Program-made: the position numbers and the translations under genes
Assembly (NCBI RefSeq): GCF_963675165.1
Contig: NC_087382.1
Location: forward strand, 1,240,001 to 1,304,000
Reading direction: 5' to 3'
Origin: Halichondria panicea
Lineage: Eukaryota > Porifera > Demospongiae > Suberitida > Halichondriidae
DNA: 64,000 nt
In this document: positions 1 through 64,000 of the stretch, piece by piece
Numbering within the stretch: the stretch's first letter is position 1
How the letters are laid out: every line of letters starts with the position of its first letter
Notes under the pieces: generated by a model
Database searches by the model: none
Seen by the model: the letters and a program-made list of their open reading frames with translations, nothing else
Told to the model about the DNA's origin: nothing

Positions 1-60
1 TAAGTTGTCATTCTGGCTTTAGATAATTGTACAAAATCAGTTAAATACTGCAGAGTAGCT

Positions 61-1617
61 ATGGCTATTACTAAGAGAAATTTAGCTCTAGTAAGTACAG
101 TTTGTCTAGGCTTACTGGCCATACTGCTTGTCCTTAGTAGCCATTCACAAGAAACTTCTGTGCATGAAAATTATAGAACTGAGTATAGTTACAGTGACAA
201 CGATGTGAAGTCAGAGCTGTTGGCTGTTGGACATAATGTAAGAAAGTGCTTCAATTCATCAGGACTTGGCAGCTCAGATTCTAACCTGCTCCAGTTGGGT
301 ATTGACAATGCTCAGTTGTTCATGAAAGAGTACAGGAAAGTCATACCAAGGAAGTCTCTGGAGCACCACGCCAGCCATTGCTGGCAGACTGACTACAGTG
401 CATCAACTACTGCACTCAGTTGGTACACTGGGAGAGTCACTGGACGTATAGCTGGACAAAAGTTTGATCGGCCCACAGATTCTACATTTTATGGAAAAAG
501 TGAATACCGTGAACTGAGCAGCCGTTTTAATGGTAAATTTTCTTCAAACACTGTCTGTTTACCGAAAGCCTATTTGCTTGGTTTTGAAAAATGTGGTTCT
601 ACGTATCTATGGTGCTTTATATCTAAAGTCATAAACGCCTTCAGTGAAAACTCTGGGAAAAGCTCTGATAAATACCATGCCGACAAAGAGCCTTATTTCT
701 GGACACCATTCCTATACACAAAGTCACTACCACACTCTGACACTATTGGGAATCCATACTTGCTCAACTTCTTGCAAGCTTCAGATCCGAAAATCACCAC
801 TGAAGAAAGAAAACAAATCCTGCTCATTGATGGAACTCCAAGCACTGTCATAGAATGGCCTAAATTTCGAAAGTCTGATCCGGATCTTGCCAACTATTGC
901 CTACTACCGAGCGCCCTTCCTCAACTATTCCCAAACTCTAAATATGTCGTGATTATGAGAGATCCTGTCGACATGCTTTACTCTAATTTCTGGTGGACTT
1001 ACTACGTCGATGCATTGATATCATATAGTTTAATAAAGGATGTCCTCAATGCTGTCGAAGGTCCCAAGATTTTCCACGATCACTCTGTTTCAAAAATCAA
1101 TTTCTTTTTGCAGTGTCTTCGAGAAGAATCGCAAGAACCGTGTCCGTTTGTCAACGCTACACCTGAAAATTATAGTAGTTGTATTTCCTCTCGTACCCAC
1201 CTACTAAGCAAGTGTGTCAATGAAATTACTACCAATAGAAAAAGAAAAGAATCGGCCATTCATCGAGGCATCTATTACGTTCATGTACGCAAATGGCTCA
1301 GTGTTTTGCCCCGTGATAGAATCTTGTTCGTAAGTTTAGAAACATTGAAGAAGGAGCCAGCGAAAATAGCATCGCAAGTTTTAGACTTGTTTGAAATTAA
1401 TGGTGAGCGTAACAAGCTACCATTAACTGACAAAGTTGTCAAGAATATAACCTCTGACTGTTCGACAAATTCGAAGGGTTTAATAGATTACAAACACTCG
1501 CCAGATATCAAGAATATGCTTAAAGAAACAGAAGTTTTGCTAAAGAAATTTTTTGTGCCGTTCAATAAACTTTTGGCTGAGCTACTCGAAAGTGATCAAT
1601 TCTTGTGGAACTCTTAA
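61..1617 (+). CDS. Type II membrane carbohydrate sulfotransferase (CHST15-like)
   Basis: A 518-residue ORF. A short basic N-terminus is followed by one hydrophobic segment (about residues 7-27) with no cleavage site, the layout of a Golgi type II sulfotransferase. The PAPS 5'-phosphosulfate site is GFEKCGSTYLW (about 174-184), preceded by CLPKAYLL. KEPYFW lies near 209, LIDGTPST near 256, and the 3'-phosphate site VIMRDPVDMLYSNFW near 296-310. This set of motifs is typical of the CHST15/GalNAc4S-6ST-like and related invertebrate enzymes, which sulfate glycans in the Golgi lumen. Several lumenal Cys and N-glycosylation sites (NATP, NYSS, NITS) are present. The frame is open upstream to base 4 after a stop at 1-3, so an upstream exon is possible, but the ATG at 61 sits correctly before the membrane anchor. 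The acceptor sugar cannot be told from sequence. Confidence 0.85.
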   Translation: MAITKRNLALVSTVCLGLLAILLVLSSHSQETSVHENYRTEYSYSDNDVKSELLAVGHNVRKCFNSSGLGSSDSNLLQLGIDNAQLFMKEYRKVIPRKSLEHHASHCWQTDYSASTTALSWYTGRVTGRIAGQKFDRPTDSTFYGKSEYRELSSRFNGKFSSNTVCLPKAYLLGFEKCGSTYLWCFISKVINAFSENSGKSSDKYHADKEPYFWTPFLYTKSLPHSDTIGNPYLLNFLQASDPKITTEERKQILLIDGTPSTVIEWPKFRKSDPDLANYCLLPSALPQLFPNSKYVVIMRDPVDMLYSNFWWTYYVDALISYSLIKDVLNAVEGPKIFHDHSVSKINFFLQCLREESQEPCPFVNATPENYSSCISSRTHLLSKCVNEITTNRKRKESAIHRGIYYVHVRKWLSVLPRDRILFVSLETLKKEPAKIASQVLDLFEINGERNKLPLTDKVVKNITSDCSTNSKGLIDYKHSPDIKNMLKETEVLLKKFFVPFNKLLAELLESDQFLWNS

Positions 1618-2207
1618 TTCTTTTGTTATATATATAGAGCCTTTGTACTATTGATAATGCGTGTGTTTTGGCACGCACTCTTACAGAACGTGAAGTACAT
1701 ATCCCATGCACCTTGTTGTCATTTTTGTGTCTTAAAAAACATTTAAAGTAGCCTAGCTTGTTTTTGTGTGCTTGATTGATACGTGTATGATCCTATTATG
1801 GTCTGAAGTATGTGAACATCTTCTAAGATTACACATTGCTCGTATCAGCTGTATTGGATATACAGAGAAGATTGATACACAGATACCTTTAAAGTAGATT
1901 GGTTATTAGTTATTACCAAGTGTTAGAGAGCCCGGCGTTTATGAGCATGCTATTACAATGTATGTTACATGGATTAGCTACTTCACTGATAATTATGGTT
2001 TTATACATCATGTTCTCAGAGGCAGGCATTCTAAAATAGTGTTTCTACAAACAAAAGTATTACGAGACACAAGCATGCTCAGCACGTATAATTATATAAA
2101 GTACAGTATACATTTCATGGGCTTGAGTACAATTCCTAATCCATCCACCATTGAATCCTCGATCGATTATTGTTCACTTCGATCGCTCCTCCCTCACATA
2201 CGTACAG
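1618..2207. other. Gap between sulfotransferase and first visible LARP7 exon
   Basis: No convincing exon is visible. The frame entering the first LARP7 exon stays open back to an ATG at 1958 and contains YFTDNYGF, which faintly recalls the FYFSD signature of a La motif. The rest of that stretch does not look like a La domain, so it is not called. Confidence 0.5.
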
Positions 2208-5200
2208 TTATACCGGTCCAAGTGATAGCTGACTTCAAGAAGATGAGATTGCTGACTGGAGACACTGGACTAGTTGTGAAGGCCATTAGAAACAGCTCGT
2301 TACTGGAGGTAAGGTGAATGGCATCTGTGAAGCCTTATAGATGAGGGTAGCCATTGATTGTCTTTATCACAAGTCTTTACTGGCATCAAGTGTTTGGTAC
2401 TGCATGTGTGTTTTGTCACAACTGTTTGCTAACTGTTTTAGTATACAGGATGTGCATTAGCTTTTAAGATTTCCCTTAACCAATAACCCGAAGTCCTACA
2501 AGGCTTCCAGTAACACCTATTGCATACTTACGTAAGACACTATTTCGTCAAGCCTGTTTATATTCCTCAGGCCTCAAAGTCTCCATTGCATGTGTTTGGA
2601 ATTAATTTTACAGCCATTGTTCGTCTGCCCCGGCCAAGGGTGACTGCTATAAGCAGGTTTCATTGTATGCTCCAATTATAACAATTCTTCAGTTGTCTGA
2701 TGACTCCCTGAGTGTCCGTAGGGTCTTGCCACTTCCTGACCACACCCCCTCCGATGTGGATGAACGGACAGTGTATGTTGAGAACCTGCCCACACCCTCT
2801 ACCACTCATGACGACGTCAAGAAAATGTTCAAGACTTTTGGGGACGTCATTTACGTGAGGTACGCATAATTATGGTATTACTAGAATTAGATTGACAGGT
2901 TGAGCAAACACTCATGGGCTACAAAAACAGGCCCAAAATAGACTTGATTTTTCAAAATTAACGTTATTGGACCTACACTATAGTTGTGGCTGTTCAAAGA
3001 TGCTATATTTAACGTAGGTCCCTTTACATTTTGTAAGTACTAGCTATTATAATCGGCTTTGACTAGAGTTGAGGATTCAAATTCAACAGTTTTCTAAAAG
3101 CTTAGAAGGAGCTTTTTCAGATGGCAAAGTCAAAGTCAGAATAGGGCCACACTCCCCAAGAGCTATACAAATGAGTTATGGATGCACTTAGTTATAGATT
3201 TGACTAGCTATGAAATAATTATTACCCTGGGAATCTCCGTTGACAATCAAGATATTAAGTTCTTTCACTGTTTTGGTAGCAACCTTTGAAAGATGTACAA
3301 TATCATGTGAACCTGTACATAGGTACATTTAACATAATAATTGTTACTGAATATGTGCAATTAATGATCGTATGCCTAGATTAATGAGCTGTGATATGGA
3401 TCAAAATTGACAAAACCTAATGCCTTCAGTTTTCCCAAACTTATAGCTTGTTTGGGAACAACTTTGTAGTCTACAACTATAGTACTCATGCAGTGATTAT
3501 AATTATTAATTTTCCTCCCCCCACATGCACACACGTATGCACACAGTCTACCCAGGTTTAAGGTGTCAGGTGACATCAAAGGATTTGCTTTTGTAGAGTT
3601 CTCGAAAAAAGAAGAAGCTGATTCAGCAGTAACGGTTAGTTCATGTCATCTCAGTCTTGCGCTATACATAGATTTATACATGCACCTTAACTTTTCTAGT
3701 ATTTCAAGAGCAAAGAGTCGACTGATTCTTTGTCTGATATTAAACTGGCTGATGTGTCATGTGACTCTGATGCCATGCCCACAAGGAGGAAGAGAAAACG
3801 AGAAGAAGATGCCGACCAGGTATGACTATAATAAAACATAGCTTCAAACTCATTTTCATGAAATTGCTGCTTTTGTAGTACATTATTTTGTAAATTGATT
3901 ATCTATATTTCTCCTGCAGGCAATTGAAGTGGCTTCAACTAAACAGCTAAAGAAATTCAAGAAGAGCAAAGAAACAGAAGATACTGAAATCACTACTACC
4001 ACTCAACCAACAGCTCAACCGCAATCAACAACAGCCCCTGAGGGATCAAGACAAGCAGACACACCCACAAGTGGTGGTAGCAAGTCGAGCAAAGCTGGTC
4101 CTGAAACACCCGATGATGGTGAAGCTTCGGTAGAGGCCACAAGGAAACGGAAACACGACTCTAACGAAGGTTGTTACGTAGGAGAACTTTATACGTGCAT
4201 CTAGTTTGTATTGTAACACTATAATTACTGTACCACTTGAATGGTGAAATTGAAAAGTATGCATCTATAGTTGGAATAATTTGCTTCAAATTTGTTTAGT
4301 ACAATACACAATTAAGCCTAATTTGTAAACATGTACTGACTATAATTATTCATGTACATTGGTTCACGTATGACCCCCCACCCCCACCCCACACACACAC
4401 ACACCACCCCACACACACACACACCACCCACCCCCCACACACACACACCACCCCCCCACACACACACACCACCACCCCACACACACACACACACAGATGA
4501 GAGCCGACCTAGTCTAAAAGTTGCTCGTATTGACTCACAAAGTTCGGACACACAAGACGGTGGGGAGGGAGGAAAGAAAAAAAAGAAGAATCGACAACAC
4601 AAGAAGAAGTCTGTTAGTACTTCTGCAGCGAAAGAATTTGACCGACTCCGAGTGATGTCGAAGTAAGTCACACACCCTCACAGCCCACACACACAAGCAC
4701 ATGCATGCACTACCCACCCCACACACCGTCACCACTTACACACACACACACACACACACACAAGTACATATACATAATTATGTAACTATACTCACACTTC
4801 ACATCCCGCCCCCACAAGCACACTACACACCCTCACCACTTACACTCATACACACAGAACGGAATGGTTATCGATGAAGCAGATCTTCAAAGACGTTCAA
4901 AAGGATCACATGAAAAAACTAAAAGAGGAGCCAAGTTCACCTCAAGCTAAACCAAAAGAGGAGCGTGGCTTTGTGGGGGAGTGTCTGGTGAAGGTGGAGT
5001 GTGAGGACGGGGCCAGCGTAGAGAGGCTTCAGGTGAGGGTGTGTGTGTGTGAGGCTACCGGTGAGGGGCGTGGAGAGGCTTCAGGTGAGGGTGTGTACCG
5101 GTATGTGTATAGAGATGAGGGGGCGTGTGAGTGGCTATATCCTTTTGGAAAAGATCTGCTAGGAATTAAGTTTGCCACTTATATAGGTCCTGAAATGGGA

Positions 5201-6644
5201 TCAGTAGACCTTTAGTTACACCAGCAAACCCACTGTGGTTAGCTAGTGTGAACAAGCCCCGTTTACAGCCTTCCAATTGATGTCATGAATGGTCGTAATT
5301 CTTTTAGAGACGAAATAATTTCTAATTTTAGATATTCGACGTTAGGATTTGCCAATTTCGGCTACGATATAAATACCATGACTTTTGTAAGCCCACAGTC
5401 CAAGGCCAAAAAATGACAAATTATGGCCCCAACCATTGACATTTTTAGATACCATCTAGCGCGAAATTTTCGAGGCACTTATATTTCGTGGATTAATTGG
5501 CCTCTAAAAGCATTTTCGTTGCACAATGATCGCAGAATGACTGCTTACCGGAAGCCACGCCTTTAAATCTTTGCACGTTATAGCAGGTAATTCAATTTTC
5601 GGGGAATTATTTTTCGTGTAGGATTGCTACCCACGAAATCCCCGAAAATTAAGCCCCTCGATCATTTTGCGCTATATGGTATACATTTTAACACATTTGA
5701 AAGCTAGCTAAGCTTGTATGTCTCATTCTAAGCTACTCTTTTATCAAGCACAATCTAATAGTGATATGTGTACGGTGGCCAAAGAGGTGGTGGCTAGTAA
5801 CCGGACTATTGTCCTATGGAAAAAACCCACAACCACCCACTCCTTACTCTTATTTATTACGACAACTTACCATTTTGGTTTGGGAAGCCTAACAATTTTC
5901 ACTTTTTATCGACCTGCCTGGTCCATAAATTTGACTAGGCCAAGCAAACTATGTTTCACGGACTTTCAGCAACAATTAAAATTAATGGAGAGGGGGATTT
6001 TTTACACCTCTTAGGGAAATTTTTAGGCTTCCCAATTAAACCATAAAGAGTGGGTGGTTGTGGGTTTTATCAGTGAAACATGGTGACATATTTCGCGAGC
6101 ATTAATTTTCACTATTTCAGAGTAAAAATTGAACTTTCAGATAATTGGAAAATGCAATTGATGAACTCCGCTTGCAAGTAATTAGAAACGCTATTAATAA
6201 CATATCAACTTAGCAAGATTTAGCAGAATTTATAAAATGTGCTAAACTAAGAGGTGCTTATAGTACCAACCACCACTGACCAGTGTGCATGGTCCGAGCA
6301 TATCCCTTGTGTGTACTGTACCTATAATAATTATAGTGAAGTGATCAGTCGTAATTCATAAGTATTATTTCCTCAGGAGGTGTGCTCAGTATTTGGTGAG
6401 GTGGCGTACGTAGACGTGAAGTACGGAGAGAAAGAAGTAAGGATATTAGCGGACCACACTGGAATTGCTTTTCTGGCATGCTTGTGTAATTTCTGGTCAC
6501 TCATGGCTTGATTTTGCATAGTGAATAAGCTCCCGATATCTTGTTTCCAGGGTTTTGTCCGCTACAAGACGTCTGGATGTGTGTCACGGTTACTCGAGGC
6601 TGACCAAGAGGCTCACCCGAACATCACCTTCCACACAGTACCAG
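2208..6644 (+). CDS. larp7: La-related protein 7, exons for half La motif, RRM1, linker and most of xRRM
   Basis: Nine exons are inferred from reading frames and GT-AG sites: 2208-2308, 2693-2859, 3556-3634, 3700-3819, 3920-4169, 4497-4662, 4858-5032, 6377-6436 and 6551-6644. All intron phases agree. The exons give the end of a La motif (VIADFKKMRLLTGD), then RRM1 with RTVYVENLP and GDIKGFAFVEF. A Ser/Lys-rich linker follows, then MSKTEWLSMKQ and the xRRM (GECLVKVEC, FGEVAYVDV, GFVRYKTSG). YVD matches the RNP3 position of the LARP7 xRRM. In animals LARP7 binds 7SK RNA in the nucleus and restrains P-TEFb; it also acts on U6. The La-motif exon carrying FYFSD is not seen and probably lies before base 1. 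The gene continues at 27154 after a very long intron. Confidence 0.85.
4368..4495 (+). repeat. CA-rich microsatellite used as the 3' end of a LARP7 intron
   Basis: Interrupted CA/CCAC repeats run directly into the acceptor CACACAG|ATGAGAG at 4496/4497. The next intron (4663-4857) also ends in CA repeats. The repeat takes the place of a normal polypyrimidine tract. Confidence 0.85.
5021..5091 (+). repeat. 52-bp tandem duplication of a LARP7 splice donor
   Basis: GAGAGGCTTCAGGTGAGGG occurs at about 5021 and again at about 5073. The first copy is the exon end and donor used in the LARP7 model. Use of the second would add 52 nt, which is not a multiple of 3. Confidence 0.7.
5216..6376. repeat. 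Intronic short hairpin elements
   Basis: Inside the LARP7 intron. An inverted repeat, AATTTTCGGGGAATTATTTTTCGTG, against CACGAAATCCCCGAAAATT, lies at 5594-5650. A MITE-like element of about 250 bp lies at about 5819-6070, with ends AAACCCACAACCACCCACTC and its complement. The ORFs across it show no recognisable domain. Confidence 0.6.
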
Positions 6645-6662
6645 GTGAGTGAGTCCACACTA

Positions 6663-6840
6663 CTGTAATTTTCGGGGGACAAAATATTCGTGGTTCAGCA
6701 ATATCTAAACATTTTGTGGATAATATTTTTGTGATTGCACTGCAGGTAAAGGTAGGCAAGGTCGCTTCATTTGTGAGTAAATATTCGTTTAGAGCTCCAA
6801 CCATGAAAACCACGAATATTTTGTCCCTCAGAAATTACCA
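6663..6840. mobile_element. MITE with about 29-bp terminal inverted repeats
   Basis: The left end TAATTTTCGGGGGACAAAAT (6665 on) is matched in inverse by ACCACGAATATTTTGTCCCT ending near 6839, with about 26 of 29 bases paired. It has no coding capacity. It shares its CGAAAATT-type end with the hairpin at 5594-5650, so the two are probably related. Confidence 0.65.
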
Positions 6841-7059
6841 GCTATATACGGTATATACTTACGTAACAACAAACTGGACACCCAAGCGTGGGTGTGGTGG
6901 GGTGTGGCTATTAATCTTCTATCTGATGATCGATAATTATTAGCTCTTACAGACTATCATGCGTAATCAAGGTTTTTGGTAATCATTTGTCAATCGTAAC
7001 ACAAAATCAGAGTTTAAAATTAATGTGCAGCAAATTATTATTATTTGGGAAATCTACTG

Positions 7060-8418
7060 TCACTCATGGCCCTTGCCTATACACTTACATCGCTGACAAA
7101 CATGATCTCGTACTGTTAGAGTTAGAAAGTCTCTTGGAGGTCTTGGCGACACATACCTGTGAGCTGCCCATGGGTTGGTGATAGCTTCCTGTGCACTGTC
7201 CCCCTCTAGTCGATTCACTGTGTGGCCACATCTGGTGCAGATTGTATGTGTACACAAGGTTTTATTCTCTGTATCACTAAGTTCTATTTCCATTTCAGGC
7301 ATGGGCCACTCTAGTTGGTGGTCGTGTTCACTATTCTTTAAGTATACAGTGCTATTATCTTGTCCATCAATATCCACGTACATTTTATAGCCAGGCTTGA
7401 TGTAGAACGAAGCTGATCGAGCTCTATCCTCTGATTCTTTAACTAGTGGTAGGTAGTATCGTGTGTCACCTGGTGCTAGCATTGTGGTCATTGTCTCTAG
7501 AGAGCTTTTTATGTTATCGATAGCTGCTTGTGTCTGAGGGTTAGAATCGATAGTGCCTAGTTGCTTAGTTACACAAGATGCTAGGCTATCAAATTTGAGT
7601 GAGAGTTGCTGTAGCTGATCTTTGGTAAACTTAGCTTCGTGTTTAATTGCTTCTCTTTCAGCATTCGCTGTCTGCTTAAATGTGTTAGCCTCCAGTTCTA
7701 GTTTGTTAGCTTTCTGCTTAAGTGTAACAGTCTCTGTCATCATTAGCTCCAAATGGTGCTCTGTGTTTGATGCTTTATGTACTGTCAGATCGTTTCGTGG
7801 AATCAATTCTGTACACCCAGCTTCAAAGAAGGTACACTTCACTGGCTCAAGAGGGCACACCTTCTGGTGACCTGCTAAGTTCTTGCGCTGTATTTTCTCA
7901 TGCCCACAATTGTTGGGGCAAGAAATTGGGAAAAAATGACATTTTTTAAAGTGACTTTTGTTTCTTATTTCTGTATACATCACCACTTCTTTGCAATATT
8001 GGCATTGTACCCGACGGTTTAGGCACCTGTTGTCTTCGTGATCTTGAAGCTTTTTTCGTAGAATTCTTTCTCCACATTTCTTAGTGCATGATACCACTAC
8101 AAACAAGCATTTCTCGAGATGTTGATTTCGTTCACCCAGTCCAGTGATTTTGTCACACCCCTTGGAGCAATTAGGACAGTACATCTTCAAGCTGTCGATG
8201 GCTCGTTTCATTCGTTTATCTTTCATAAAATTGAAGTTGGCCTTTCGACAATGTGGGCATGTTTTTTGTCTCTTTAGCCAATTTTTTATACAGCCACCAC
8301 AAAAGTGTTGTCCGCAGCAACCAGTCAGTACTGGGTCCATTAGAACGTTAGTGCAAATAGTGCAGTGATGATCTTCCGGTACTTTGTCTACAAACTTGTT
8401 TTTAACTGCACTAGCCAT
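7060..8418 (-). CDS. RING/TRAF-like protein, copy A
   Basis: An intronless 452-residue ORF. A C3HC4-type RING lies at about 19-60 (CTIC...CCGQHFCGGC...CPHC). TRAF-type zinc fingers follow at about 85-220 (CTKKCG...LQDHE; CPNNCGHEKIQRK; CTFFEAGC...HKASNTEHH). Next are heptad repeats of KANKLE/KQTAN type (about 235-290, probable coiled coil). The C-terminal domain (about 320-440) contains FYIKPGYKMYV, HDHQLEWPMPEMEIEL and a late DFLTLTV, which resembles a divergent MATH/TRAF-C fold. TRAFs are cytosolic adaptors and E3 ligases downstream of TNF/IL-1/Toll-type receptors; whether this protein works so is inference. The ATG at 8418 directly precedes the conserved FVDKVPEDH. The gene lies antisense in the LARP7 intron. 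Confidence 0.85.
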   Translation of the reverse strand: MASAVKNKFVDKVPEDHHCTICTNVLMDPVLTGCCGQHFCGGCIKNWLKRQKTCPHCRKANFNFMKDKRMKRAIDSLKMYCPNCSKGCDKITGLGERNQHLEKCLFVVVSCTKKCGERILRKKLQDHEDNRCLNRRVQCQYCKEVVMYTEIRNKSHFKKCHFFPISCPNNCGHEKIQRKNLAGHQKVCPLEPVKCTFFEAGCTELIPRNDLTVHKASNTEHHLELMMTETVTLKQKANKLELEANTFKQTANAEREAIKHEAKFTKDQLQQLSLKFDSLASCVTKQLGTIDSNPQTQAAIDNIKSSLETMTTMLAPGDTRYYLPLVKESEDRARSASFYIKPGYKMYVDIDGQDNSTVYLKNSEHDHQLEWPMPEMEIELSDTENKTLCTHTICTRCGHTVNRLEGDSAQEAITNPWAAHRYVSPRPPRDFLTLTVRDHVCQRCKCIGKGHE

Positions 8419-9524
8419 AATTATTGCTCTAAATAGTATCGAACAGCTATTAGCCTAATAGCTAGTAGCTACACGTATAACACGTACTAAACGTTTCAAC
8501 TTTAAATTTTCAGTTTGGTTGAACAGGCCTCATGCAAATGTTTGATGTTAATTGATGCTCATGCAGTTTGCATGTGCATATATATATATATATATATATA
8601 GGCTGGGGAGTCATGTGTTGACCCCTATTGCATTGTTCTATTCTAAGAAGTGAGATATTGTCTCTATTGTTGATGTATAATTATGTATGAACAATGGCGT
8701 ACCATAAATGTATGGCCATGCAGTCATGTGATGTTAGAGTGGCTTATATACTGTAGTAGCTCTGACCCTAAGGACTTATCATAGCAACAGCGAATAGTGG
8801 GGACTGTGTCTTATTTATATTTCTAGTGAAAATCCTAAGGTGTGTGCCGTATACATGCATACATGTGTACAATTGGTGGTGTTCCTATAAGCAAATATTA
8901 CTCTCTATATTAATTACAGTCAGGTTAATATAATAGGCCCCAAGGTTTCCACAGCATAATGTTAATTATTGCACCTGTTTTGGTATAATATAGGCCACCT
9001 CTGTAGTACCGAGGAGGTACGACAGGCGCAGTGCAGCTCAAGCAATTAGTCTTTGATTGAGTACTAATTATCCCCCCGCCCACGTCGTATATGTTTTGCT
9101 ATGTGTAATCAGAGGCTAATTGCTTGAGCTGCACCGCGCCTGTCGGACCTCCTCTGTTTGTAGTATATAATCACTGTTGCACTGCATGCTAACCGGTTTC
9201 ACTGTATATAAATTATATAGTGACTGTGGTAAAGTAAAGTAAGGGAAGAATTCAACTTGATTTGTGCAATATAAGGTGTAGTATATACTTTACAGTGATT
9301 CTAGAGAATGAACTGGACACCATACAAATAGGTGTGACCGGGGTGTGGCTTTTAAGTTTAAGGGCTATATAGTTATTGTAGAAACACAATTATTATTTTG
9401 ACATGTCCAATTATGAGGTGATACATGCATAGTATCAATTGTTATAGTAATATATACATGCATGCATCATGTATACATGCATATATATGCATCATGTATA
9501 ATAGTTTTGAACATCTCTTGTCAC
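8419..9524. other. Spacer upstream of copy A: conserved 5' block and a foldback repeat
   Basis: A (TA)n run lies at about 8578-8600. A block near 8620-8830 (TGATGTTAGAGTGGCTTATA, then TAGCTCTGACCCTAAGGACT) recurs upstream of copies B and C and in weaker form upstream of H. A foldback repeat at about 9010-9161 pairs GGCGCAGTGCAGCTCAAGCA with its near complement. No gene is seen. Confidence 0.6.
9010..9161. mobile_element. Foldback element, about 50-bp arms
   Basis: The left arm (ACCGAGGAGGTACGACAGGC and on, to CAATTAGTCTTTGAT) pairs with the right arm ending GCGCCTGTCGGACCTCCTCT. The spacer is about 55 bp. There is no ORF. Confidence 0.65.
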
Positions 9525-10820
9525 TCATAGTGGTTTGTATCGCTTACAAAGGTGCTCCGTCACCATGAGGAATACAAAGTCTCTTACGACCTCAAGTGCA
9601 GCATACTCGTCAAGTGTCGCGCGCTGTGGGTTGATAGGTGTGCCAAACGTTTCTAGTGTCTCTCGGGCTGGGTTAGTGATATCTTGCTTTGTTCTGTCCC
9701 CCTCTAGTCGGTTCACTGCTCGGCCACATTCGGTGCAGATTGTTGCTCTATACAGGATTTTGTTCTCCTTAGTACGGAGTTCAATTTCCATTTCAGGCAT
9801 AGGCCACTTTAGTTGGTGATCGTATTCACCTTTCTCCAAGTATACAGTGCAATTATCTTGTCCATCAATGCTCACATACATTTTATAGCCAGGCTTGATG
9901 TAGAACGAAGCTGATCGAGCTTTATACTCTGACTCTTTAACTAGTGGTAGGTAGTATCGTGTGTCACCTGGTGCTAGCATTGTGGTCATTGTCTCTAGAG
10001 AGCTTTTGATGTTTTTGACAGCTGCTTGTGTATTTTGAGGGTTAGAATCAATGATGCCTAGTTGCTTAGTTACACAATATGTTAGGCCATTAAACTTGCG
10101 TGAGAGTTGCTCTAATTTTGTTGCCTTTTGCACAGTGTGAATCATCATTAGCTCCAAGTGGTGCTCTGTGTTTGATGCTTTATGTGCTGCCAAATCTTTT
10201 CTTGGGATCAATTCCGTACACCCAGCTTCAAAGAAAGGACACTTCACTGGCTCAAGAGGGCACACCTTCTGGTGATCTGCTAATTTCTTGCGCTGTATTT
10301 TCTCATGCCCACAACTGTTGGGGCAAAAAATCGGAAATAATTGACATTTGTCTATGTGACTATTTGCTGTTATTTCTTTGTGCATCCCCTCTGTGTTGCA
10401 ATATTTACATTTTACCAGACGGTTTAGGCAATTGTCCTCGTGATCTTGAAGCTCTTTTCTAAGCATTCTTTCACCACATTTCTTAGTGCATGATACCTCC
10501 ACAAACAAACATTTCTCGAGATGTTGATTGCATTCACTCAGTGTAGTGATTTTGTCACACCCCTTGGAGCGATTAGGACAGTAGATCTTCAAGCTATCGA
10601 TGGCTTGTTTCATTTGTAGATCTTTTATAAAACGGGAATTGGCATTTTGACAATGTGGGCACGTCCTCTGTTTCTTTAGCCAATTTTTTAAACAGCCGTT
10701 ACAAAACGGTTGCCCACAGCAACCAGTCAGTACTGGGTCCGTTAGAATGTTAGTGCAAAGAGTGCACTGATGATCCTCCGGTACTTTGTCTACAAATTCG
10801 TAATTAACTGGACTAGCCAT
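9525..10820 (-). CDS. RING/TRAF-like protein, copy B (RING His replaced)
   Basis: An intronless 431-residue paralog of copy A with the same order: RING, TRAF zinc fingers, short coiled coil, MATH-like C-terminal domain (FYIKPGYKMYV, YDHQLKWPMPEMEIEL). The RING reads CTLC...CCGQPFCNGC...CPHC, so the His present in copies A, C and E is Pro here. This may weaken zinc site 2 and any E3 activity. The coiled coil is shorter than in A, because the KANKLE heptads are mostly missing. The 5' flank shares the conserved block with copies A and C. The start is chosen at MASPVNYEFVDKVPEDHQ, as in its paralogs. Confidence 0.85.
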   Translation of the reverse strand: MASPVNYEFVDKVPEDHQCTLCTNILTDPVLTGCCGQPFCNGCLKNWLKKQRTCPHCQNANSRFIKDLQMKQAIDSLKIYCPNRSKGCDKITTLSECNQHLEKCLFVEVSCTKKCGERMLRKELQDHEDNCLNRLVKCKYCNTEGMHKEITANSHIDKCQLFPIFCPNSCGHEKIQRKKLADHQKVCPLEPVKCPFFEAGCTELIPRKDLAAHKASNTEHHLELMMIHTVQKATKLEQLSRKFNGLTYCVTKQLGIIDSNPQNTQAAVKNIKSSLETMTTMLAPGDTRYYLPLVKESEYKARSASFYIKPGYKMYVSIDGQDNCTVYLEKGEYDHQLKWPMPEMEIELRTKENKILYRATICTECGRAVNRLEGDRTKQDITNPARETLETFGTPINPQRATLDEYAALEVVRDFVFLMVTEHLCKRYKPL

Positions 10821-11889
10821 TGCTCTAACAGCAATTCTGTGTCTTCTAGTGTTTGTTGTGCTCAGACACGCCCACTATTGCTCAGAAGTGGGCGTGTGTG
10901 AGACTGTCTCTATTGTTATTCATGTGTTAATTGTTATCACTTCAAATAAGTGCATGAATAATGGCGTACCATAATTGTTATGGCCAAGCAGTCATGTGAT
11001 GTTAGAGTGGCTTATACTGTAGTAGCTCTGACCCTAAGGACTTTTTATTAGCATATAGCGGGGCTGTGTCTTATTTGGTTTAGTGAGTATCGTTATATTC
11101 TCTCATGGTGTTATTTGGTGGGCACCAACCTCATCAAAAATTATATATAGGTGTCGTTTTGTAGTTTCATGAGATACTCCGAGGCTGTCGAAAACATCAA
11201 CGATCCTCTACACATTCCGACCATTATTTGGGGGTTTCACGGGTGTGGCTGGGGTCAAAATGTGGTCAGTCGGTGAGAACTTGTTGCAGAAAACATTAGG
11301 TTTTATCTAGTCGGGGGAAGGGGGTGAACCTTCCCCCCCCCCAAATGTCCACCTTCCCTCCAACGAATAATAACATCATCAATATTTATTAACCCAATTG
11401 TACGTACATGTAACCTATAACCATAGTTATAAGTAAAAAGTAGAATCTCTGCACTATAGATACATATGTGACAGGCTCTGGGAAAAGGGCCCAATTGGCG
11501 CAAAGCTATAATTTTTGCGATCTATATAACAGATGATAGAGCAAAGAGTTGCCTACGCATTGATATGCTTAGTGTGCACATACCTCGTTCCATGCCTGAG
11601 TTATGCGCGTTGGAAACTCGAAGCTGTAAAACAGCTAATATCTGCTCCAATTGGTTCTTTTCCCACATATAATAGGGGGTGTGGTCAACAAAGTGAGTGT
11701 GTGCATGGCCCCAACAATAATTGTGCCTATCGGAAAAGTTTCTTAATTGTCAATCGTAGAATTATAATTATCGCTTACAAATGTGTCTTGTTAGGAATAC
11801 AAAGTCTCTTGCACTCTGTAACAATATGCCATTCACTGCATGGACACTGACAAGTTATATCTTCTCTTAACATTCTGTCCCCCTCTACT
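10821..11889. other. Spacer upstream of copy B with a TRAF 3'-end remnant
   Basis: A hairpin lies at about 10860-10902 (CAGACACGCCCAC against GTGGGCGTGTGTG). The shared 5' block is near 10940-11110. A C-rich stretch at about 11310-11360 resembles one at 19905-19970. At about 11765-11889 there is a remnant of a TRAF-copy 3' end (GGAATACAAAGTCTCTTGCA; TTCTGTCCCCCTCTACT). It is cut by the element that starts at 11890. Confidence 0.55.
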
Positions 11890-12512
11890 TAGCCTCCTTC
11901 ACCGGCCTTTGAAAGAAGGCCTGCTATCGACTGCTTGCGCATGCGCCAAATTATTGGATTTTTTTCCCGTAAATATTTTTATAATACTATAATATTGGAT
12001 TTTCCCCCCGTAAATATTCCTATAATACTGGATACATCAGAGAAAATATCCTAAAAGTTCATACACAGAGCTATATAGCTAGCTAGCTAGAAACAGAGCT
12101 GTGTAGGTTTGTTGTACTGCTATTTTCTTCTGATAGAATCAGTAGCAGTAGTATAGTAGACTTTCACCAAAGTTAGTGTTAAATGGGCGTGGCCTGTCCA
12201 TATAGGCTCTTATCAGCCGTCACTCCTTTCAGACGATCGTCATCCACACTGTTGCAGGCTGTGAGTTTTTTGTTAACATAGCAGGCTAAGGGTAGCTATC
12301 AGAGAATGCTATCCGATGGGCTAGAAACCTTCAATCGAACTTTCTATCTACTTCCTTCAATCCACTTCCTTTCGTTGTGATGTCATAGTTTTACTGAGCA
12401 TAAACGATGTTATCCAAAGCCCCTAGATACCGGGGGGATATTAGCGCATGCGCAAGCAGTCGATACCAGGCCCAACTTCCCTAGCGGGAAGTGCGGCCTG
12501 GGATCGAGGCTA
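11890..12512. mobile_element. 623-bp TIR/hairpin element with 9-bp target duplication
   Basis: The ends are TAGCCTCCTTCACCGGCC and the inverse of GGCCTGGGATCGAGGCTA. Inner arms share TATCGACTGCTTGCGCATGC. It is flanked by CCCTCTACT at 11881-11889 and again at 12513-12521. A 9-bp duplication is typical of Mutator-like elements. There is no coding capacity. It sits in a TRAF remnant. Confidence 0.85.
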
Positions 12513-12638
12513 CCCTCTACTTTGCTTCCGGTTTATATAATAGACTGGCCATCGTGTAAAAATCATAATGGGTGTGGCTATGAAAGAAATAAAGATAAGA
12601 TACGTATAAATTGTACAGTCTCTATATGCAATGGTCAG

Positions 12639-13964
12639 TCAGAAAGTTTTTCTGTTAAGAGACATAAACATTGCTTCCTCACAGTCATGGGGTCTTACTG
12701 TAAGGAATACAAAATCTAAGTCTTTTTGAACCCCTTTTTGAATTACCCTTCCTACTCTAGGTTGTCGTGGGTTGATACATTGCTGTGTTTTATCACCCTT
12801 TAATTGGTTCACTGTGAGATCACAAACGGCGCAGATTGTTACTCCACACAGGTCCACTTTATTATGGAGTTTAATTTCCAATTCAGGCATAGGCCACTTT
12901 AGTTGGTGATCATGTTCACCTTTCTCCAAGTATACAGTGCAATTATCGTGACTATCAATGTTCACATACATTTTATAGCCAGGCTTGATGTAGAACGAAG
13001 CTGATCGAGCTCTATACTCTGACACTTTAACTAGTGGTAGGTAATATTGTGTGTCACCTGGTGCTAGCATTGTGGTCATTGTCTCTAGAGAGCTTTTGAT
13101 GTTGTTGATAGCTGCTTGTGTACATGTATTTCGAGGGTTAGAACCAATGGTGCCTAGTTGCTTAGTTACACAAGATGCTAGGCCATCAAATTTGACTGAT
13201 AGTTGCTGTAGTCGATCTTTGGTAGTCCTTCCCTCCTGCTTGAGTGAAACAGTCTCTGTCATCATTAGCTCCAGGTGGTGCTCTGTGTTTGATGCTTTAT
13301 GTGCTGCCAGATCTTTTCGTACAACTATTTCGCTACACCCAGCTTCAAAGAAAGGACACTTGACTGGCTCAAGAGGGCACACCATCTGGTGACCTGCTAA
13401 TTTCGTACGCTGTACTTTTTCATGTCCACAATTGTTGGGGCAAGAAATAGGAAAACCTGAGCAACTGTCTAAATGACTTGTGGCTGTTACTTCTTTGTAC
13501 ATAACGTCTGTGTTGCAATACTGACATTTTATCAGACGGTTTGGGCACTTGTTGTCCTCGTGATCTTGAAGCTCTTTTCGAAAAATTTTTTTTCCACATT
13601 TCTTTGTGCATGATACCTCCACAAACAAGCATTTCTCGAGATGTTGATTGCATTCACCGAGTGTAGTAATTTTGTCACATCCCTTGGAGCGATTAGGACA
13701 GTAGATCTTCAAGCTATCGATTGCTCGTTTCATTCGTAGATTTTTCATACATTGGAAATTGTCGGTTTGACAATGTGGGCATGTTTTCTTTCTCCTTAGC
13801 CAATTTTTCAAACAGCCATTACAAAAATGTTGTCCGCAGCAACCAGTCAGTACTGGGTCCGTTAGAATGTTAGTGCAGATAGTGCAGTGATGATCTTCCG
13901 GTACTTTGTCTACAAACTCGTAATTAGCTGGACTAGCCATTGCTCTAATCGTATCATGTAGCAA
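12639..13964 (-). CDS. RING/TRAF-like protein, copy C
   Basis: A 441-residue intronless paralog with a complete RING (CTIC...CCGQHFCNGC...CPHC). It has TRAF zinc fingers, a short coiled coil (SLKQEGRTTKDRLQQLSVKF) and the MATH-like domain (FYIKPGYKMYV, HDHQLKWPMPELEIKL, late LDFVFLTV). Paralogs begin at the second Met (MASPANYEFVDK), so the real start is probably eight residues in, at about 13940. Of the array members, C keeps the most conventional RING ligands together with intact zinc fingers, so it is a good candidate for a working protein. Role in TNF/Toll-type signalling is family-based inference. Confidence 0.85.
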   Translation of the reverse strand: MLHDTIRAMASPANYEFVDKVPEDHHCTICTNILTDPVLTGCCGQHFCNGCLKNWLRRKKTCPHCQTDNFQCMKNLRMKRAIDSLKIYCPNRSKGCDKITTLGECNQHLEKCLFVEVSCTKKCGKKIFRKELQDHEDNKCPNRLIKCQYCNTDVMYKEVTATSHLDSCSGFPISCPNNCGHEKVQRTKLAGHQMVCPLEPVKCPFFEAGCSEIVVRKDLAAHKASNTEHHLELMMTETVSLKQEGRTTKDRLQQLSVKFDGLASCVTKQLGTIGSNPRNTCTQAAINNIKSSLETMTTMLAPGDTQYYLPLVKVSEYRARSASFYIKPGYKMYVNIDSHDNCTVYLEKGEHDHQLKWPMPELEIKLHNKVDLCGVTICAVCDLTVNQLKGDKTQQCINPRQPRVGRVIQKGVQKDLDFVFLTVRPHDCEEAMFMSLNRKTF

Positions 13965-14588
13965 TTAATTCTGTGACTACTATAGTGTTTGTTTGTGGTG
14001 CTCGGACATATGCACCCACTATTGCTCAGAAGTGGGCGGGTCTGGGACTGTCTGTATTGTTATTCATGTGTTGTTGTCAAGAACTATGTGCATAAACAAT
14101 GCCATGAAATCATGTGATGTTAGAGTGGACCTTTTAAAGGATTTATCGTAATTATAGCAGGATATAGTCGGACTGTATCTTATTTATTGAGTGGGTATCG
14201 TTATATTCTCACATGTTTGTGGCTAGCGAGTCATGTGTGCATGCAGTTACAGATTATCAAGCTTTCACCATGCAGGTTCTGGGTTGGTGATATCTTAGCC
14301 TCGATCCCAGCCCCTCTCACTAGATGGCCTGGTAACCACCGTTTGCACGTGGGTGGATTCAATAGTAAATTTTGTTAGTGAAACTCTTTGGAATTTATCA
14401 ATTAACCTTTTAATCAATTTGTATTAACCTCTCGTTTAAACGCCCCCTTTACAGACTTCGATATGAAATAAACGCCCGGGCGTTTAATCAGGTACATACA
14501 GTAGTCTTACATACAGATTGACACTCGAGTTCACAAAAGAAAAGAAATTATACGTACATTTTATCAAGTTCAGTCTGTGCATAAAGTA
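13965..14588. other. Spacer between copies C and D
   Basis: It holds the shared TRAF 5' block (TCATGTGATGTTAGAGTGG near 14111) and a hairpin related to that of copy B (near 14010-14040). A fragment of a TRAF 3' end (GGTTCTGGGTTGGTGATATC, about 14275) abuts a partial TAGCCTCGATCCCAG element end at about 14300. Confidence 0.55.
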
Positions 14589-15888
14589 TCAAATTAAAAT
14601 ATCAGCTTCACAAAATAGGTGGAGTTTTACTCTAAGGAATACAAAACGTAAGTCTTTTTGAACCCCTCCTACTCTATGTGGCCCTGGGGTGATTTCTTGC
14701 TGTATTATGTCACCCTTTAATTGGTTCACTGTGATACTACAATAGGTGCAGATTATTTCATTACACAGGATTTTATTTTCTTTATCACAGAGTTCAATTT
14801 CCATTTCAGGCATAGGCCACTTTAGCTGGTGATCGTGTTCACCTTTCTCCAAGAAGACCTTGCAATTATCGTGTCCGTTAATCTCCACGTGCATTTTATA
14901 GCCAGGCTTGATGTAGATCGAAGCTGATCGAGCAAAATGTGACCCTTTAACTAGTGGTAGGTAGTATTGTGTGTCACCTGGTGCTAGCATTGTGGTCATT
15001 GTCTCTAGAGAGCTTTTGATGTTATCAATAGCTGCTTGTGTTGTTGGAGGGTTAGAATCAATGGTGCATAGTTGCTTAGTTACACAAGATGCTAGGCCAT
15101 CAAATTTGAGTGAGAGTTGCTGTAGCTGATTTTTTGTAGACTTAGCCTCGAGTTTCATTGCTTCTCTTTCAGCGTTTGCTGTCTGCTTAAATTTGTTAAG
15201 TCTCTGTCATCACTAGCTCCAGGTGGTGCTCTGTGTTTGATGCTTTATGTGCTGCCAGATCTTTTCTTGGAATCATTTCCGTACACCCAGCTTCAAAGAA
15301 GGGACACTGTACTGGCTCAAGAGGACACACCTTCTGGTGATCTGCTAAGTTCCTGCGCTGTATTTTTTCATGCCCACAATTGTTGGGGCAAGAAATAGGA
15401 AAACCTGAGCAATTTTCTACATGACTTTTGGCTGTTATTTCTTTGTGCATCCCTTCTGTTTCGCAATACTGACAATGTACCAAACGGTTTGTGCACTTGT
15501 TGTCCTCGTGATCTTTAAGCTCTTTTCGTAGTTTTTTTTCTCCACATTTCTTAGTGCGTGATACCTCCACAAACAAACATTTCTCGAGATGTTGATTGCA
15601 TTCACTCAGTGTAGTGATTTTGTCACATCCCTTGGAGTGATTAGGACAGTAGATCTTCAAGCTATTGATGATTCGTTTCATTCGTTTATTTACTATATAA
15701 TGGAAGTAGGCCGCTCGACAATGTGGGCATGTTTTCTTTCTCCTGAGCCACTTCTTTACACAGCCACCACAAAACAGTTGTCCGCAACATTCGGTCAATA
15801 CTGGGTCCGTTAGAATGTTAGTGCAAATAGTGCACTGATGATCTTCTGGTAGTTTGTCTACAAACTTGTAATTAACTGGTCTAGCCAT
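14589..15888 (-). pseudogene. RING/TRAF-like copy D, frameshifted in the coiled coil
   Basis: It is read as two frames. 15888-15196 holds the RING and zinc fingers, and 15158-14589 holds the MATH-like domain (IYIKPGYKMHV, HDHQLKWPMPEMEIEL). The break is at about 15190-15200, where copies A and G carry heptads of KANxxE type. Copy D has lost about 44 bp between two similar heptads, so VMTET runs into TAA. Deletion between short repeats by slippage explains this. The RING reads CCGQLFC, with Leu in place of the His of copy A, and one zinc-finger Cys appears changed (VSRTKKCG for VSCTKKCG). A truncated RING/zinc-finger protein could still be made. Confidence 0.75.
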
Positions 15889-16908
15889 TTTGCTCCAATC
15901 ATATCAAACACTCTTTGCTACTAGACACATGTACTGAAGGTTATCTCCCGTAGGCTGCTATGAGCCTCAAGAATTTGGTAGTTAAAGGTCAGTTTGTTTT
16001 ATTTTATGCCATAATCTTATATGATCTTATTTATAACTCGTGATGAGTGGTTACTACATACATTGTATACGAATTAGCCATATGAGGTGTTGAACACAAT
16101 CTATTACCGGGCCAATAAACTGCTTGTGGCACTCATATATCCATGGAATAACTAATATAGTTGTTACAGAGCTTCACTTGTGTGCACATTGGATATATTG
16201 GCTCAGTATGAGGGCCTACGGCACTTTTGAGCCAATAATTATGTACGTCACAACTATTAGAGAGAGAGTATCGAACAAAGCATTACCTTGCATCAAGTGT
16301 ATTGGAAAGTATGGTAACTGACCCACCTGGAGCCGCCACTTGCCTCAAGGCAGCAATAATGTTATTGCTAATTAAAATTGTCATTATTGATCACGCGTTT
16401 CAGCCAAATAAATCTGATTAGCGCACACATGCATTCGATGCTTGCTCTCTCTGTTTTATTTTGGACTTGTAAGTGCATAAATCACGTGTTCATATTGGCA
16501 TAATTATAGTTTGCTTGTGGTGGGAGTGGTAGTAGTCATTAGGGTAAAAACCTGGGGCACTATTTAGTGCTATATATAGCTATGTTATCACTGTCTACTG
16601 CTCTCTGTGTGTGTTATAACTGTGCACTATAGAAGTATATGTTTTCAAAAGAGCACATTGATAGTAGTACACGTAATTAAACGCATGTGGGGAACCCTTG
16701 TAATGACAATAGCATTGTTGCTCCTCATAATAATTATTATTATAGTATACATGCAGTTAAACAGAAACAAAAACAGCTTTTGAAATGACGTATTATACAG
16801 AATCACTCATAATTTGCAAAAAAACACTAAGATGCTTGTACATTGGGTATAATTATATAGAAGGCTTTCTATGTACAGATCGTAGAATAAACTATATACT
16901 TAATGTGC
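15889..16908. other. Spacer between copies D and E
   Basis: AT-rich DNA without a recognisable gene or strong inverted repeat. The ORF at 16124-16321 (+) has no domain features. Short ATAATTAT-type runs are frequent, as elsewhere in the window. Confidence 0.5.
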
Positions 16909-18183
16909 TTATTGTAGAAAAGTAATGTCAACATAGAAATCTAAGTCCGAAGATATCAGAGAATATATGAAACCTGTTAGCTTAAGTTCTCTTCCTGAGT
17001 CACATCGTATGGTATTTGTTTTTTTAAGGTCGTTTAAGGAACACGAGAATGGTCGTCCTGTTGTAGGCTGTACTTTAATAGATAGTTTCTCAGGGTAACC
17101 GTGGATATCGCTTTTCTCTAGCAGAAGACGATAATTTAAGGTTCCTTTCCATGCACTTCTACTAACTCCAAGGTAGATTATGAATCCTGGGTATACGCAT
17201 AGTGGTGGAGAACTGGCTATTATGGATGTGTTTCGTAGTGACTTTTCTGGATCCTCGAATAATCCCAGTTTATCAGTTATATGTACGCAGTGAGTCTTGC
17301 CATTAGGTTGTATCATTGTGGTTAGGGAGGTTAGTATTGTTTTAATACCATTCATTGGTTTCGTATCAGTTGGGGAAATGTCCATTGAACTAAACCCTGT
17401 TGATACAACTGAAACAAGCGTGTCAAAGTCTCGTTTTAGTTCCTTATTCTCTCTCTTAACACGAGCTAGAGCTGTATTAGCAGTAACCATAGTTGTCATG
17501 GTAAGTCGGAGATGGTTTTGCATGCTAGACGCTTCATGGTCCGAGATATTTTTACGAGGCAGCCTCACTTCACAACCAGCCTCTTTAAAGGGACAATCCA
17601 CAATCTCAAGTGGACACTCTTTTCTGTGCTCTTCGATGTCTTTTCTCTTTAATTTCTCGTTGCATTTGTTAGGGCATGCTACGATGACGTTAGGGCAAGT
17701 TCGTTTGTGCCTTCCAACTATTCGACAATGCTTGCCCTCTTCGTTACAAAGCTCACAGTGCACTATTCTATTAGGACACTCTTGTTTGCAATGATGTTCG
17801 AGGTCTTTTCTTAGCAATCTGGCTGTATCGCAATTGTTGGTGCATTTAACGTATCCAAACGTACATTCGTTCACGTGCTTCGGGAAATCTCCATAACTGA
17901 TGAGTACTTTACACCCGTTGTCACGATTCGTACAATACACACCCAACTGTTTGATTTCTCTGATTATCGGCTGGGAAACGATCTTATTGAAGTTTTCTGC
18001 TCGACACTGGGGGCAAATTGTTGCCTTTTTTTTTGTGATCCACTTTTCCAGACAGGCTTTGCAAAAATGCTGTCCACAGCACTCAGTTAGAACTGGTGTG
18101 TCTAGAAGGTTAGTACAAATACTACACTTGTACTTATCAGCTAACTCTTTGACAAACACTGGCTCTGGATTAGGAGTAGCCAT
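16909..18183 (-). CDS. Divergent RING/TRAF-like protein, copy E
   Basis: An intronless 424-residue ORF with a canonical-looking RING (CSICTNLLDTPVLTECCGQHFC...CPQC). The TRAF zinc fingers keep the family spacing (CTNNCD...LEHHC; CPNKCNEKLKRKD; CPFKEAGCE). A heptad region follows (ARVKRENKELKRDFDTL). The C-terminal half (about 300-424) is much less like the other copies. It keeps YPGFIIYLGV and a late LDFYVDITFLQ, which fit the first and last strands of a MATH-like fold. It has no close twin in the array and its RING His is intact, so it may be the older member. Its codons and length are otherwise similar to its neighbours. Confidence 0.85.
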   Translation of the reverse strand: MATPNPEPVFVKELADKYKCSICTNLLDTPVLTECCGQHFCKACLEKWITKKKATICPQCRAENFNKIVSQPIIREIKQLGVYCTNRDNGCKVLISYGDFPKHVNECTFGYVKCTNNCDTARLLRKDLEHHCKQECPNRIVHCELCNEEGKHCRIVGRHKRTCPNVIVACPNKCNEKLKRKDIEEHRKECPLEIVDCPFKEAGCEVRLPRKNISDHEASSMQNHLRLTMTTMVTANTALARVKRENKELKRDFDTLVSVVSTGFSSMDISPTDTKPMNGIKTILTSLTTMIQPNGKTHCVHITDKLGLFEDPEKSLRNTSIIASSPPLCVYPGFIIYLGVSRSAWKGTLNYRLLLEKSDIHGYPEKLSIKVQPTTGRPFSCSLNDLKKTNTIRCDSGRELKLTGFIYSLISSDLDFYVDITFLQ

Positions 18184-18429
18184 AATAGCTATACTGTTCT
18201 TTTGTTAGTTTCAACTTCAGTGTGTATATAAGGTCAATCGTAATGACCACAAAATGTGCAATATACTATTTATAGTTCTCCCTAAAAAGGCATGAAATGC
18301 ATGTACTTCCTTACAACTATAAGGTTTAAACATTGAAGAATAGTTTTTGCTTGTGTGCATGAACATTATGTTAAGGGCGGTTTGCATATAATTACTCGAA
18401 GAGCTCGTAGGTGGCCACGGGTATAGTAT

Positions 18430-19315
18430 AGAGTAAGGCATCTATATTCAGACACAATGCATGTTCAGACACTCATTCTGAGGAAACAAGCAGTAATAAA
18501 AAATTTTCTTTTGCACCATCTGATCAAGCATGTGTTACTATGAATGTATGCAAAAAAGAATTGATAAATATCAACTACTAAGTCTTCAAGAGCTGAAAAT
18601 GTGCTAGTGTCTGATAAACGGTAAGAACAGACAAAAAAATCGATCATCAGACACAACCTACCGTTTTTTCTGTAGGGGGATATGCTGAGAGTCACATAGT
18701 AATTATGTAAGGACAATAACTAAACAATAAAACCCCCAAAGTTGGAGTTGCAAAACGCTTGTATGTCCATGCAGCGATTATTTCTGCTGAGTCACTCGCC
18801 TATCAATAATCAGACATAAAATGAGGTCAAAGGTCAAATGTTCTTGGCATCCCACGCAAATTGGGTCAAAGGTCAAATGTTTTAGTGTATGTGGATGCCA
18901 GTGACATTTGACCTTTGACCCCATTTGCTGTCTGATCATTGATACGCGAGTGACTCAGCAGAAATAATTGCTGCATGGACATACAAGCGTTTTGCAACTC
19001 CAACTTTGGGGGTTTTATTGTTTAGTTATTGTCCTTACATAATTACTATGTGACTCTCAGCATATCCCCCTACAGAAGAAACGGTAGGTTGTGTCTGATG
19101 ATCGATTTTTTTGTCTGTTCTTATATACCGTTTATCAGACACTAGCACATTTTCAGCTCTTGAAGACTTAGTAGTTGATATTTATCAATTCTTTTTTGCA
19201 TACATTCATATAGTAACACATGCTTGATCAGATGGTGCAAAAGTTTATCACTGCTTGTTTCCTTAGAATGAGTGTCTGAACATACATTGTGTCTGAATAT
19301 AGATGCCTTACTCTA
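18430..19315. mobile_element. 886-bp near-perfect palindrome (about 430-bp arms)
   Basis: The left arm begins TAGAGTAAGGCATCTATATT and the right arm ends AATATAGATGCCTTACTCTA. Between them almost every stretch of 18430-18850 reappears inverted in 18900-19315, with a few mismatches and small indels. The ORF at 18465-18716 (-) lies within one arm. It has no transposase. Both ends show TA, which would fit a TA-target element, but no longer duplication is seen. Confidence 0.9.
18824..18921. promoter_or_regulatory. Three DR1-type nuclear-receptor half-site pairs
   Basis: AGGTCAAAGGTCA lies at 18824-18836, GGGTCAAAGGTCA at 18863-18875 and the inverse TGACCTTTGACCC at 18909-18921. The first is a perfect DR1. 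In animals DR1 sites are bound by HNF4/RXR-type (NR2) receptors, and sponges have NR2-like receptors. Function here is untested. Confidence 0.4.
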
Positions 19316-19489
19316 GTCGTCTGGTTTGTCTGCATGTCTGTTTGTAATTTGTGAGCCTGCTCACCTGGATTCCATAGCCGGTACGTTTACAGCATCGATA
19401 TAGCCTTCACACAACAAGTTATTAGTTTTAATAGTGGTAGATTTTGATGTCAAAGCTTCGTTCTCGAATAAAAGTGAGTAAAAGCGAAC

Positions 19490-20096
19490 TTGCTTCTGTT
19501 AACTTTGAAGCTCTTTTCGTAACATTCTTTCTCCACATTTCTTAGTGCATGATACAAACAAGCATTTCTCGAGATGTTGATTTTGTTAACCCAGTGTAGT
19601 GATTTTTTCACAACTCTTGGAGCGATTAGGACAGTAGGTTCTCAAGCTGTTGATGACTCGTTTCATTCGTTTATCTTTGAAGTTGACTTTTCGACAATGT
19701 CAGCACGTTTTTTGTCTCTTGAGCCATTTTTTTAGACAGCCACCATTATAAAACAGTTGTCCACAATTAACATCCAGTCAGTACTGGGTTTGTTAGAATG
19801 TTAGTGCAAATAGTACAGTGATGATCTTCCGGTGCTTCGTCTACAAACTCATTTTAACTGTGCTATAGCCATTACTCTAATTCTATAAAACAACAATGTT
19901 GTCAGGGTTTCATCTAGTGGGGGGGGGCTGTGGTGAACCTTCCCCCCCCAAAATGCTCATCTTCCCCCCCAAACTTAATTTAAGTTGCTCTAATTTGTTA
20001 GCCTTTTGCAACAGTGTGAGTCATCACTATAGCTCCAGGTGGTGCTCTGTGTTTGATGCTTTATGTGCTGCCAGATCTTTTCTTGGAATCAATCAA
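19490..20096 (-). pseudogene. RING/TRAF-like copy F, fragments
   Basis: 19497-19885 matches the N-terminal part of the TRAF-like genes (RING and first zinc finger; conserved GTGATGATCTTCCGGTGCTT near the start). It has frameshifts and an altered start region. 19980-20096 matches only the coiled coil to zinc-finger junction (AGCTCCAGGTGGTGCTCTGT). No open frame covers either piece. A C-rich stretch lies between them. Confidence 0.75.
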
Positions 20097-20609
20097 TGTC
20101 AAAGCAGAGACAAGTACACGGATCTATCTAGCCAGCATTTTGATATTATAGATCCTTGTACCACAGTGTCTGTTGTGCCACAACATGCATGTATTAGCAT
20201 GGAACAGCTGATGAACGTATAGTAATCTTGGCAGTCCTTCTTTAATGGGTGGCAGCGATTTTAAGACAGCTTGTACAAGTCTGACAACTACTCTGTGACT
20301 TTCTCAATTCAACTGCTGCCCTCTGCCATTATCTGTCTTGTATTGTACAGGTTATCAAAAGCCTTGCATGGGCAACCTTTAATTGGTTGTTTTTCTCTTG
20401 GCAATTTTTCGCATTGCAAATGTTTTTGTGGGTCTTAATAATTATTATTATACATGTAGGTTTGCTGTAGAATGCAATCCTATGGTGACTGTGTGTAAAG
20501 TAACACTGGTCAGTACAACGCTATAATTACTGAACATGCATGGTACTGACTTAATTTATATAACATAATTATGTCAGAAAGTCTCAAATTCATGTACCAT
20601 ACATGTATG
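20097..20609. other. Spacer, nothing recognised
   Basis: AT-rich sequence between TRAF-like fragments F and G. No domain-bearing ORF or clear inverted repeat is seen. Confidence 0.4.
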
Positions 20610-21905
20610 TGTATGGCTTTTTATTGTAAGGAAAAAAAACTCTTTCAGAACCTCTCCTATTAGTATTCTAGGTAGCCTTGGGTTGATAATTTACTGTGTA
20701 CTGTCCCCCTCTAGTCGGTTCATGGTGTAGCCACATCTGGTGCAGATTGTTTCACTATACAGGGTTTTATTCTCTGCATTGCTGAGTTTAATTTTCATTT
20801 CAGGAATGGGCCGCTTTAGTTGGTGATCGTGTTTGCATTTCTCTAGTATACCCAGCAAACATCGTGTCCATCAGTGCCCATGCACATACATTTTGTAGCC
20901 AGGCTTGATGAAAAACGAAGCTGATCGAGCTTTATATACTCTGACTCTTTAACTAGTGGTAGGTAGTATCGTGTGTCACCTGGTGCTAGCATTGTGGTCA
21001 TTGTGTCTAGAGAGCTTTTGGTGTTCTTGATAGCTGCTCGTGTATTTCGAGTGTTAGAATCGATGGTGCCTAGTTGCTTAGTTACACAAGATAATAGCTA
21101 GGCCATCAAACTTGCGTGAAAGTTGCTGTAGTTGATCTTTGGTAGACTTAGCCTCGAGTTTCATTGCTTTTCTTTCAGCTTCTGTCTCTTGCTCAAATTT
21201 GTTTGCTTTTTGCTCAAACCGGTTAGCTTTCTGCTTAAGCGTAACAGTCTCAGTCATCACTAGCTCCAGGTGGTGCTCTGTGTTTGATGCTTTATGTGCT
21301 GCCAGATTTTTTCGTGGAATCATTTCCGTATACACCCATGCAGCTTCAAGAAGGGACACCTCGCTGTTTCAAGAGAGCACACCTTCTGGTGATCTGCTAA
21401 CTTACAGCGTTGTACTTTCTCATGCCCACAATTGTTGGGGCAAGAAATTGGGAAAAAGTACATTTGTCTAAGTGACTATTCGCTATTATTTCTTTGTGCA
21501 TCCCCTCTGTTTTGCAATACTGACATTGTACCAAACGGTTTGGGCACTTGTTGTCTTTGTGATCTTGAAGCTCTTTTCGTAGCATTCTTTCTTCACATTT
21601 CTTAGTGCATGTTACCTCCACAAAGAAGCATTTCTCGAGATGTTGATTGCATTCACCGAGTGTAGTGATTTTGTCACAACCCTTGGAGCGATTAGGACAG
21701 TAGATCTTCAAGCTATCGATGGCTCGTTTCATTCGTTTATTTACCATAAAATGGAGGTTGGTCTCTCGACAATGTGGGCATGTCCTTTGCCTCTGTAGCC
21801 AATTTTTTAGACAGCCATTGCAAAACAGTTGTCCACAGCAACCAGTCAGTACTGGTAGAATCTCTGTGCAAATAGTGCAACGATGATCTTCTGGCCCCTC
21901 TTCAA
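20610..21905 (-). pseudogene. RING/TRAF-like copy G, multiply broken
   Basis: It is full length but broken. The RING at about 21750-21900 reads GCCGQLFCNGC, with Leu replacing His. The zinc fingers are open at 21747-21397 (KGCDKITTLGECNQHLEKC). The coiled coil is open at 21359-21078, with three KANRFEQ/KANKFEQ heptads. The MATH-like domain at about 20640-21060 has no long open frame. Small indels break the frame near 21060-21110, near 21350-21400 and near 20850-20890. The start region differs from the intact copies. Confidence 0.8.
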
Positions 21906-23361
21906 TTTTAGTAGAATATGCCTTCCTATAAACAGCTAGGTTTCACTGCATATATATTTCTAATGACTGCATGTATATATATAAGTAGCAATTGATTAGC
22001 AAAATAACTTGGCGAATGCTTGTCTGATAAAGTGCAGTACCAATAACTAGACACTAAATAAAGTGGGTGTGCTGAGGTGTGGTTAACTTATGCATGAATG
22101 CGATAAATTATTAAGTATTATAAAAATATTTACACAATAAGATATACGTGTCAATTTAATAAGGTTCTGGTAATCAATCTAGTATAACACAACATCAGGG
22201 CTGTGGATAAAATTAATGTATATATACATGTGCATATAATACCGTAGAAACTGGATTATAAGTGCATGTGCTTTTGGGGTCAATAGCAGAGCTCTATGCG
22301 CTATATATTCGAGGATGTGCCTATAATGCAGTCATTCGAGCCCCATGTGCCCAGCAATCTCGGATGTCTCTGTGATGAGTGCTGACTCGCAAGCTAGCTA
22401 GAAAGTGAGCAAGCAAGGAAAGCAGGCAACCCTAACTGGATCTATATCATGTTACAGTTCATTCACATCATTGAAATTCATATTATAAAAACATTTATAT
22501 TGACCAGGAACTTGGAATAAAAGGACCTCATCCACGTCTCACATTCTCTCAGTATGATCAGACAAGGTAACAGCATGCCCAGAGAGTCTTTCCAGATGGA
22601 TATCACCAGCTATATAGCTATCCTGCACTGTACAAGATAACTAGCTCATAGATAGATGAATCAATTCTAAAATTTCACTAATAACCAAAGCACTTCAATT
22701 TGAGTATAAAAAGCTTGCAGTTGAGCATGCGCTTAAAATAAAGATACGCTTATAGTCGAGTAAGCGCTAATAATCCAGTTTCTACGGTATAGCTATTGTG
22801 CTGGGCAGAGAGTCTCCTGTCACTCAGCATGGATGTAGTAGTCTATTGATTAAAAAAATGTGATTTTTGACTGTCAGGAACACATAATTATAGTCTCTTG
22901 TTGCAGCTCCTGCATGGCGAATAAAAGTTAACCAGAAGTTGCATGGTGATAGTTTCCCATTGTCTCTCTCCCTCGTGTTACTCATCTAGCTCTTTGACGG
23001 CTGCAAAATCAGGCATATAGTCTTGCTTTTTTTTCAGTCTGCATTGTGGATTGAATTGTTGCTAGGGGAGGTCCTTTTATAGTGCTGTGGTATAAGTCAG
23101 ATATGCCACACCTACTTAGGATATGCACCCATATTATATTCTCATATATAGGTGTTGTATATTCTATACCAAACAGACAAACCAAACGGCTACTATAATC
23201 TCGGGTTAATATCGTATGAACTATAATAAATATTCTCAAGACACAACACAATATGATATATATATAGCAGTATCAATCAAGGTTCTGGTAATCATTCGTA
23301 GCATAATTATACTAACACAAAATCAGGGTTGTGGTAAAATAATGCATACATAATAATTATG
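21906..23361. other. Spacer between copies G and H
   Basis: It contains the TIR element 22240-22789. The rest is AT-rich with no recognisable gene. The ORF at 23009-23251 (-) shows no domain. Confidence 0.5.
22240..22789. mobile_element. 550-bp MITE with 22-bp terminal inverted repeats
   Basis: The left end TACCGTAGAAACTGGATTAT is inverted at the right end as ATAATCCAGTTTCTACGGTA. There is no coding capacity. It lies in the LARP7 intron. Confidence 0.8.
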
Positions 23362-24669
23362 TCAATTGAAAAGTCTCGCGCCACTCCGACTTGTAACACT
23401 ATATAGCTTACAAATGTGCTTCTGTATTGTCAGGAATACAAAGTCTCTTGGATCCTCTCTAATAACAAAACTTTCACCAGGTTCTGGGTTGGTGATATCT
23501 CTTCTTAATATTTTGTCTCCCTCTATTTGGTTCACTGTGTGGCCACATCTGATGCAGATTGTTTCTTTATACAACGTTTTATTCTCTGTAGTGCTGAGTA
23601 CAATTTCCAATTCAGGCATAGGCCACTTTATTTGATAATCGTGTTCACTTTTCTCTAAGTATATCCAGCATTTCGTGGTATTGATACTTTGCACATACAT
23701 TTTATAGCCAGGCTTGATGTAGAACGAAGCTGATCGAGCTATTTCAGGTACTTCCTCTGACTCTTTAAATAGTGGTAGGTAGTATCGTGTATCACCTGGT
23801 GCTAGCATTGTGGTCATTGTCACTAGAGAGCTTTTGATGTTTTTAATAGCTTCTTGTGTTCGAGGGTCAGAATCGATAGTACCTAGTTGCTTAGTTACAC
23901 AAGATGCTAGAGCATCAAATTTGAATGTGAGTTGCTCTAACTTCATTTCGTATTTCTTAGCCTTAAGTTTAGACCGAGCAGTTTCTGTCATCACTAGCTC
24001 CAGGTGGCGATCTTTGTTTGATGCTTTATGTGCTGCCAAATTCTTTCGTAAAATTGTTTTTGTGCACCCAGCTTCAAAGAAGAGACACTTTACAGGCTCA
24101 AGAGGGCACACCTTTTGGTGGCGTGCTAAGTTTTTGCGCTGCATTTGCTCATGTTCACAATTGTTGGGGCAAGAAATAGGAAAAAGCAGACATTTGTCTA
24201 AGTGACTTTTAGCTGTTATTTCTTTGTGCATCACATCTCTGTTGCAATACTGACATGGTACCCGGCGATTTGGGCACTTGTTTTCCTCGTTATCTTGAAG
24301 GTCTTTTCTAAGCATTTTTTCTCCACATTTCTTAGTGCATGATACCACTACAAACAAGCATTTCTCAATATGTCGATTGCATTCACCCTGTGTGGTGATT
24401 TTTTCACAACCCTTGGAGCGATTAGGACAGTAGATCTTCCAGTTATCGATGACTCGTTTCATTCGTTTATCTTTAATAAACTTGAAGTTGACTTCTTGGC
24501 AATGTGGGCATTTCTTCTGTCTCTGTAATATTAGCCAATCTGTTAAACAGCCCTCACAAAAGAGTTTCCCACAACACTCAATCAGTACTGGGTTTGTTAG
24601 AATATGTGTGCAAAGAGTGCAGTAATGATCTTCCGGTACTATATCTATTATACTAACTGAACTAGCCAT
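23362..24669 (-). CDS. RING/TRAF-like protein, copy H (RING His replaced)
   Basis: An intronless 435-residue ORF: RING (CTLC...CCGKLFCEGC...CPHC), TRAF zinc fingers (CTKKCGEKMLRKD; CPNNCEHEQMQRK; CLFFEAGC), a Lys-rich heptad region and the MATH-like domain (FYIKPGYKMYV, HDYQIKWPMPELEIVL, late RDFVFLTI). The His of copies A, C and E is Leu. A two-residue insertion lies before the last RING Cys pair (LILQRQKKCPHC). The 5' flank (24820-25010) carries the same block as copies A to C (ATGTGATGTC; CCTATTATAGCAACAG). Intact by frame, so probably expressed or recently lost. Confidence 0.83.
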   Translation of the reverse strand: MASSVSIIDIVPEDHYCTLCTHILTNPVLIECCGKLFCEGCLTDWLILQRQKKCPHCQEVNFKFIKDKRMKRVIDNWKIYCPNRSKGCEKITTQGECNRHIEKCLFVVVSCTKKCGEKMLRKDLQDNEENKCPNRRVPCQYCNRDVMHKEITAKSHLDKCLLFPISCPNNCEHEQMQRKNLARHQKVCPLEPVKCLFFEAGCTKTILRKNLAAHKASNKDRHLELVMTETARSKLKAKKYEMKLEQLTFKFDALASCVTKQLGTIDSDPRTQEAIKNIKSSLVTMTTMLAPGDTRYYLPLFKESEEVPEIARSASFYIKPGYKMYVQSINTTKCWIYLEKSEHDYQIKWPMPELEIVLSTTENKTLYKETICIRCGHTVNQIEGDKILRRDITNPEPGESFVIREDPRDFVFLTIQKHICKLYSVTSRSGARLFN

Positions 24670-25360
24670 TGCTCAAAGAATAATTCTGTATCTTCTTTAT
24701 GCTATAGGTTATAGTCATGCATGTAGTAAAGGTTCTTTACCTTTAGGCTTTTATAGGTATACGTGGCCTCGTGGAATATTTGATGTAAAAGATCAGTGCG
24801 TGCATGTGCACTAACATGTGATTATGAGTTGAGATTGTGTCCATGACAATGGTACCATATGGCCATGCAGTCATGCATGTGATGTCTTAAACTGTAGTAA
24901 TTAACTCTAACCTTTTAAAGGACCTATTATAGCAACAGCAAATAGTGAGACTGTGTCTTATTTGGTTAAGTGAGTACCGTTATGTTCTCATATGGTGTTG
25001 TTTAGCGAGTCATGTGTGCAGTTATTATTATTCTGCCCTGAGGCGTAGCCGCACGAGGGATATATACGGAGCTAGGATGCTGACTGTGTGTGTGTCTGTT
25101 CCATGCAGCTGTATATAACTGCATGCTAAACGGTTGCAATGCGACAAAAACTAACAGCTTCTATATGAAAACATTAATTTCACAACTTGAGCATAGTTTA
25201 CAGAATTATGCCAGCAAATGAGCTTAACAGTGCATGACATCGCAGACAAATCTATCTGTGAAAATATATCACCTATACTAATACAAAATCAGTGTAATAT
25301 AGTAGTGCAGCATAATTGTGTCTGTCAGAAAGCCTCAAATTCATTTACAATACATGTATG
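24670..25360. other. Spacer upstream of copy H with the shared 5' block
   Basis: The block at about 24860-25020 is alignable to the upstream regions of copies B and C. The rest is AT-rich, with no gene recognised. Confidence 0.5.
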
Positions 25361-26178
25361 TAAATGGTTTTTTATTGTAAGGAATAAAAAATCGTTTAGA
25401 ACCCCTCCTATTTGTATTGTAGGTTGCCACATCTGGTGCATGCAGATTATATACACAGGGTATTATTCTCTGCATTGCTGAGTTCAATTTTCATAGGCCA
25501 CTTTAGTTGGTGATCGTGTTCACCTTTCTCCAAGTATATCGTGCAATTATCATGACTATCTAGGTCCACATACATTTTATAGCCAGGCTTGATGTAGAAC
25601 AAAGCTGATTGAGCTTTATACTCTGACTATTTAACTAGTGGTATAGGTAGTATCGTGTGTTACCTGGTGCTAGTCATTGTCTCTAGAGAGCTTTTGATGT
25701 TCTTGATAGCTGCATGCTCGTGTATTTCGAGTGTTAGAATCGATGGTGCCTAGTTGCTTAGTTACACAAGATACTAGCTAGGCCATCAAACTTGCGTGAA
25801 AGTTGCTGTAGTTGATCTTTGGTATAGACTTAGCCTCGAGTTTTATTGCTTTTTTTTCACCTTCTGTCTCTTGCTCAAATTTGTTTGCTTTTTGCTCAAA
25901 TTTGTTAGCCTTCTGCGCACAACAGTCTCTGTCATCATTAGCTCCAGGTGGTGCTCTGTGTTTGATGCTTTATGTGCTGCCAGATCTTTTCTAGGAATCG
26001 TTTCTGTACACCCAGCTTCAAAGGAGGGACACTTTGCCAATTTTTTAGACAGCCATCACAAAAAATTGTCCACAACATTCGGTCAGTACTGGGTCTGTTA
26101 GAATGTTAGTGCAAATAGTGCACTGATGATCTTCCGGTACTTTGTCTACAAACTCATTATTCAATGTACTAGCCATTG
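25361..26178 (-). pseudogene. RING/TRAF-like copy I, internally deleted
   Basis: The start and first RING residues are at about 26178-26045 (FVDKVPEDHQ, CTIC). There is then a direct jump from the RING (GTCCACAACATTCGG) to the last zinc finger (GAAGCTGGGTGTACAGAAAC, 26020). The RING remainder and first zinc fingers, about 450 bp, are deleted. The coiled coil (25850-25920) and MATH-like domain (25440-25790) carry stops and indels. No long frame remains. Confidence 0.8.
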
Positions 26179-27153
26179 CTCTAATTATCAAACAGCATAC
26201 TTTAATATAGGTATACATGTGCATGTGCTAGAGGTTATCTCCCTTGCTTTTACTGTGGTTGTATAGAAGCTTCAAGTATTTGTGTACATATAGGCTGTGG
26301 AATCATGTGATGTGTGGTTATTATATAGGGATACAATGAAAAAAGTAGTATTCTCTTGATAGGGTTTAGCAGTACAATACATTGTCATGTTATTATGCCT
26401 TGGTGCGCATGCGCAAGAGAGGTATATATACTTTAGTGTGTGCGTGTGCATGTGTGTGTGTGTGTGTATGCATGTGTCTGTGTCTGTGTAGACTGCTATA
26501 GGCTGTTCAATTAAGGATCAATGAAGTGCAGCAAGTAAGAGTTTCTATAGTCATGTTTCTTGGATTTCAATTCGTGGATTTGCAAAATAATGCTTATTTC
26601 TCGAGTTAAGCCTGGTTTTGCATACTTGAAATGTCATTGCAACCTTTTCAGAAGAATTCGTAGAAAAACTTGTCCATGGAGTGTTACTACTCTACTTATA
26701 GTAGCTAGTTAGCTCTGCACTAGGTATTCGTAGCTGCAAGAGTGAAGAGAGCTGCAATTAGGCTCTGCTGATGCCAACATTAATTTTAGACTTTGACTTT
26801 TGGCATCAATCCCTTTTAACAACAATCATGGTCGATCATTACCCACACTCTTTGAGTTTCTGGATTTACCTATATAGTTATATATTATTACATGCAGCAA
26901 AAAAAAAGCAAAATGTTCATCATGATTATAGCGTGTATAAAAGCTCTTGCCAATATAGCCATAGCTTTGACACTTCTACCGAGGTATCAGCACACTTTCA
27001 TTATTAAACATTGTTCTCTATAATGTTATAATTAAGGTGCCTAATTAATATGCTCTAGCATACGTAGTTTCAGGTGTCCATTGAAAATTTTGTGCATGTG
27101 CATATAATTATGGATGAACTAGTCCACCAAGAAATTCAAACTACCCCATGCAG
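26179..27153. other. End of the LARP7 intron
   Basis: It holds a TG-rich stretch (about 26430-26490) and AT-rich DNA. The ORF at 26771-27007 (+) has no recognisable domain. The 3' splice site is at 27151-27153. Confidence 0.5.
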
Positions 27154-27614
27154 ATGCTGAGGAGAGGGCGTACTTCCTCAAGACTCAGGCCGAGCGGAGA
27201 CAGAGACACTTGAAGGGGAAGAAGCACAACCAGATGAGGGGACAAGATAAGGTGTGTGTGGTGGAACCTCTTACTATTGCATGGGACCTATAGTGTACTG
27301 TGAATACTGACGTATCCTGATCTCAGGGTTTGATTTAGCACCTTAGAATGTACATGCCCAATAATAATAATTCTAATTATGATGTTTACATAATTTTATT
27401 ATAGTTTTACGAGTATTTTTATGATTTATTTCATGTACATGCACACTGACAGGTGATCAATAAGGCGCTGAGGAGAGGTCGTGGTTATGAGGAAATGAGA
27501 TACACTGATAAGTCAGTTGATAAGTCATGTGACAAGTCAGGTGTCAAATCCAGTGATCCTGTGAAAAGCAAACGCGTCCACATTAAGTTCTCTGATAGTG
27601 ACACTGAACAATAA
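27154..27614 (+). CDS. larp7: LARP7 terminal exons (end of xRRM and basic tail)
   Basis: Exon 27154-27251 reads DAEERAYFLKTQAERRQRHL plus a Lys-rich stretch. It corresponds to the conserved RYW-like segment and basic helix that follow the LARP7 xRRM. Exon 27453-27611 reads VINKALRRGRGYEEM, a run of DKS/VKS repeats and the tail RVHIKFSDSDTEQ, ending in TAA at 27612. Vertebrate LARP7 ends in a very similar KHIRFSE motif, which is the strongest single sign that these exons belong to the gene begun at 2208. Intron 27252-27452 has a GTGTGT donor and a GACAG acceptor. AATAAA occurs near 27698, a plausible polyadenylation signal. Confidence 0.85.
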
Positions 27615-27757
27615 TCACTCCTCATGCATGCATGCTACATGCAATCGTACAATTATGTCATCACTTATTTTGATGCAATAACAACTGTTGGTTAAAAAAT
27701 AAATTACTGCTATGGGGTAATGTAACTTGTGTAGTGTGCATGTGTCTATTAATTTAA

Positions 27758-28488
27758 TACCACACAGTGGCAGATCCAGGAATTTTGAGAGGGAGTTCCA
27801 AAACTTAAAAAAAGGGTCATTACATTTCCTAAGGCCACTCCAAGTGATACTCTGGTTTCTGGTCCACCGCCCGCATCAGATTTTATTCTTGGATTTCTAT
27901 CTCATTATTGGATTTCTATCTCATTATTTCTACTACGCATGCGCAGAATGGTCCATGTGGTACAAAATAGTGTGATAATGATATTCATTTGCAAAATAAT
28001 GAGATTCATAAGGTGAAATTGATAATGACATAATGAGAAAAGCCGCCCGCCCGCATGCAATTAGAAAAACTTCAGGACCAGAAACCAGAGTGTCACTTGG
28101 AGTGGCCTAAACAATGAGCATTAGAGAGCCTGTGGACATATCAATTGCAAGACATCAGCCTAGTAACTATGTACAGATCATGATCATTATAGCTGAGTTA
28201 GCTAGTTGCTAGTACGTTGATCTCCAGTGTGTTCTTGTGTGAAAGGGAAGTTTCAGGGAACCCATGGAACCTGTCTGGATCCGCCACTGCCACAATCAAA
28301 GCTACGGAGGGAGAGGATTAAATGTAAAACTGAATGGCAAAGCAAATAATTATACACTTATACCCAACAAACGAGAAATTCCATTGACCACACTTATAAA
28401 CTATTGCTACGTTATTGCTATAAAAGTAAAATTAACTGTTTTGGAATTACCTCCCTCTCAAATTTCCTGGATCCGCCACTGTGTGGTA
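27758..28488. mobile_element. About 730-bp TIR element interrupted by another MITE
   Basis: The left end TACCACACAGTGGCAGATCC, then AGGAATTTTGAGAGGGAG, is inverted at the right end (CTCCCTCTCAAATTTCCTGG...TGTGTGGTA). The MITE 27831-28110 lies within it. A further internal copy of the end sequence (TGGATCCGCCACTG) lies near 28275. There is no transposase. Confidence 0.75.
27831..28110. mobile_element. 280-bp MITE, family copy 1 (nested)
   Basis: The TIRs are AAGGCCACTCCAAGTGATAC and the inverse of GTGTCACTTGGAGTGGCCTA, about 36 bp each. Other copies are at 59037-59284 (complete) and 45893-46114 (one end only, inverted). Confidence 0.85.
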
Positions 28489-29000
28489 TGTATACTTTTA
28501 TAGAGCGAAGTATAATAATTATGCAGCTATGTAATCAAAACGGCTGGCTTGCAAGACTATAGGCATGCACGAGCCGTATTATCAGCACTTCCCTGATAAT
28601 ACGGCCTAGGATCGAGTTTCCTCTATACTGCTCTTATACCTCTTCAATAATTATGCTGATCTAGTTTGAATTAGTGCATGCTCTATAGGTATTAGAAATG
28701 GAACACAATTATCTTTTTCTCATAATTATTTCGATCACACAAGTACAAGACAGAAAAGTATAGGTCAATTTTTCCCAGTTTGGAAAGAATGGTTAGAATG
28801 AGCATTTTTTGAGAGACATAATTATGTAAGGGGAGATAATAATATTATACTGTGATGTCAATCTTGTTACGTATAACGGTTCACGTGACAGGTACTTCCG
28901 CATTGACATTGCAGTTGCAAGAACTCTGACCCTGCAAATCCCTGTAGATAATTATACCCTATACCATAATTATGCATGTATACAAAATGTATAATCAATC
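28489..29000. other. Spacer, nothing certain
   Basis: A partial GGCCTAGGATCGAG hairpin end lies near 28560-28620. Otherwise AT-rich with no gene recognised. Confidence 0.4.
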
Positions 29001-29998
29001 AGATTTTGGGAAGGAAATGAATTGACAATTCAACTCTATATACTGTGATTAACCGTGAAAAGGTGCATGTGCATATACACACACACGTCAATATACTGTA
29101 CCATTATATCAACATGTATTAGTTATTGCCCAATGACGTTAAACTCGTCTGACTGGTCATATAAATCGTAATAAAAGACATGTGTTTTGAAGGAATTTAG
29201 TGTATTCATTAGTTTTGCTGAATTCCATAGTAAATTTTTTAGGTTTTCTTCCCACTAGTAGTTGTAAAGGTAGTAGCCTATAAAAGGGACCAACTGAGTA
29301 TTAGGTGGGATGGTGGGGCATAAGTCCCAAATGGATATCTCTTAAAGAAATCTACTGCATTTACACACAGTGCAAGTGCATATAGCATTATGCCATATAA
29401 TGCAGTGCAATATATGGTAGCCATGGCAGTGATGCAACATGTCATATACTGAGCACTGGTTTGATTTGATCTGCCCACTCACTGGGCAACAAGAGTAATT
29501 ACATAATAGATCACAGCTAATAACAAAGTCTGACGTATACGAAATTATGGTACTAGAGCACACATTTTTCTGGCTCCCGATGCTAACTGGACCAATGGGA
29601 CGTACAATATGGTCAAGTATTGAGTGAGACCACAAACAATATGTAACCATGCATGCAATCAATAATATTTTGATTTCGGGAATTGAAAATATTCAACTAT
29701 ATATACTGTGATTAACCGTGAAAAGGTGCATGTGTATATACACACACGTCAATATACTGTACCATTATCAACATGAGTAATTACATAAAGCTATATAGAT
29801 CACAGCTAATAACAATTAAGGTCCGACGTATACAAAATTATGGTACTAGAACACACATTTCTCTGGCTCCCCGTGCTAACTGGACCAATGGGACGTACAA
29901 TAATTATGGTCAAGTATTGGGTGAGACCAGACAAACAAGATGTAACCATGCAATCAATAATATTTTGATTTCGGGAATTGACAATTCCTTGCAATAAT
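29001..29998 (+). pseudogene. Two decayed tandem copies of the 5' end of the downstream beta-helix gene
   Basis: ACTGTGATTAACCGTGAAAA occurs near 29042 and 29702, and as a variant at about 30001 before the intact gene. Both upstream copies continue to a degenerate first coding segment (GCTAACTGGACCAATGGGAC at about 29585 and 29876). In the intact gene this encodes the end of the signal peptide and CWTNGT. The copies stop soon after GTATTGGGTGAGACC. In copy 1 about 380 bp separates the two conserved parts. Confidence 0.75.
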
Positions 29999-30129
29999 AT
30001 ACTCTGATTAACCATGAAAAGGTACGTTTATTACATAAACAAATCTACTGTGTACCATAATCAAAAACCTATAAAAGCTATAATTATAGATCAGCAAGGT
30101 CAGACGTACGAAAGGTAATAATAATCATC

Positions 30130-33100
30130 ATGACTACTGTAGCACAGTTTTCTTCGCTCATTCTTCTACTCTCTCTGGCTCTGACCTCCCCCGCTAACTG
30201 CTGGACCAATGGGACGACAGTCGAGTATTGGGTGAGACCAGACGCAATGTCAGAGTGCCCCCACTCCATACCACCACACCAGTGTGTCACTATAACAGAT
30301 CTGGTGACTAACTCCACAGACACAAGCATCAATGATGGTATGAGTATCAATGTATTCTTCATAGCTGGGACTCATGTTCCAAAAACAGATGGTTGGATTA
30401 TTGTCGGAAATCCTTATTTAGATCAGGAAGTATCAGCAACTTTCACAGCAATTTTAGATGAACAAAACCAACAAAATGTTATAATTGATTGTGAGTCAGG
30501 TCACCCAATTAGCTTCGTGTTTCTTCAACTTCTATCTTTAACTTTGAAAAACGTCGAGCTACAAAATTGTGGTTTTAAACTACACTTTAATACTTATAGC
30601 TCAATTTTTCTGGATGAAATCACATCATCAGTAGTAGTCATGGACGTACCCGAGCTGGTAATTGCTAACATCAATATCACTAGTAGCAGAGGAGCTGGTA
30701 TGGTCATTATCCTAACAGACTTTCACAGGAATGTCAGCAGTAACCTTTTAATGCTAAATGAAATTGTCATAAACGGTAGTATTCCTACGAGAAATACTGT
30801 ATTCAGAGGCAACTTGCACGTAACGTTCATCGCGTCACAAGAAAACACATGTAGGAAACCCACAACTATCTCAATAACAAATTCTACATTTTCAAATGGA
30901 ATTGGTGGGCCCGCTAATTTTCCAGACGACGTTGTATTCGGGAGCTCTTCCGGTGGACTAACACTTTCTATGGTAAACTTACATAATGTAAGTATATTGA
31001 TAAACAGGTGCAAATTTATAGGCAATAAAGCTCATAATGGCGGTGGTATCAGACTGTTCGTACAACATAAAGATGAACACTCGGATAGTTTGAGATTTAA
31101 CAATCGCATTCATATCACCAAATCAATCTTTTCAAGGAATACAGCTGTTAGACTTGGCGGTGGGTTTGCAATAATTTTAATTCACCATAATATATCAGAA
31201 GCAGTGTTTAGGTCAGCTGGATTTGGTGGTGCAGCATTCGCACAATTCTCTTTTGACAAATGCACTTTCATAGGCAATGAAGCTAGACTGGGAGCAGCTA
31301 TCTATAATTCAGGAAACAGATTTGACAAGCCCCGTCGTCATCAACAAATCAGTAATTGCACATTCATGAACAATACATGCATGATAAATACAGCTACATG
31401 TAGAACAGATGAAGAGAGAGAGGAAACTGGTACAATTCATGTCGAACATGGGAAATTTCTGCGTATCGAAGATGTTGAAATTACCGGCAATGATTGTAGA
31501 GGTATTTACCTTTATGACACGGATCTACTACTGTCTGGAACAAGCGTAATTAACGGTAACCATGCTCGGCAGTCAGATGGCGGGGCTATACTGTTTGAAT
31601 GTACAATACAGTCAAGTCTAAAAATTTTTTTTTTTTTTAAACTCACTACCCTCAGTATAACCAACAACACAGCAGATGGTAATGGTGGTGGTATTGCAAT
31701 TCGTCATTGTGGGAATGAACATCGTTCTGCATGTATTTTTATCCAACCAACACATAAAATAACAATTATTATGAAACACAACACAGCGATGAAGGGAGGT
31801 GATGCAATTTATGGAGGCTATCTAGAAAACTGTAAATTGTGGGATATATTTGATATCATGGAGAGAAATACATCATCAGCTGTTTCCTCTCCACCAAATA
31901 AAGTGTGTATTTGCTCTGATGACTTCCCACAGAAACACACTTGTTCACTCTCCATGCAACTAGACACTTATCCAGGACAGAGGTTCCAAGTTCCACTAGT
32001 GTGTGTGGGGCAGTACGACTATTCCTCCTCTTGCAAAGTACAAGCAGATTTAGTGAAAAGTATCGCAAAAATTGCTGGAGAGACACCTCTTCAAAATATT
32101 GGCTTACAATGCAAGCAGCTGTACTACTCAATAGAAACTCAACAAACAAACTATACTGAAGCAATGAGTCTAACAATAGTCAAAGAACAAGACATTAATT
32201 ACAAATGGAGAAATCAAATAGCACGAACAGTACTTGAGATTAGAATTAAAGCATGTCCACCTGGTTTTATTAATGCCAAAAAATGCACCTGTACAGACTA
32301 TCTAGCATCTAATGGAATCACATGCAACATTGACGAAGAGCGACTGTACAAGACGTCCTCCATGTGGGTTGGCAACTATTCAGGGGACGTTGTTGTGCAT
32401 CAAGTCTGTCCATTCGATTACTGTAAGAGCAACTTCACCAAAGTCGATCCTTTCAACCAGCAAGAGCAGTGTGACTTTAATCGCAGTGATGTATTGTGTG
32501 GAGCTTGTCGACCTGGGCTCAGTCTAGCCCTGGGTACATCGCAGTGTAAAGAGTGCTCTAATATCAACCATCTTTTTTTGATACTATTTGCACTGGCAGG
32601 AGTCGTCTTGGTTGTCCTTTTACTCAAATGTAACCTCACTGTTTCCACGGGAACTATTAACGGTCTCATCTTTTACGCCAACACCGTACGATCCACACAA
32701 ACTGCTTTCTTTCCGTCCAGCACTGATAACAAATTCGTGAGGGTTCTCTCGGTCTTTGTTGCCTGGGTGAACCTTGACCTGGGCATAGAAACATGTTTTG
32801 TGAATGGACTCAACACATACTATCGTACATGGCTACAATTTATTTTTCCTTTGTACATTTGGACAATAGTAGGCCTGCTAATATTAATCAGCCGCTACTC
32901 TATCAAAGTCTCTAAATGGACGGGCTCAAACACAGTATCAGTTCTAGCTACACTCTTCCTACTATCGTACGCTAAACTATTGAGGACTACTTTCGATACC
33001 TTTTCATCGACCACTCTCACAGATATCAACGGTACAACCACCATCCTCTGGTTACTCGATGGCCGCTACACATTCCTCGAGTGGCCGCACAGCTTGCTCT

Positions 33101-33786
33101 TTGCAGCTGGCCTGTTCATATTATTAGCACACATACTGCCATTCACTATCCTGTTATTAATGGCCCCGATTCTGCAGCGATACACACACTACAAGTTATT
33201 ACGATGGGTAAACAAGTTAAAGCCTCTACTGGATGCTTATCAAGGTCCTTACGGAATCAAGTCTCGCTATTGGACTGGACTACTACTGCTAGCTAGACTC
33301 ATTATACTAACAGCTGTGTCTTTAAACGTATCTGGAAAACAAGCCATCAATTTGCTAGTGATAATCATAGTATTGTCTATTATAATGGCAACACTGATTG
33401 TATTCAATATAGGAACAAAGCTCTATACAAGCAAACTATCAAACTTCCTGGAGCTATTCTTTCTGGCAAATCTTCTGCTACTAACCGCTACGTTACTGTT
33501 TCTGCAGACAAATCAGAGTGATAAAATCAGCGGACAAAGTATAACAATCTGTTGTATGGTGGGTAGTGCATTCGCTATGTGTGGCCTCATCTTAGTCTAT
33601 CACTGCTACGTTGTATGTCAGAGAATAGAAGCCATCAAGCGACTAACATCGAGAGTTGTTTCCTCTCTAAAAGGGCCTCAGAATCGAGCACTAACTAACG
33701 ATGACATCATATGTGGTCCCCCACATAGCACACCCCCCACAGTCACAGAGGTTGATTTGAGGGAACTGCTACTAGAGGATAACTAA
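30130..33786 (+). CDS. Beta-helix repeat / Cys-rich / multi-TM surface protein, intact
   Basis: An intronless ORF of 1218 residues. A signal peptide (about 1-24) is followed by a long extracellular part rich in N-glycosylation sites. Repeats of the form CxFxxNxAxxxGGxI (about 240-560) fit a right-handed beta-helix as in polymorphic-membrane-protein-like repeats. A Cys-rich segment follows, with CGACRPGLSLALGTSQCKEC at about 790-810. Then come about eight membrane helices (about 812-1160) and a short cytoplasmic tail rich in Pro, Thr and Asp. The FVAWVNLDLGIETCF loop after TM2 is also exact or nearly so in the paralogs at 34374-49116. I do not recognise a named family. A receptor, adhesion or channel-like role is inference. 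A T14 run at about 31626 encodes FFFF in frame and is a slippage risk. Confidence 0.85.
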   Translation: MTTVAQFSSLILLLSLALTSPANCWTNGTTVEYWVRPDAMSECPHSIPPHQCVTITDLVTNSTDTSINDGMSINVFFIAGTHVPKTDGWIIVGNPYLDQEVSATFTAILDEQNQQNVIIDCESGHPISFVFLQLLSLTLKNVELQNCGFKLHFNTYSSIFLDEITSSVVVMDVPELVIANINITSSRGAGMVIILTDFHRNVSSNLLMLNEIVINGSIPTRNTVFRGNLHVTFIASQENTCRKPTTISITNSTFSNGIGGPANFPDDVVFGSSSGGLTLSMVNLHNVSILINRCKFIGNKAHNGGGIRLFVQHKDEHSDSLRFNNRIHITKSIFSRNTAVRLGGGFAIILIHHNISEAVFRSAGFGGAAFAQFSFDKCTFIGNEARLGAAIYNSGNRFDKPRRHQQISNCTFMNNTCMINTATCRTDEEREETGTIHVEHGKFLRIEDVEITGNDCRGIYLYDTDLLLSGTSVINGNHARQSDGGAILFECTIQSSLKIFFFFKLTTLSITNNTADGNGGGIAIRHCGNEHRSACIFIQPTHKITIIMKHNTAMKGGDAIYGGYLENCKLWDIFDIMERNTSSAVSSPPNKVCICSDDFPQKHTCSLSMQLDTYPGQRFQVPLVCVGQYDYSSSCKVQADLVKSIAKIAGETPLQNIGLQCKQLYYSIETQQTNYTEAMSLTIVKEQDINYKWRNQIARTVLEIRIKACPPGFINAKKCTCTDYLASNGITCNIDEERLYKTSSMWVGNYSGDVVVHQVCPFDYCKSNFTKVDPFNQQEQCDFNRSDVLCGACRPGLSLALGTSQCKECSNINHLFLILFALAGVVLVVLLLKCNLTVSTGTINGLIFYANTVRSTQTAFFPSSTDNKFVRVLSVFVAWVNLDLGIETCFVNGLNTYYRTWLQFIFPLYIWTIVGLLILISRYSIKVSKWTGSNTVSVLATLFLLSYAKLLRTTFDTFSSTTLTDINGTTTILWLLDGRYTFLEWPHSLLFAAGLFILLAHILPFTILLLMAPILQRYTHYKLLRWVNKLKPLLDAYQGPYGIKSRYWTGLLLLARLIILTAVSLNVSGKQAINLLVIIIVLSIIMATLIVFNIGTKLYTSKLSNFLELFFLANLLLLTATLLFLQTNQSDKISGQSITICCMVGSAFAMCGLILVYHCYVVCQRIEAIKRLTSRVVSSLKGPQNRALTNDDIICGPPHSTPPTVTEVDLRELLLEDN

Positions 33787-34373
33787 TCATTGACTAACAT
33801 TGCACGCACATGCAGAGATAGATAAACACTTAATTTAGCTAGTGTATTCGAAAGACTAAATTATTGATCAGGCAAAAAATAGCTGAAGTATATACCCTCA
33901 CAATTGTCATACACACAGTGTACTCTCACCTTCTGACACAATAAAACGATTTACATGTTTTGAGAAATTGCTTTATTTGGGGACATGTATATATACATGC
34001 ACAGGCTTTTAATAAGGGGCAAATATTTATATGAGAGAGCAGCTGCTTCAGAACACTGTTACACATTCATTTGCCGTCATACAACCAAACAATATCACTT
34101 GTATTGTCAACTCATATTAATCAAAGGCAAACAGGAACAGTTAGTCTCACGTTGCGGTCTGGATTTCACCCAAAATACTAGATATACTTATAATTTTTGT
34201 CTATTGGCTATAATTATAATTGAGAGTTTGACGTGTGTTATCTTGTGGACATTAATTAGCTACAGTCACAACACAAATCATAATAACAGCTAGCAGAGGA
34301 TAATTAAAACAGCAATGAATATTGTAATCAGCGATTATATCATTCTAATCTAAGTGTGTACCTCAGCTACAGT
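33787..34373. other. Convergent intergenic region
   Basis: It lies between the 3' ends of the intact plus-strand gene and the broken minus-strand paralog. AATAAA near 33941 is a plausible polyadenylation signal for the plus-strand gene. The ORF 33985-34293 has no features. Confidence 0.5.
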
Positions 34374-37300
34374 TTAGACTTTATTATGTATGGGACCAAT
34401 TTCTGTGCATGTAACAGCAAGACGATGGTTGACTCTTGTAGGGGGAGGGGCTGGTCTGTAGTCCTCTGTGGTGAGGGGGGCTAGCTCATCCATGTAGGGT
34501 AATATCATCTGGTCTGGCCTTGTGGCTGGTCTGATGATGGGAGGAGTGATGTAACAATCAGGGTCAGCTTCTTCCATGGCTCCATCATGATCAGTGTAAG
34601 GTGGGTTCAAGGCATCTCTTTGTTCATAGTCGTCTACTGCTTTGAGTAATTCATCATCATCATTTTCATCGGCTACCAGCTGCTGATACATTTCCCGACC
34701 ATTGCTAGCTCGTCTGACTACAACATTAGCTCCTAAATTCCTTATGGTGTCTTCTATCTTCAGCCATGTATTAATATTCTTGAGTACGAATTGGTAAAAA
34801 TGGTAGCAGAGGGTTATTGCAAAGATGACAAAGGATATAGCCATCGAAGTATTGGCTAGGGCTGACTGATTTTTTCTGGTATCTTTGACAAAGGAGGTGC
34901 CAAATGCTAGACAAACAATATTGAGTAGATAAAGAGTTTCGAGGGAATCACGGATTTTGTTTTTGTACAAACGATTGTTCAGTAATTTCCAGCTGATCAG
35001 TCCAACTGATAGAACACCAGCTGATAGAACAGGGAGAGAAGTGTCCAAAGCCAGAGCAGTTATTATATTATGAGCGATAAAAGAAAATAGGAGCAGTCCC
35101 ACTCAGTAGCGATGTTTGGGCGTGAATGGAGCATAGTATGCATCCATGAAGCCAATGTACTTCGTGTTCTTAGTCCATTTCATGAGTTTCCATTTTGAGC
35201 AGCGAGGAAACCATTGTCCAAAGAAGAGCACCACAGTGAACACTACACCAGAAATGAGGATTATGGCGGCAAAAACAAACCGAGGGACGTGACCGGAAGT
35301 GAAATATTGCACATTGCCGTCATACATCCAAACTATATCACTTGTACCATCAGGATAATCCAAGACCCTGTGTTGCAGTGCAGCAATGATAAACCGTAAG
35401 AGTTTGGAATAAGAGAGTAGGACAAGTGTGCCTAGGGCAGCAACTGGATTCCTGTTGGAGAGGAGCTTTGCAAAAGAGTCGAAGTACTTGCTCACAATGA
35501 TTATTAAGAACATCAGAAGAAACAGGTAAGCAGGAAAGACAATCTGAAGGAGCACTTTTGCTTGAGAGTTCATTCCATCATAAAAGCATGTCTCAATACC
35601 CAAGTCAAGATTCACCCACGATATGAAAACTGTCAAAGGGTTATGAAAAGGTATGAAAATAGACTGATTTGCAGCTAATATATTAGTGTAGAAGATCAGC
35701 CCATGGATAGTGCCTGTTGCTACGGTAATGTTGAAAACGAGAATGAATACAACTAGTACTATGCCTGCCAGGGCAAACGGAAGTAGCAGGAGAAGGTAAG
35801 AGTTTGAGCAGAGTTCACATCGTGATGTACCTAACACAAGACTCAGTCCTGGTTCACATTCTCCACACAAGACACCACTTCGATTGTAGTCACACTGTTC
35901 GTCAGGGTTGCTTAGACTGATGTTGACTGGCTTTAGTACACAATAGTCAAATGTACAGTTACTAACAACATACCCACTTCCGTTAGTGGTATTAGTCACT
36001 TCTATCCATATGTTGTTATTGCTTTCCAGCTTTATGGTCCCATTTTCTTCAGAACAGTTTGTTATCTGCATCTTGTTGCAAGACTGGATCACAGTCACAC
36101 TTACACTCAATTGAGGACTGAATTGGTTGGAGTCCAATAGAGCAATCACATTTTTGAAAATATATGTTTAGAATTTGTCTTGAAATTCCCAAATTGTTGC
36201 ATGGACCCTCAGCATAGAGTTTCACTTGAGCAGAGCTGTCTTGTGAGAATACATTGTACTCTAATTCTGTGCACTGATTGCCAACTTCTTGTTGTGCTTG
36301 TCCTTCTTTGAGACGACCAACTCCACTCTCAGTGATAACAAAACTGTGAATTGTGGCATTATTCATTGGATTTCCAGCTTGGTCTACAGCCATAACACTG
36401 ATTGTGAATGCTGGTCCCTTTCTAACAGAAATGGTCTGCTTGGTGGTGTTACACAACTTCACTCTTACAGCCTTCGAAGCTATCGATGAATAATGCACAG
36501 TATTGTTCAAGTACTCAAATCCATTGTCTGATGAAGAGAGTTCGGCTGATACATCCACCGTACACCTGTCAAACAGACCTCCGTAAATATCTGCTCCTGA
36601 CTGGGAAGCTGTGTTGTTGGTCAAAAAAGTGTTGCAATAATTGATTGACTTATTATTTAAACACTTAACTTCTTCAGATGAAGACGGAATACCTTGGAGC
36701 AAATTTAGCACGATCTTAATAAAATTGATATCAAAACCATACAGATTTAGAGTTTGAATGAAGCATTCTGTTTGTGTCAGATCTCCTGCAGTAGTTACAT
36801 CCTCTCCTCTACACACACCACTCTCAGTACTGTCTGCCACAAATATCCCCCCTCCATATTGAGCCGTGTTATTCTGAATTTCTAGTATGACCAGCGTTTT
36901 ACCAAGCTCTAGCTCCAAGTCCTGTTTCAGAATATATATCCTGGAGCTTTGCTGTAGATACATTCCACCTCCGCTATTGTTTGCTGAGTTTGACTTGATT
37001 TGGACCTGAGCGTGAGAAAAAGCCTTAATGTTTGAAGCGACTGCATAAATACCTCCTCCATTTTGTGCATCATTTCGATCTATAATACTCTCTTACAATA
37101 CAGCTTTCATGTCACTACATGTACACAGGACAAACTGACGATTAAGTAAACAACCAGTAGTGACCTTCGAATCAAATTCAATTTCGCTTGAGTATGCATA
37201 AATCCCACCACCATTGTGTGCTTTGTTATGAGAAATCTCTATTGGATAGTGAACAAAGAGTGTGCTCTCTCTCAGAAACACACCTCCTCCAACAGTAGCT

Positions 37301-38821
37301 ATATTGTTAGAAATGACCACTCCTTCTGCATTGATATAGATTTGACTCTGAACTGCTCTGATGGCTCCACCCTGCACACCACGATTGTTACTGAGAGTTG
37401 TGGGTCCATTGAACTCCACTCGACTGCTTAGAGCATACACAGGGTTTACATTATTGCTAACATTGTTAACTCCCGTAAAATAATGACAAGTTAGAATGCA
37501 CTACGTAAATGATATTTTCACCCTCTAAATTGTCAAATATGCTTGTATTAGCATTTATTAAAGTTGAGATAACAACCGCAATCACTCCATCTTGTTGGGT
37601 GGCTCTGTTATTTGTGAGCAGAGAGTCGGAAATTATCACAGTGCCATCAGCAACGAAAAATACTCCACCAATGTCAGCACTGTTATTTTTAAACATGACT
37701 TTGGAGACAGATATAGTTCCAGTATATACCAAAATCGCTCCACCAGAGGGTGCCTTGTTGTTTGTTAGCTTGCTATTGGATATCAGTAACTCTCCATTCA
37801 AAACCAAAATCACTCCACCTGATCTTTCAGCACTGTTGTACGCTAGCTCACTGTCGGAGATTGAGACACTCCCAAACCAGATATTAATTGCTCCACCGTC
37901 ACGAATAGCACTATTGTTTAGTAGCGCACAGTTAGAAATGAACAAATTAGTTCTGAAGGTGGAAATGGCTCCACCATATTCAGCGATATTATCCATAAAG
38001 TTACAGAAACTGATTGAAACATTAACTGCCGAAATACCGCCACCACTATAATAAAAATCACTGGCATAAATCGCTCCACCACTGTAATAAACGCTATTAT
38101 TTGTAAAGTTGCACCAACTGATAGTCACACTTACAGAGTCCACTTCCACTGCTCCACCATATGCAGCAGTATTGGAAGTGAATCTTGAATCATTAATAAC
38201 AGTTTGCTTTGAGTAAATGTAAACTGCACCACCATTATTATTAAAGAAATCACTCTTTTCAATGCACACAGTATCAGCTTTAACATACAATGCTCTGTCA
38301 GTGCTAGTGTCGTTTACAAAGAGAACTTGTTCAATTTTCACAGTTACCACATGAGTGATCGTGGTGATCCAGAGTGTACAAGATTCCAACTTTAGCAATT
38401 TCAAGTCTACCAAAGAGCATTCATCGATATATAATTCTTGAGAAACGTAGCCTGAACTTTTTTTATCACCTGCTCCTGTGAAATTCAAACCTTCAATACT
38501 CAATGCACGGATATTAGATAAATACACTGCTCTACCAGTTGTGTTGGCATTGATAGTGGCATTTTGGCCAGCAATAATCACCTCTCTGAAATTACAAATG
38601 TAAAGCATTTCACTTAATAAATGATCACCAGACAGAAAGCTCAAGGTGAGTTTGTCTCCACCAGACAACAGGTCTGTTTGAACAAGCTGCTCGAGAGTGA
38701 AACAAGTTCCATTTTGGTAGTCATTACACGAGTCAGTTGAATCCACTGGCACAATGTGATAGTGCTCACTCCTGGTAACAGTAGCTAGGGTCAGTAGCAG
38801 CACCACCCAGGTGCAGTGCAT
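34374..38821 (-). pseudogene. Beta-helix/multi-TM paralog 2, four disabling lesions
   Basis: Read 38821 to 34374: signal peptide (MHCTWVVLLLTLATVTRS), then many beta-helix repeats (NSxxxxGGAI...SDSELAYNS). Next comes a Cys-rich part (CGECEPGLSLVLGTSRCELC), then multi-TM helices with SWVNLDLGIETCFYDGMNS and a tail with ITPPIIRPATRPDQ. The frame is broken by a 4-bp insertion near 37480 (paralogs 3 and 4 lack it), an in-frame TAA near 37093, a frameshift near 36070 and TGG to TGA at 35103-35105. The cysteine motif and tail are much closer to paralogs 3 and 4 than to the gene at 30130. Two stops plus two indels make this a probable pseudogene, though indels alone could be assembly errors. Confidence 0.8.
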
Positions 38822-39159
38822 GTTCTCTCCGATACTATAAGATTACAAGCTAATCCGGCAGTGTCAGAATAGTGCTATTGCTTCTTCTATATACTGTATA
38901 TCATCTATAGAGTGGAATAAGATAGCGGTCACCAGCAATTGATATTATGAGGCTCAAATTCTTATCAGTCATTACACTTAGTTTGCACAGTTATAACTTA
39001 CCTAATCGATTTCCCTTTTCAGCTTACAAGATCCAAACACAGTCTCACATGCACGTGTGAATACAGTAGTGGAGTATAGAGGTAGGACTATATATTAGGC
39101 CAAAGGGCTCAAAAAACGAAACCAAGCTTAAGTATTAGGAGATAATTATACAATGTTAC
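38822..39159. other. Spacer between paralogs 2 and 3
   Basis: The 5' flank of paralog 2 and the 3' flank of paralog 3. No other feature is recognised. Confidence 0.4.
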
Positions 39160-42100
39160 TCTTTCACGACATCGATGACAGTGTGCGTAACTTTGGGTGC
39201 ATTGTCTTGAGGAGGGGGAGGGGCTGGTCTGTAGTCCTCCGTAGTGAGAGGGGCTAGCACGTCCAGGGCAGGCTCTCTCAGCTGTTCCGGCCTTGTGGCT
39301 GGTCGGATGATGGGAGGAGTGATGTAACGATCAGGATCAGCTTCTCTTCTATGACTCCATTAGTGTATGGATCATATCTGTCCACGTTTGTCCAGGTTTC
39401 TTCGTGGTTTTTCTTCTCCAGTTCAGTTTGCGAACTCGTGGAATCATTTTTCTCAGTCTGAGTGCATTTTGCTGCCTCTGCAGAACAGGAACTTTCTTCA
39501 GTATGTACTCGTAAAAGTGGTAGCAAACTATCACCACAAACAAAATAAAAGTCACTGCCATTGAAATGTTGGATATTATGTCTTGATTCCCATTGATGTT
39601 TCCTCGGTAGAGGGTGCCATATGCTAGAATTGCAAGATTGAGGAAAAAGAGTGTTTCTAGTAAATCATTGAATCGTATTTTGTACACTGCATAATTCTGC
39701 AATTTGAAAATATTAAGCCCAACACTTATAGATCCAGCTGATAGTACGGGGAGAGAAGTGTCCAAAGCCAAAGCAGTTATTAGATTATGAGCGATCAAAG
39801 AAAATAGGAGCAGTCCCACCCAGTAGCGATGCTTGGGAGTGAATGGAGCATGGTATGCATCCATGAAACCATTGTAGTATGTGTTCTTAGTCCATATCAT
39901 GAGTTTCCGTTTTGAACAGCGAGGAAACCATTGTCCAAAGAAGAGCAGTACAGTGAACAATATACCAGAGATGAGGATTATGGCGGCAAAAACAAACCGA
40001 GGGATGTGACCGAGAGTGAAATATTGCACATTGCCGTCATACAACCAAACTATATCACTTGAATTGTTGGGAAAATCCAACACCTCGGTTGCACCATCAA
40101 GATAATCCAAGACCCTGTATTGCAGTGCAGCAATGATAAACTGCAAGAGTTTGGAATAAGAGAGTAGGACGAGTGTGCCTAGGGCAGCAACTGGGTTCCT
40201 GTTGGAGAGGAGCTTTGCAAATGAGTCAAAGTACTTGCTCAAAATGATTATTAAGAACATCAAAAGAAACAGGTAAGCAGGAAAGACAATCTGAAGGAGC
40301 ACTTTTGCATGAGAGTTCATTCCATCATAAAAGCATGTCTCAATACCCAAGTCAAGATTCACTCACGATATGAAAACCGTCAAAGGGTTATGAAAAGGTA
40401 TGAAAATCGACTGATTTGCAGCTAATTATTAGTGTAGAAGATCAGCCCATGGATAGTGCCTGTTGCTATGGTAATGCTGAAAAGGAGAATGAATACAACT
40501 AGTACTATGCCTGCCAGGGCAAACGGGAGTAGCAGGAGAAGGTAAGAGTTTGAACAGAGTTCACATCTTGAAGTACCTAACACAAGACTGAGCCCTGGTT
40601 CACATTCTCCACACAAGACACCACTTCGATTGTAAGCACATTGTTCGTCAGGGTTGCTTAGACTGATGTTGACTGGCTTTAGTACACAATAGTCAAATGT
40701 ACAGTTACTAACAATATACCCACTTCCGTTAGTGGTATTAGTCACTCCTATCCATATGTTGTTATTGCTTTCCAGCTTTATGGTCCCATTTTCTTCAGAA
40801 CAGTTTGTTATCTGCTGCAACAAGACTGGATCACAGTCACACTTGCACTCAATTGAGGACATAATTGGTTGGAGTCCAATAGGGCAATCACACTTTTGAA
40901 AAGATATGTTTAGAATTTGTTTTGAAATTCCCAAATTGTTGCATGGACCCTCAGCATAGAGTTCCACTTGAGCAGAGCTGTCTTGTGAGAATACATTGTA
41001 CTCTAATTCTGTGCACTGATTGCCAACTTCCTGTTGTGCTTGTCCTTCTTTGATACGATCAACTCTATGGCTCTCAGTGATAACAGAACTGTGAATTATG
41101 ACATTATTCATTGGATTTCCAGCTTGGTCTACAGCCATAACACTGATTGTGAATGCTTGTCCTTTTCTAACAGAAATGGTCTGCTTGGTGGTGTTACACA
41201 ACTTCACTCTGACAGCCTTCGAAGCTATCGATGAATAATGCACAGTATTGTTCAAGTACTCAAATCCGTTGTCTGATGAAGAGAGTTCGGCTGATACATC
41301 CACCGTACACCTGTCAAACAGACCTCCGTAAATATCTGCTCCTGACTTGGAAGCTGTGTTGTTAGTCAAAAAAGTGTTGCGATGATAATTGATGTATTGT
41401 TCAAACACTTAAGTACTTCTTCATATGAAGACTGGGAAGTTTGCACTAAAGGTATCAAAGTCTTAACAAAATTGATATCAAAACCATAGAGATCATGAGT
41501 TTGAATGAAGCATTCTGTTCGTGTCAGATCTCCTGCAGTAGGTTCATCCTCTCCTCTACACACACCACTCTCAGTACTGTCTGCCACAAATATCCCCCCT
41601 CCATATTGAGCCGTGTTATTGTGGATTTCCAGTATGACCAGCGTTTTACCAAGCTCTAGCTCCAAGTCCTGTTTCAAAATATATATCTTGGAACTTTGTT
41701 GTAGATACACTCCACCTCCGCTATTGTTTGCCAAGTTTATTTTGATTTGGACATAAGCGTGAGAAAAAACCTTAATGTTTGAAGCGACTGCATAAATACC
41801 TCCTCCATTTTGAGCATCATTTCGATCTATAATACTCACAAACAGTACAGTCTCCATGTCACTACATGTACACGGGACAAAGTTATCATTAAATAAACAA
41901 CCAGTAGTGACCTTCGAATCAAATTTAATTTCGCTTGAGTATGCATAAATCCCACCACCATTGTGTGCTGTGTTGTGAGAAATCTCTATTGGATAGTGAA
42001 CAAAGAGTGTACTCTCTCTCAGAAACACACCTCCTCCAACAGTAGCAGTATTGTTAGAAATGACCACTCCTTCTGCATTGATATAGATTTGACTCTGGAC

Positions 42101-43945
42101 TGCTCTGATGGCTCCACCCTACACACCACGATTGTTACTGAGAGTTGTGGGTCCATTGAACTCCACTCGACTGCTTAGAGCATACACAGGGTTTACATTA
42201 TTGCTAACATTGTTAACTCCCGTAAATGACAAGTTAGAATGCACTACGTAAAGGATATTTTCCCCCTCTAAATTGTCAAATATGCTTGTATTAGTAATTA
42301 TCAAAATTGAGATAACAACCGCAATCACTCCATCTTGCTGAGTAGCTCTGTTGTTTGTGACCACAGAGTCGGAAATGATCACAGTGCCATCAGCAACAAA
42401 AAACACTCCACCAAAGTCAGCACTGTTATTTTTAAACATGATTTTGGAGACGGATATAGTTCCAGTATATACCAAAATCGCTCCACCAAGACTAGTTTCT
42501 CCATTATCAACTACAGCTTCATTATCTGTTATATTACAGCTCAAGATAGATGCATCACCCGCGAAAAGTCCAATCGCTCCACCTGAGGTAGCCTTGTTGT
42601 TTGTTAGCTTGCTATCGGATATCAGTAACTCTCCAGTAAAAACCGAAATCGCTCCATCTGATCTACCAGCACTGTTGTACGCTAGCTCACTGTCGGAGAT
42701 TGAGACACTCCCTCCCTGGATATTAATTGCTCCACCGTCAAGAATAGCATTATTGTTTAGTAGGGCACAGTTGGAAATGAACAAACTACTTTCGGAGGTG
42801 GAAATTGCTCCAGCACTTTCAGCAATATTATTTGTAAAGTTGCATAAACTGATAGTCACACTTGCAGAGTCCACTTCCACTGCTCCACCAAATCCAAATA
42901 TAGCAGTGTTGGAATTAAACCTTGAATGTTTAATAACAGTTTGATTTGATATAATATTATGAATTGCTCCACCACCATCATGAATAGCACTATTGCTCAG
43001 TAGTGCACAGTTGGAAATGAACAAACCACTTCCAAAGGTGAAAATTGCTCCACCTGCTTTTTCAGCACTGTTGTACGCTAGCTCACTGTCGGAGATTGAG
43101 ACACTCCCTCCCCGGCTATAAATTGCTCCACCGTCAAGAATAGCATTATTGTTTAGTAGCGCACAGTTGGAAATGAACAAACTACTTCCAAAGGTGATAA
43201 TTGCTCCACCAAAATTTAATTGAGCAATATTATTTGTAAACTTGCACCAACTGATAGTCACACTTACAGAGTCCACTTCCACTGCTCCACCATATGCAGC
43301 AGTATTGGAAGTGAATCTTGAATCATTAATAACAGTTTGATTTGATTCAATGTTCGCTGCACCACCACTGTTACTGAAGAAGTCGCTCTTTTCAATGTAC
43401 ACATTATCAGCTTCAACAATCAATGCTCTGTCAGTGCTAGTGTTGTTCACAAAGAGAACTTGTTCAATCGTTACAGTTACCGTACGAGTGATCCAGAGTG
43501 TACAAGCTTCCAACAATTTTAAGCCTACCAAATAGCAGTTAGTGATATCAAAAAGTATTTGAGAAATTATGTACATGTAGCCTGAACTACTTTCATCACC
43601 TGCTCCAGTGAAATGCAAACCTTCGATACTCAATGCACTGATATTAGATAACAGCACTCTACCAGTTTTGATAGTGGCATTTTGGCCAGCAATAATCACC
43701 TCTCTGAAATTACAAATGTAAAGCATTTCACTTAATAAATGATCACCAGACAGAAAGCTCAAGGTGAGATTGTCTCCACCAGACAACAGGTCTGTTTGAA
43801 CAAGCTGCTCGAGAGTGAAATAAGTTCCATTTTGGTAGTCATGACACGAGTCAGTTGAATCCACTGGCACAATGTGATAGTGCTCACTCCTGGTAACAGT
43901 AGCTAACTATAGGGTCAGTAGCAGCACCAACCAGCTGGTGTGCAT
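39160..43945 (-). pseudogene. Beta-helix/multi-TM paralog 3, at least six lesions, expanded repeats
   Basis: It has the same architecture as paralog 2. Lesions: a 6-bp insertion putting TAG in the signal peptide (43907-43909), CAG to TAG at 42119-42121, a 2-bp frameshift near 41380-41400, and a 1-bp deletion near 40425. Then TGG to TGA at 40363-40365, and a frameshift in the tail near 39350-39500. The beta-helix region contains extra copies of a unit (LFISNCALLNNNAILDGGAI then SVSISDSELAYNSA), seen once in paralog 2 and two to three times here. The TM region and tail align with paralogs 2 and 4. Tail homology extends to about 39160. Confidence 0.82.
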
Positions 43946-45084
43946 GTTTTCTCCGATACTATAAGAATACAAGCATATTTAAATACAATTAATGCAGTAT
44001 CAGTATATTAACTAGCTGCTATTGCTGCTTCTACTTTGTACTTAAAACGTGTACACTGTCTAAAGCATCCTATATATAGGTAGAACATGTGGAATAAGCT
44101 AATTAATGGTCACCAGAGCAGGGCCGTAAGAAAATTTTTTAGGTGGGGGGCAGAAAAAAGAAATGGACCCTCCCGTCAGAGGCGAACTTTTTACATGTGT
44201 ATGTTCTCAGAGATAAACAGGAGAAAGATATCGAGCTTCGTAAGAAGAAGGTCTTAGTTAGCCCTACGTTCTTCAATTCTGTTCGTTTATCTATGATTAT
44301 ATCCAGCTGTGTTGCACCATGTAGCACAGCTAATTTGTCAGCCAGCCTTTGTCACAAACATTACTTTGTTTTTATATCACAATTACGTTACAGGCTGTAA
44401 AGTCATAATAATAATAATTATCACGAAATCGTAGATCTACTGTTACTATTATAAACGGGTACTAATTTTAGCAAATTTTAGCAAAAATGAAGATGCTAAG
44501 CAAGCTAGCCCTTTTTTTCATCTGTATCTGGCTCCAAACTTTCCATTCAACCTTAATTAAAACTCATACTTGTACTCTTTTGAATAATTGAGGCGAGCGA
44601 AGCGAGTCCCTTCCTAGTGATGAACGTTGCAATTTGTCTGTCATGGACCGGCATGATATTTACTACTCATGACCCTTTACCAACTTTTACGTGAAAGCTG
44701 TGCATGGGCACAAGAGCTAGCTACACTCAGGAACAAAGGCTCAGACAAGACACAGAGACACTTGAGGCTACAAGCACGCCTACAGCAGGTCAGAGCAGCT
44801 CAAATGGGGACTTTCTGAGCCTAAGATCACATAGGCATGCCTGCAGGAGGTCACAACAGCTTAATTGCCATGTTTCACTTCCAAGTCTTGTGTTTTTGTG
44901 ATAATAAACCTGCTAGCTCAACAGGACAAAACAGAGATCGAAGCCAGTCACTAGGACAGGTCAGAGCAGCTCAGATGGAGACTTCTGAAGTTGCACAGGC
45001 ACCTTTAGACAATACAGCTCTGCATGCTCCTAGTTATTGTGGTAATGAATTTGCTACAAATCCGCCAAAATTAGTACGTACCCT
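43946..45084. other. Upstream region of paralog 3
   Basis: No recognisable domain. Small ORFs at 44704-44901 and 44837-45181 (+) contain two related segments (CAGGTCAGAGCAGCTCAAAT near 44790 and CAGGTCAGAGCAGCTCAGAT near 44957). This suggests a short tandem duplication of unknown nature. Confidence 0.35.
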
Positions 45085-46208
45085 AGAAACAGAAAAAAAT
45101 CTGAAAACGCTAAAATTCCTACCCGTCTATAATAGTAACATTAAGGTAGCATACTTACCTATTACTGTATATACCTTTTAATTCCAGACCAACAGACACA
45201 AGGACACAGTGCACAGATTGATACAGCAGTATAGCCAGAGACTGAGTATATAGCTATAGATCTATAAGAAAGCTGTATATTATAGTGTTATGTACTGCAT
45301 GGTCAGATAATTGTGAACAGAGTTGTCCCTGTACATGTATTATAGAAAATGTTGGATATTACCAAAAATCCCTAACTACTATATATAGGAAAACATCACA
45401 ATGTCGTAATAATGTTTCTTATACTGAAACACTTGTATATAGTACACATGCACCAGCAAATCAAACAGAAGAGCTATGAATACAGTATCTATTAGCCCAC
45501 AACCATGACATTGTATACACCTTCAAAGGATAGGCAGACAGATGATGGGATTCTATTATAAGTGTGAAACCATACCCGTGTGCACAAGGGTAGCTATATA
45601 GGAGTATGGCCATGAGGTTGTTGGAATAAAACTCTGCAATATTTCATGAAAATGGGAGAGATGGATATCCTAATTATATACTCTGGTCAGTAAGACAGTT
45701 CTCACAATTTTCATTATTTTGTTTCAACCCCGGCCTCCCCCCTCCATGCATGCACCCACACCTCACTCACACTCACACTCACACCCATGCACACTCACAC
45801 TCACACTCACACACACACACTACACACACACACTACACACACACACTACACACACACACTACACACACACCACAGAACACACGACTGGTTTTGGCGGGCG
45901 GCTTTTCTCATTATGTCATTATCAATTTCACCTTATGAATCTCATTATTTTTCAAATGAATATCATTATCACACTGTTTTGTACCACATGGACCATTCTG
46001 CGCATGCGTAGTAGAAATAATGAGATAGAAATCCAATAATGAGATAAAATCCAAGAATAAAATCTGATGCGGGCGGTGGACCAGAAACCATGCAGAGTAT
46101 CACTTGGAGTGGCCCTTTACAGTATTCTATAATAGGTAAGTATGCTATACCTTAATGTTACTGTTATAGACGGGTAGGAATTTTAGCGTTTTTAGTCTGT
46201 TTTTAGGG
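45085..46208. mobile_element. About 1.1-kb inverted-repeat element
   Basis: The left arm (about 45085-45168: ACGCTAAAATTCCTACCCGT, then AACATTAAGGTAGCATACTT) reappears inverted at about 46133-46208. The inside holds a CA microsatellite (45760-45875) and a one-ended copy of the 280-bp MITE (45893-46114). No transposase is visible. Confidence 0.65.
45893..46114. mobile_element. 280-bp MITE family, truncated inverted copy
   Basis: It matches 27831-28110 in reverse (GCGGGCGGCTTTTCTCATTA to CACTTGGAGTGGCC). One TIR is missing where the sequence meets the CA microsatellite. Confidence 0.8.
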
Positions 46209-46821
46209 AAGTACTGTGTAGGGTTGACTGAGCCGCTCAAACACCAACAAGGTCAACAAGATGGGCTGGTATATGTATGTAACTTAACATTAATATTTTA
46301 GGTTCCCCATGAAGTGGCCATGGCAGTAACTTGGTCCACAGTATGATGCTGTTCCATTGGGCAAACTGTTTCCCTTGTTCAAATTCAGATAAGTTGGTAA
46401 AGTGATATTGAGTTCGTGCACTGAACAGCGTGCGACAGCGGTTCAAGATAATGATTGATTCAACCATGCATAGATCAACTAGATCAACTAACATATGCAC
46501 AAAACAATAACATAGACTGTAAATACTAACTACAACAAAGACAGTGGAGCAGAGGCTCCCATGCATAATTACACAGCTATACTAGAGCACAAGCAATAAA
46601 GAGAACTATATAAAAGAAGTAATAGTATTAGGAACCCATGCATGTGCAATTAAACAGTACACAATACAGGAGTACAGGAAATGACTAATGAAGTGATTAA
46701 CTAGCTACTAGCAAAGTCATTACAAACTGAATCTACATAGTCCACAACAAGACGATGAATATAATTGTGCATGCTTGCAGGCTCACAATAAACAATGAAA
46801 ACAAGATTTTTTGTTTACTGT
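46209..46821. other. Spacer downstream of paralog 4
   Basis: The ORF at 46237-46566 (-) has no recognisable domain. No other feature is seen. Confidence 0.4.
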
Positions 46822-49618
46822 TTACTGTTTCATAACATCGATGACAGTGTGCGTGACTTTGGGTGCATTGTCAGCTGTAGCTTGAGGAGGGGGAGGGGCT
46901 GGTCTGTAGTCCTCTGTGGTGAGGGGGGCTAGTACGTCCAGGGCAGGCTCTCTCAGCTGGTCTGGCCTCGTGGCAGGTCGGATGATGGGAGGAGTGATGT
47001 AACGATCAGGGTCAGCTTCTTCCATGGCTCCGTCAGTGTACGGATCACATCTGTCCGCGTTTGTCCAGGTTTCATTGTTCTCCATTTCGTGCCTTTCCAG
47101 TTTGCAAACTCGTGGAATCCTTTTTCTCAGTTTGAGTGAGTTTTGCAGAACAGGAACTTTCTTCAACATGTACTCGTAACAATGGTAGCAAACTATCACC
47201 ACAAACAAAATAAAAGCCACTGCCATTGAAATGTTGGATATTATGACTTGATTCCCATTGATGCTTCTTATGTAGAGGGTACCATACGCTAGAATTGCAA
47301 GATTGAGGAAAAAGAGTGTTTCCAGTAAATCATTGAATCGTATTTTGTACACTGGATAATTCTGCAATTTGAAAACAATCAGTCCAACAGTTATAGATCC
47401 AGCTGATAGTACGGGTAGAGAAGTGTCCAAAGCCAAGGCTGTTATTAGGTTATGAGCGATCAAAGAAAATAGGAGCGGTCCTACCCAGTAGCGATGTTTG
47501 GGAGTGAATGGAGCATGGTATGCATCCATGAAGCCATTGTTGTACGTGTTCTTAGTCCATTTCATGAGTTTCTGTTTTGAACAGCGAGGAAGCCATTGTC
47601 CAAAGAAGAGCAGTACAGTGAACAATATACCAGAAATGAGGATTATGGCGGCAAAAACAAACCGAGGGATGTGACCGGGAGTGAAATATTGCACATTGCC
47701 GTCATACATCCAAACTATATCACTTGAATTGTTGAGAAAATCCAACACCTTGGTTGCACCCTCAGGATAATCCAAGACCCTGTATTGCAATGCAGCAATG
47801 ATAAACCGTAAGAGTTTGGAATAAGAGAGTAGGACGAGTGTGCCTAGGGCAGCAACTGGGTTCCTGTTGGAGAGGAGTTTTGCGAAGTACTTGCTCAAAA
47901 TGATTATTAAGAACATCAGAAGAAACAGGTAAGCAGGAAAGACCATTTGAAGGAGCACTTTTGCTTGAGAGTTCATTCTATCATAAAAGCATGTCTCAAT
48001 ACCTAAATCAAGATTCACCCACGATATGAAAACTGTCAAAGGGTTATGAAAAGGCATGAAAATCGACTGATTTGCAGCTAATATATTAGTGTAAAAGATC
48101 AGCCCATGGATAGTGCCTGTTGCTACGGTAATGTTGAAAACGAGAATGAATGCGACTAGTACTATGCCTGCCAGGGCAAACGGGAGTAGCAGGAGAAGGT
48201 GAGTGTTTGAGCAGAGTTCACATCGTGAAGTACCTAACACAAGACTGAGTCCTGGTTCACATTCTCCACACAAGACACCACTTCGATTGTAGGCACATTG
48301 TTCGTCAGGGTTGCTTAGACTGATGCCAACTGTTTCTTGCTGTGCTTGTCCTTCTTTGAGACGATCAACTCCACTCTCAGTGATAACAGAACTGTGAATT
48401 TTGGCATTATTCATTGGATTTCCAGCTTGGTCTACAGCCATAACACTGATTGTGAATGCTTGTCCTTTTCTAACAGAAATGGTTTGCTTGGTGGCGCTAC
48501 ACAACTTTACTCTGACAGCCTTTGAAGCTATTGATGAATAACACACAGTATTGTTCAAGTACTCAAACCCATTGTCTGATGAAGAGAGTTCGGCTGATAC
48601 ATCCACCGTACACCTGTCAAACAGACCTCCGTGAATATCTGCTCCTGACTGGGAAGCTGTGTTGTTAGTCAAAAAAATGTTGCGATAATTAACTGCACTG
48701 TTCAAACATTTAACTTCTTCATTAATTAAGAAAGCTTGAACCAAAGGTACCAAAGTCTTAATAAAATTGATATCAAAACCGTATAGATTTAGAGTTTGAA
48801 TGAAGCATTCTGTTTGTATCAGATCTCCTGCAATAGTTACATCCTCTCCTCTACACACACCACTCTCAGTACTGTCTACCACAAATATCCCCCCTCCATA
48901 TTGAGCCGTGTTATTGTGGATTTCTAGTTTGACCAACGTTTTACCAAGCTCTAGCTCCAAGTCCTGTTTCAGAATATTATATCTTGGAACTTTGTTGTAG
49001 ATACATTCCACCTCCGCTATTGTTTGCTGAGTTTGACTTGATGTGGATGTGAGCGTGAGAAAAGGCCTTGATGTTTGAAGCAACTGCATAAATACCTCCT
49101 CCATTTTGAGCGTCATTTCGATTTATAATACTCACAAACAGTACAGGTTCTATGTCACTACATGTACACAGGACAAAGTTATTATTAAATATACAACCAG
49201 TAGTGACCTTCGAATCAAATTCAATTTCGCTTGAGTATGCATAAATCCCACCACCATTTTGTGCTGTGTTATGAGAAATCTCTATTGGATAGTGAACAAA
49301 GAGTGTGCTCTCTCTCAGAAACACACCTCCTCCAACAGTAGCAGTATTGTTAGAAATGACCACTCCTTCTGCATTGATATAGATTTGACTCTGGACTGCT
49401 CTGATGGCTCCACCCTGCACACCACGATTGTTACTGAGAGTTGTGGGTCCATTGAACTCCACTCGACTGCTTAGAGCATACACAGGGTTTACATTATTGC
49501 TAACGTTGTTAACTCCCGTAAATGACAAGTTAGAATGCACTACGTAAATGATATTTTCACCCTCTAAATTGTCAAATATGCTTGTATTAGTAATTATCAA
49601 AGCTGAGATAACAACCCA
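46822..49618 (-). pseudogene. Beta-helix/multi-TM paralog 4, 3' part
   Basis: It reads from a truncated beta-helix (ISALIITNTSIFDNLEGENI) to the complete TM region and tail (VIDVMKQ, stop at 46822). A 1-bp insertion near 48975 shifts the frame. An in-frame deletion near 48330 joins GQAQQE directly to ISLSNPDEQC and removes about 110 residues that paralogs 2 and 3 have. 5' homology stops at 49618 within GATAACAACC and resumes at 54376 with CGCAATCACTC, the next bases in the paralogs. Confidence 0.82.
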
Positions 49619-50356
49619 TATCAAAACATTGCAATGTGAAATGTCAAATTTAAATTTTTACCACCCACTCAAATATTTGTGATGTTTTCGCATCATAACT
49701 AGTCATATTTGTCATTCCTGTCATAATAATAATTATTAAGCACCACAGTAAGTGCAGTGCATGTAATTAGCAAACAAGGTAGCCTAGATTCAAGTTAGAA
49801 CCTGTACCTTTCTTCTGCAGACCAGATATACGTTAACCTTGGTTCCTAACTCAAAATAAAATGAAAAAGAGAATAAACTAAGTTTGTAATCAGGTGTCAA
49901 GTGTCACTGTTTGGATTTTCATCCAATCTATCAAGTCTATACCAGCTATTTTCTCCATTCATAATTACTCTACTCTTCATCATATCCGATATATACTTTA
50001 ACTATCTCTTGATTGATCGTCAGTGTCGGTAAATCCCACCAGGATAGAGTTTCTCAGGGATTTTCTTCAGTTCCTGGGCTTGGCTTTTGCTTGTCTTGGC
50101 AACTTGACATCAGCTCTATCTTACAGTAGTCTATGCTGGCTGTTACTTGAGCTGATCTGTCATCCTCAATAGGTATACAGTAGTCTAGCTGGCACAATAA
50201 ACTTTACGCTGTGACTATTCTTACGGCATCACTGTAAAGGTTGCTTACCTTGCTATTCTTACGGCATGGTGACCTTTCACCTCTGACCATAATAATAATT
50301 TATGCGCATGCGCTATAATAGATGAGTTAATAATCAATATACACTGTACATAAAAA

Positions 50357-53300
50357 TTAAATATGACAGGATCTACAAAACCAGTGCTTGCTTTTAGGAG
50401 CGTTCTTCAATCCAACACACTTCAAGTGAAACCATCCAAGACAACTATCACAGCCAATGCTTTCACTTGTAGATAAATCAATGCAGCATATTGAGCAAGT
50501 CCAATTCCCATGAACAAGCAAAGTATCTATGCTATTTTGAAGTAAACTCCAGCCGTCAAAAGTGAAGTATTTTTTGATTTGAGCAATGCAAACATTGTCA
50601 TCCAAGCACTTTCTGGGTATTTTCTCGGGGCAACATTCCACTTCATGTTCTTCAATAAGGTCCCCACCTCTCACTGCTCGTTCAGTGACTTCTTCATCGA
50701 CAAACCAGTTGAGCATAACTACAGAAGGAGAAGGGAAGACTGTATAAATAACACAGAATCTGGAATAAAGGAAGTACACACCTTTTGTCTTCTCCCATTC
50801 TGATTTTAGTACAAATGCCTTCGGTTTGGAAGAAGCTTTTCCCTTCTTTTTAGGAAGGCCAATCACTGTTAGTCCAGCACCTTTTGGTCGACCTCGTTTC
50901 TTGATTGCAGGCGGCATTTTTATCGCAAAAGTATTATCTTGAATGGTAGACAATGGCTGTCGAGAATCAGGTGCTTTCTGTAACAGATCTATAATTATAC
51001 ATGGTGAGTGTGGGTGATGCAACACACGTTACAACAACGAAAAACGTACCAACTGTGTCTTTATCTGTCAGGATGGGAGGTGGGATTTTAATATGATCAG
51101 AAATAGAATCGTCACTGTCGCTTGATAGATCCTCACCAGTGTCTAGTAAGAAAAAAGAAACGAGAAATGCCCATACATTAGGTTATGACATAATCATTAA
51201 TTTTTCAGATTTCTAGAGCGCCCCCCCCCCTCTGTATAAAACCCTATAAGATGCCTACTACTAATGCCAAACTATACATACAAAAATTTGGCAAATATTG
51301 CCAAAACACTTGTAAAACAGTGAGTATATAATTATACACAATAATAAAATGCGTAACAGTCTCATACTGAAATTATACCTGCTGCTTCTCCAACGACAAC
51401 CTTTTTGCCTTTTTCCCAGAGATGCGCTATTGATTGCAGGACTTCTATTCCTTCATTGAAGTCGTGCATACCAAAAGTAGAGAGCTGCTGGCATAAACGT
51501 TGGCCTATATTGAAAGATTTTCTGTATTTTTGCTGCTCAGAGAGCACTGCTCTTGCCGGTTCTAATGTAGAGATTTGAATCGTATCATCAATATGACTTT
51601 CCACATCACAATCACTCATATCAGTTGGTACATATGCCCGATGATGACTCGTAAAATGTTTTTGCGTCCACCTTTCAGCACAGAGAGATTCCTCATACTC
51701 AGATAGAGACTGGGATGTGCGCACTGCAAAGATATGCTTGCATGGCAGTTTCATAGCAGAAACAAAGCCGCAGGGACAAGAGTCAATAGTAGTTGTTATA
51801 GATCGGCCTTGAGATCGCAATACACACGATTTTTCATCAATTTGTTGAATAATCTGTACTTTACTGGCGTTTTCTAGTTGGTCTTTTACAAATTCAAAGG
51901 AGTATGGTGTCAAAAAAGACATATACCGTCCAAATGATGTATCAGAGTCATGTAATGATACACGTCTTTTCATTACTATTTCAAGTGCTCTATGATCACG
52001 CTTAATTCTCAGAGTGTTCAAACACTTCATCAAATCTTGGAAAAACTGAGTAACTCCTGAATACCGAGAAATTACAGACTTTAATTTCTGATTGATGCTT
52101 TCAACTCTATTATTGGTGCGATTCATAAAGTTGCAAGTTGCATTTTTCAAACCGTCCACCCATTCATGGCGAATGCTATGCCAATTATTTTCAAAGTACT
52201 CCACAAGTCGTTGTGGTCCATTCTTTAACTCATCAAAGAGCTTACTATACTCTTCTTCGTCTCTTGCATACACCATTTTCAACAATATTTCCAAGCACAT
52301 ACTCCTTTCTCCCTGTGATATGCCAAGCTTTTCGCAGGATATCTCTCTTTTCATAGTGCGCAGAGTATGAAATAAGCAAATCAAAAGCTTGGACTGTGGA
52401 AATTGTTTGCCTAAAACAGTTCTCTCAGTCATATCTTTGTCGGACATAATACATTTTGTTGAAATCCAATCTGAATTATACTTCTTGAATTCTTCAACAA
52501 GTTTTGTAATAGTTTCTTTATCTTCAAATTGTGTCAGCCACAGACATACAATCTCACTCTCACCATTCCCATCGACTACCATTAAAACATACAAAGGCAT
52601 ATGCAGATCGTTTAGTTTGTACGTAGCATCAATCTAGAGGAGAAGAAGCAAATATATTCTTCATTTCAGGTGTCTGAAAGTATATAGCCTTTAACATACT
52701 CTCTTCGTCAACAAATGCAGTAAAAGTTGAATCTACAACCGAAAAAAGAAAAACGTGATCACATTCGACACATTATTAAGTTATGATTATTTAAAGCTCA
52801 CCTTTAATGCTCTTCATTTCTTCTACTAGCTCACGAAAATCATTCCGAAACTTTGGTACATTTCTCGCTGCAATATTATGAAGATCTTTGAGTGTCACTG
52901 TTTTACCAGTTGTACTCATCAAGTGATTCTGAAGAAGCTTTTTGTTAGCTCTGAGTTTGAGGAGTTTTACTGCTTCATCCTTTGTTTCAGAATCCAGGCG
53001 CCGTTGCTTTGGCATATGACGAAATATTTCCTACATGGATTAAGGTGCTAGCTAAGTATAATTATGCTTGTTATAAGTGTAATTTAAGACGTATACTGTG
53101 CATGAACACTTAAGCAGACATGTTTCTGATTCAACCCCACTTGCTTACCTCAGACAAATCATGATTATGCTCTCCACGAATTTCTTTGATGTATAACTTT
53201 TCTCCATCCAGTGTTGTCTTAATCTTAATGACAAATGGGCAATCCTTTAAAAATGTCCTGTGATTTGGTATACGTTAACAAGTACTATCGTAATTATTAT

Positions 53301-53723
53301 CGCGAATAATTATACGCCTATTGCACAGTACACGAGGTCATGGACGTCATAATTATAGTCACTGTCAAAGCATTGATAGCTGATAATGCAGAGAGTATTA
53401 ATAAGCTAGAACTATAGTCTACTGGTACAGTACAAAATTAATAAGCACAGTCAGAATTCTTACTTTTGGCACAGCCTCTTCTGTGTAGATTGGGACTTAT
53501 ATTCTCTGCCTCCATGTACACATGCATAATCAATTTCTGAATACTTCAGTTTGTCGAGAAAAGTTCTCTTTGGAGCCCTTCTTCTAGCTGCTTCAATACT
53601 CCTAGAGCTTCTTGTGTAAAGAGTAACAAAATTAACCTCTTCCCACTTCTTAATAATTTCGGCCAGTTCCTCGAAAGAGCAGAACTCCTGGCCATTCTGT
53701 AGATGGAGCAAGTCTAGTGCCAT
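50357..53723 (-). CDS. MULE-type transposase with FAR1-like, SWIM and PHD domains (probably frameshifted)
   Basis: Exons inferred on the minus strand: 53464-53723, 53149-53257, 52802-53030, then about 52634-52758, 51379-52633, about 51050-51150, and 50357-51025 (with a further intron at about 50720-50795). Exons 1-3 give a FAR1-like DNA-binding region (IRGEHNHDLSE-EIFRHMPKQRR). The large exon starts IDATYKLNDLHMPLYVL, with the first catalytic Asp of the MULE fold. It continues with WVDGLKNATCNFMNRTNNRVES and ends in a SWIM zinc finger (CPCGFVSAMKLPCKH). The last exon has a PHD finger (CSIC...CDSCLGWFHLKC...CRSC). KAIYFQTPEMKNIFASSPL just before IDATYK is in another frame, so one indel near 52634 probably disables it. 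Confidence 0.75.
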
Positions 53724-53761
53724 ATTGATTATACCCCGGGTAACTTGCTACAGGAAGTTGC

Positions 53762-53797
53762 TAGCCTCTATCCCAGGCCGGCCTTGAATCGAGGCTA
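53762..53797. mobile_element. 36-bp hairpin element with 9-bp target duplication
   Basis: TAGCCTCTATCCCAGGCCGG... closes with CCTTGAATCGAGGCTA. It is flanked by GGAAGTTGC at 53753-53761 and 53798-53806. It is the smallest copy of the TAGCCTCGAT family in the window. Confidence 0.8.
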
Positions 53798-53897
53798 GGA
53801 AGTTGCCAGAGCCAGAGGTGAAAGTTCACTATGCCGTAAATATAGCAAGGTAAGCAGCCTTTACAGTGCCGTAAGAATAGTCACAGCGTAAACTTTA

Positions 53898-54375
53898 GCT
53901 AGCTCTACTTACATGCACTTATGGCAAAAGTACGAGCATTAACACTTACAGGAAACTAGCCAACCCACATTCATATGAATCCTTAGGAATTACTGGTGGC
54001 TAGGCAGCCGAACTGAAGGTAAATACCCTTCCCACAAAAATTTATGATGTAAAGTATGGGACAGTCCCTTTCCAGTCACTGCAATTCAATGTAAAAACTG
54101 TCATCACTGTTATAATTATTTCAAGCCTGAAGAACACTATATCCAGCTCATGTATAAACTGCATGTGAGGTATCATTGGAAAGAGTAATAGCTAGATTAT
54201 AGAATAGAGAGCATACTGAAATCTTTTTAAGGTAAAATTCCTTCTTTTTTAGTGTTTAAAGTACAAATTGTGTGTTTTTGTCTTACTTTTTAGTGCATTT
54301 GTATACTTGTAGATTAAATGTTTGATGACAACTTTACATATTTTTTACATATATTTGACAAATGTTTTGATAATT
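53898..54375. other. Outer right arm of the insertion
   Basis: AT-rich and non-coding. No feature is seen beyond the short terminal motif near 54360. Confidence 0.4.
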
Positions 54376-54543
54376 ATGCGCAATCACTCTTGTTGGGTGG
54401 CTCTGTTGTTTGTGAGCACAGAGTCGGAAATGATCACAGTGCCATCAGCAACAAAAAACACTCCACCAAAGTCAGCACTGTTATTTTTAAACATGACTTT
54501 GGAGACGGATATAGTTCCATTATATACCAAAATCACTCCACCA
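54376..54543 (-). pseudogene. Beta-helix paralog 4, separated 5' fragment
   Basis: It is equivalent to paralog 3 positions 42324-42490 (SVSKVMFKNNSADFGGVFFV, then ADGTVIISDSVLTNNRATQQ). It is cut at its other end by the foldback element starting at 54542. No further upstream part of this paralog is present. Confidence 0.85.
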
Positions 54544-54695
54544 CAAAACTTGCGGAGAAGTATTCGCACAAAACTGCTAGGTCAGCATTAATACCTACAA
54601 GTCAATTATCGAGGGCTAGCCGCACCTTGCTGTTGCTATGGTATTAATGCTGACCTAGCACTTTTTGTGCGAATACTTCTCAGCAAGTTTTGTGC
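54542..54695. mobile_element. 154-bp foldback element, about 54-bp arms
   Basis: ACAAAACTTGCGGAGAAGTA through GTCAGCATTAATACC is inverted as GGTATTAATGCTGACCTAGC through AGCAAGTTTTGTG. It ends the homology of paralog 4. Confidence 0.85.
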
Positions 54696-54902
54696 AGCAG
54701 TGCAGCTGTTTCTGCTCAGCTAAAGGTTAATCCAGAGTAAAGTGGACATGAAAAAGCTGATGGCAAACTCAGATTTAGCTAATTGATGCTCTAAGTAGCT
54801 CAACTCGAAATTGCATAGCATTCTCCGAAAATGCACACGTTTATTTTGCATGCTCATTACCTCATTATGAAGAAAGCTGTGAAGCTGATACCGCACTAGC
54901 CT

Positions 54903-54955
54903 CGACTCAAGTCCGCTTTACAGCTTCTAAAGCGGCCTTGAATCGAGGCTAGTGG
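54903..54955. mobile_element. TAGCCTCGAT-family hairpin
   Basis: TAGCCTCGACTCAAGTCCGC, a short loop, and GCGGCCTTGAATCGAGGCTA form a complete hairpin of about 53 bp. No clean 9-bp duplication is seen. Confidence 0.75.
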
Positions 54956-55345
54956 CAAGCCTGTAGAAACAGGTTACCATAAACAACAATAATAATTAGT
55001 TTGTTGTAACTTAATTCTTTAATAAGAAACAGGCAAGAGAATATTATGCTGGCTAGCTATAGCTGTGTGTCTAATATCTCTGCAGTCTGTGTTTGAACGA
55101 TTAGTTTGTAGGGTCTCCACGAGTAAAAGTATTTTATCAACAGATCTGGGGTATTTAATATATGCGTACATCCTACCCCATAGGCTATACCGTTGAGTTG
55201 TTGTGTAGATTAATGTGCCATGATAAACGTTAAACACAGACAGACACAGCAGAGACATATAGCTAGCTAGCTAGCTACTACATAATAACATTCTCTTACT
55301 TATTTCTTATTAAAGCACATGTGATTGAGCAGAAGCTAGACAACT
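54956..55345. other. Spacer
   Basis: No gene is recognised. The ORF at 55019-55258 (-) has no domain. Confidence 0.4.
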
Positions 55346-55500
55346 GCAAAAGCAGAGCGAACTGAAAAAGTGAACTGCAAAGTGAACTGAAAAGTGAACT
55401 GCAAAGTGAACTGCAAAGTGAACTGAAAAGTGAACTGCAAAAGTGAACTGCAAAGTGAACTGCAGAAGCGTAGTTGAACTGCAAAATGAACCGCAAATGA
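55346..55500. repeat. Minisatellite of about 11-13-bp units
   Basis: About ten tandem units of the form AAAGTGAACTGC, with A/C variation at one position. The ORFs on the minus strand (FAVHFSVH repeats) are by-products of the repeat. Confidence 0.85.
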
Positions 55501-55715
55501 AAAATGGAGTAGGTGTGTACCTCAGGGCCACCATAAAAATCAGTGCACAGTGCTTTTCCAGAGCCTGAGGTGTTGCTTTTCTTCACACTGTTCAGCTCTA
55601 GCTCCCTTTCTCTGACAGGCATGCTATATGCACTGGCTATATATGATGCTCTTAAAATAGCTGTCATTTAATACTGATTCACAAATTCAACATATCAAGC
55701 AATATTACTCATTAC

Positions 55716-55851
55716 TACCGTATATAGCGGGTAATTTGAGCATAGGAATGCCGTGCAGCCACGAGACTAAACGAAATTTTTACTCACGAAAACTACCGTT
55801 TCTCGAGTTGAACGAATTTTTTACCCCACGAAACTTACCCGCTATACAGTA
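55716..55851. mobile_element. 136-bp MITE
   Basis: TACCGTATATAGCGGGTAA at the left is inverted as TTACCCGCTATACAGTA at the right. There is no coding capacity. Confidence 0.75.
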
Positions 55852-55998
55852 TAATTATTAGTCCAGAGATATTCGAGAAGATATCTGATTAGTCCTGTCT
55901 TCTCTTCTTGAACTTCTGTACTGCCTCTTGACGTTCCACTTATGCATGTCATGATACGTAAACTGTACTGCAAAAAAAGGGAATCCGACTAGAAAAAC

Positions 55999-56511
55999 AT
56001 TTGCAATGTGAAAAATTGCTAGGATTGGCCAGGGGAACCATAAAAAAGCGTGGAAACAAGAAATCAGACGAGAGCATAACTCCAATCCGTTACAACGTCA
56101 TGAACATGTACAATACATAGTATAATAATAGACTGTGTTCCAGATCCATCTACCAGCTTCCATCCACCACATCATTCCATGCAGGTCACCAGTACGGTCC
56201 GTGTATGTTACTACGCATGGATGGACTGTGTGTACCTACTGGTTTTACTAATTAGGAACATCAATTCATCACAATCATCATGATTATGTGCCCGCACATT
56301 CCAAAATGGATGTATAATAAATATATAGGGATTGGTCATCACTCCACCAGTAAAATTTGCGTGGCATATTGGCTGGGAAAACATGGGGAAACTACCAGTA
56401 CATGTGATTGACATTGTAACGGATTGGAGTTATGCTCTTGTCTGATTTCTTGTTTCAACGCTTTTTTGTGGTTCTCCTGGCCAATCCTAGCAATTTTTCA
56501 CATTGCTAATA
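55999..56511. repeat. Inverted duplication with about 95-bp arms
   Basis: TGTGAAAAATTGCTAGGATTGGCCAGG...CCAATCCGTTACAA (55999-56096) returns inverted at about 56415-56511 with few changes. The spacer of about 320 bp is non-coding. Confidence 0.75.
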
Positions 56512-56814
56512 CTATATAGGGACAGTACTGGTGGATCAAGAATTATATAGCTATAATTATAGCTTGTTTACTATAGAGCCTGCCACATTTACTGTTAATA
56601 GTTTGAGTGTTGAATAGTTCAGAAAAAATGCCAGTAAAATTGTCAATAAACTATAGAAAAGTCACAATAATAATGAGTTTCAACAATCAATAATAATTAT
56701 TCATTAACTAAAGCTTGTCAGCAGCCATGCAGTCTCTTTGTACTGTTATAATTAATTGCTGCTGGTCCCGGGAACGACGTAGAAGTTCCATGCCATCATC
56801 ATACCAGTCTGTAT

Positions 56815-57041
<227 letters not shown>

Positions 57042-57155
57042 AGAATGTAAACTGGTTTCTACATATACAACACTAAAATGCAAGTATATGATTATGACAT
57101 AAAAATCGACTTATATATATATATAGCTTTAATGACGTCAAAGTTAGTTGCTTGC

Positions 57156-57210
57156 TATAGCCTCGATTCCAGGTCGCAAAGAGAAAGGCACCGGCCTGGA
57201 ATCGAGGCTA
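57156..57210. mobile_element. 55-bp TAGCCTCGAT-family hairpin with 9-bp target duplication
   Basis: TATAGCCTCGATTCCAGG... closes with CCTGGAATCGAGGCTA. GTTGCTTGC lies on both sides (57147-57155, 57211-57219). Confidence 0.85.
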
Positions 57211-57316
57211 GTTGCTTGCATGCATACACAAGATCAGCAATGAGGTTTTCTAGCGAAACCTATTATGTGCTGTAGTATATATCACAATACACAATTCTGC
57301 ACGTATATACACTTAC

Positions 57317-58551
57317 CCAGGACAGAGTGGTTATTAGTGCACCAGCAAACTGGAGATTCAGAGAATGGTTCAGAATACGAATGTTGCCGATGGAAACCAA
57401 TGCAATTCCATTGATGTATAAGATCATCCCCAAACAGAGCAGAAACAAATACTGAAAAATGTTGTCTGAAATTAACTGTTAAGGACCTCTTGCATGTCAG
57501 CAATAGAAAATTTCAAGTAAACAAGTAACTTTATAGGCCTTATTATATTACCACGGTATATACAGTGCTAGATCTATATACATGCACATAATACAGGAAA
57601 GTTCTTGTCATTACACAGCGTACTTATACGTATACATCACAATTAACGAGATGAATCATATATATTTAGCACTTATACATGCAGCATGCAGTAGTTAGGC
57701 TCGCTAATCCGGCTCTCTGATCGAAGTACAGTCACCTCGATAATTAAACCGGTCGTTTATTTTGGCATGGATTGCTAGCTTGATAAAGACTGCACAAAAC
57801 TCATCCTAAAATGCGGCCACTCGCTATTCGTATGCCAGTCAGTTATGGCTGCTCCAAACTAGGTGTTATTTTGTATTCGAGGTATATAGTGGCTGCTATT
57901 TAGCTGCAGCTATTTTCTGAAATGCATGCAGCCACCTCGCTATTTTGGCCAACTGCATTGTCCCAAGGGTGACCGGATTAACGAGAGTCTATATATAATT
58001 GTACTGTATGATTATACATTGTATATTCTCATATTAAGATGAATACAATGCTCCCGAAAATCCTAGCGATGCCTGACGTGCCAAGAGCATGAATCACTCC
58101 CAGCACAATGGTTGGAACACCGAGTTGGGAGATGATAAAATGGGGAACAAACACAGAGCCATTTGCAACTGGTCCTCCAGAGAAATCCTTCTGCAATAAA
58201 ATGATGCATGGAACAGACTTGAATATAATAGCAATTAAGCCTTGCCACAACTGCTGAGCACACTGTTATTTATGAGATATGATTTAAATGCACAAGTTTT
58301 TGTACCAGGGAGGACAATCCAAATCCAATTACAAAGAGCAGCCATGAGAGAGCAGTAACTCCGGCCAGGACCAATCCAATCTATAGCATGGTATAGATGC
58401 ATGCATGGTATTATAGTAACACATGACTGTTAACTTGAATTTGATGTCAAAAGTATGAAATATAAAGGAATTATTAATAGCTATGCTGAGCCTGTAATAG
58501 CATAAGAACAATAGAATGCAACAACACCTTTCTTGCAAGTCCTTCCAACAT
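57317..58551 (-). CDS. Small four-TM membrane protein, multi-exon
   Basis: Four exons with consistent phase 0 and GT-AG borders: 58528-58551 (MLEGLARK), 58306-58380, 58047-58190 and 57317-57451. They encode a short N-terminus, a first membrane helix (IGLVLAGVTALSWLLFVIGF), and a loop with KDFSGG. A second helix follows around IISQLGVPTIVLGVIHALG, then a third (YLFLLCLGMILYINGIALV) and the start of a fourth (LQFAGALITTLSW). The layout recalls claudin/PMP22-like or other small tetraspan proteins, but no signature (such as W-GLW-C-C) is visible, so no family is claimed. The end of the gene is unclear: exon 3 could also read through to a stop at about 58030, and a possible last exon lies near 55842-55967. 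Confidence 0.55.
57715..57992. repeat. Interspersed repeat ending GGTGACCGGATTAACGAGAG, copy 1
   Basis: It shares CACTCGCTATTC, TGGCTGCTCCAAACTA and the end CAAGGGTGACCGGATTAACG with a second copy at 62938-63302. A solo end lies at about 61568-61622. Confidence 0.75.
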
Positions 58552-59036
58552 TTTATTACAAGAGTATAGAAGAAGAGGCAGCAGGAAATCTTCAGTCAGT
58601 GTATATACTGATATATAGTTTTACTTGCAGTATGAGACACTCTCTCGGAAGGAATCGTTTTTATATAGAGGCCAATTTTATTTCCTCAGATGTCATTGGC
58701 ACACAATAATTATTTGCCTTTGGGACTCATGATCCTTTGCCAACTTTATTATAGTGTGCATGCATGCATGCGCATAAAATCCTAGCCATTTTAGAATGCT
58801 GACTCTTCACTATAATGAATTCTATATACTGCATGTAGCTTCATATTGTGTTTTAGAGCGATTTCCATAATTATATAGCTTCACCTTCTTCAACAAAAAA
58901 TTCAAGCTAGCATTACACAATTAATTTGTTTACGCTCGCTCCAAACATACTTTGCCTGTTCCTAATAATATTGTCCATTCTTGCCTGATTCTCCAGTATG
59001 CCCTGATAAATTATCTTGGAATAATTTTAGCATTAT
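58552..59036. other. Upstream of the four-TM gene
   Basis: AT-rich; no feature is seen. Confidence 0.4.
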
Positions 59037-59284
59037 GCCACTCCAAGTGATACTCTGGTTTCTGGTCCACCGCCCGCACCAGATTTTATTTTTGGATTTC
59101 TATCTCCTACACACACAGAATGGTCCATGTGGTACAAAATAATTATTGTGATAATGATATTCATTTGCAAAATAATAAGTTCATAAGGTGAAATTGATAA
59201 TGACATAATGAGAAAAGCCGCCCGCCCACATGCAATTAGAAAACTTCAGGACCATAAACCAGAGTGTCACTTGGAGTGGCCTAA
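59037..59284. mobile_element. 280-bp MITE family, complete copy 2
   Basis: Same TIRs and interior as 27831-28110, with an internal deletion of about 30 bp around GATTTCTATCTC. Confidence 0.85.
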
Positions 59285-59648
59285 TAGGTGTGTGAGTGTG
59301 TGTCTACACTTTTGTATATATAGAGTCTATAATTATATACAGAGATCAATTAAATTGAGTGCCTCCCTTTTTTAGATATATAGATATATACTATAGCTGC
59401 TAATTCCTCCAGTGCTGAAAGTGAAAGTGCAGCTGTAACTATATTATAATGATTGCATGTGAGATTGGATTGGACCAGTCGATTGTGCAGTATAATAATT
59501 ATACACAGTCATGTAGTGGGAAAGAAACCTACATGCACATGCACCCATACACAGGAGAGGAGGTTATTGAGCTCGACTTTTAAAAGCAACCGACATACAG
59601 TATGACCAGCAATCCATTGTACATGCTCAACACAGATGCATCCATATC

Positions 59649-59908
59649 ATTAAGTATGAGGGAGAGCATGAATATTCTTACATTGACCCAAAATATGTAC
59701 GCATTCTAGCAAGAATTCCAATTGTCAGTCAGATAAAACAGATCAAGTAACAATTTCAACAAGGAGATCTGGAGATAGCTCAGAAATGGCCACATCAGCA
59801 CCATTGACCAAAGGAGAAATGCATCATGATCAAGTACCTACTACTGACAATATTTGTTATGGGTCAGCTATTCCACGAGAAAATTCTGACCAAGTCAATC
59901 AAAGGTAG
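59649..59908 (+). pseudogene. Possible remnant of a receptor cytoplasmic tail
   Basis: IKYEGEHEYSYIDPKYV in one frame, then (shifted) SDKTDQVTISTRRSGD and DQVPTTDNICYGSAIPREN to a TAG at 59906-59908. Tyr-containing, Ser/Thr-rich segments like this occur in cytoplasmic tails of invertebrate surface receptors. No domain or partner exon is seen, so this is a weak call. Confidence 0.2.
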
Positions 59909-60524
59909 CCACTGATAGCAGAAACTTGAGAACCTAGGTCTGTTCTTTCACAAGAGTGATGCTCCTTCTTCCTTCGCACAAGACAGCTCCTCACACTCTA
60001 GCTAGCTAAGCCTATATCTATGACAAACTAAACTTGCAAAGAATAGACCTATGACACGGAGTTCTTTGTGATTTAACGGTGATTTTACGGAGTAAGTATG
60101 CTTACATACACTATTAGTGTTTCTATTCGCTCCACCTTGCTCAGGTATTCGCTCTTTTTTAGCGAATACCTGAGCAACCACAGCAACCACAGCACACGCC
60201 CAGATACACGCCCAGATACAATCAATACCAGGCCGAGGAGGCGACCTAGCGTTCAATTAGAGACGGATCGGCCTGGGATCGAGGCTACCTTGGGACCATG
60301 CAGCTTGCCCGGAAAAGCGAGGTGGCTGCAGCTCAGGAAATAGCCGCGGCTTAAAAACGACTTACCTCGAATCTAATGACTACTTATTTTGCGGTTCTTG
60401 TCTCGAGAATAATGTAGGATAATGGATCATTTTGTTCTCTATTTAAGGGTTAGAAGAAGCATCACTCTTGTGAAAGAACAGACCTAGGTTCTCAAGTTTC
60501 TGCTATCAGTGGCTACCTTTGATT
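59896..60524. mobile_element. 629-bp foldback element, about 72-bp arms
   Basis: GTCAATCAAAGGTAGCCACT through AGAGTGATGCTCC is inverted at 60452-60524. Inside are a 15-bp-stem hairpin (GCTCAGGTATTCGCT/AGCGAATACCTGAGC, 60139-60176) and a TAGCCTCGAT-family end (60228-60289). Confidence 0.8.
60220..60291. repeat. Direct repeat copy 1 of about 80 bp
   Basis: AGATACAATCAATACCAGGC through GGCCTGGGATCGAGGCTA is identical to 61232-61303. It includes the hairpin-family end. Confidence 0.85.
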
Positions 60525-61231
60525 GACTACACAATTTAATACAAGCGCTTGATTAGACCATTGATTGCCAGATACACTTGGTAGAGTCTATCCTCAGACT
60601 CTGGCCATCGATCTCTTGTATACTATGCTCAGGGGTGTCCACAAGTGGCTGGGCCTGGGATGTATTGTCAAGGTGAGCGATATAAATCAATAATACCCTT
60701 TCATCATTGGAAATTGTACACTATAGCCTATAGTCCAATCCTTGGTATCTGGATCAAGATATGACATTACGGCACTGGCACTGGTGTTGGTTGTGTTAGT
60801 CTCCTTCACCGGCCTTCAAGGAAGTGCGGCCTGGGATCGTGGCTAGTTTTGTGTGGACCATCACTGTGAGTTACAAAATGTATAGTGGAATGGTGAGTTT
60901 AAGTTCATACTAATTTGTATACAGGAGCAAAATGGAACCTTCCCCTCCAACCCCCGTCGTACTCCTCCTAGCTGATGGGTGTGAACTCATTGAAAGATGA
61001 TGCCCCAGTGCCATCCAACGCAGTATTTATTAAGTCTTTCTGGAAGCTCTCGTTTGAGATCTTCGCTTCTAAACATCTGCATTTATTATGGACACAGTAC
61101 TGCTGTGCACAGTATTAATTTCTAGTGTCATTATATCATTATATCGCTGTATTTTTAGCCAACTGTGATGAACTGAAGATTTTACAGTACATGCATAGAG
61201 CTGATACTTACCAGTTTCCGGTCACGCCCAG
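60525..61231. other. Repeat-rich spacer
   Basis: A solo TAGCCTCGAT-family element lies at about 60798-60846, with near-matching 9-bp flanks (TGGTTGTGT/GTTTTGTGT, 7 of 9). No gene is recognised. Confidence 0.5.
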
Positions 61232-61303
61232 ATACAATCAATACCAGGCCGAGGAGGCGACCTAGCGTTCAATTAGAGACGGATCGGCCTGGGATCGAGG
61301 CTA
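61232..61303. repeat. Direct repeat copy 2 of about 80 bp
   Basis: Identical to the copy at 60220-60291, about 1 kb away. Differences start directly outside it, apart from CACGCCC just before. Confidence 0.85.
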
Positions 61304-61836
61304 GCTACTGTATATACCTCTGTGCATGCAGGTTGCTTTTGTTTATTGACTTGTTTTGTTGTATATATAGGTTATGTTCATTTCTGGAACCTTGAAGTGC
61401 CTGCTGCACAGTGCCATTGGTCGATTCCGAGCATCACATTGTGCTGCATGTTCACTGCAGAGCTAGTGCCATGAGTATAATTATACTGTATACTAAGCCT
61501 ACACCATGCACACGTACACACACACACAAAACATGCATTCCATGCACCACTCTGTATCACTGCATGCTATTCTGGCCAAGCTGCACTGTCTCAAGGGTGA
61601 CGGATTAATGAGAGTCTATACTGTAGTAGTTTACTAATAGTCTCGCACCAGCCACTATATTTTCGACCGAGCTTTCCAATAGGAAAAATCGGAGCTGGTG
61701 CAACACTTTATTAATGCATCCCACGTGAATAATATAGTATATGCATGTAATGTGAGCTGGTATTATTAAGTTGCATGTGCATTGTTGTCACTCTTAGATG
61801 TGTGTGATTATTTCCCCGTTGTAGCATTATCTTTTC

Positions 61837-61945
61837 TAGCCTCGATCCCAGGCCGAGTTTTCGCTTTTATAACGGTTAGGCAAACAACTGCCAGTTGTTT
61901 GCCTAACCGTTATAAAAGCGAAAACTCGGCCTGGGATCGAGGCTA
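61837..61945. mobile_element. Perfect 109-bp palindrome with 9-bp target duplication
   Basis: The arms 61837-61890 and 61892-61945 are exact reverse complements around one base at 61891. The ends are TAGCCTCGATCCCAGGCCGA and its complement. TATCTTTTC lies directly on both sides (61828-61836, 61946-61954). Confidence 0.95.
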
Positions 61946-62089
61946 TATCTTTTCCTATGTGAGGTGACCATGTTTGGTGGTGTGATTTGACCATTGATGT
62001 CAGAATTAAACCAAATTGCTATCAAATATCTGTTTCAGAGCTGTCAGACTGAGTGTTGAGTAGAGTTGGTGACTACTTTATACAATGGA

Positions 62090-62580
62090 TACTAACAGGT
62101 AAGAAACTGCTTAGCATGCATGCACTAATGGCCTATTTTATATTGCTTATACATGCACTATCAAACGGATTACTGTTGACAGTAACACTGTTATAGATCT
62201 AGATCTATTATACACAGAATTTTGACACACCCAATTACTAACTAATCAATGATGGCAGTTCTCATCTATCTGATTCTCCCCATATAGTGACAACCTTGCT
62301 GAACAACTCTACTTGGCTAGTGAGAATGGCTGTGACCAAGAAGTGCTTCATCTGCTGAAGAGAGGAGCTCCACCAAACAACAGTGACTACTACACTAGAG
62401 AGCAGAATGGATACACTCCACTAACATTAGCATCCATATCCTAAGTTCAGAACTACTGATTAAGTTTGGAGCCATTGTAGCTGCTGCAGCTACGTTTGGT
62501 TCGACCCCCTTACACGAGGCATGTGTACACAACAGGAAGGCCACTGCTAAGCTGTTACTGGAGCACTACTGTCCTACAGG
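62090..62580 (+). pseudogene. Ankyrin-repeat gene, 5' part, frameshifted
   Basis: Exon 1 ends MDTN at about 62100 with a GTAAG donor. Exon 2 starts at about 62288 and reads SDNLAEQLYLASENGCDQEV, LHLLKRGAPP and NGYTPLTLAS. It then meets TAA near 62441. A second frame resumes with ELLIKFGAIVAAAATFGSTPLHEACVHNRK and ATAKLLLEHYCPTG, ending at a GTGAGC donor (62580). These are ankyrin repeats (TPLxxA; LLLEHxCPxG), which usually bind other proteins. The two halves differ in frame, and the piece linking one repeat to the next is missing, so the gene is broken or wrongly assembled. No later exon is visible to the window end. Confidence 0.7.
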
Positions 62581-62937
62581 TGAGCCTGAGTTATATAGTA
62601 CAGCTGTGTGTGGTCGCTTTACCCCTTCACTATACTGCGGGTGATCTGTCCTTTAATTAGCATCAGTGTGCTGTATAGCGCAATCACAATGTTGTAGTAA
62701 CGTGCACGTGAACTATACCAAGAGCACTGCAACTACACTGTAGTGATTACCTTTGTCTGTGTTATTTTAGTAAGTAGAGGGGGAATAAGAAAAGTAAACA
62801 TTTCGCTAAAAAAAGATCAACTGTTATTTCAATACCCGGCCTGTTAGTATGTAAAATTGCCAGCTATGGACACTCAATCATATACAACTAGTATCTATAT
62901 ATATAATGCAAATTTTATGGGGGAGATGTCATACCGG
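62581..62937. other. Spacer after the ankyrin exon
   Basis: Nothing recognised. Confidence 0.4.
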
Positions 62938-63302
62938 CCATTTGGCTTGGCACGGAATGCTAGCTATTATGTTTACTGCACAAAACTCGCCCTGAAGTAC
63001 AGCCACTCGCTATTCTGTATACCAGCCAGTGCTGGCTGTCCCAAACAAGATTTTCAACCTAATTTTATACGTGTATTACGGCCGGATATGACGTTTTGGG
63101 TGTGGTTTAGCAAATAAAAATTGAATTTGAGAACAAAATGATTCATTATCTTCATTATCCTCAAGACAAGAACCGCAAAATTAGTCATTAGATTCGAGGT
63201 AAGGTCGTTTTTAAGCCACAGCTATTTCCTGACATACAGCCACCTCGCTATTCCGGCCAAGCTGCATGGTCCCAAGGGTGACTGGATTAACGACAGTCTA
63301 CT
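62938..63302. repeat. Interspersed repeat, copy 2, with inserted segment
   Basis: It is similar to 57715-57992, but carries about 130 bp (about 63110-63235) that also occurs inverted at about 60334-60445 (TTAGTCATTAGATTCGAGGT / ACCTCGAATCTAATGACT). Confidence 0.75.
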
Positions 63303-63436
63303 TTACTCGTTTATGATGCTCGCAAGGTCAACTTGCTGCTTCCGGAAAAATCCAATTGTGAGCAACTCCTTCCTTTCGGATTTGGGTTCAATACATATGC
63401 AGCGGTGGTTATAGACCCGGATAAAATGCATGGATA

Positions 63437-63496
<60 letters not shown>
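63437..63496 (+). rRNA. 18S rRNA internal fragment
   Basis: GGGAGTATGGTCGCAAGGCT, then GAAACTTAAAGGAATTGACG and GAAGGGCACCACCAGGAGTG, is the universally conserved segment about 1100-1170 nt into eukaryotic 18S rRNA. Here it directly precedes the 18S 5' end, the reverse of the normal order. Confidence 0.93.
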
Positions 63497-63497
63497 T

Positions 63498-63599
63498 TAC
63501 CTGGTTGATCCTGCCAGTAGTCATATGCTTGTCTCAAGCCATGCATGTCTAAGTATAAACGCTTCTATACTGTGAAACTGCGAATGGCTCATTAAATCA
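63498..63599 (+). rRNA. 18S rRNA 5'-end fragment
   Basis: TACCTGGTTGATCCTGCCAG, then AGTCATATGCTTGTCTCA and GCGAATGGCTCATTAAATCA, is the start of 18S rRNA. Homology ends near 63599-63600, so only about 100 of roughly 1800 bases are present. This is a fragment, not a working gene. Confidence 0.95.
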
Positions 63600-64000
63600 A
63601 TACATGGATAGTAAATACAGGCCCTCAGCTCCCTATATATATATACAAGTTTTAACTCATATCCTTTTGCCACAATGAATCAAGCAACAGCTAGGTTAGC
63701 TGAGCTACCATCGCAATCACTTCAGTTAGACGAGTTATGAGGAAAGTTGACGTACTGTACAACTGGAAAATTTGGTGATTATTTGGCGAATGCAATGCAA
63801 TACTATACAGTGACGTTGTATCCACCAGAAAATTTAAATTTGGCAGTTTTAAATTTGGCAATCTTCGGTAAATCGCCAAATTAAAACACCCATCAAATTT
63901 CCCAGTTATACATCCATAAGGAGTCTGCATTTTACAGGCCCAAGTTATGATTCAGTGTTAGTTTGTTACTGACAATCATAACAGAAGCCATAATGGTAAT
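63600..64000. other. Window end after the 18S fragment
   Basis: AT-rich. CAAATTTAAA motifs repeat near 63830-63900. No gene is recognised; the ORF at 63691-63930 (-) has no domain. Confidence 0.4.

Follow-up and report, generated by a model that had tools for sequence, protein, structure and literature searches.

Nested antisense genes and arrays are already a known kind of genomic arrangement. A survey of Hormiphora and 1,058 eukaryote genomes reported that nested intronic genes are common in animals, with 12.24% of exonic bases nested in Hormiphora (PMC8527503). In insects, the TipE cluster was described in the last intron of CG18675, itself presented as a single-copy gene, and GMC oxidoreductase genes in an intron of Flo-2 (PMC3240667). 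LRRTM genes were reported to lie antisense in alpha-catenin introns, the host being absent in some lineages (PMC3933685). The tetrapod LARP7 gene carries the antisense miR-302/367 cluster in an intron, and the same report describes the cluster as absent from LARP7 of lamprey, coelacanth and ray-finned fish (PMC7564603). Among papers judged by title and the start of the abstract, none described a TRAF-like array in LARP7 or LARP7 as the host of one.

The window analysed here, a 64-kb stretch of Halichondria panicea DNA containing no N, carries most of a LARP7 gene on the plus strand. The exons identified were exon 3 (2207-2308, second half of the La motif), exons 4 and 5 (2693-2859 and 3547-3634, RRM1), exons 6, 7 and 8 (3700-3819, 3920-4169 and 4497-4662), exon 9 (4858-5032, start of the xRRM), exons 10 and 11 (6377-6436 and 6551-6644, xRRM), exon 12 (27154-27251) and exon 13 with the stop codon (27453-27614). 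The start of the gene lies upstream of the window, the first half of the La motif being encoded at C6:1238872-1238949. Intron 11 (6645-27153, plus strand, 20,509 nt, phase 1) splits the xRRM region and is of the GT-AG type, with the donor ACCAG/gtgagt after 6644 and the acceptor atgcag/ATGCTG before 27154. The original prediction that the exons flanking this intron stay in phase was thus borne out at exact coordinates, as was its claim that the protein continues beyond the intron: the frame runs unbroken to the stop codon at 27612-27614 and the RRM_3 match is extended.

The assembled protein matched the Pfam models La (3e-20, with the two exons joined), RRM_1 (1.6e-15) and RRM_3 (1.7e-9), indicating a La motif, an RRM1 and a C-terminal xRRM. 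The best match in the PDB was human LARP7 (7slp_B, 1.6e-31), which outscored the best non-LARP7 match (1.1e-11) and the La protein (3.5e-11). When the halves of the La motif were scored apart, the upstream half was above the cut-off and the half inside the window (2207-2308) below it. With exons 12 and 13 added, the matched part of the RRM_3 profile grew from 2-60 to 2-94 with a gain of only 1.7 bits, and the C-terminal stretch alone gave an i-Evalue of 0.23 against human LARP7. A six-frame search with PF08777 returned no match; the xRRM is divided over several exons, and the assembled protein does match. The Rfam search for 7SK RNA gave no match, for the controls either.

Another nested gene occupies intron 2 of LARP7, which separates the La-motif exon at C6:1238872-1238949 from the one at window 2207-2308. 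A single-exon sulfotransferase gene (61-1617, plus strand, Pfam Sulfotransfer_1 1.9e-12) is found there on the host strand. The gene model is therefore corrected in two respects: LARP7 begins outside the window, and it hosts a second gene.

In agreement with the original prediction of at least nine intronless antisense copies or pieces, nine were mapped in intron 11, all on the minus strand and all between 7060 and 26180, wholly inside the intron. Five are open TRAF-like reading frames: T1 (7060-8418, 452 aa), T2 (9525-10820, 431 aa), T3 (12639-13940, 433 aa), T5 (16909-18183, 424 aa) and T8 (23362-24669, 435 aa). The other four are broken: T4 (14589-15888) has a frame break near 15200, T6 (19502-19850) is a fragment of the RING part, T7 (20590-21930) is spread over several frames and T9 (25390-26180) has an internal gap. 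A further TRAF-like scrap was seen at about 20030-20092. The intron also contains a near-perfect palindromic element (18429-19315, no strand assigned); it is repeated across the genome, with matches on nine contigs, and was dropped as a feature special to the intron.

TRAF-type zinc fingers (zf-TRAF) were detected in all five open copies, with E-values from 4.4e-17 to 9.4e-24, and the best PDB matches of the profile were TRAF5 (2.9e-21) and TRAF6 (1.1e-15). RING models also matched all five, but T8 fell under the cut-off of every one of them. The RING cysteines C19, C22, C34, C35, C40, C43, C54 and C57 were invariant in the aligned copies, and the usual histidine column was atypical, with Q opposite the TRAF5 histidine, Q or K in all nine sequences and Q in T5. 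Given this column and the low scores of T8, ubiquitin-ligase activity of these proteins is unsure. TRAF-mep_MATH matched three of the five open copies, always below the cut-off (best 18.7 bits versus 27.4), and broken copy T4 reached 20.3 bits, also below 27.4. The predicted structure of T3 had a pLDDT below 50 from residue 232, including most of a long helix, and offered no usable C-terminal domain. Pairs including T1, T2, T3 or T8 gave dN/dS ratios (NG86) of 0.35-0.57; the YN00 ratios were higher, up to 0.87, suggesting that selection on the copies may be loose. The family is large: the genome search with T1 yielded at least 104 matches (94 of 533 candidates scored) and that for zf-TRAF at least 150 (150 of 677 candidates scored). 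No relatives of T3 turned up when viral contigs were scanned. TRAF-like domains have been reported as enriched in two species labelled SC and AQ (PMC4772301).

A second, decayed copy of the locus was found one megabase away, at C6:2.23 Mb. Remnants of LARP7 exons 1, 2, 12 and 13 are present there in the order and on the strand of the window locus, with DNA identities of 83% for the exon 1 region, 81% for exon 2, 83% for part of exon 12 and 85% for part of exon 13. With 70, 64 and 50 bits, exons 2, 12 and 13, all carrying frame breaks, scored well over the highest values from shuffling (24, 25 and 30); exons 3-11 were not found, as their scores did not exceed the shuffle maxima. This second locus runs from exon 1 through exon 2, a sulfotransferase gene and four TRAF-like genes (F1-F4, at least two of them open) to exon 13, and exon 12 sits amid the TRAF-like genes with one before it and three after. 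The sulfotransferase gene is open and 85% identical to the window copy, with a dN/dS (NG86) of 0.36 and a synonymous distance of 0.22. Synonymous distances (NG86) between T1, T2, T3 and T8 on one side and F1 and F2 on the other, a comparison restricted to these six genes, were larger (0.32-0.49), indicating that the F genes do not simply correspond to the present members of the array. Since the host at the second locus has decayed while some of its nested genes are open, the nest is probably older than the duplication of the locus, and the sequences suggest that sheltered nested genes can outlive their host gene. The TRAF-like genes of the second locus may also have arrived there separately, which we count against our main reading.

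The original prediction proposed that the array began as one TRAF-like mRNA reverse-copied into the LARP7 intron, with tandem duplication afterwards. The retro-copy part was not favoured by the tree or the flanking DNA, and we regard it as very unlikely. The copies are indeed intronless, but close relatives are single-exon as well, so the absence of introns is uninformative on retroposition; of the 104 genome matches to T1, the best nine, one of them T1 itself, each sit within an open frame 433-472 codons long, with no intron-bearing parent among them. Given how far the copies have diverged, neither a poly(A) tract nor a target-site duplication would be expected to survive. A single clade of all nine copies was rejected (p-AU 1.2e-29), T5 joining a cluster of relatives at C6:838-918 kb, 340-420 kb away on the same chromosome. 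T5 thus represents a second lineage, and the prediction of one family has to be corrected, T5 belonging by the tree to a separate subfamily. A single clade of the other eight, as the retro-copy would have it, was not rejected (p-AU 0.349), making one founder for these possible; the tested tree had 30 rows, leaving out H_847901 of the first 31-row tree, T6 covered only 28% of the tree columns and the bootstrap was not quite settled. An mRNA copy would be expected to come without DNA lying before the point where transcription begins. When copies are paired with family members located elsewhere, alignable upstream DNA does in most cases stop within about 60-190 nt of the ATG, but the DNA in common includes TATA-like motifs, a stretch beyond them and blocks as far as about 400 nt upstream, putatively beyond the transcription start, and a single retro-copy is therefore not favoured. 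T5 shares promoter-like DNA with its relatives, including CArG-like and TATA-like motifs upstream of the ATG. T1, T2, T3 and T8 have a common upstream block extending up to about 400 nt (8684-8816 for T1 and 10830-11110 for T2, both minus strand), found elsewhere only at F4 of the second locus (over 39 bases of the T1 block) and as scraps on C4 and near F3. The 300 nt preceding T2 and T3 contain no TATA-like motif, and the 800 nt past the stops of T1, T2, T3 and T8 contain neither AATAAA nor ATTAAA. Window 9007-9156 resembles the second locus, but as it matches another cluster too it is likely a repeat and was disregarded. Collectively, the comparison points to DNA-level tandem duplication, the part of the original prediction that is supported, and to at least one separate arrival, that of T5.

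It could also be argued that the exons flanking intron 11 belong to separate genes or were brought together by a misjoin, LARP7 ending elsewhere and 27154-27614 being one of several duplicated tails. Exons 12-13 do occur, whole or in part, in four further copies (C6:1383, 1410, 1438 and 1473 kb), one of them uninterrupted (1438 kb), and in the three that have an exon 12 only 2 of its 98 bases differ. Nevertheless, phase, frame and splice sites all fit across the intron, the window is free of N, and the genome search placed xRRM exons at the window locus only, none being near the extra tails. The second locus keeps the order: exons 1 and 2 come first, then the sulfotransferase and the TRAF-like genes, with exon 12 lying amid the latter, and exon 13 comes last. 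There, too, TRAF-like genes are flanked by 5' and 3' LARP7 remnants on the same strand, which partly answers the doubt about the assembly join raised with the original prediction. We accordingly find this explanation very unlikely. Less probable still is that the nest serves as a regulatory device in which antisense TRAF-like transcription blocks the completion of LARP7, yielding a form without exons 12-13. An intron that splits the xRRM region would suit such a role, and human nested genes have been reported to cause intron retention and cryptic polyadenylation (PMC3192792), but at the second locus, where the host no longer works, nested genes are still open, so that the host is not needed. 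We give hardly any credence to the wider proposal that LARP7 introns are a recurrent seat of antisense arrays, as with tetrapod miR-302/367 and the present TRAF-like genes, and that antisense transcription of the nest sets the share of LARP7 with the last two exons; were it true, a burst of TRAF-like expression would produce LARP7 whose xRRM is crippled, and would release P-TEFb.

We consider it likely that LARP7 is a double host with a tolerated nest older than the duplication to C6:2.23 Mb. Intron 2 houses the same-strand sulfotransferase gene and intron 11 the antisense array, whose members, with a RING-like domain, TRAF-type zinc fingers and a weakly MATH-like end, belong to a large family with single-exon close members. 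The array would have grown by tandem duplication of DNA inside intron 11, and at least one member, T5, would have come independently, from a cluster elsewhere on the chromosome. Every TRAF-like gene has its own upstream DNA, making independent transcription most likely, and the splice sites, phase and frame suggest that the LARP7 mRNA is made by removing the 20.5-kb intron. The nest would have been in place before the segment with the locus was duplicated; in the copy, LARP7 would have decayed while the sulfotransferase gene, together with at least two of the TRAF-like genes, stayed open. We consider the nest most likely to be a birth-and-death nursery of TRAF-like signalling genes rather than a designed regulatory unit.

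Like TipE in CG18675 and GMC oxidoreductases in Flo-2, the LARP7 nest places several homologous genes in a single intron of an unrelated host; those nests are described as conserved across insects with defined members, whereas in the LARP7 nest four of the nine copies are broken and one is of a different subfamily (PMC3240667). LRRTM in alpha-catenin shares antisense nesting and a nested gene that remains after loss of the host, but with one nested gene per host and a retrotransposition presumed by the authors (PMC3933685); the LARP7 nest is an array of putative DNA-level copies, with host decay visible within one genome. The Hormiphora and 1,058-genome survey shares the nesting, and its available text describes no TRAF-like array (PMC8527503). 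The miR-302/367 cluster is similar in having LARP7 as host, an antisense orientation and several similar units, which in that case are microRNAs (PMC7564603), and since LARP7 of lamprey, coelacanth and ray-finned fish is described as lacking it, it represents an event independent of the TRAF-like nest. Should the antisense array also affect LARP7 in Halichondria panicea, it would parallel the tetrapod arrangement. Two states of one nest, with the host apparently working in one and dead in the other, are thus present in a single genome, allowing one to ask directly if a nested gene needs its host and in what way an array can expand inside an intron without destroying that host.

In the 131-Mb genome assembly of 39 contigs (window, C6:1240001-1304000, where C6 is contig NC_087382.1), the predicted boundaries of LARP7 intron 11 (6645..27153) proved correct: the last base of exon 11 is 6644, followed by gtgagt, and the first of exon 12 is 27154, preceded by atgcag. 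This is a phase-1 intron, and the frame carries on to a stop codon at 27612-27614. It measures 20,509 nt and intron 2 measures 3,256 nt; the remaining nine of the 11 introns from intron 2 onward measure 65-1344 nt. The assembled protein matched Pfam La, RRM_1 and RRM_3, and comparison with PDB entries placed it far closer to human LARP7 than to La protein. Taken alone, the last two exons gave modest evidence, making the RRM_3 match longer but adding only 1.7 bits, and the C-terminal stretch had an i-Evalue of 0.23. Stronger support for exons 12-13 as LARP7 came from the phase, the splice sites and a second, decayed LARP7 locus. Passages of PMC10083321 describe helix alpha-3 of the human xRRM (the C-terminal RNA-binding domain) contacting 7SK and helix alpha-4 interacting with MePCE; in the alignment to human LARP7, the C-terminal part of this domain, with both helices, takes in exon 12 and the beginning of exon 13.

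The host gene extends beyond the window, which shows only part of it. Upstream, at C6:1238872-1238949, lies the La motif's first half, above the Pfam cut-off; its second half, at 2204-2293, falls below the cut-off when taken alone. Joined, the two halves gave Pfam La at 3e-20. Ahead of both halves, a candidate exon ending ...SKKLQNQ at approximately C6:1237951 fits LARP7 exon 1, and adding it together with the upstream La half gives LARP7 13 coding exons across approximately 30 kb. The intron splitting the La motif contains a single-exon sulfotransferase on the host (plus) strand (61-1617), so that LARP7, with the array in intron 11, has two nests.

The original prediction of at least nine antisense TRAF-like copies or pieces opposite LARP7 was borne out, with nine mapped. 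All are on the minus strand; T1, T2, T3, T5 and T8 are open (424-452 aa) and T4, T6, T7 and T9 are broken. A TRAF-type zinc finger was matched in all five open copies, as were RING models, more weakly than the zinc fingers and with T8 under every RING cut-off. Eight RING cysteines are invariant across the open copies, and the TRAF5 RING histidine faces Q in the family profile, the column being Q or K in 9/9 aligned sequences and Q in T5. This column is residue 37 of T3, with Q or K in array copies and aligned relatives. The RING could be inactive, or it could rely on a different ligand. Despite the atypical RING, TRAF5 and TRAF6 were the closest solved structures. The C-terminal region resembles MATH only with scores below the cut-off, and an AlphaFold model (mean pLDDT 54.7 overall, <50 from residue 232) gave it no confidence. 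NG86 dN/dS was 0.35-0.57 for T1, T2, T3 and T8, among themselves and against nine relatives outside the array; YN00 values were higher, up to 0.86 for all these pairs and 0.87 for one pair of copies from the second locus. These ratios suggest purifying but loose selection. In the alignment of T1, T2, T3, T8 and the nine relatives, fourfold-degenerate difference was lowest at codons ~301-330 (0.054; other windows 0.089-0.54), which could mark either a conversion tract or DNA-level constraint. An 887-nt near-perfect palindromic element within the array (18429-19315) matches sites on nine contigs and is thus probably a MITE-like repeat.

The array had been proposed to descend from one retro-copy by tandem duplication; the tandem step was retained and the single retro-copy was disfavoured. 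T1, T2, T3 and T8 have a common block extending up to ~400 nt upstream of the ATG, a trace expected of tandem DNA duplication. In whole-genome searches, whose match counts are lower bounds, the T2 block matched T1, T3, T8, F4 (the fourth TRAF-like gene of the second locus) and a 56-base scrap on contig C4, and the T1 block matched T2, T8, a 91-base stretch on C4 and 34 bases near F3, another gene of that locus. Against one founder, a tree of 30 sequences rejected the nine copies as a single clade (p-AU 1.2e-29) and grouped T5 with a cluster at C6:838-918 kb (support 100/100); the eight copies without T5 were not rejected as one clade (p-AU 0.349). Motifs CCTTTTTAGG and CTATAAATAG-like upstream of the T5 ATG are common to members of this cluster. 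Ahead of the ATG of T5 (18184-18300) and of several relatives in the cluster, CCTTTTTAGG lies beside CTATAAATAG or CTATATTTAG; we take the former to be a CArG-type motif and the latter two to be TATA- or MEF2-like. The family is large, with at least 104 matches to T1 and at least 150 to zf-TRAF (94/533 and 150/677 candidates scored, respectively). The best nine of the at least 104 T1 matches, T1 included, all lie within open frames of 433-472 codons, so intronless copies require no reverse transcription.

The second locus lies at approximately C6:2228-2244 kb. On its plus strand, LARP7 exon 1-like DNA (83%) comes first, then exon 2, its splice sites included (81%), and then a sulfotransferase that is open and shares 85% of its amino acids with the window copy. 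The LARP7 remnants resume with part of exon 12, broken (83%), and end with exon 13, also broken (85% over 80 bases). On the minus strand, one TRAF-like gene lies between the sulfotransferase and the exon 12 part, and three lie between that part and exon 13. Exons 2, 12 and 13 scored 70, 64 and 50 bits, against highest scores of 24, 25 and 30 when six-base blocks were shuffled 20 times; exon 1 fell outside the stretch tested and was seen by separate comparison only. Exons 3-11 never scored above their shuffle maxima at this locus. Among the four TRAF-like genes here (F1-F4), F1 (423 aa) and F2 (440 aa) are open and F4 is broken; the frame of F3 spans 399 codons, of which 322 remain when counted from its first ATG. 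The simplest reading is a duplicated LARP7 locus whose host died while some guests survived, which would put both nests in place before the duplication. The NG86 synonymous distance between T1/T2/T3/T8 and F1/F2 (0.32-0.49) exceeds that of the sulfotransferase pair (0.22) and counts against a simple version of this duplication: the F copies come from already-split TRAF-like copies or are separate arrivals. The upstream block common with F4 favours descent from already-split copies.

Complete or partial copies of LARP7 exons 12-13, the terminal part of intron 11 and the neighbouring downstream gene (26473-34015; L027-L030) lie at C6:1383, 1410, 1438 and 1473 kb. The gene copied with these extra tails (30061-33786) has a weak Chlam_PMP repeat match. 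Three of the four tails differ by 4-7% in intron DNA, and their exon 12 pieces encode an unchanged protein sequence; two of them (L027, L030) have an insertion interrupting exon 12, its two ends matching (TCAGGTAGGTTA ... TAACCTACCTGA). At the remaining tail (1410 kb), exon 13 was the only LARP7 exon found. TRAF-like genes were not found in the stretches read around the tails. The extra tails leave the gene model standing and will confuse short reads. Near 27555 in exon 13, the window copy is without nine bases (protein SERVPP vs SD-P) that are present in 3/4 tails and in the second locus, so the loss is probably recent. Further downstream (35106-43906), minus-strand ORFs 37469-38842 and 42122-43906 are alike at their starts and minus-strand ORF 39352-40362 resembles part of gene 30061-33786; ORFs in this region are probably another local gene family.

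Beyond the observed anatomy, open frames, common flanking DNA and second locus, we propose that splicing of LARP7 would bridge the nest, with every TRAF-like gene forming its own unit, and that the proteins, by analogy with TRAFs, might act in signalling; the atypical RING makes ligase activity doubtful. Transcriptional interference between host and nest is possible, as human genes can show retained introns and cryptic polyadenylation caused by genes nested in them (passages of PMC3192792). Antisense nesting, arrays in one intron and host loss with guest survival are each already described in parts of PMC3240667, PMC3933685 and PMC8527503, so the TRAF-like nest belongs to a known kind; its second locus is unusually informative. 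The tetrapod LARP7 gene hosts an antisense miR-302/367 cluster, as a passage of PMC7564603 describes: the same host gene and the same antisense orientation, in a case independent of the TRAF-like array.
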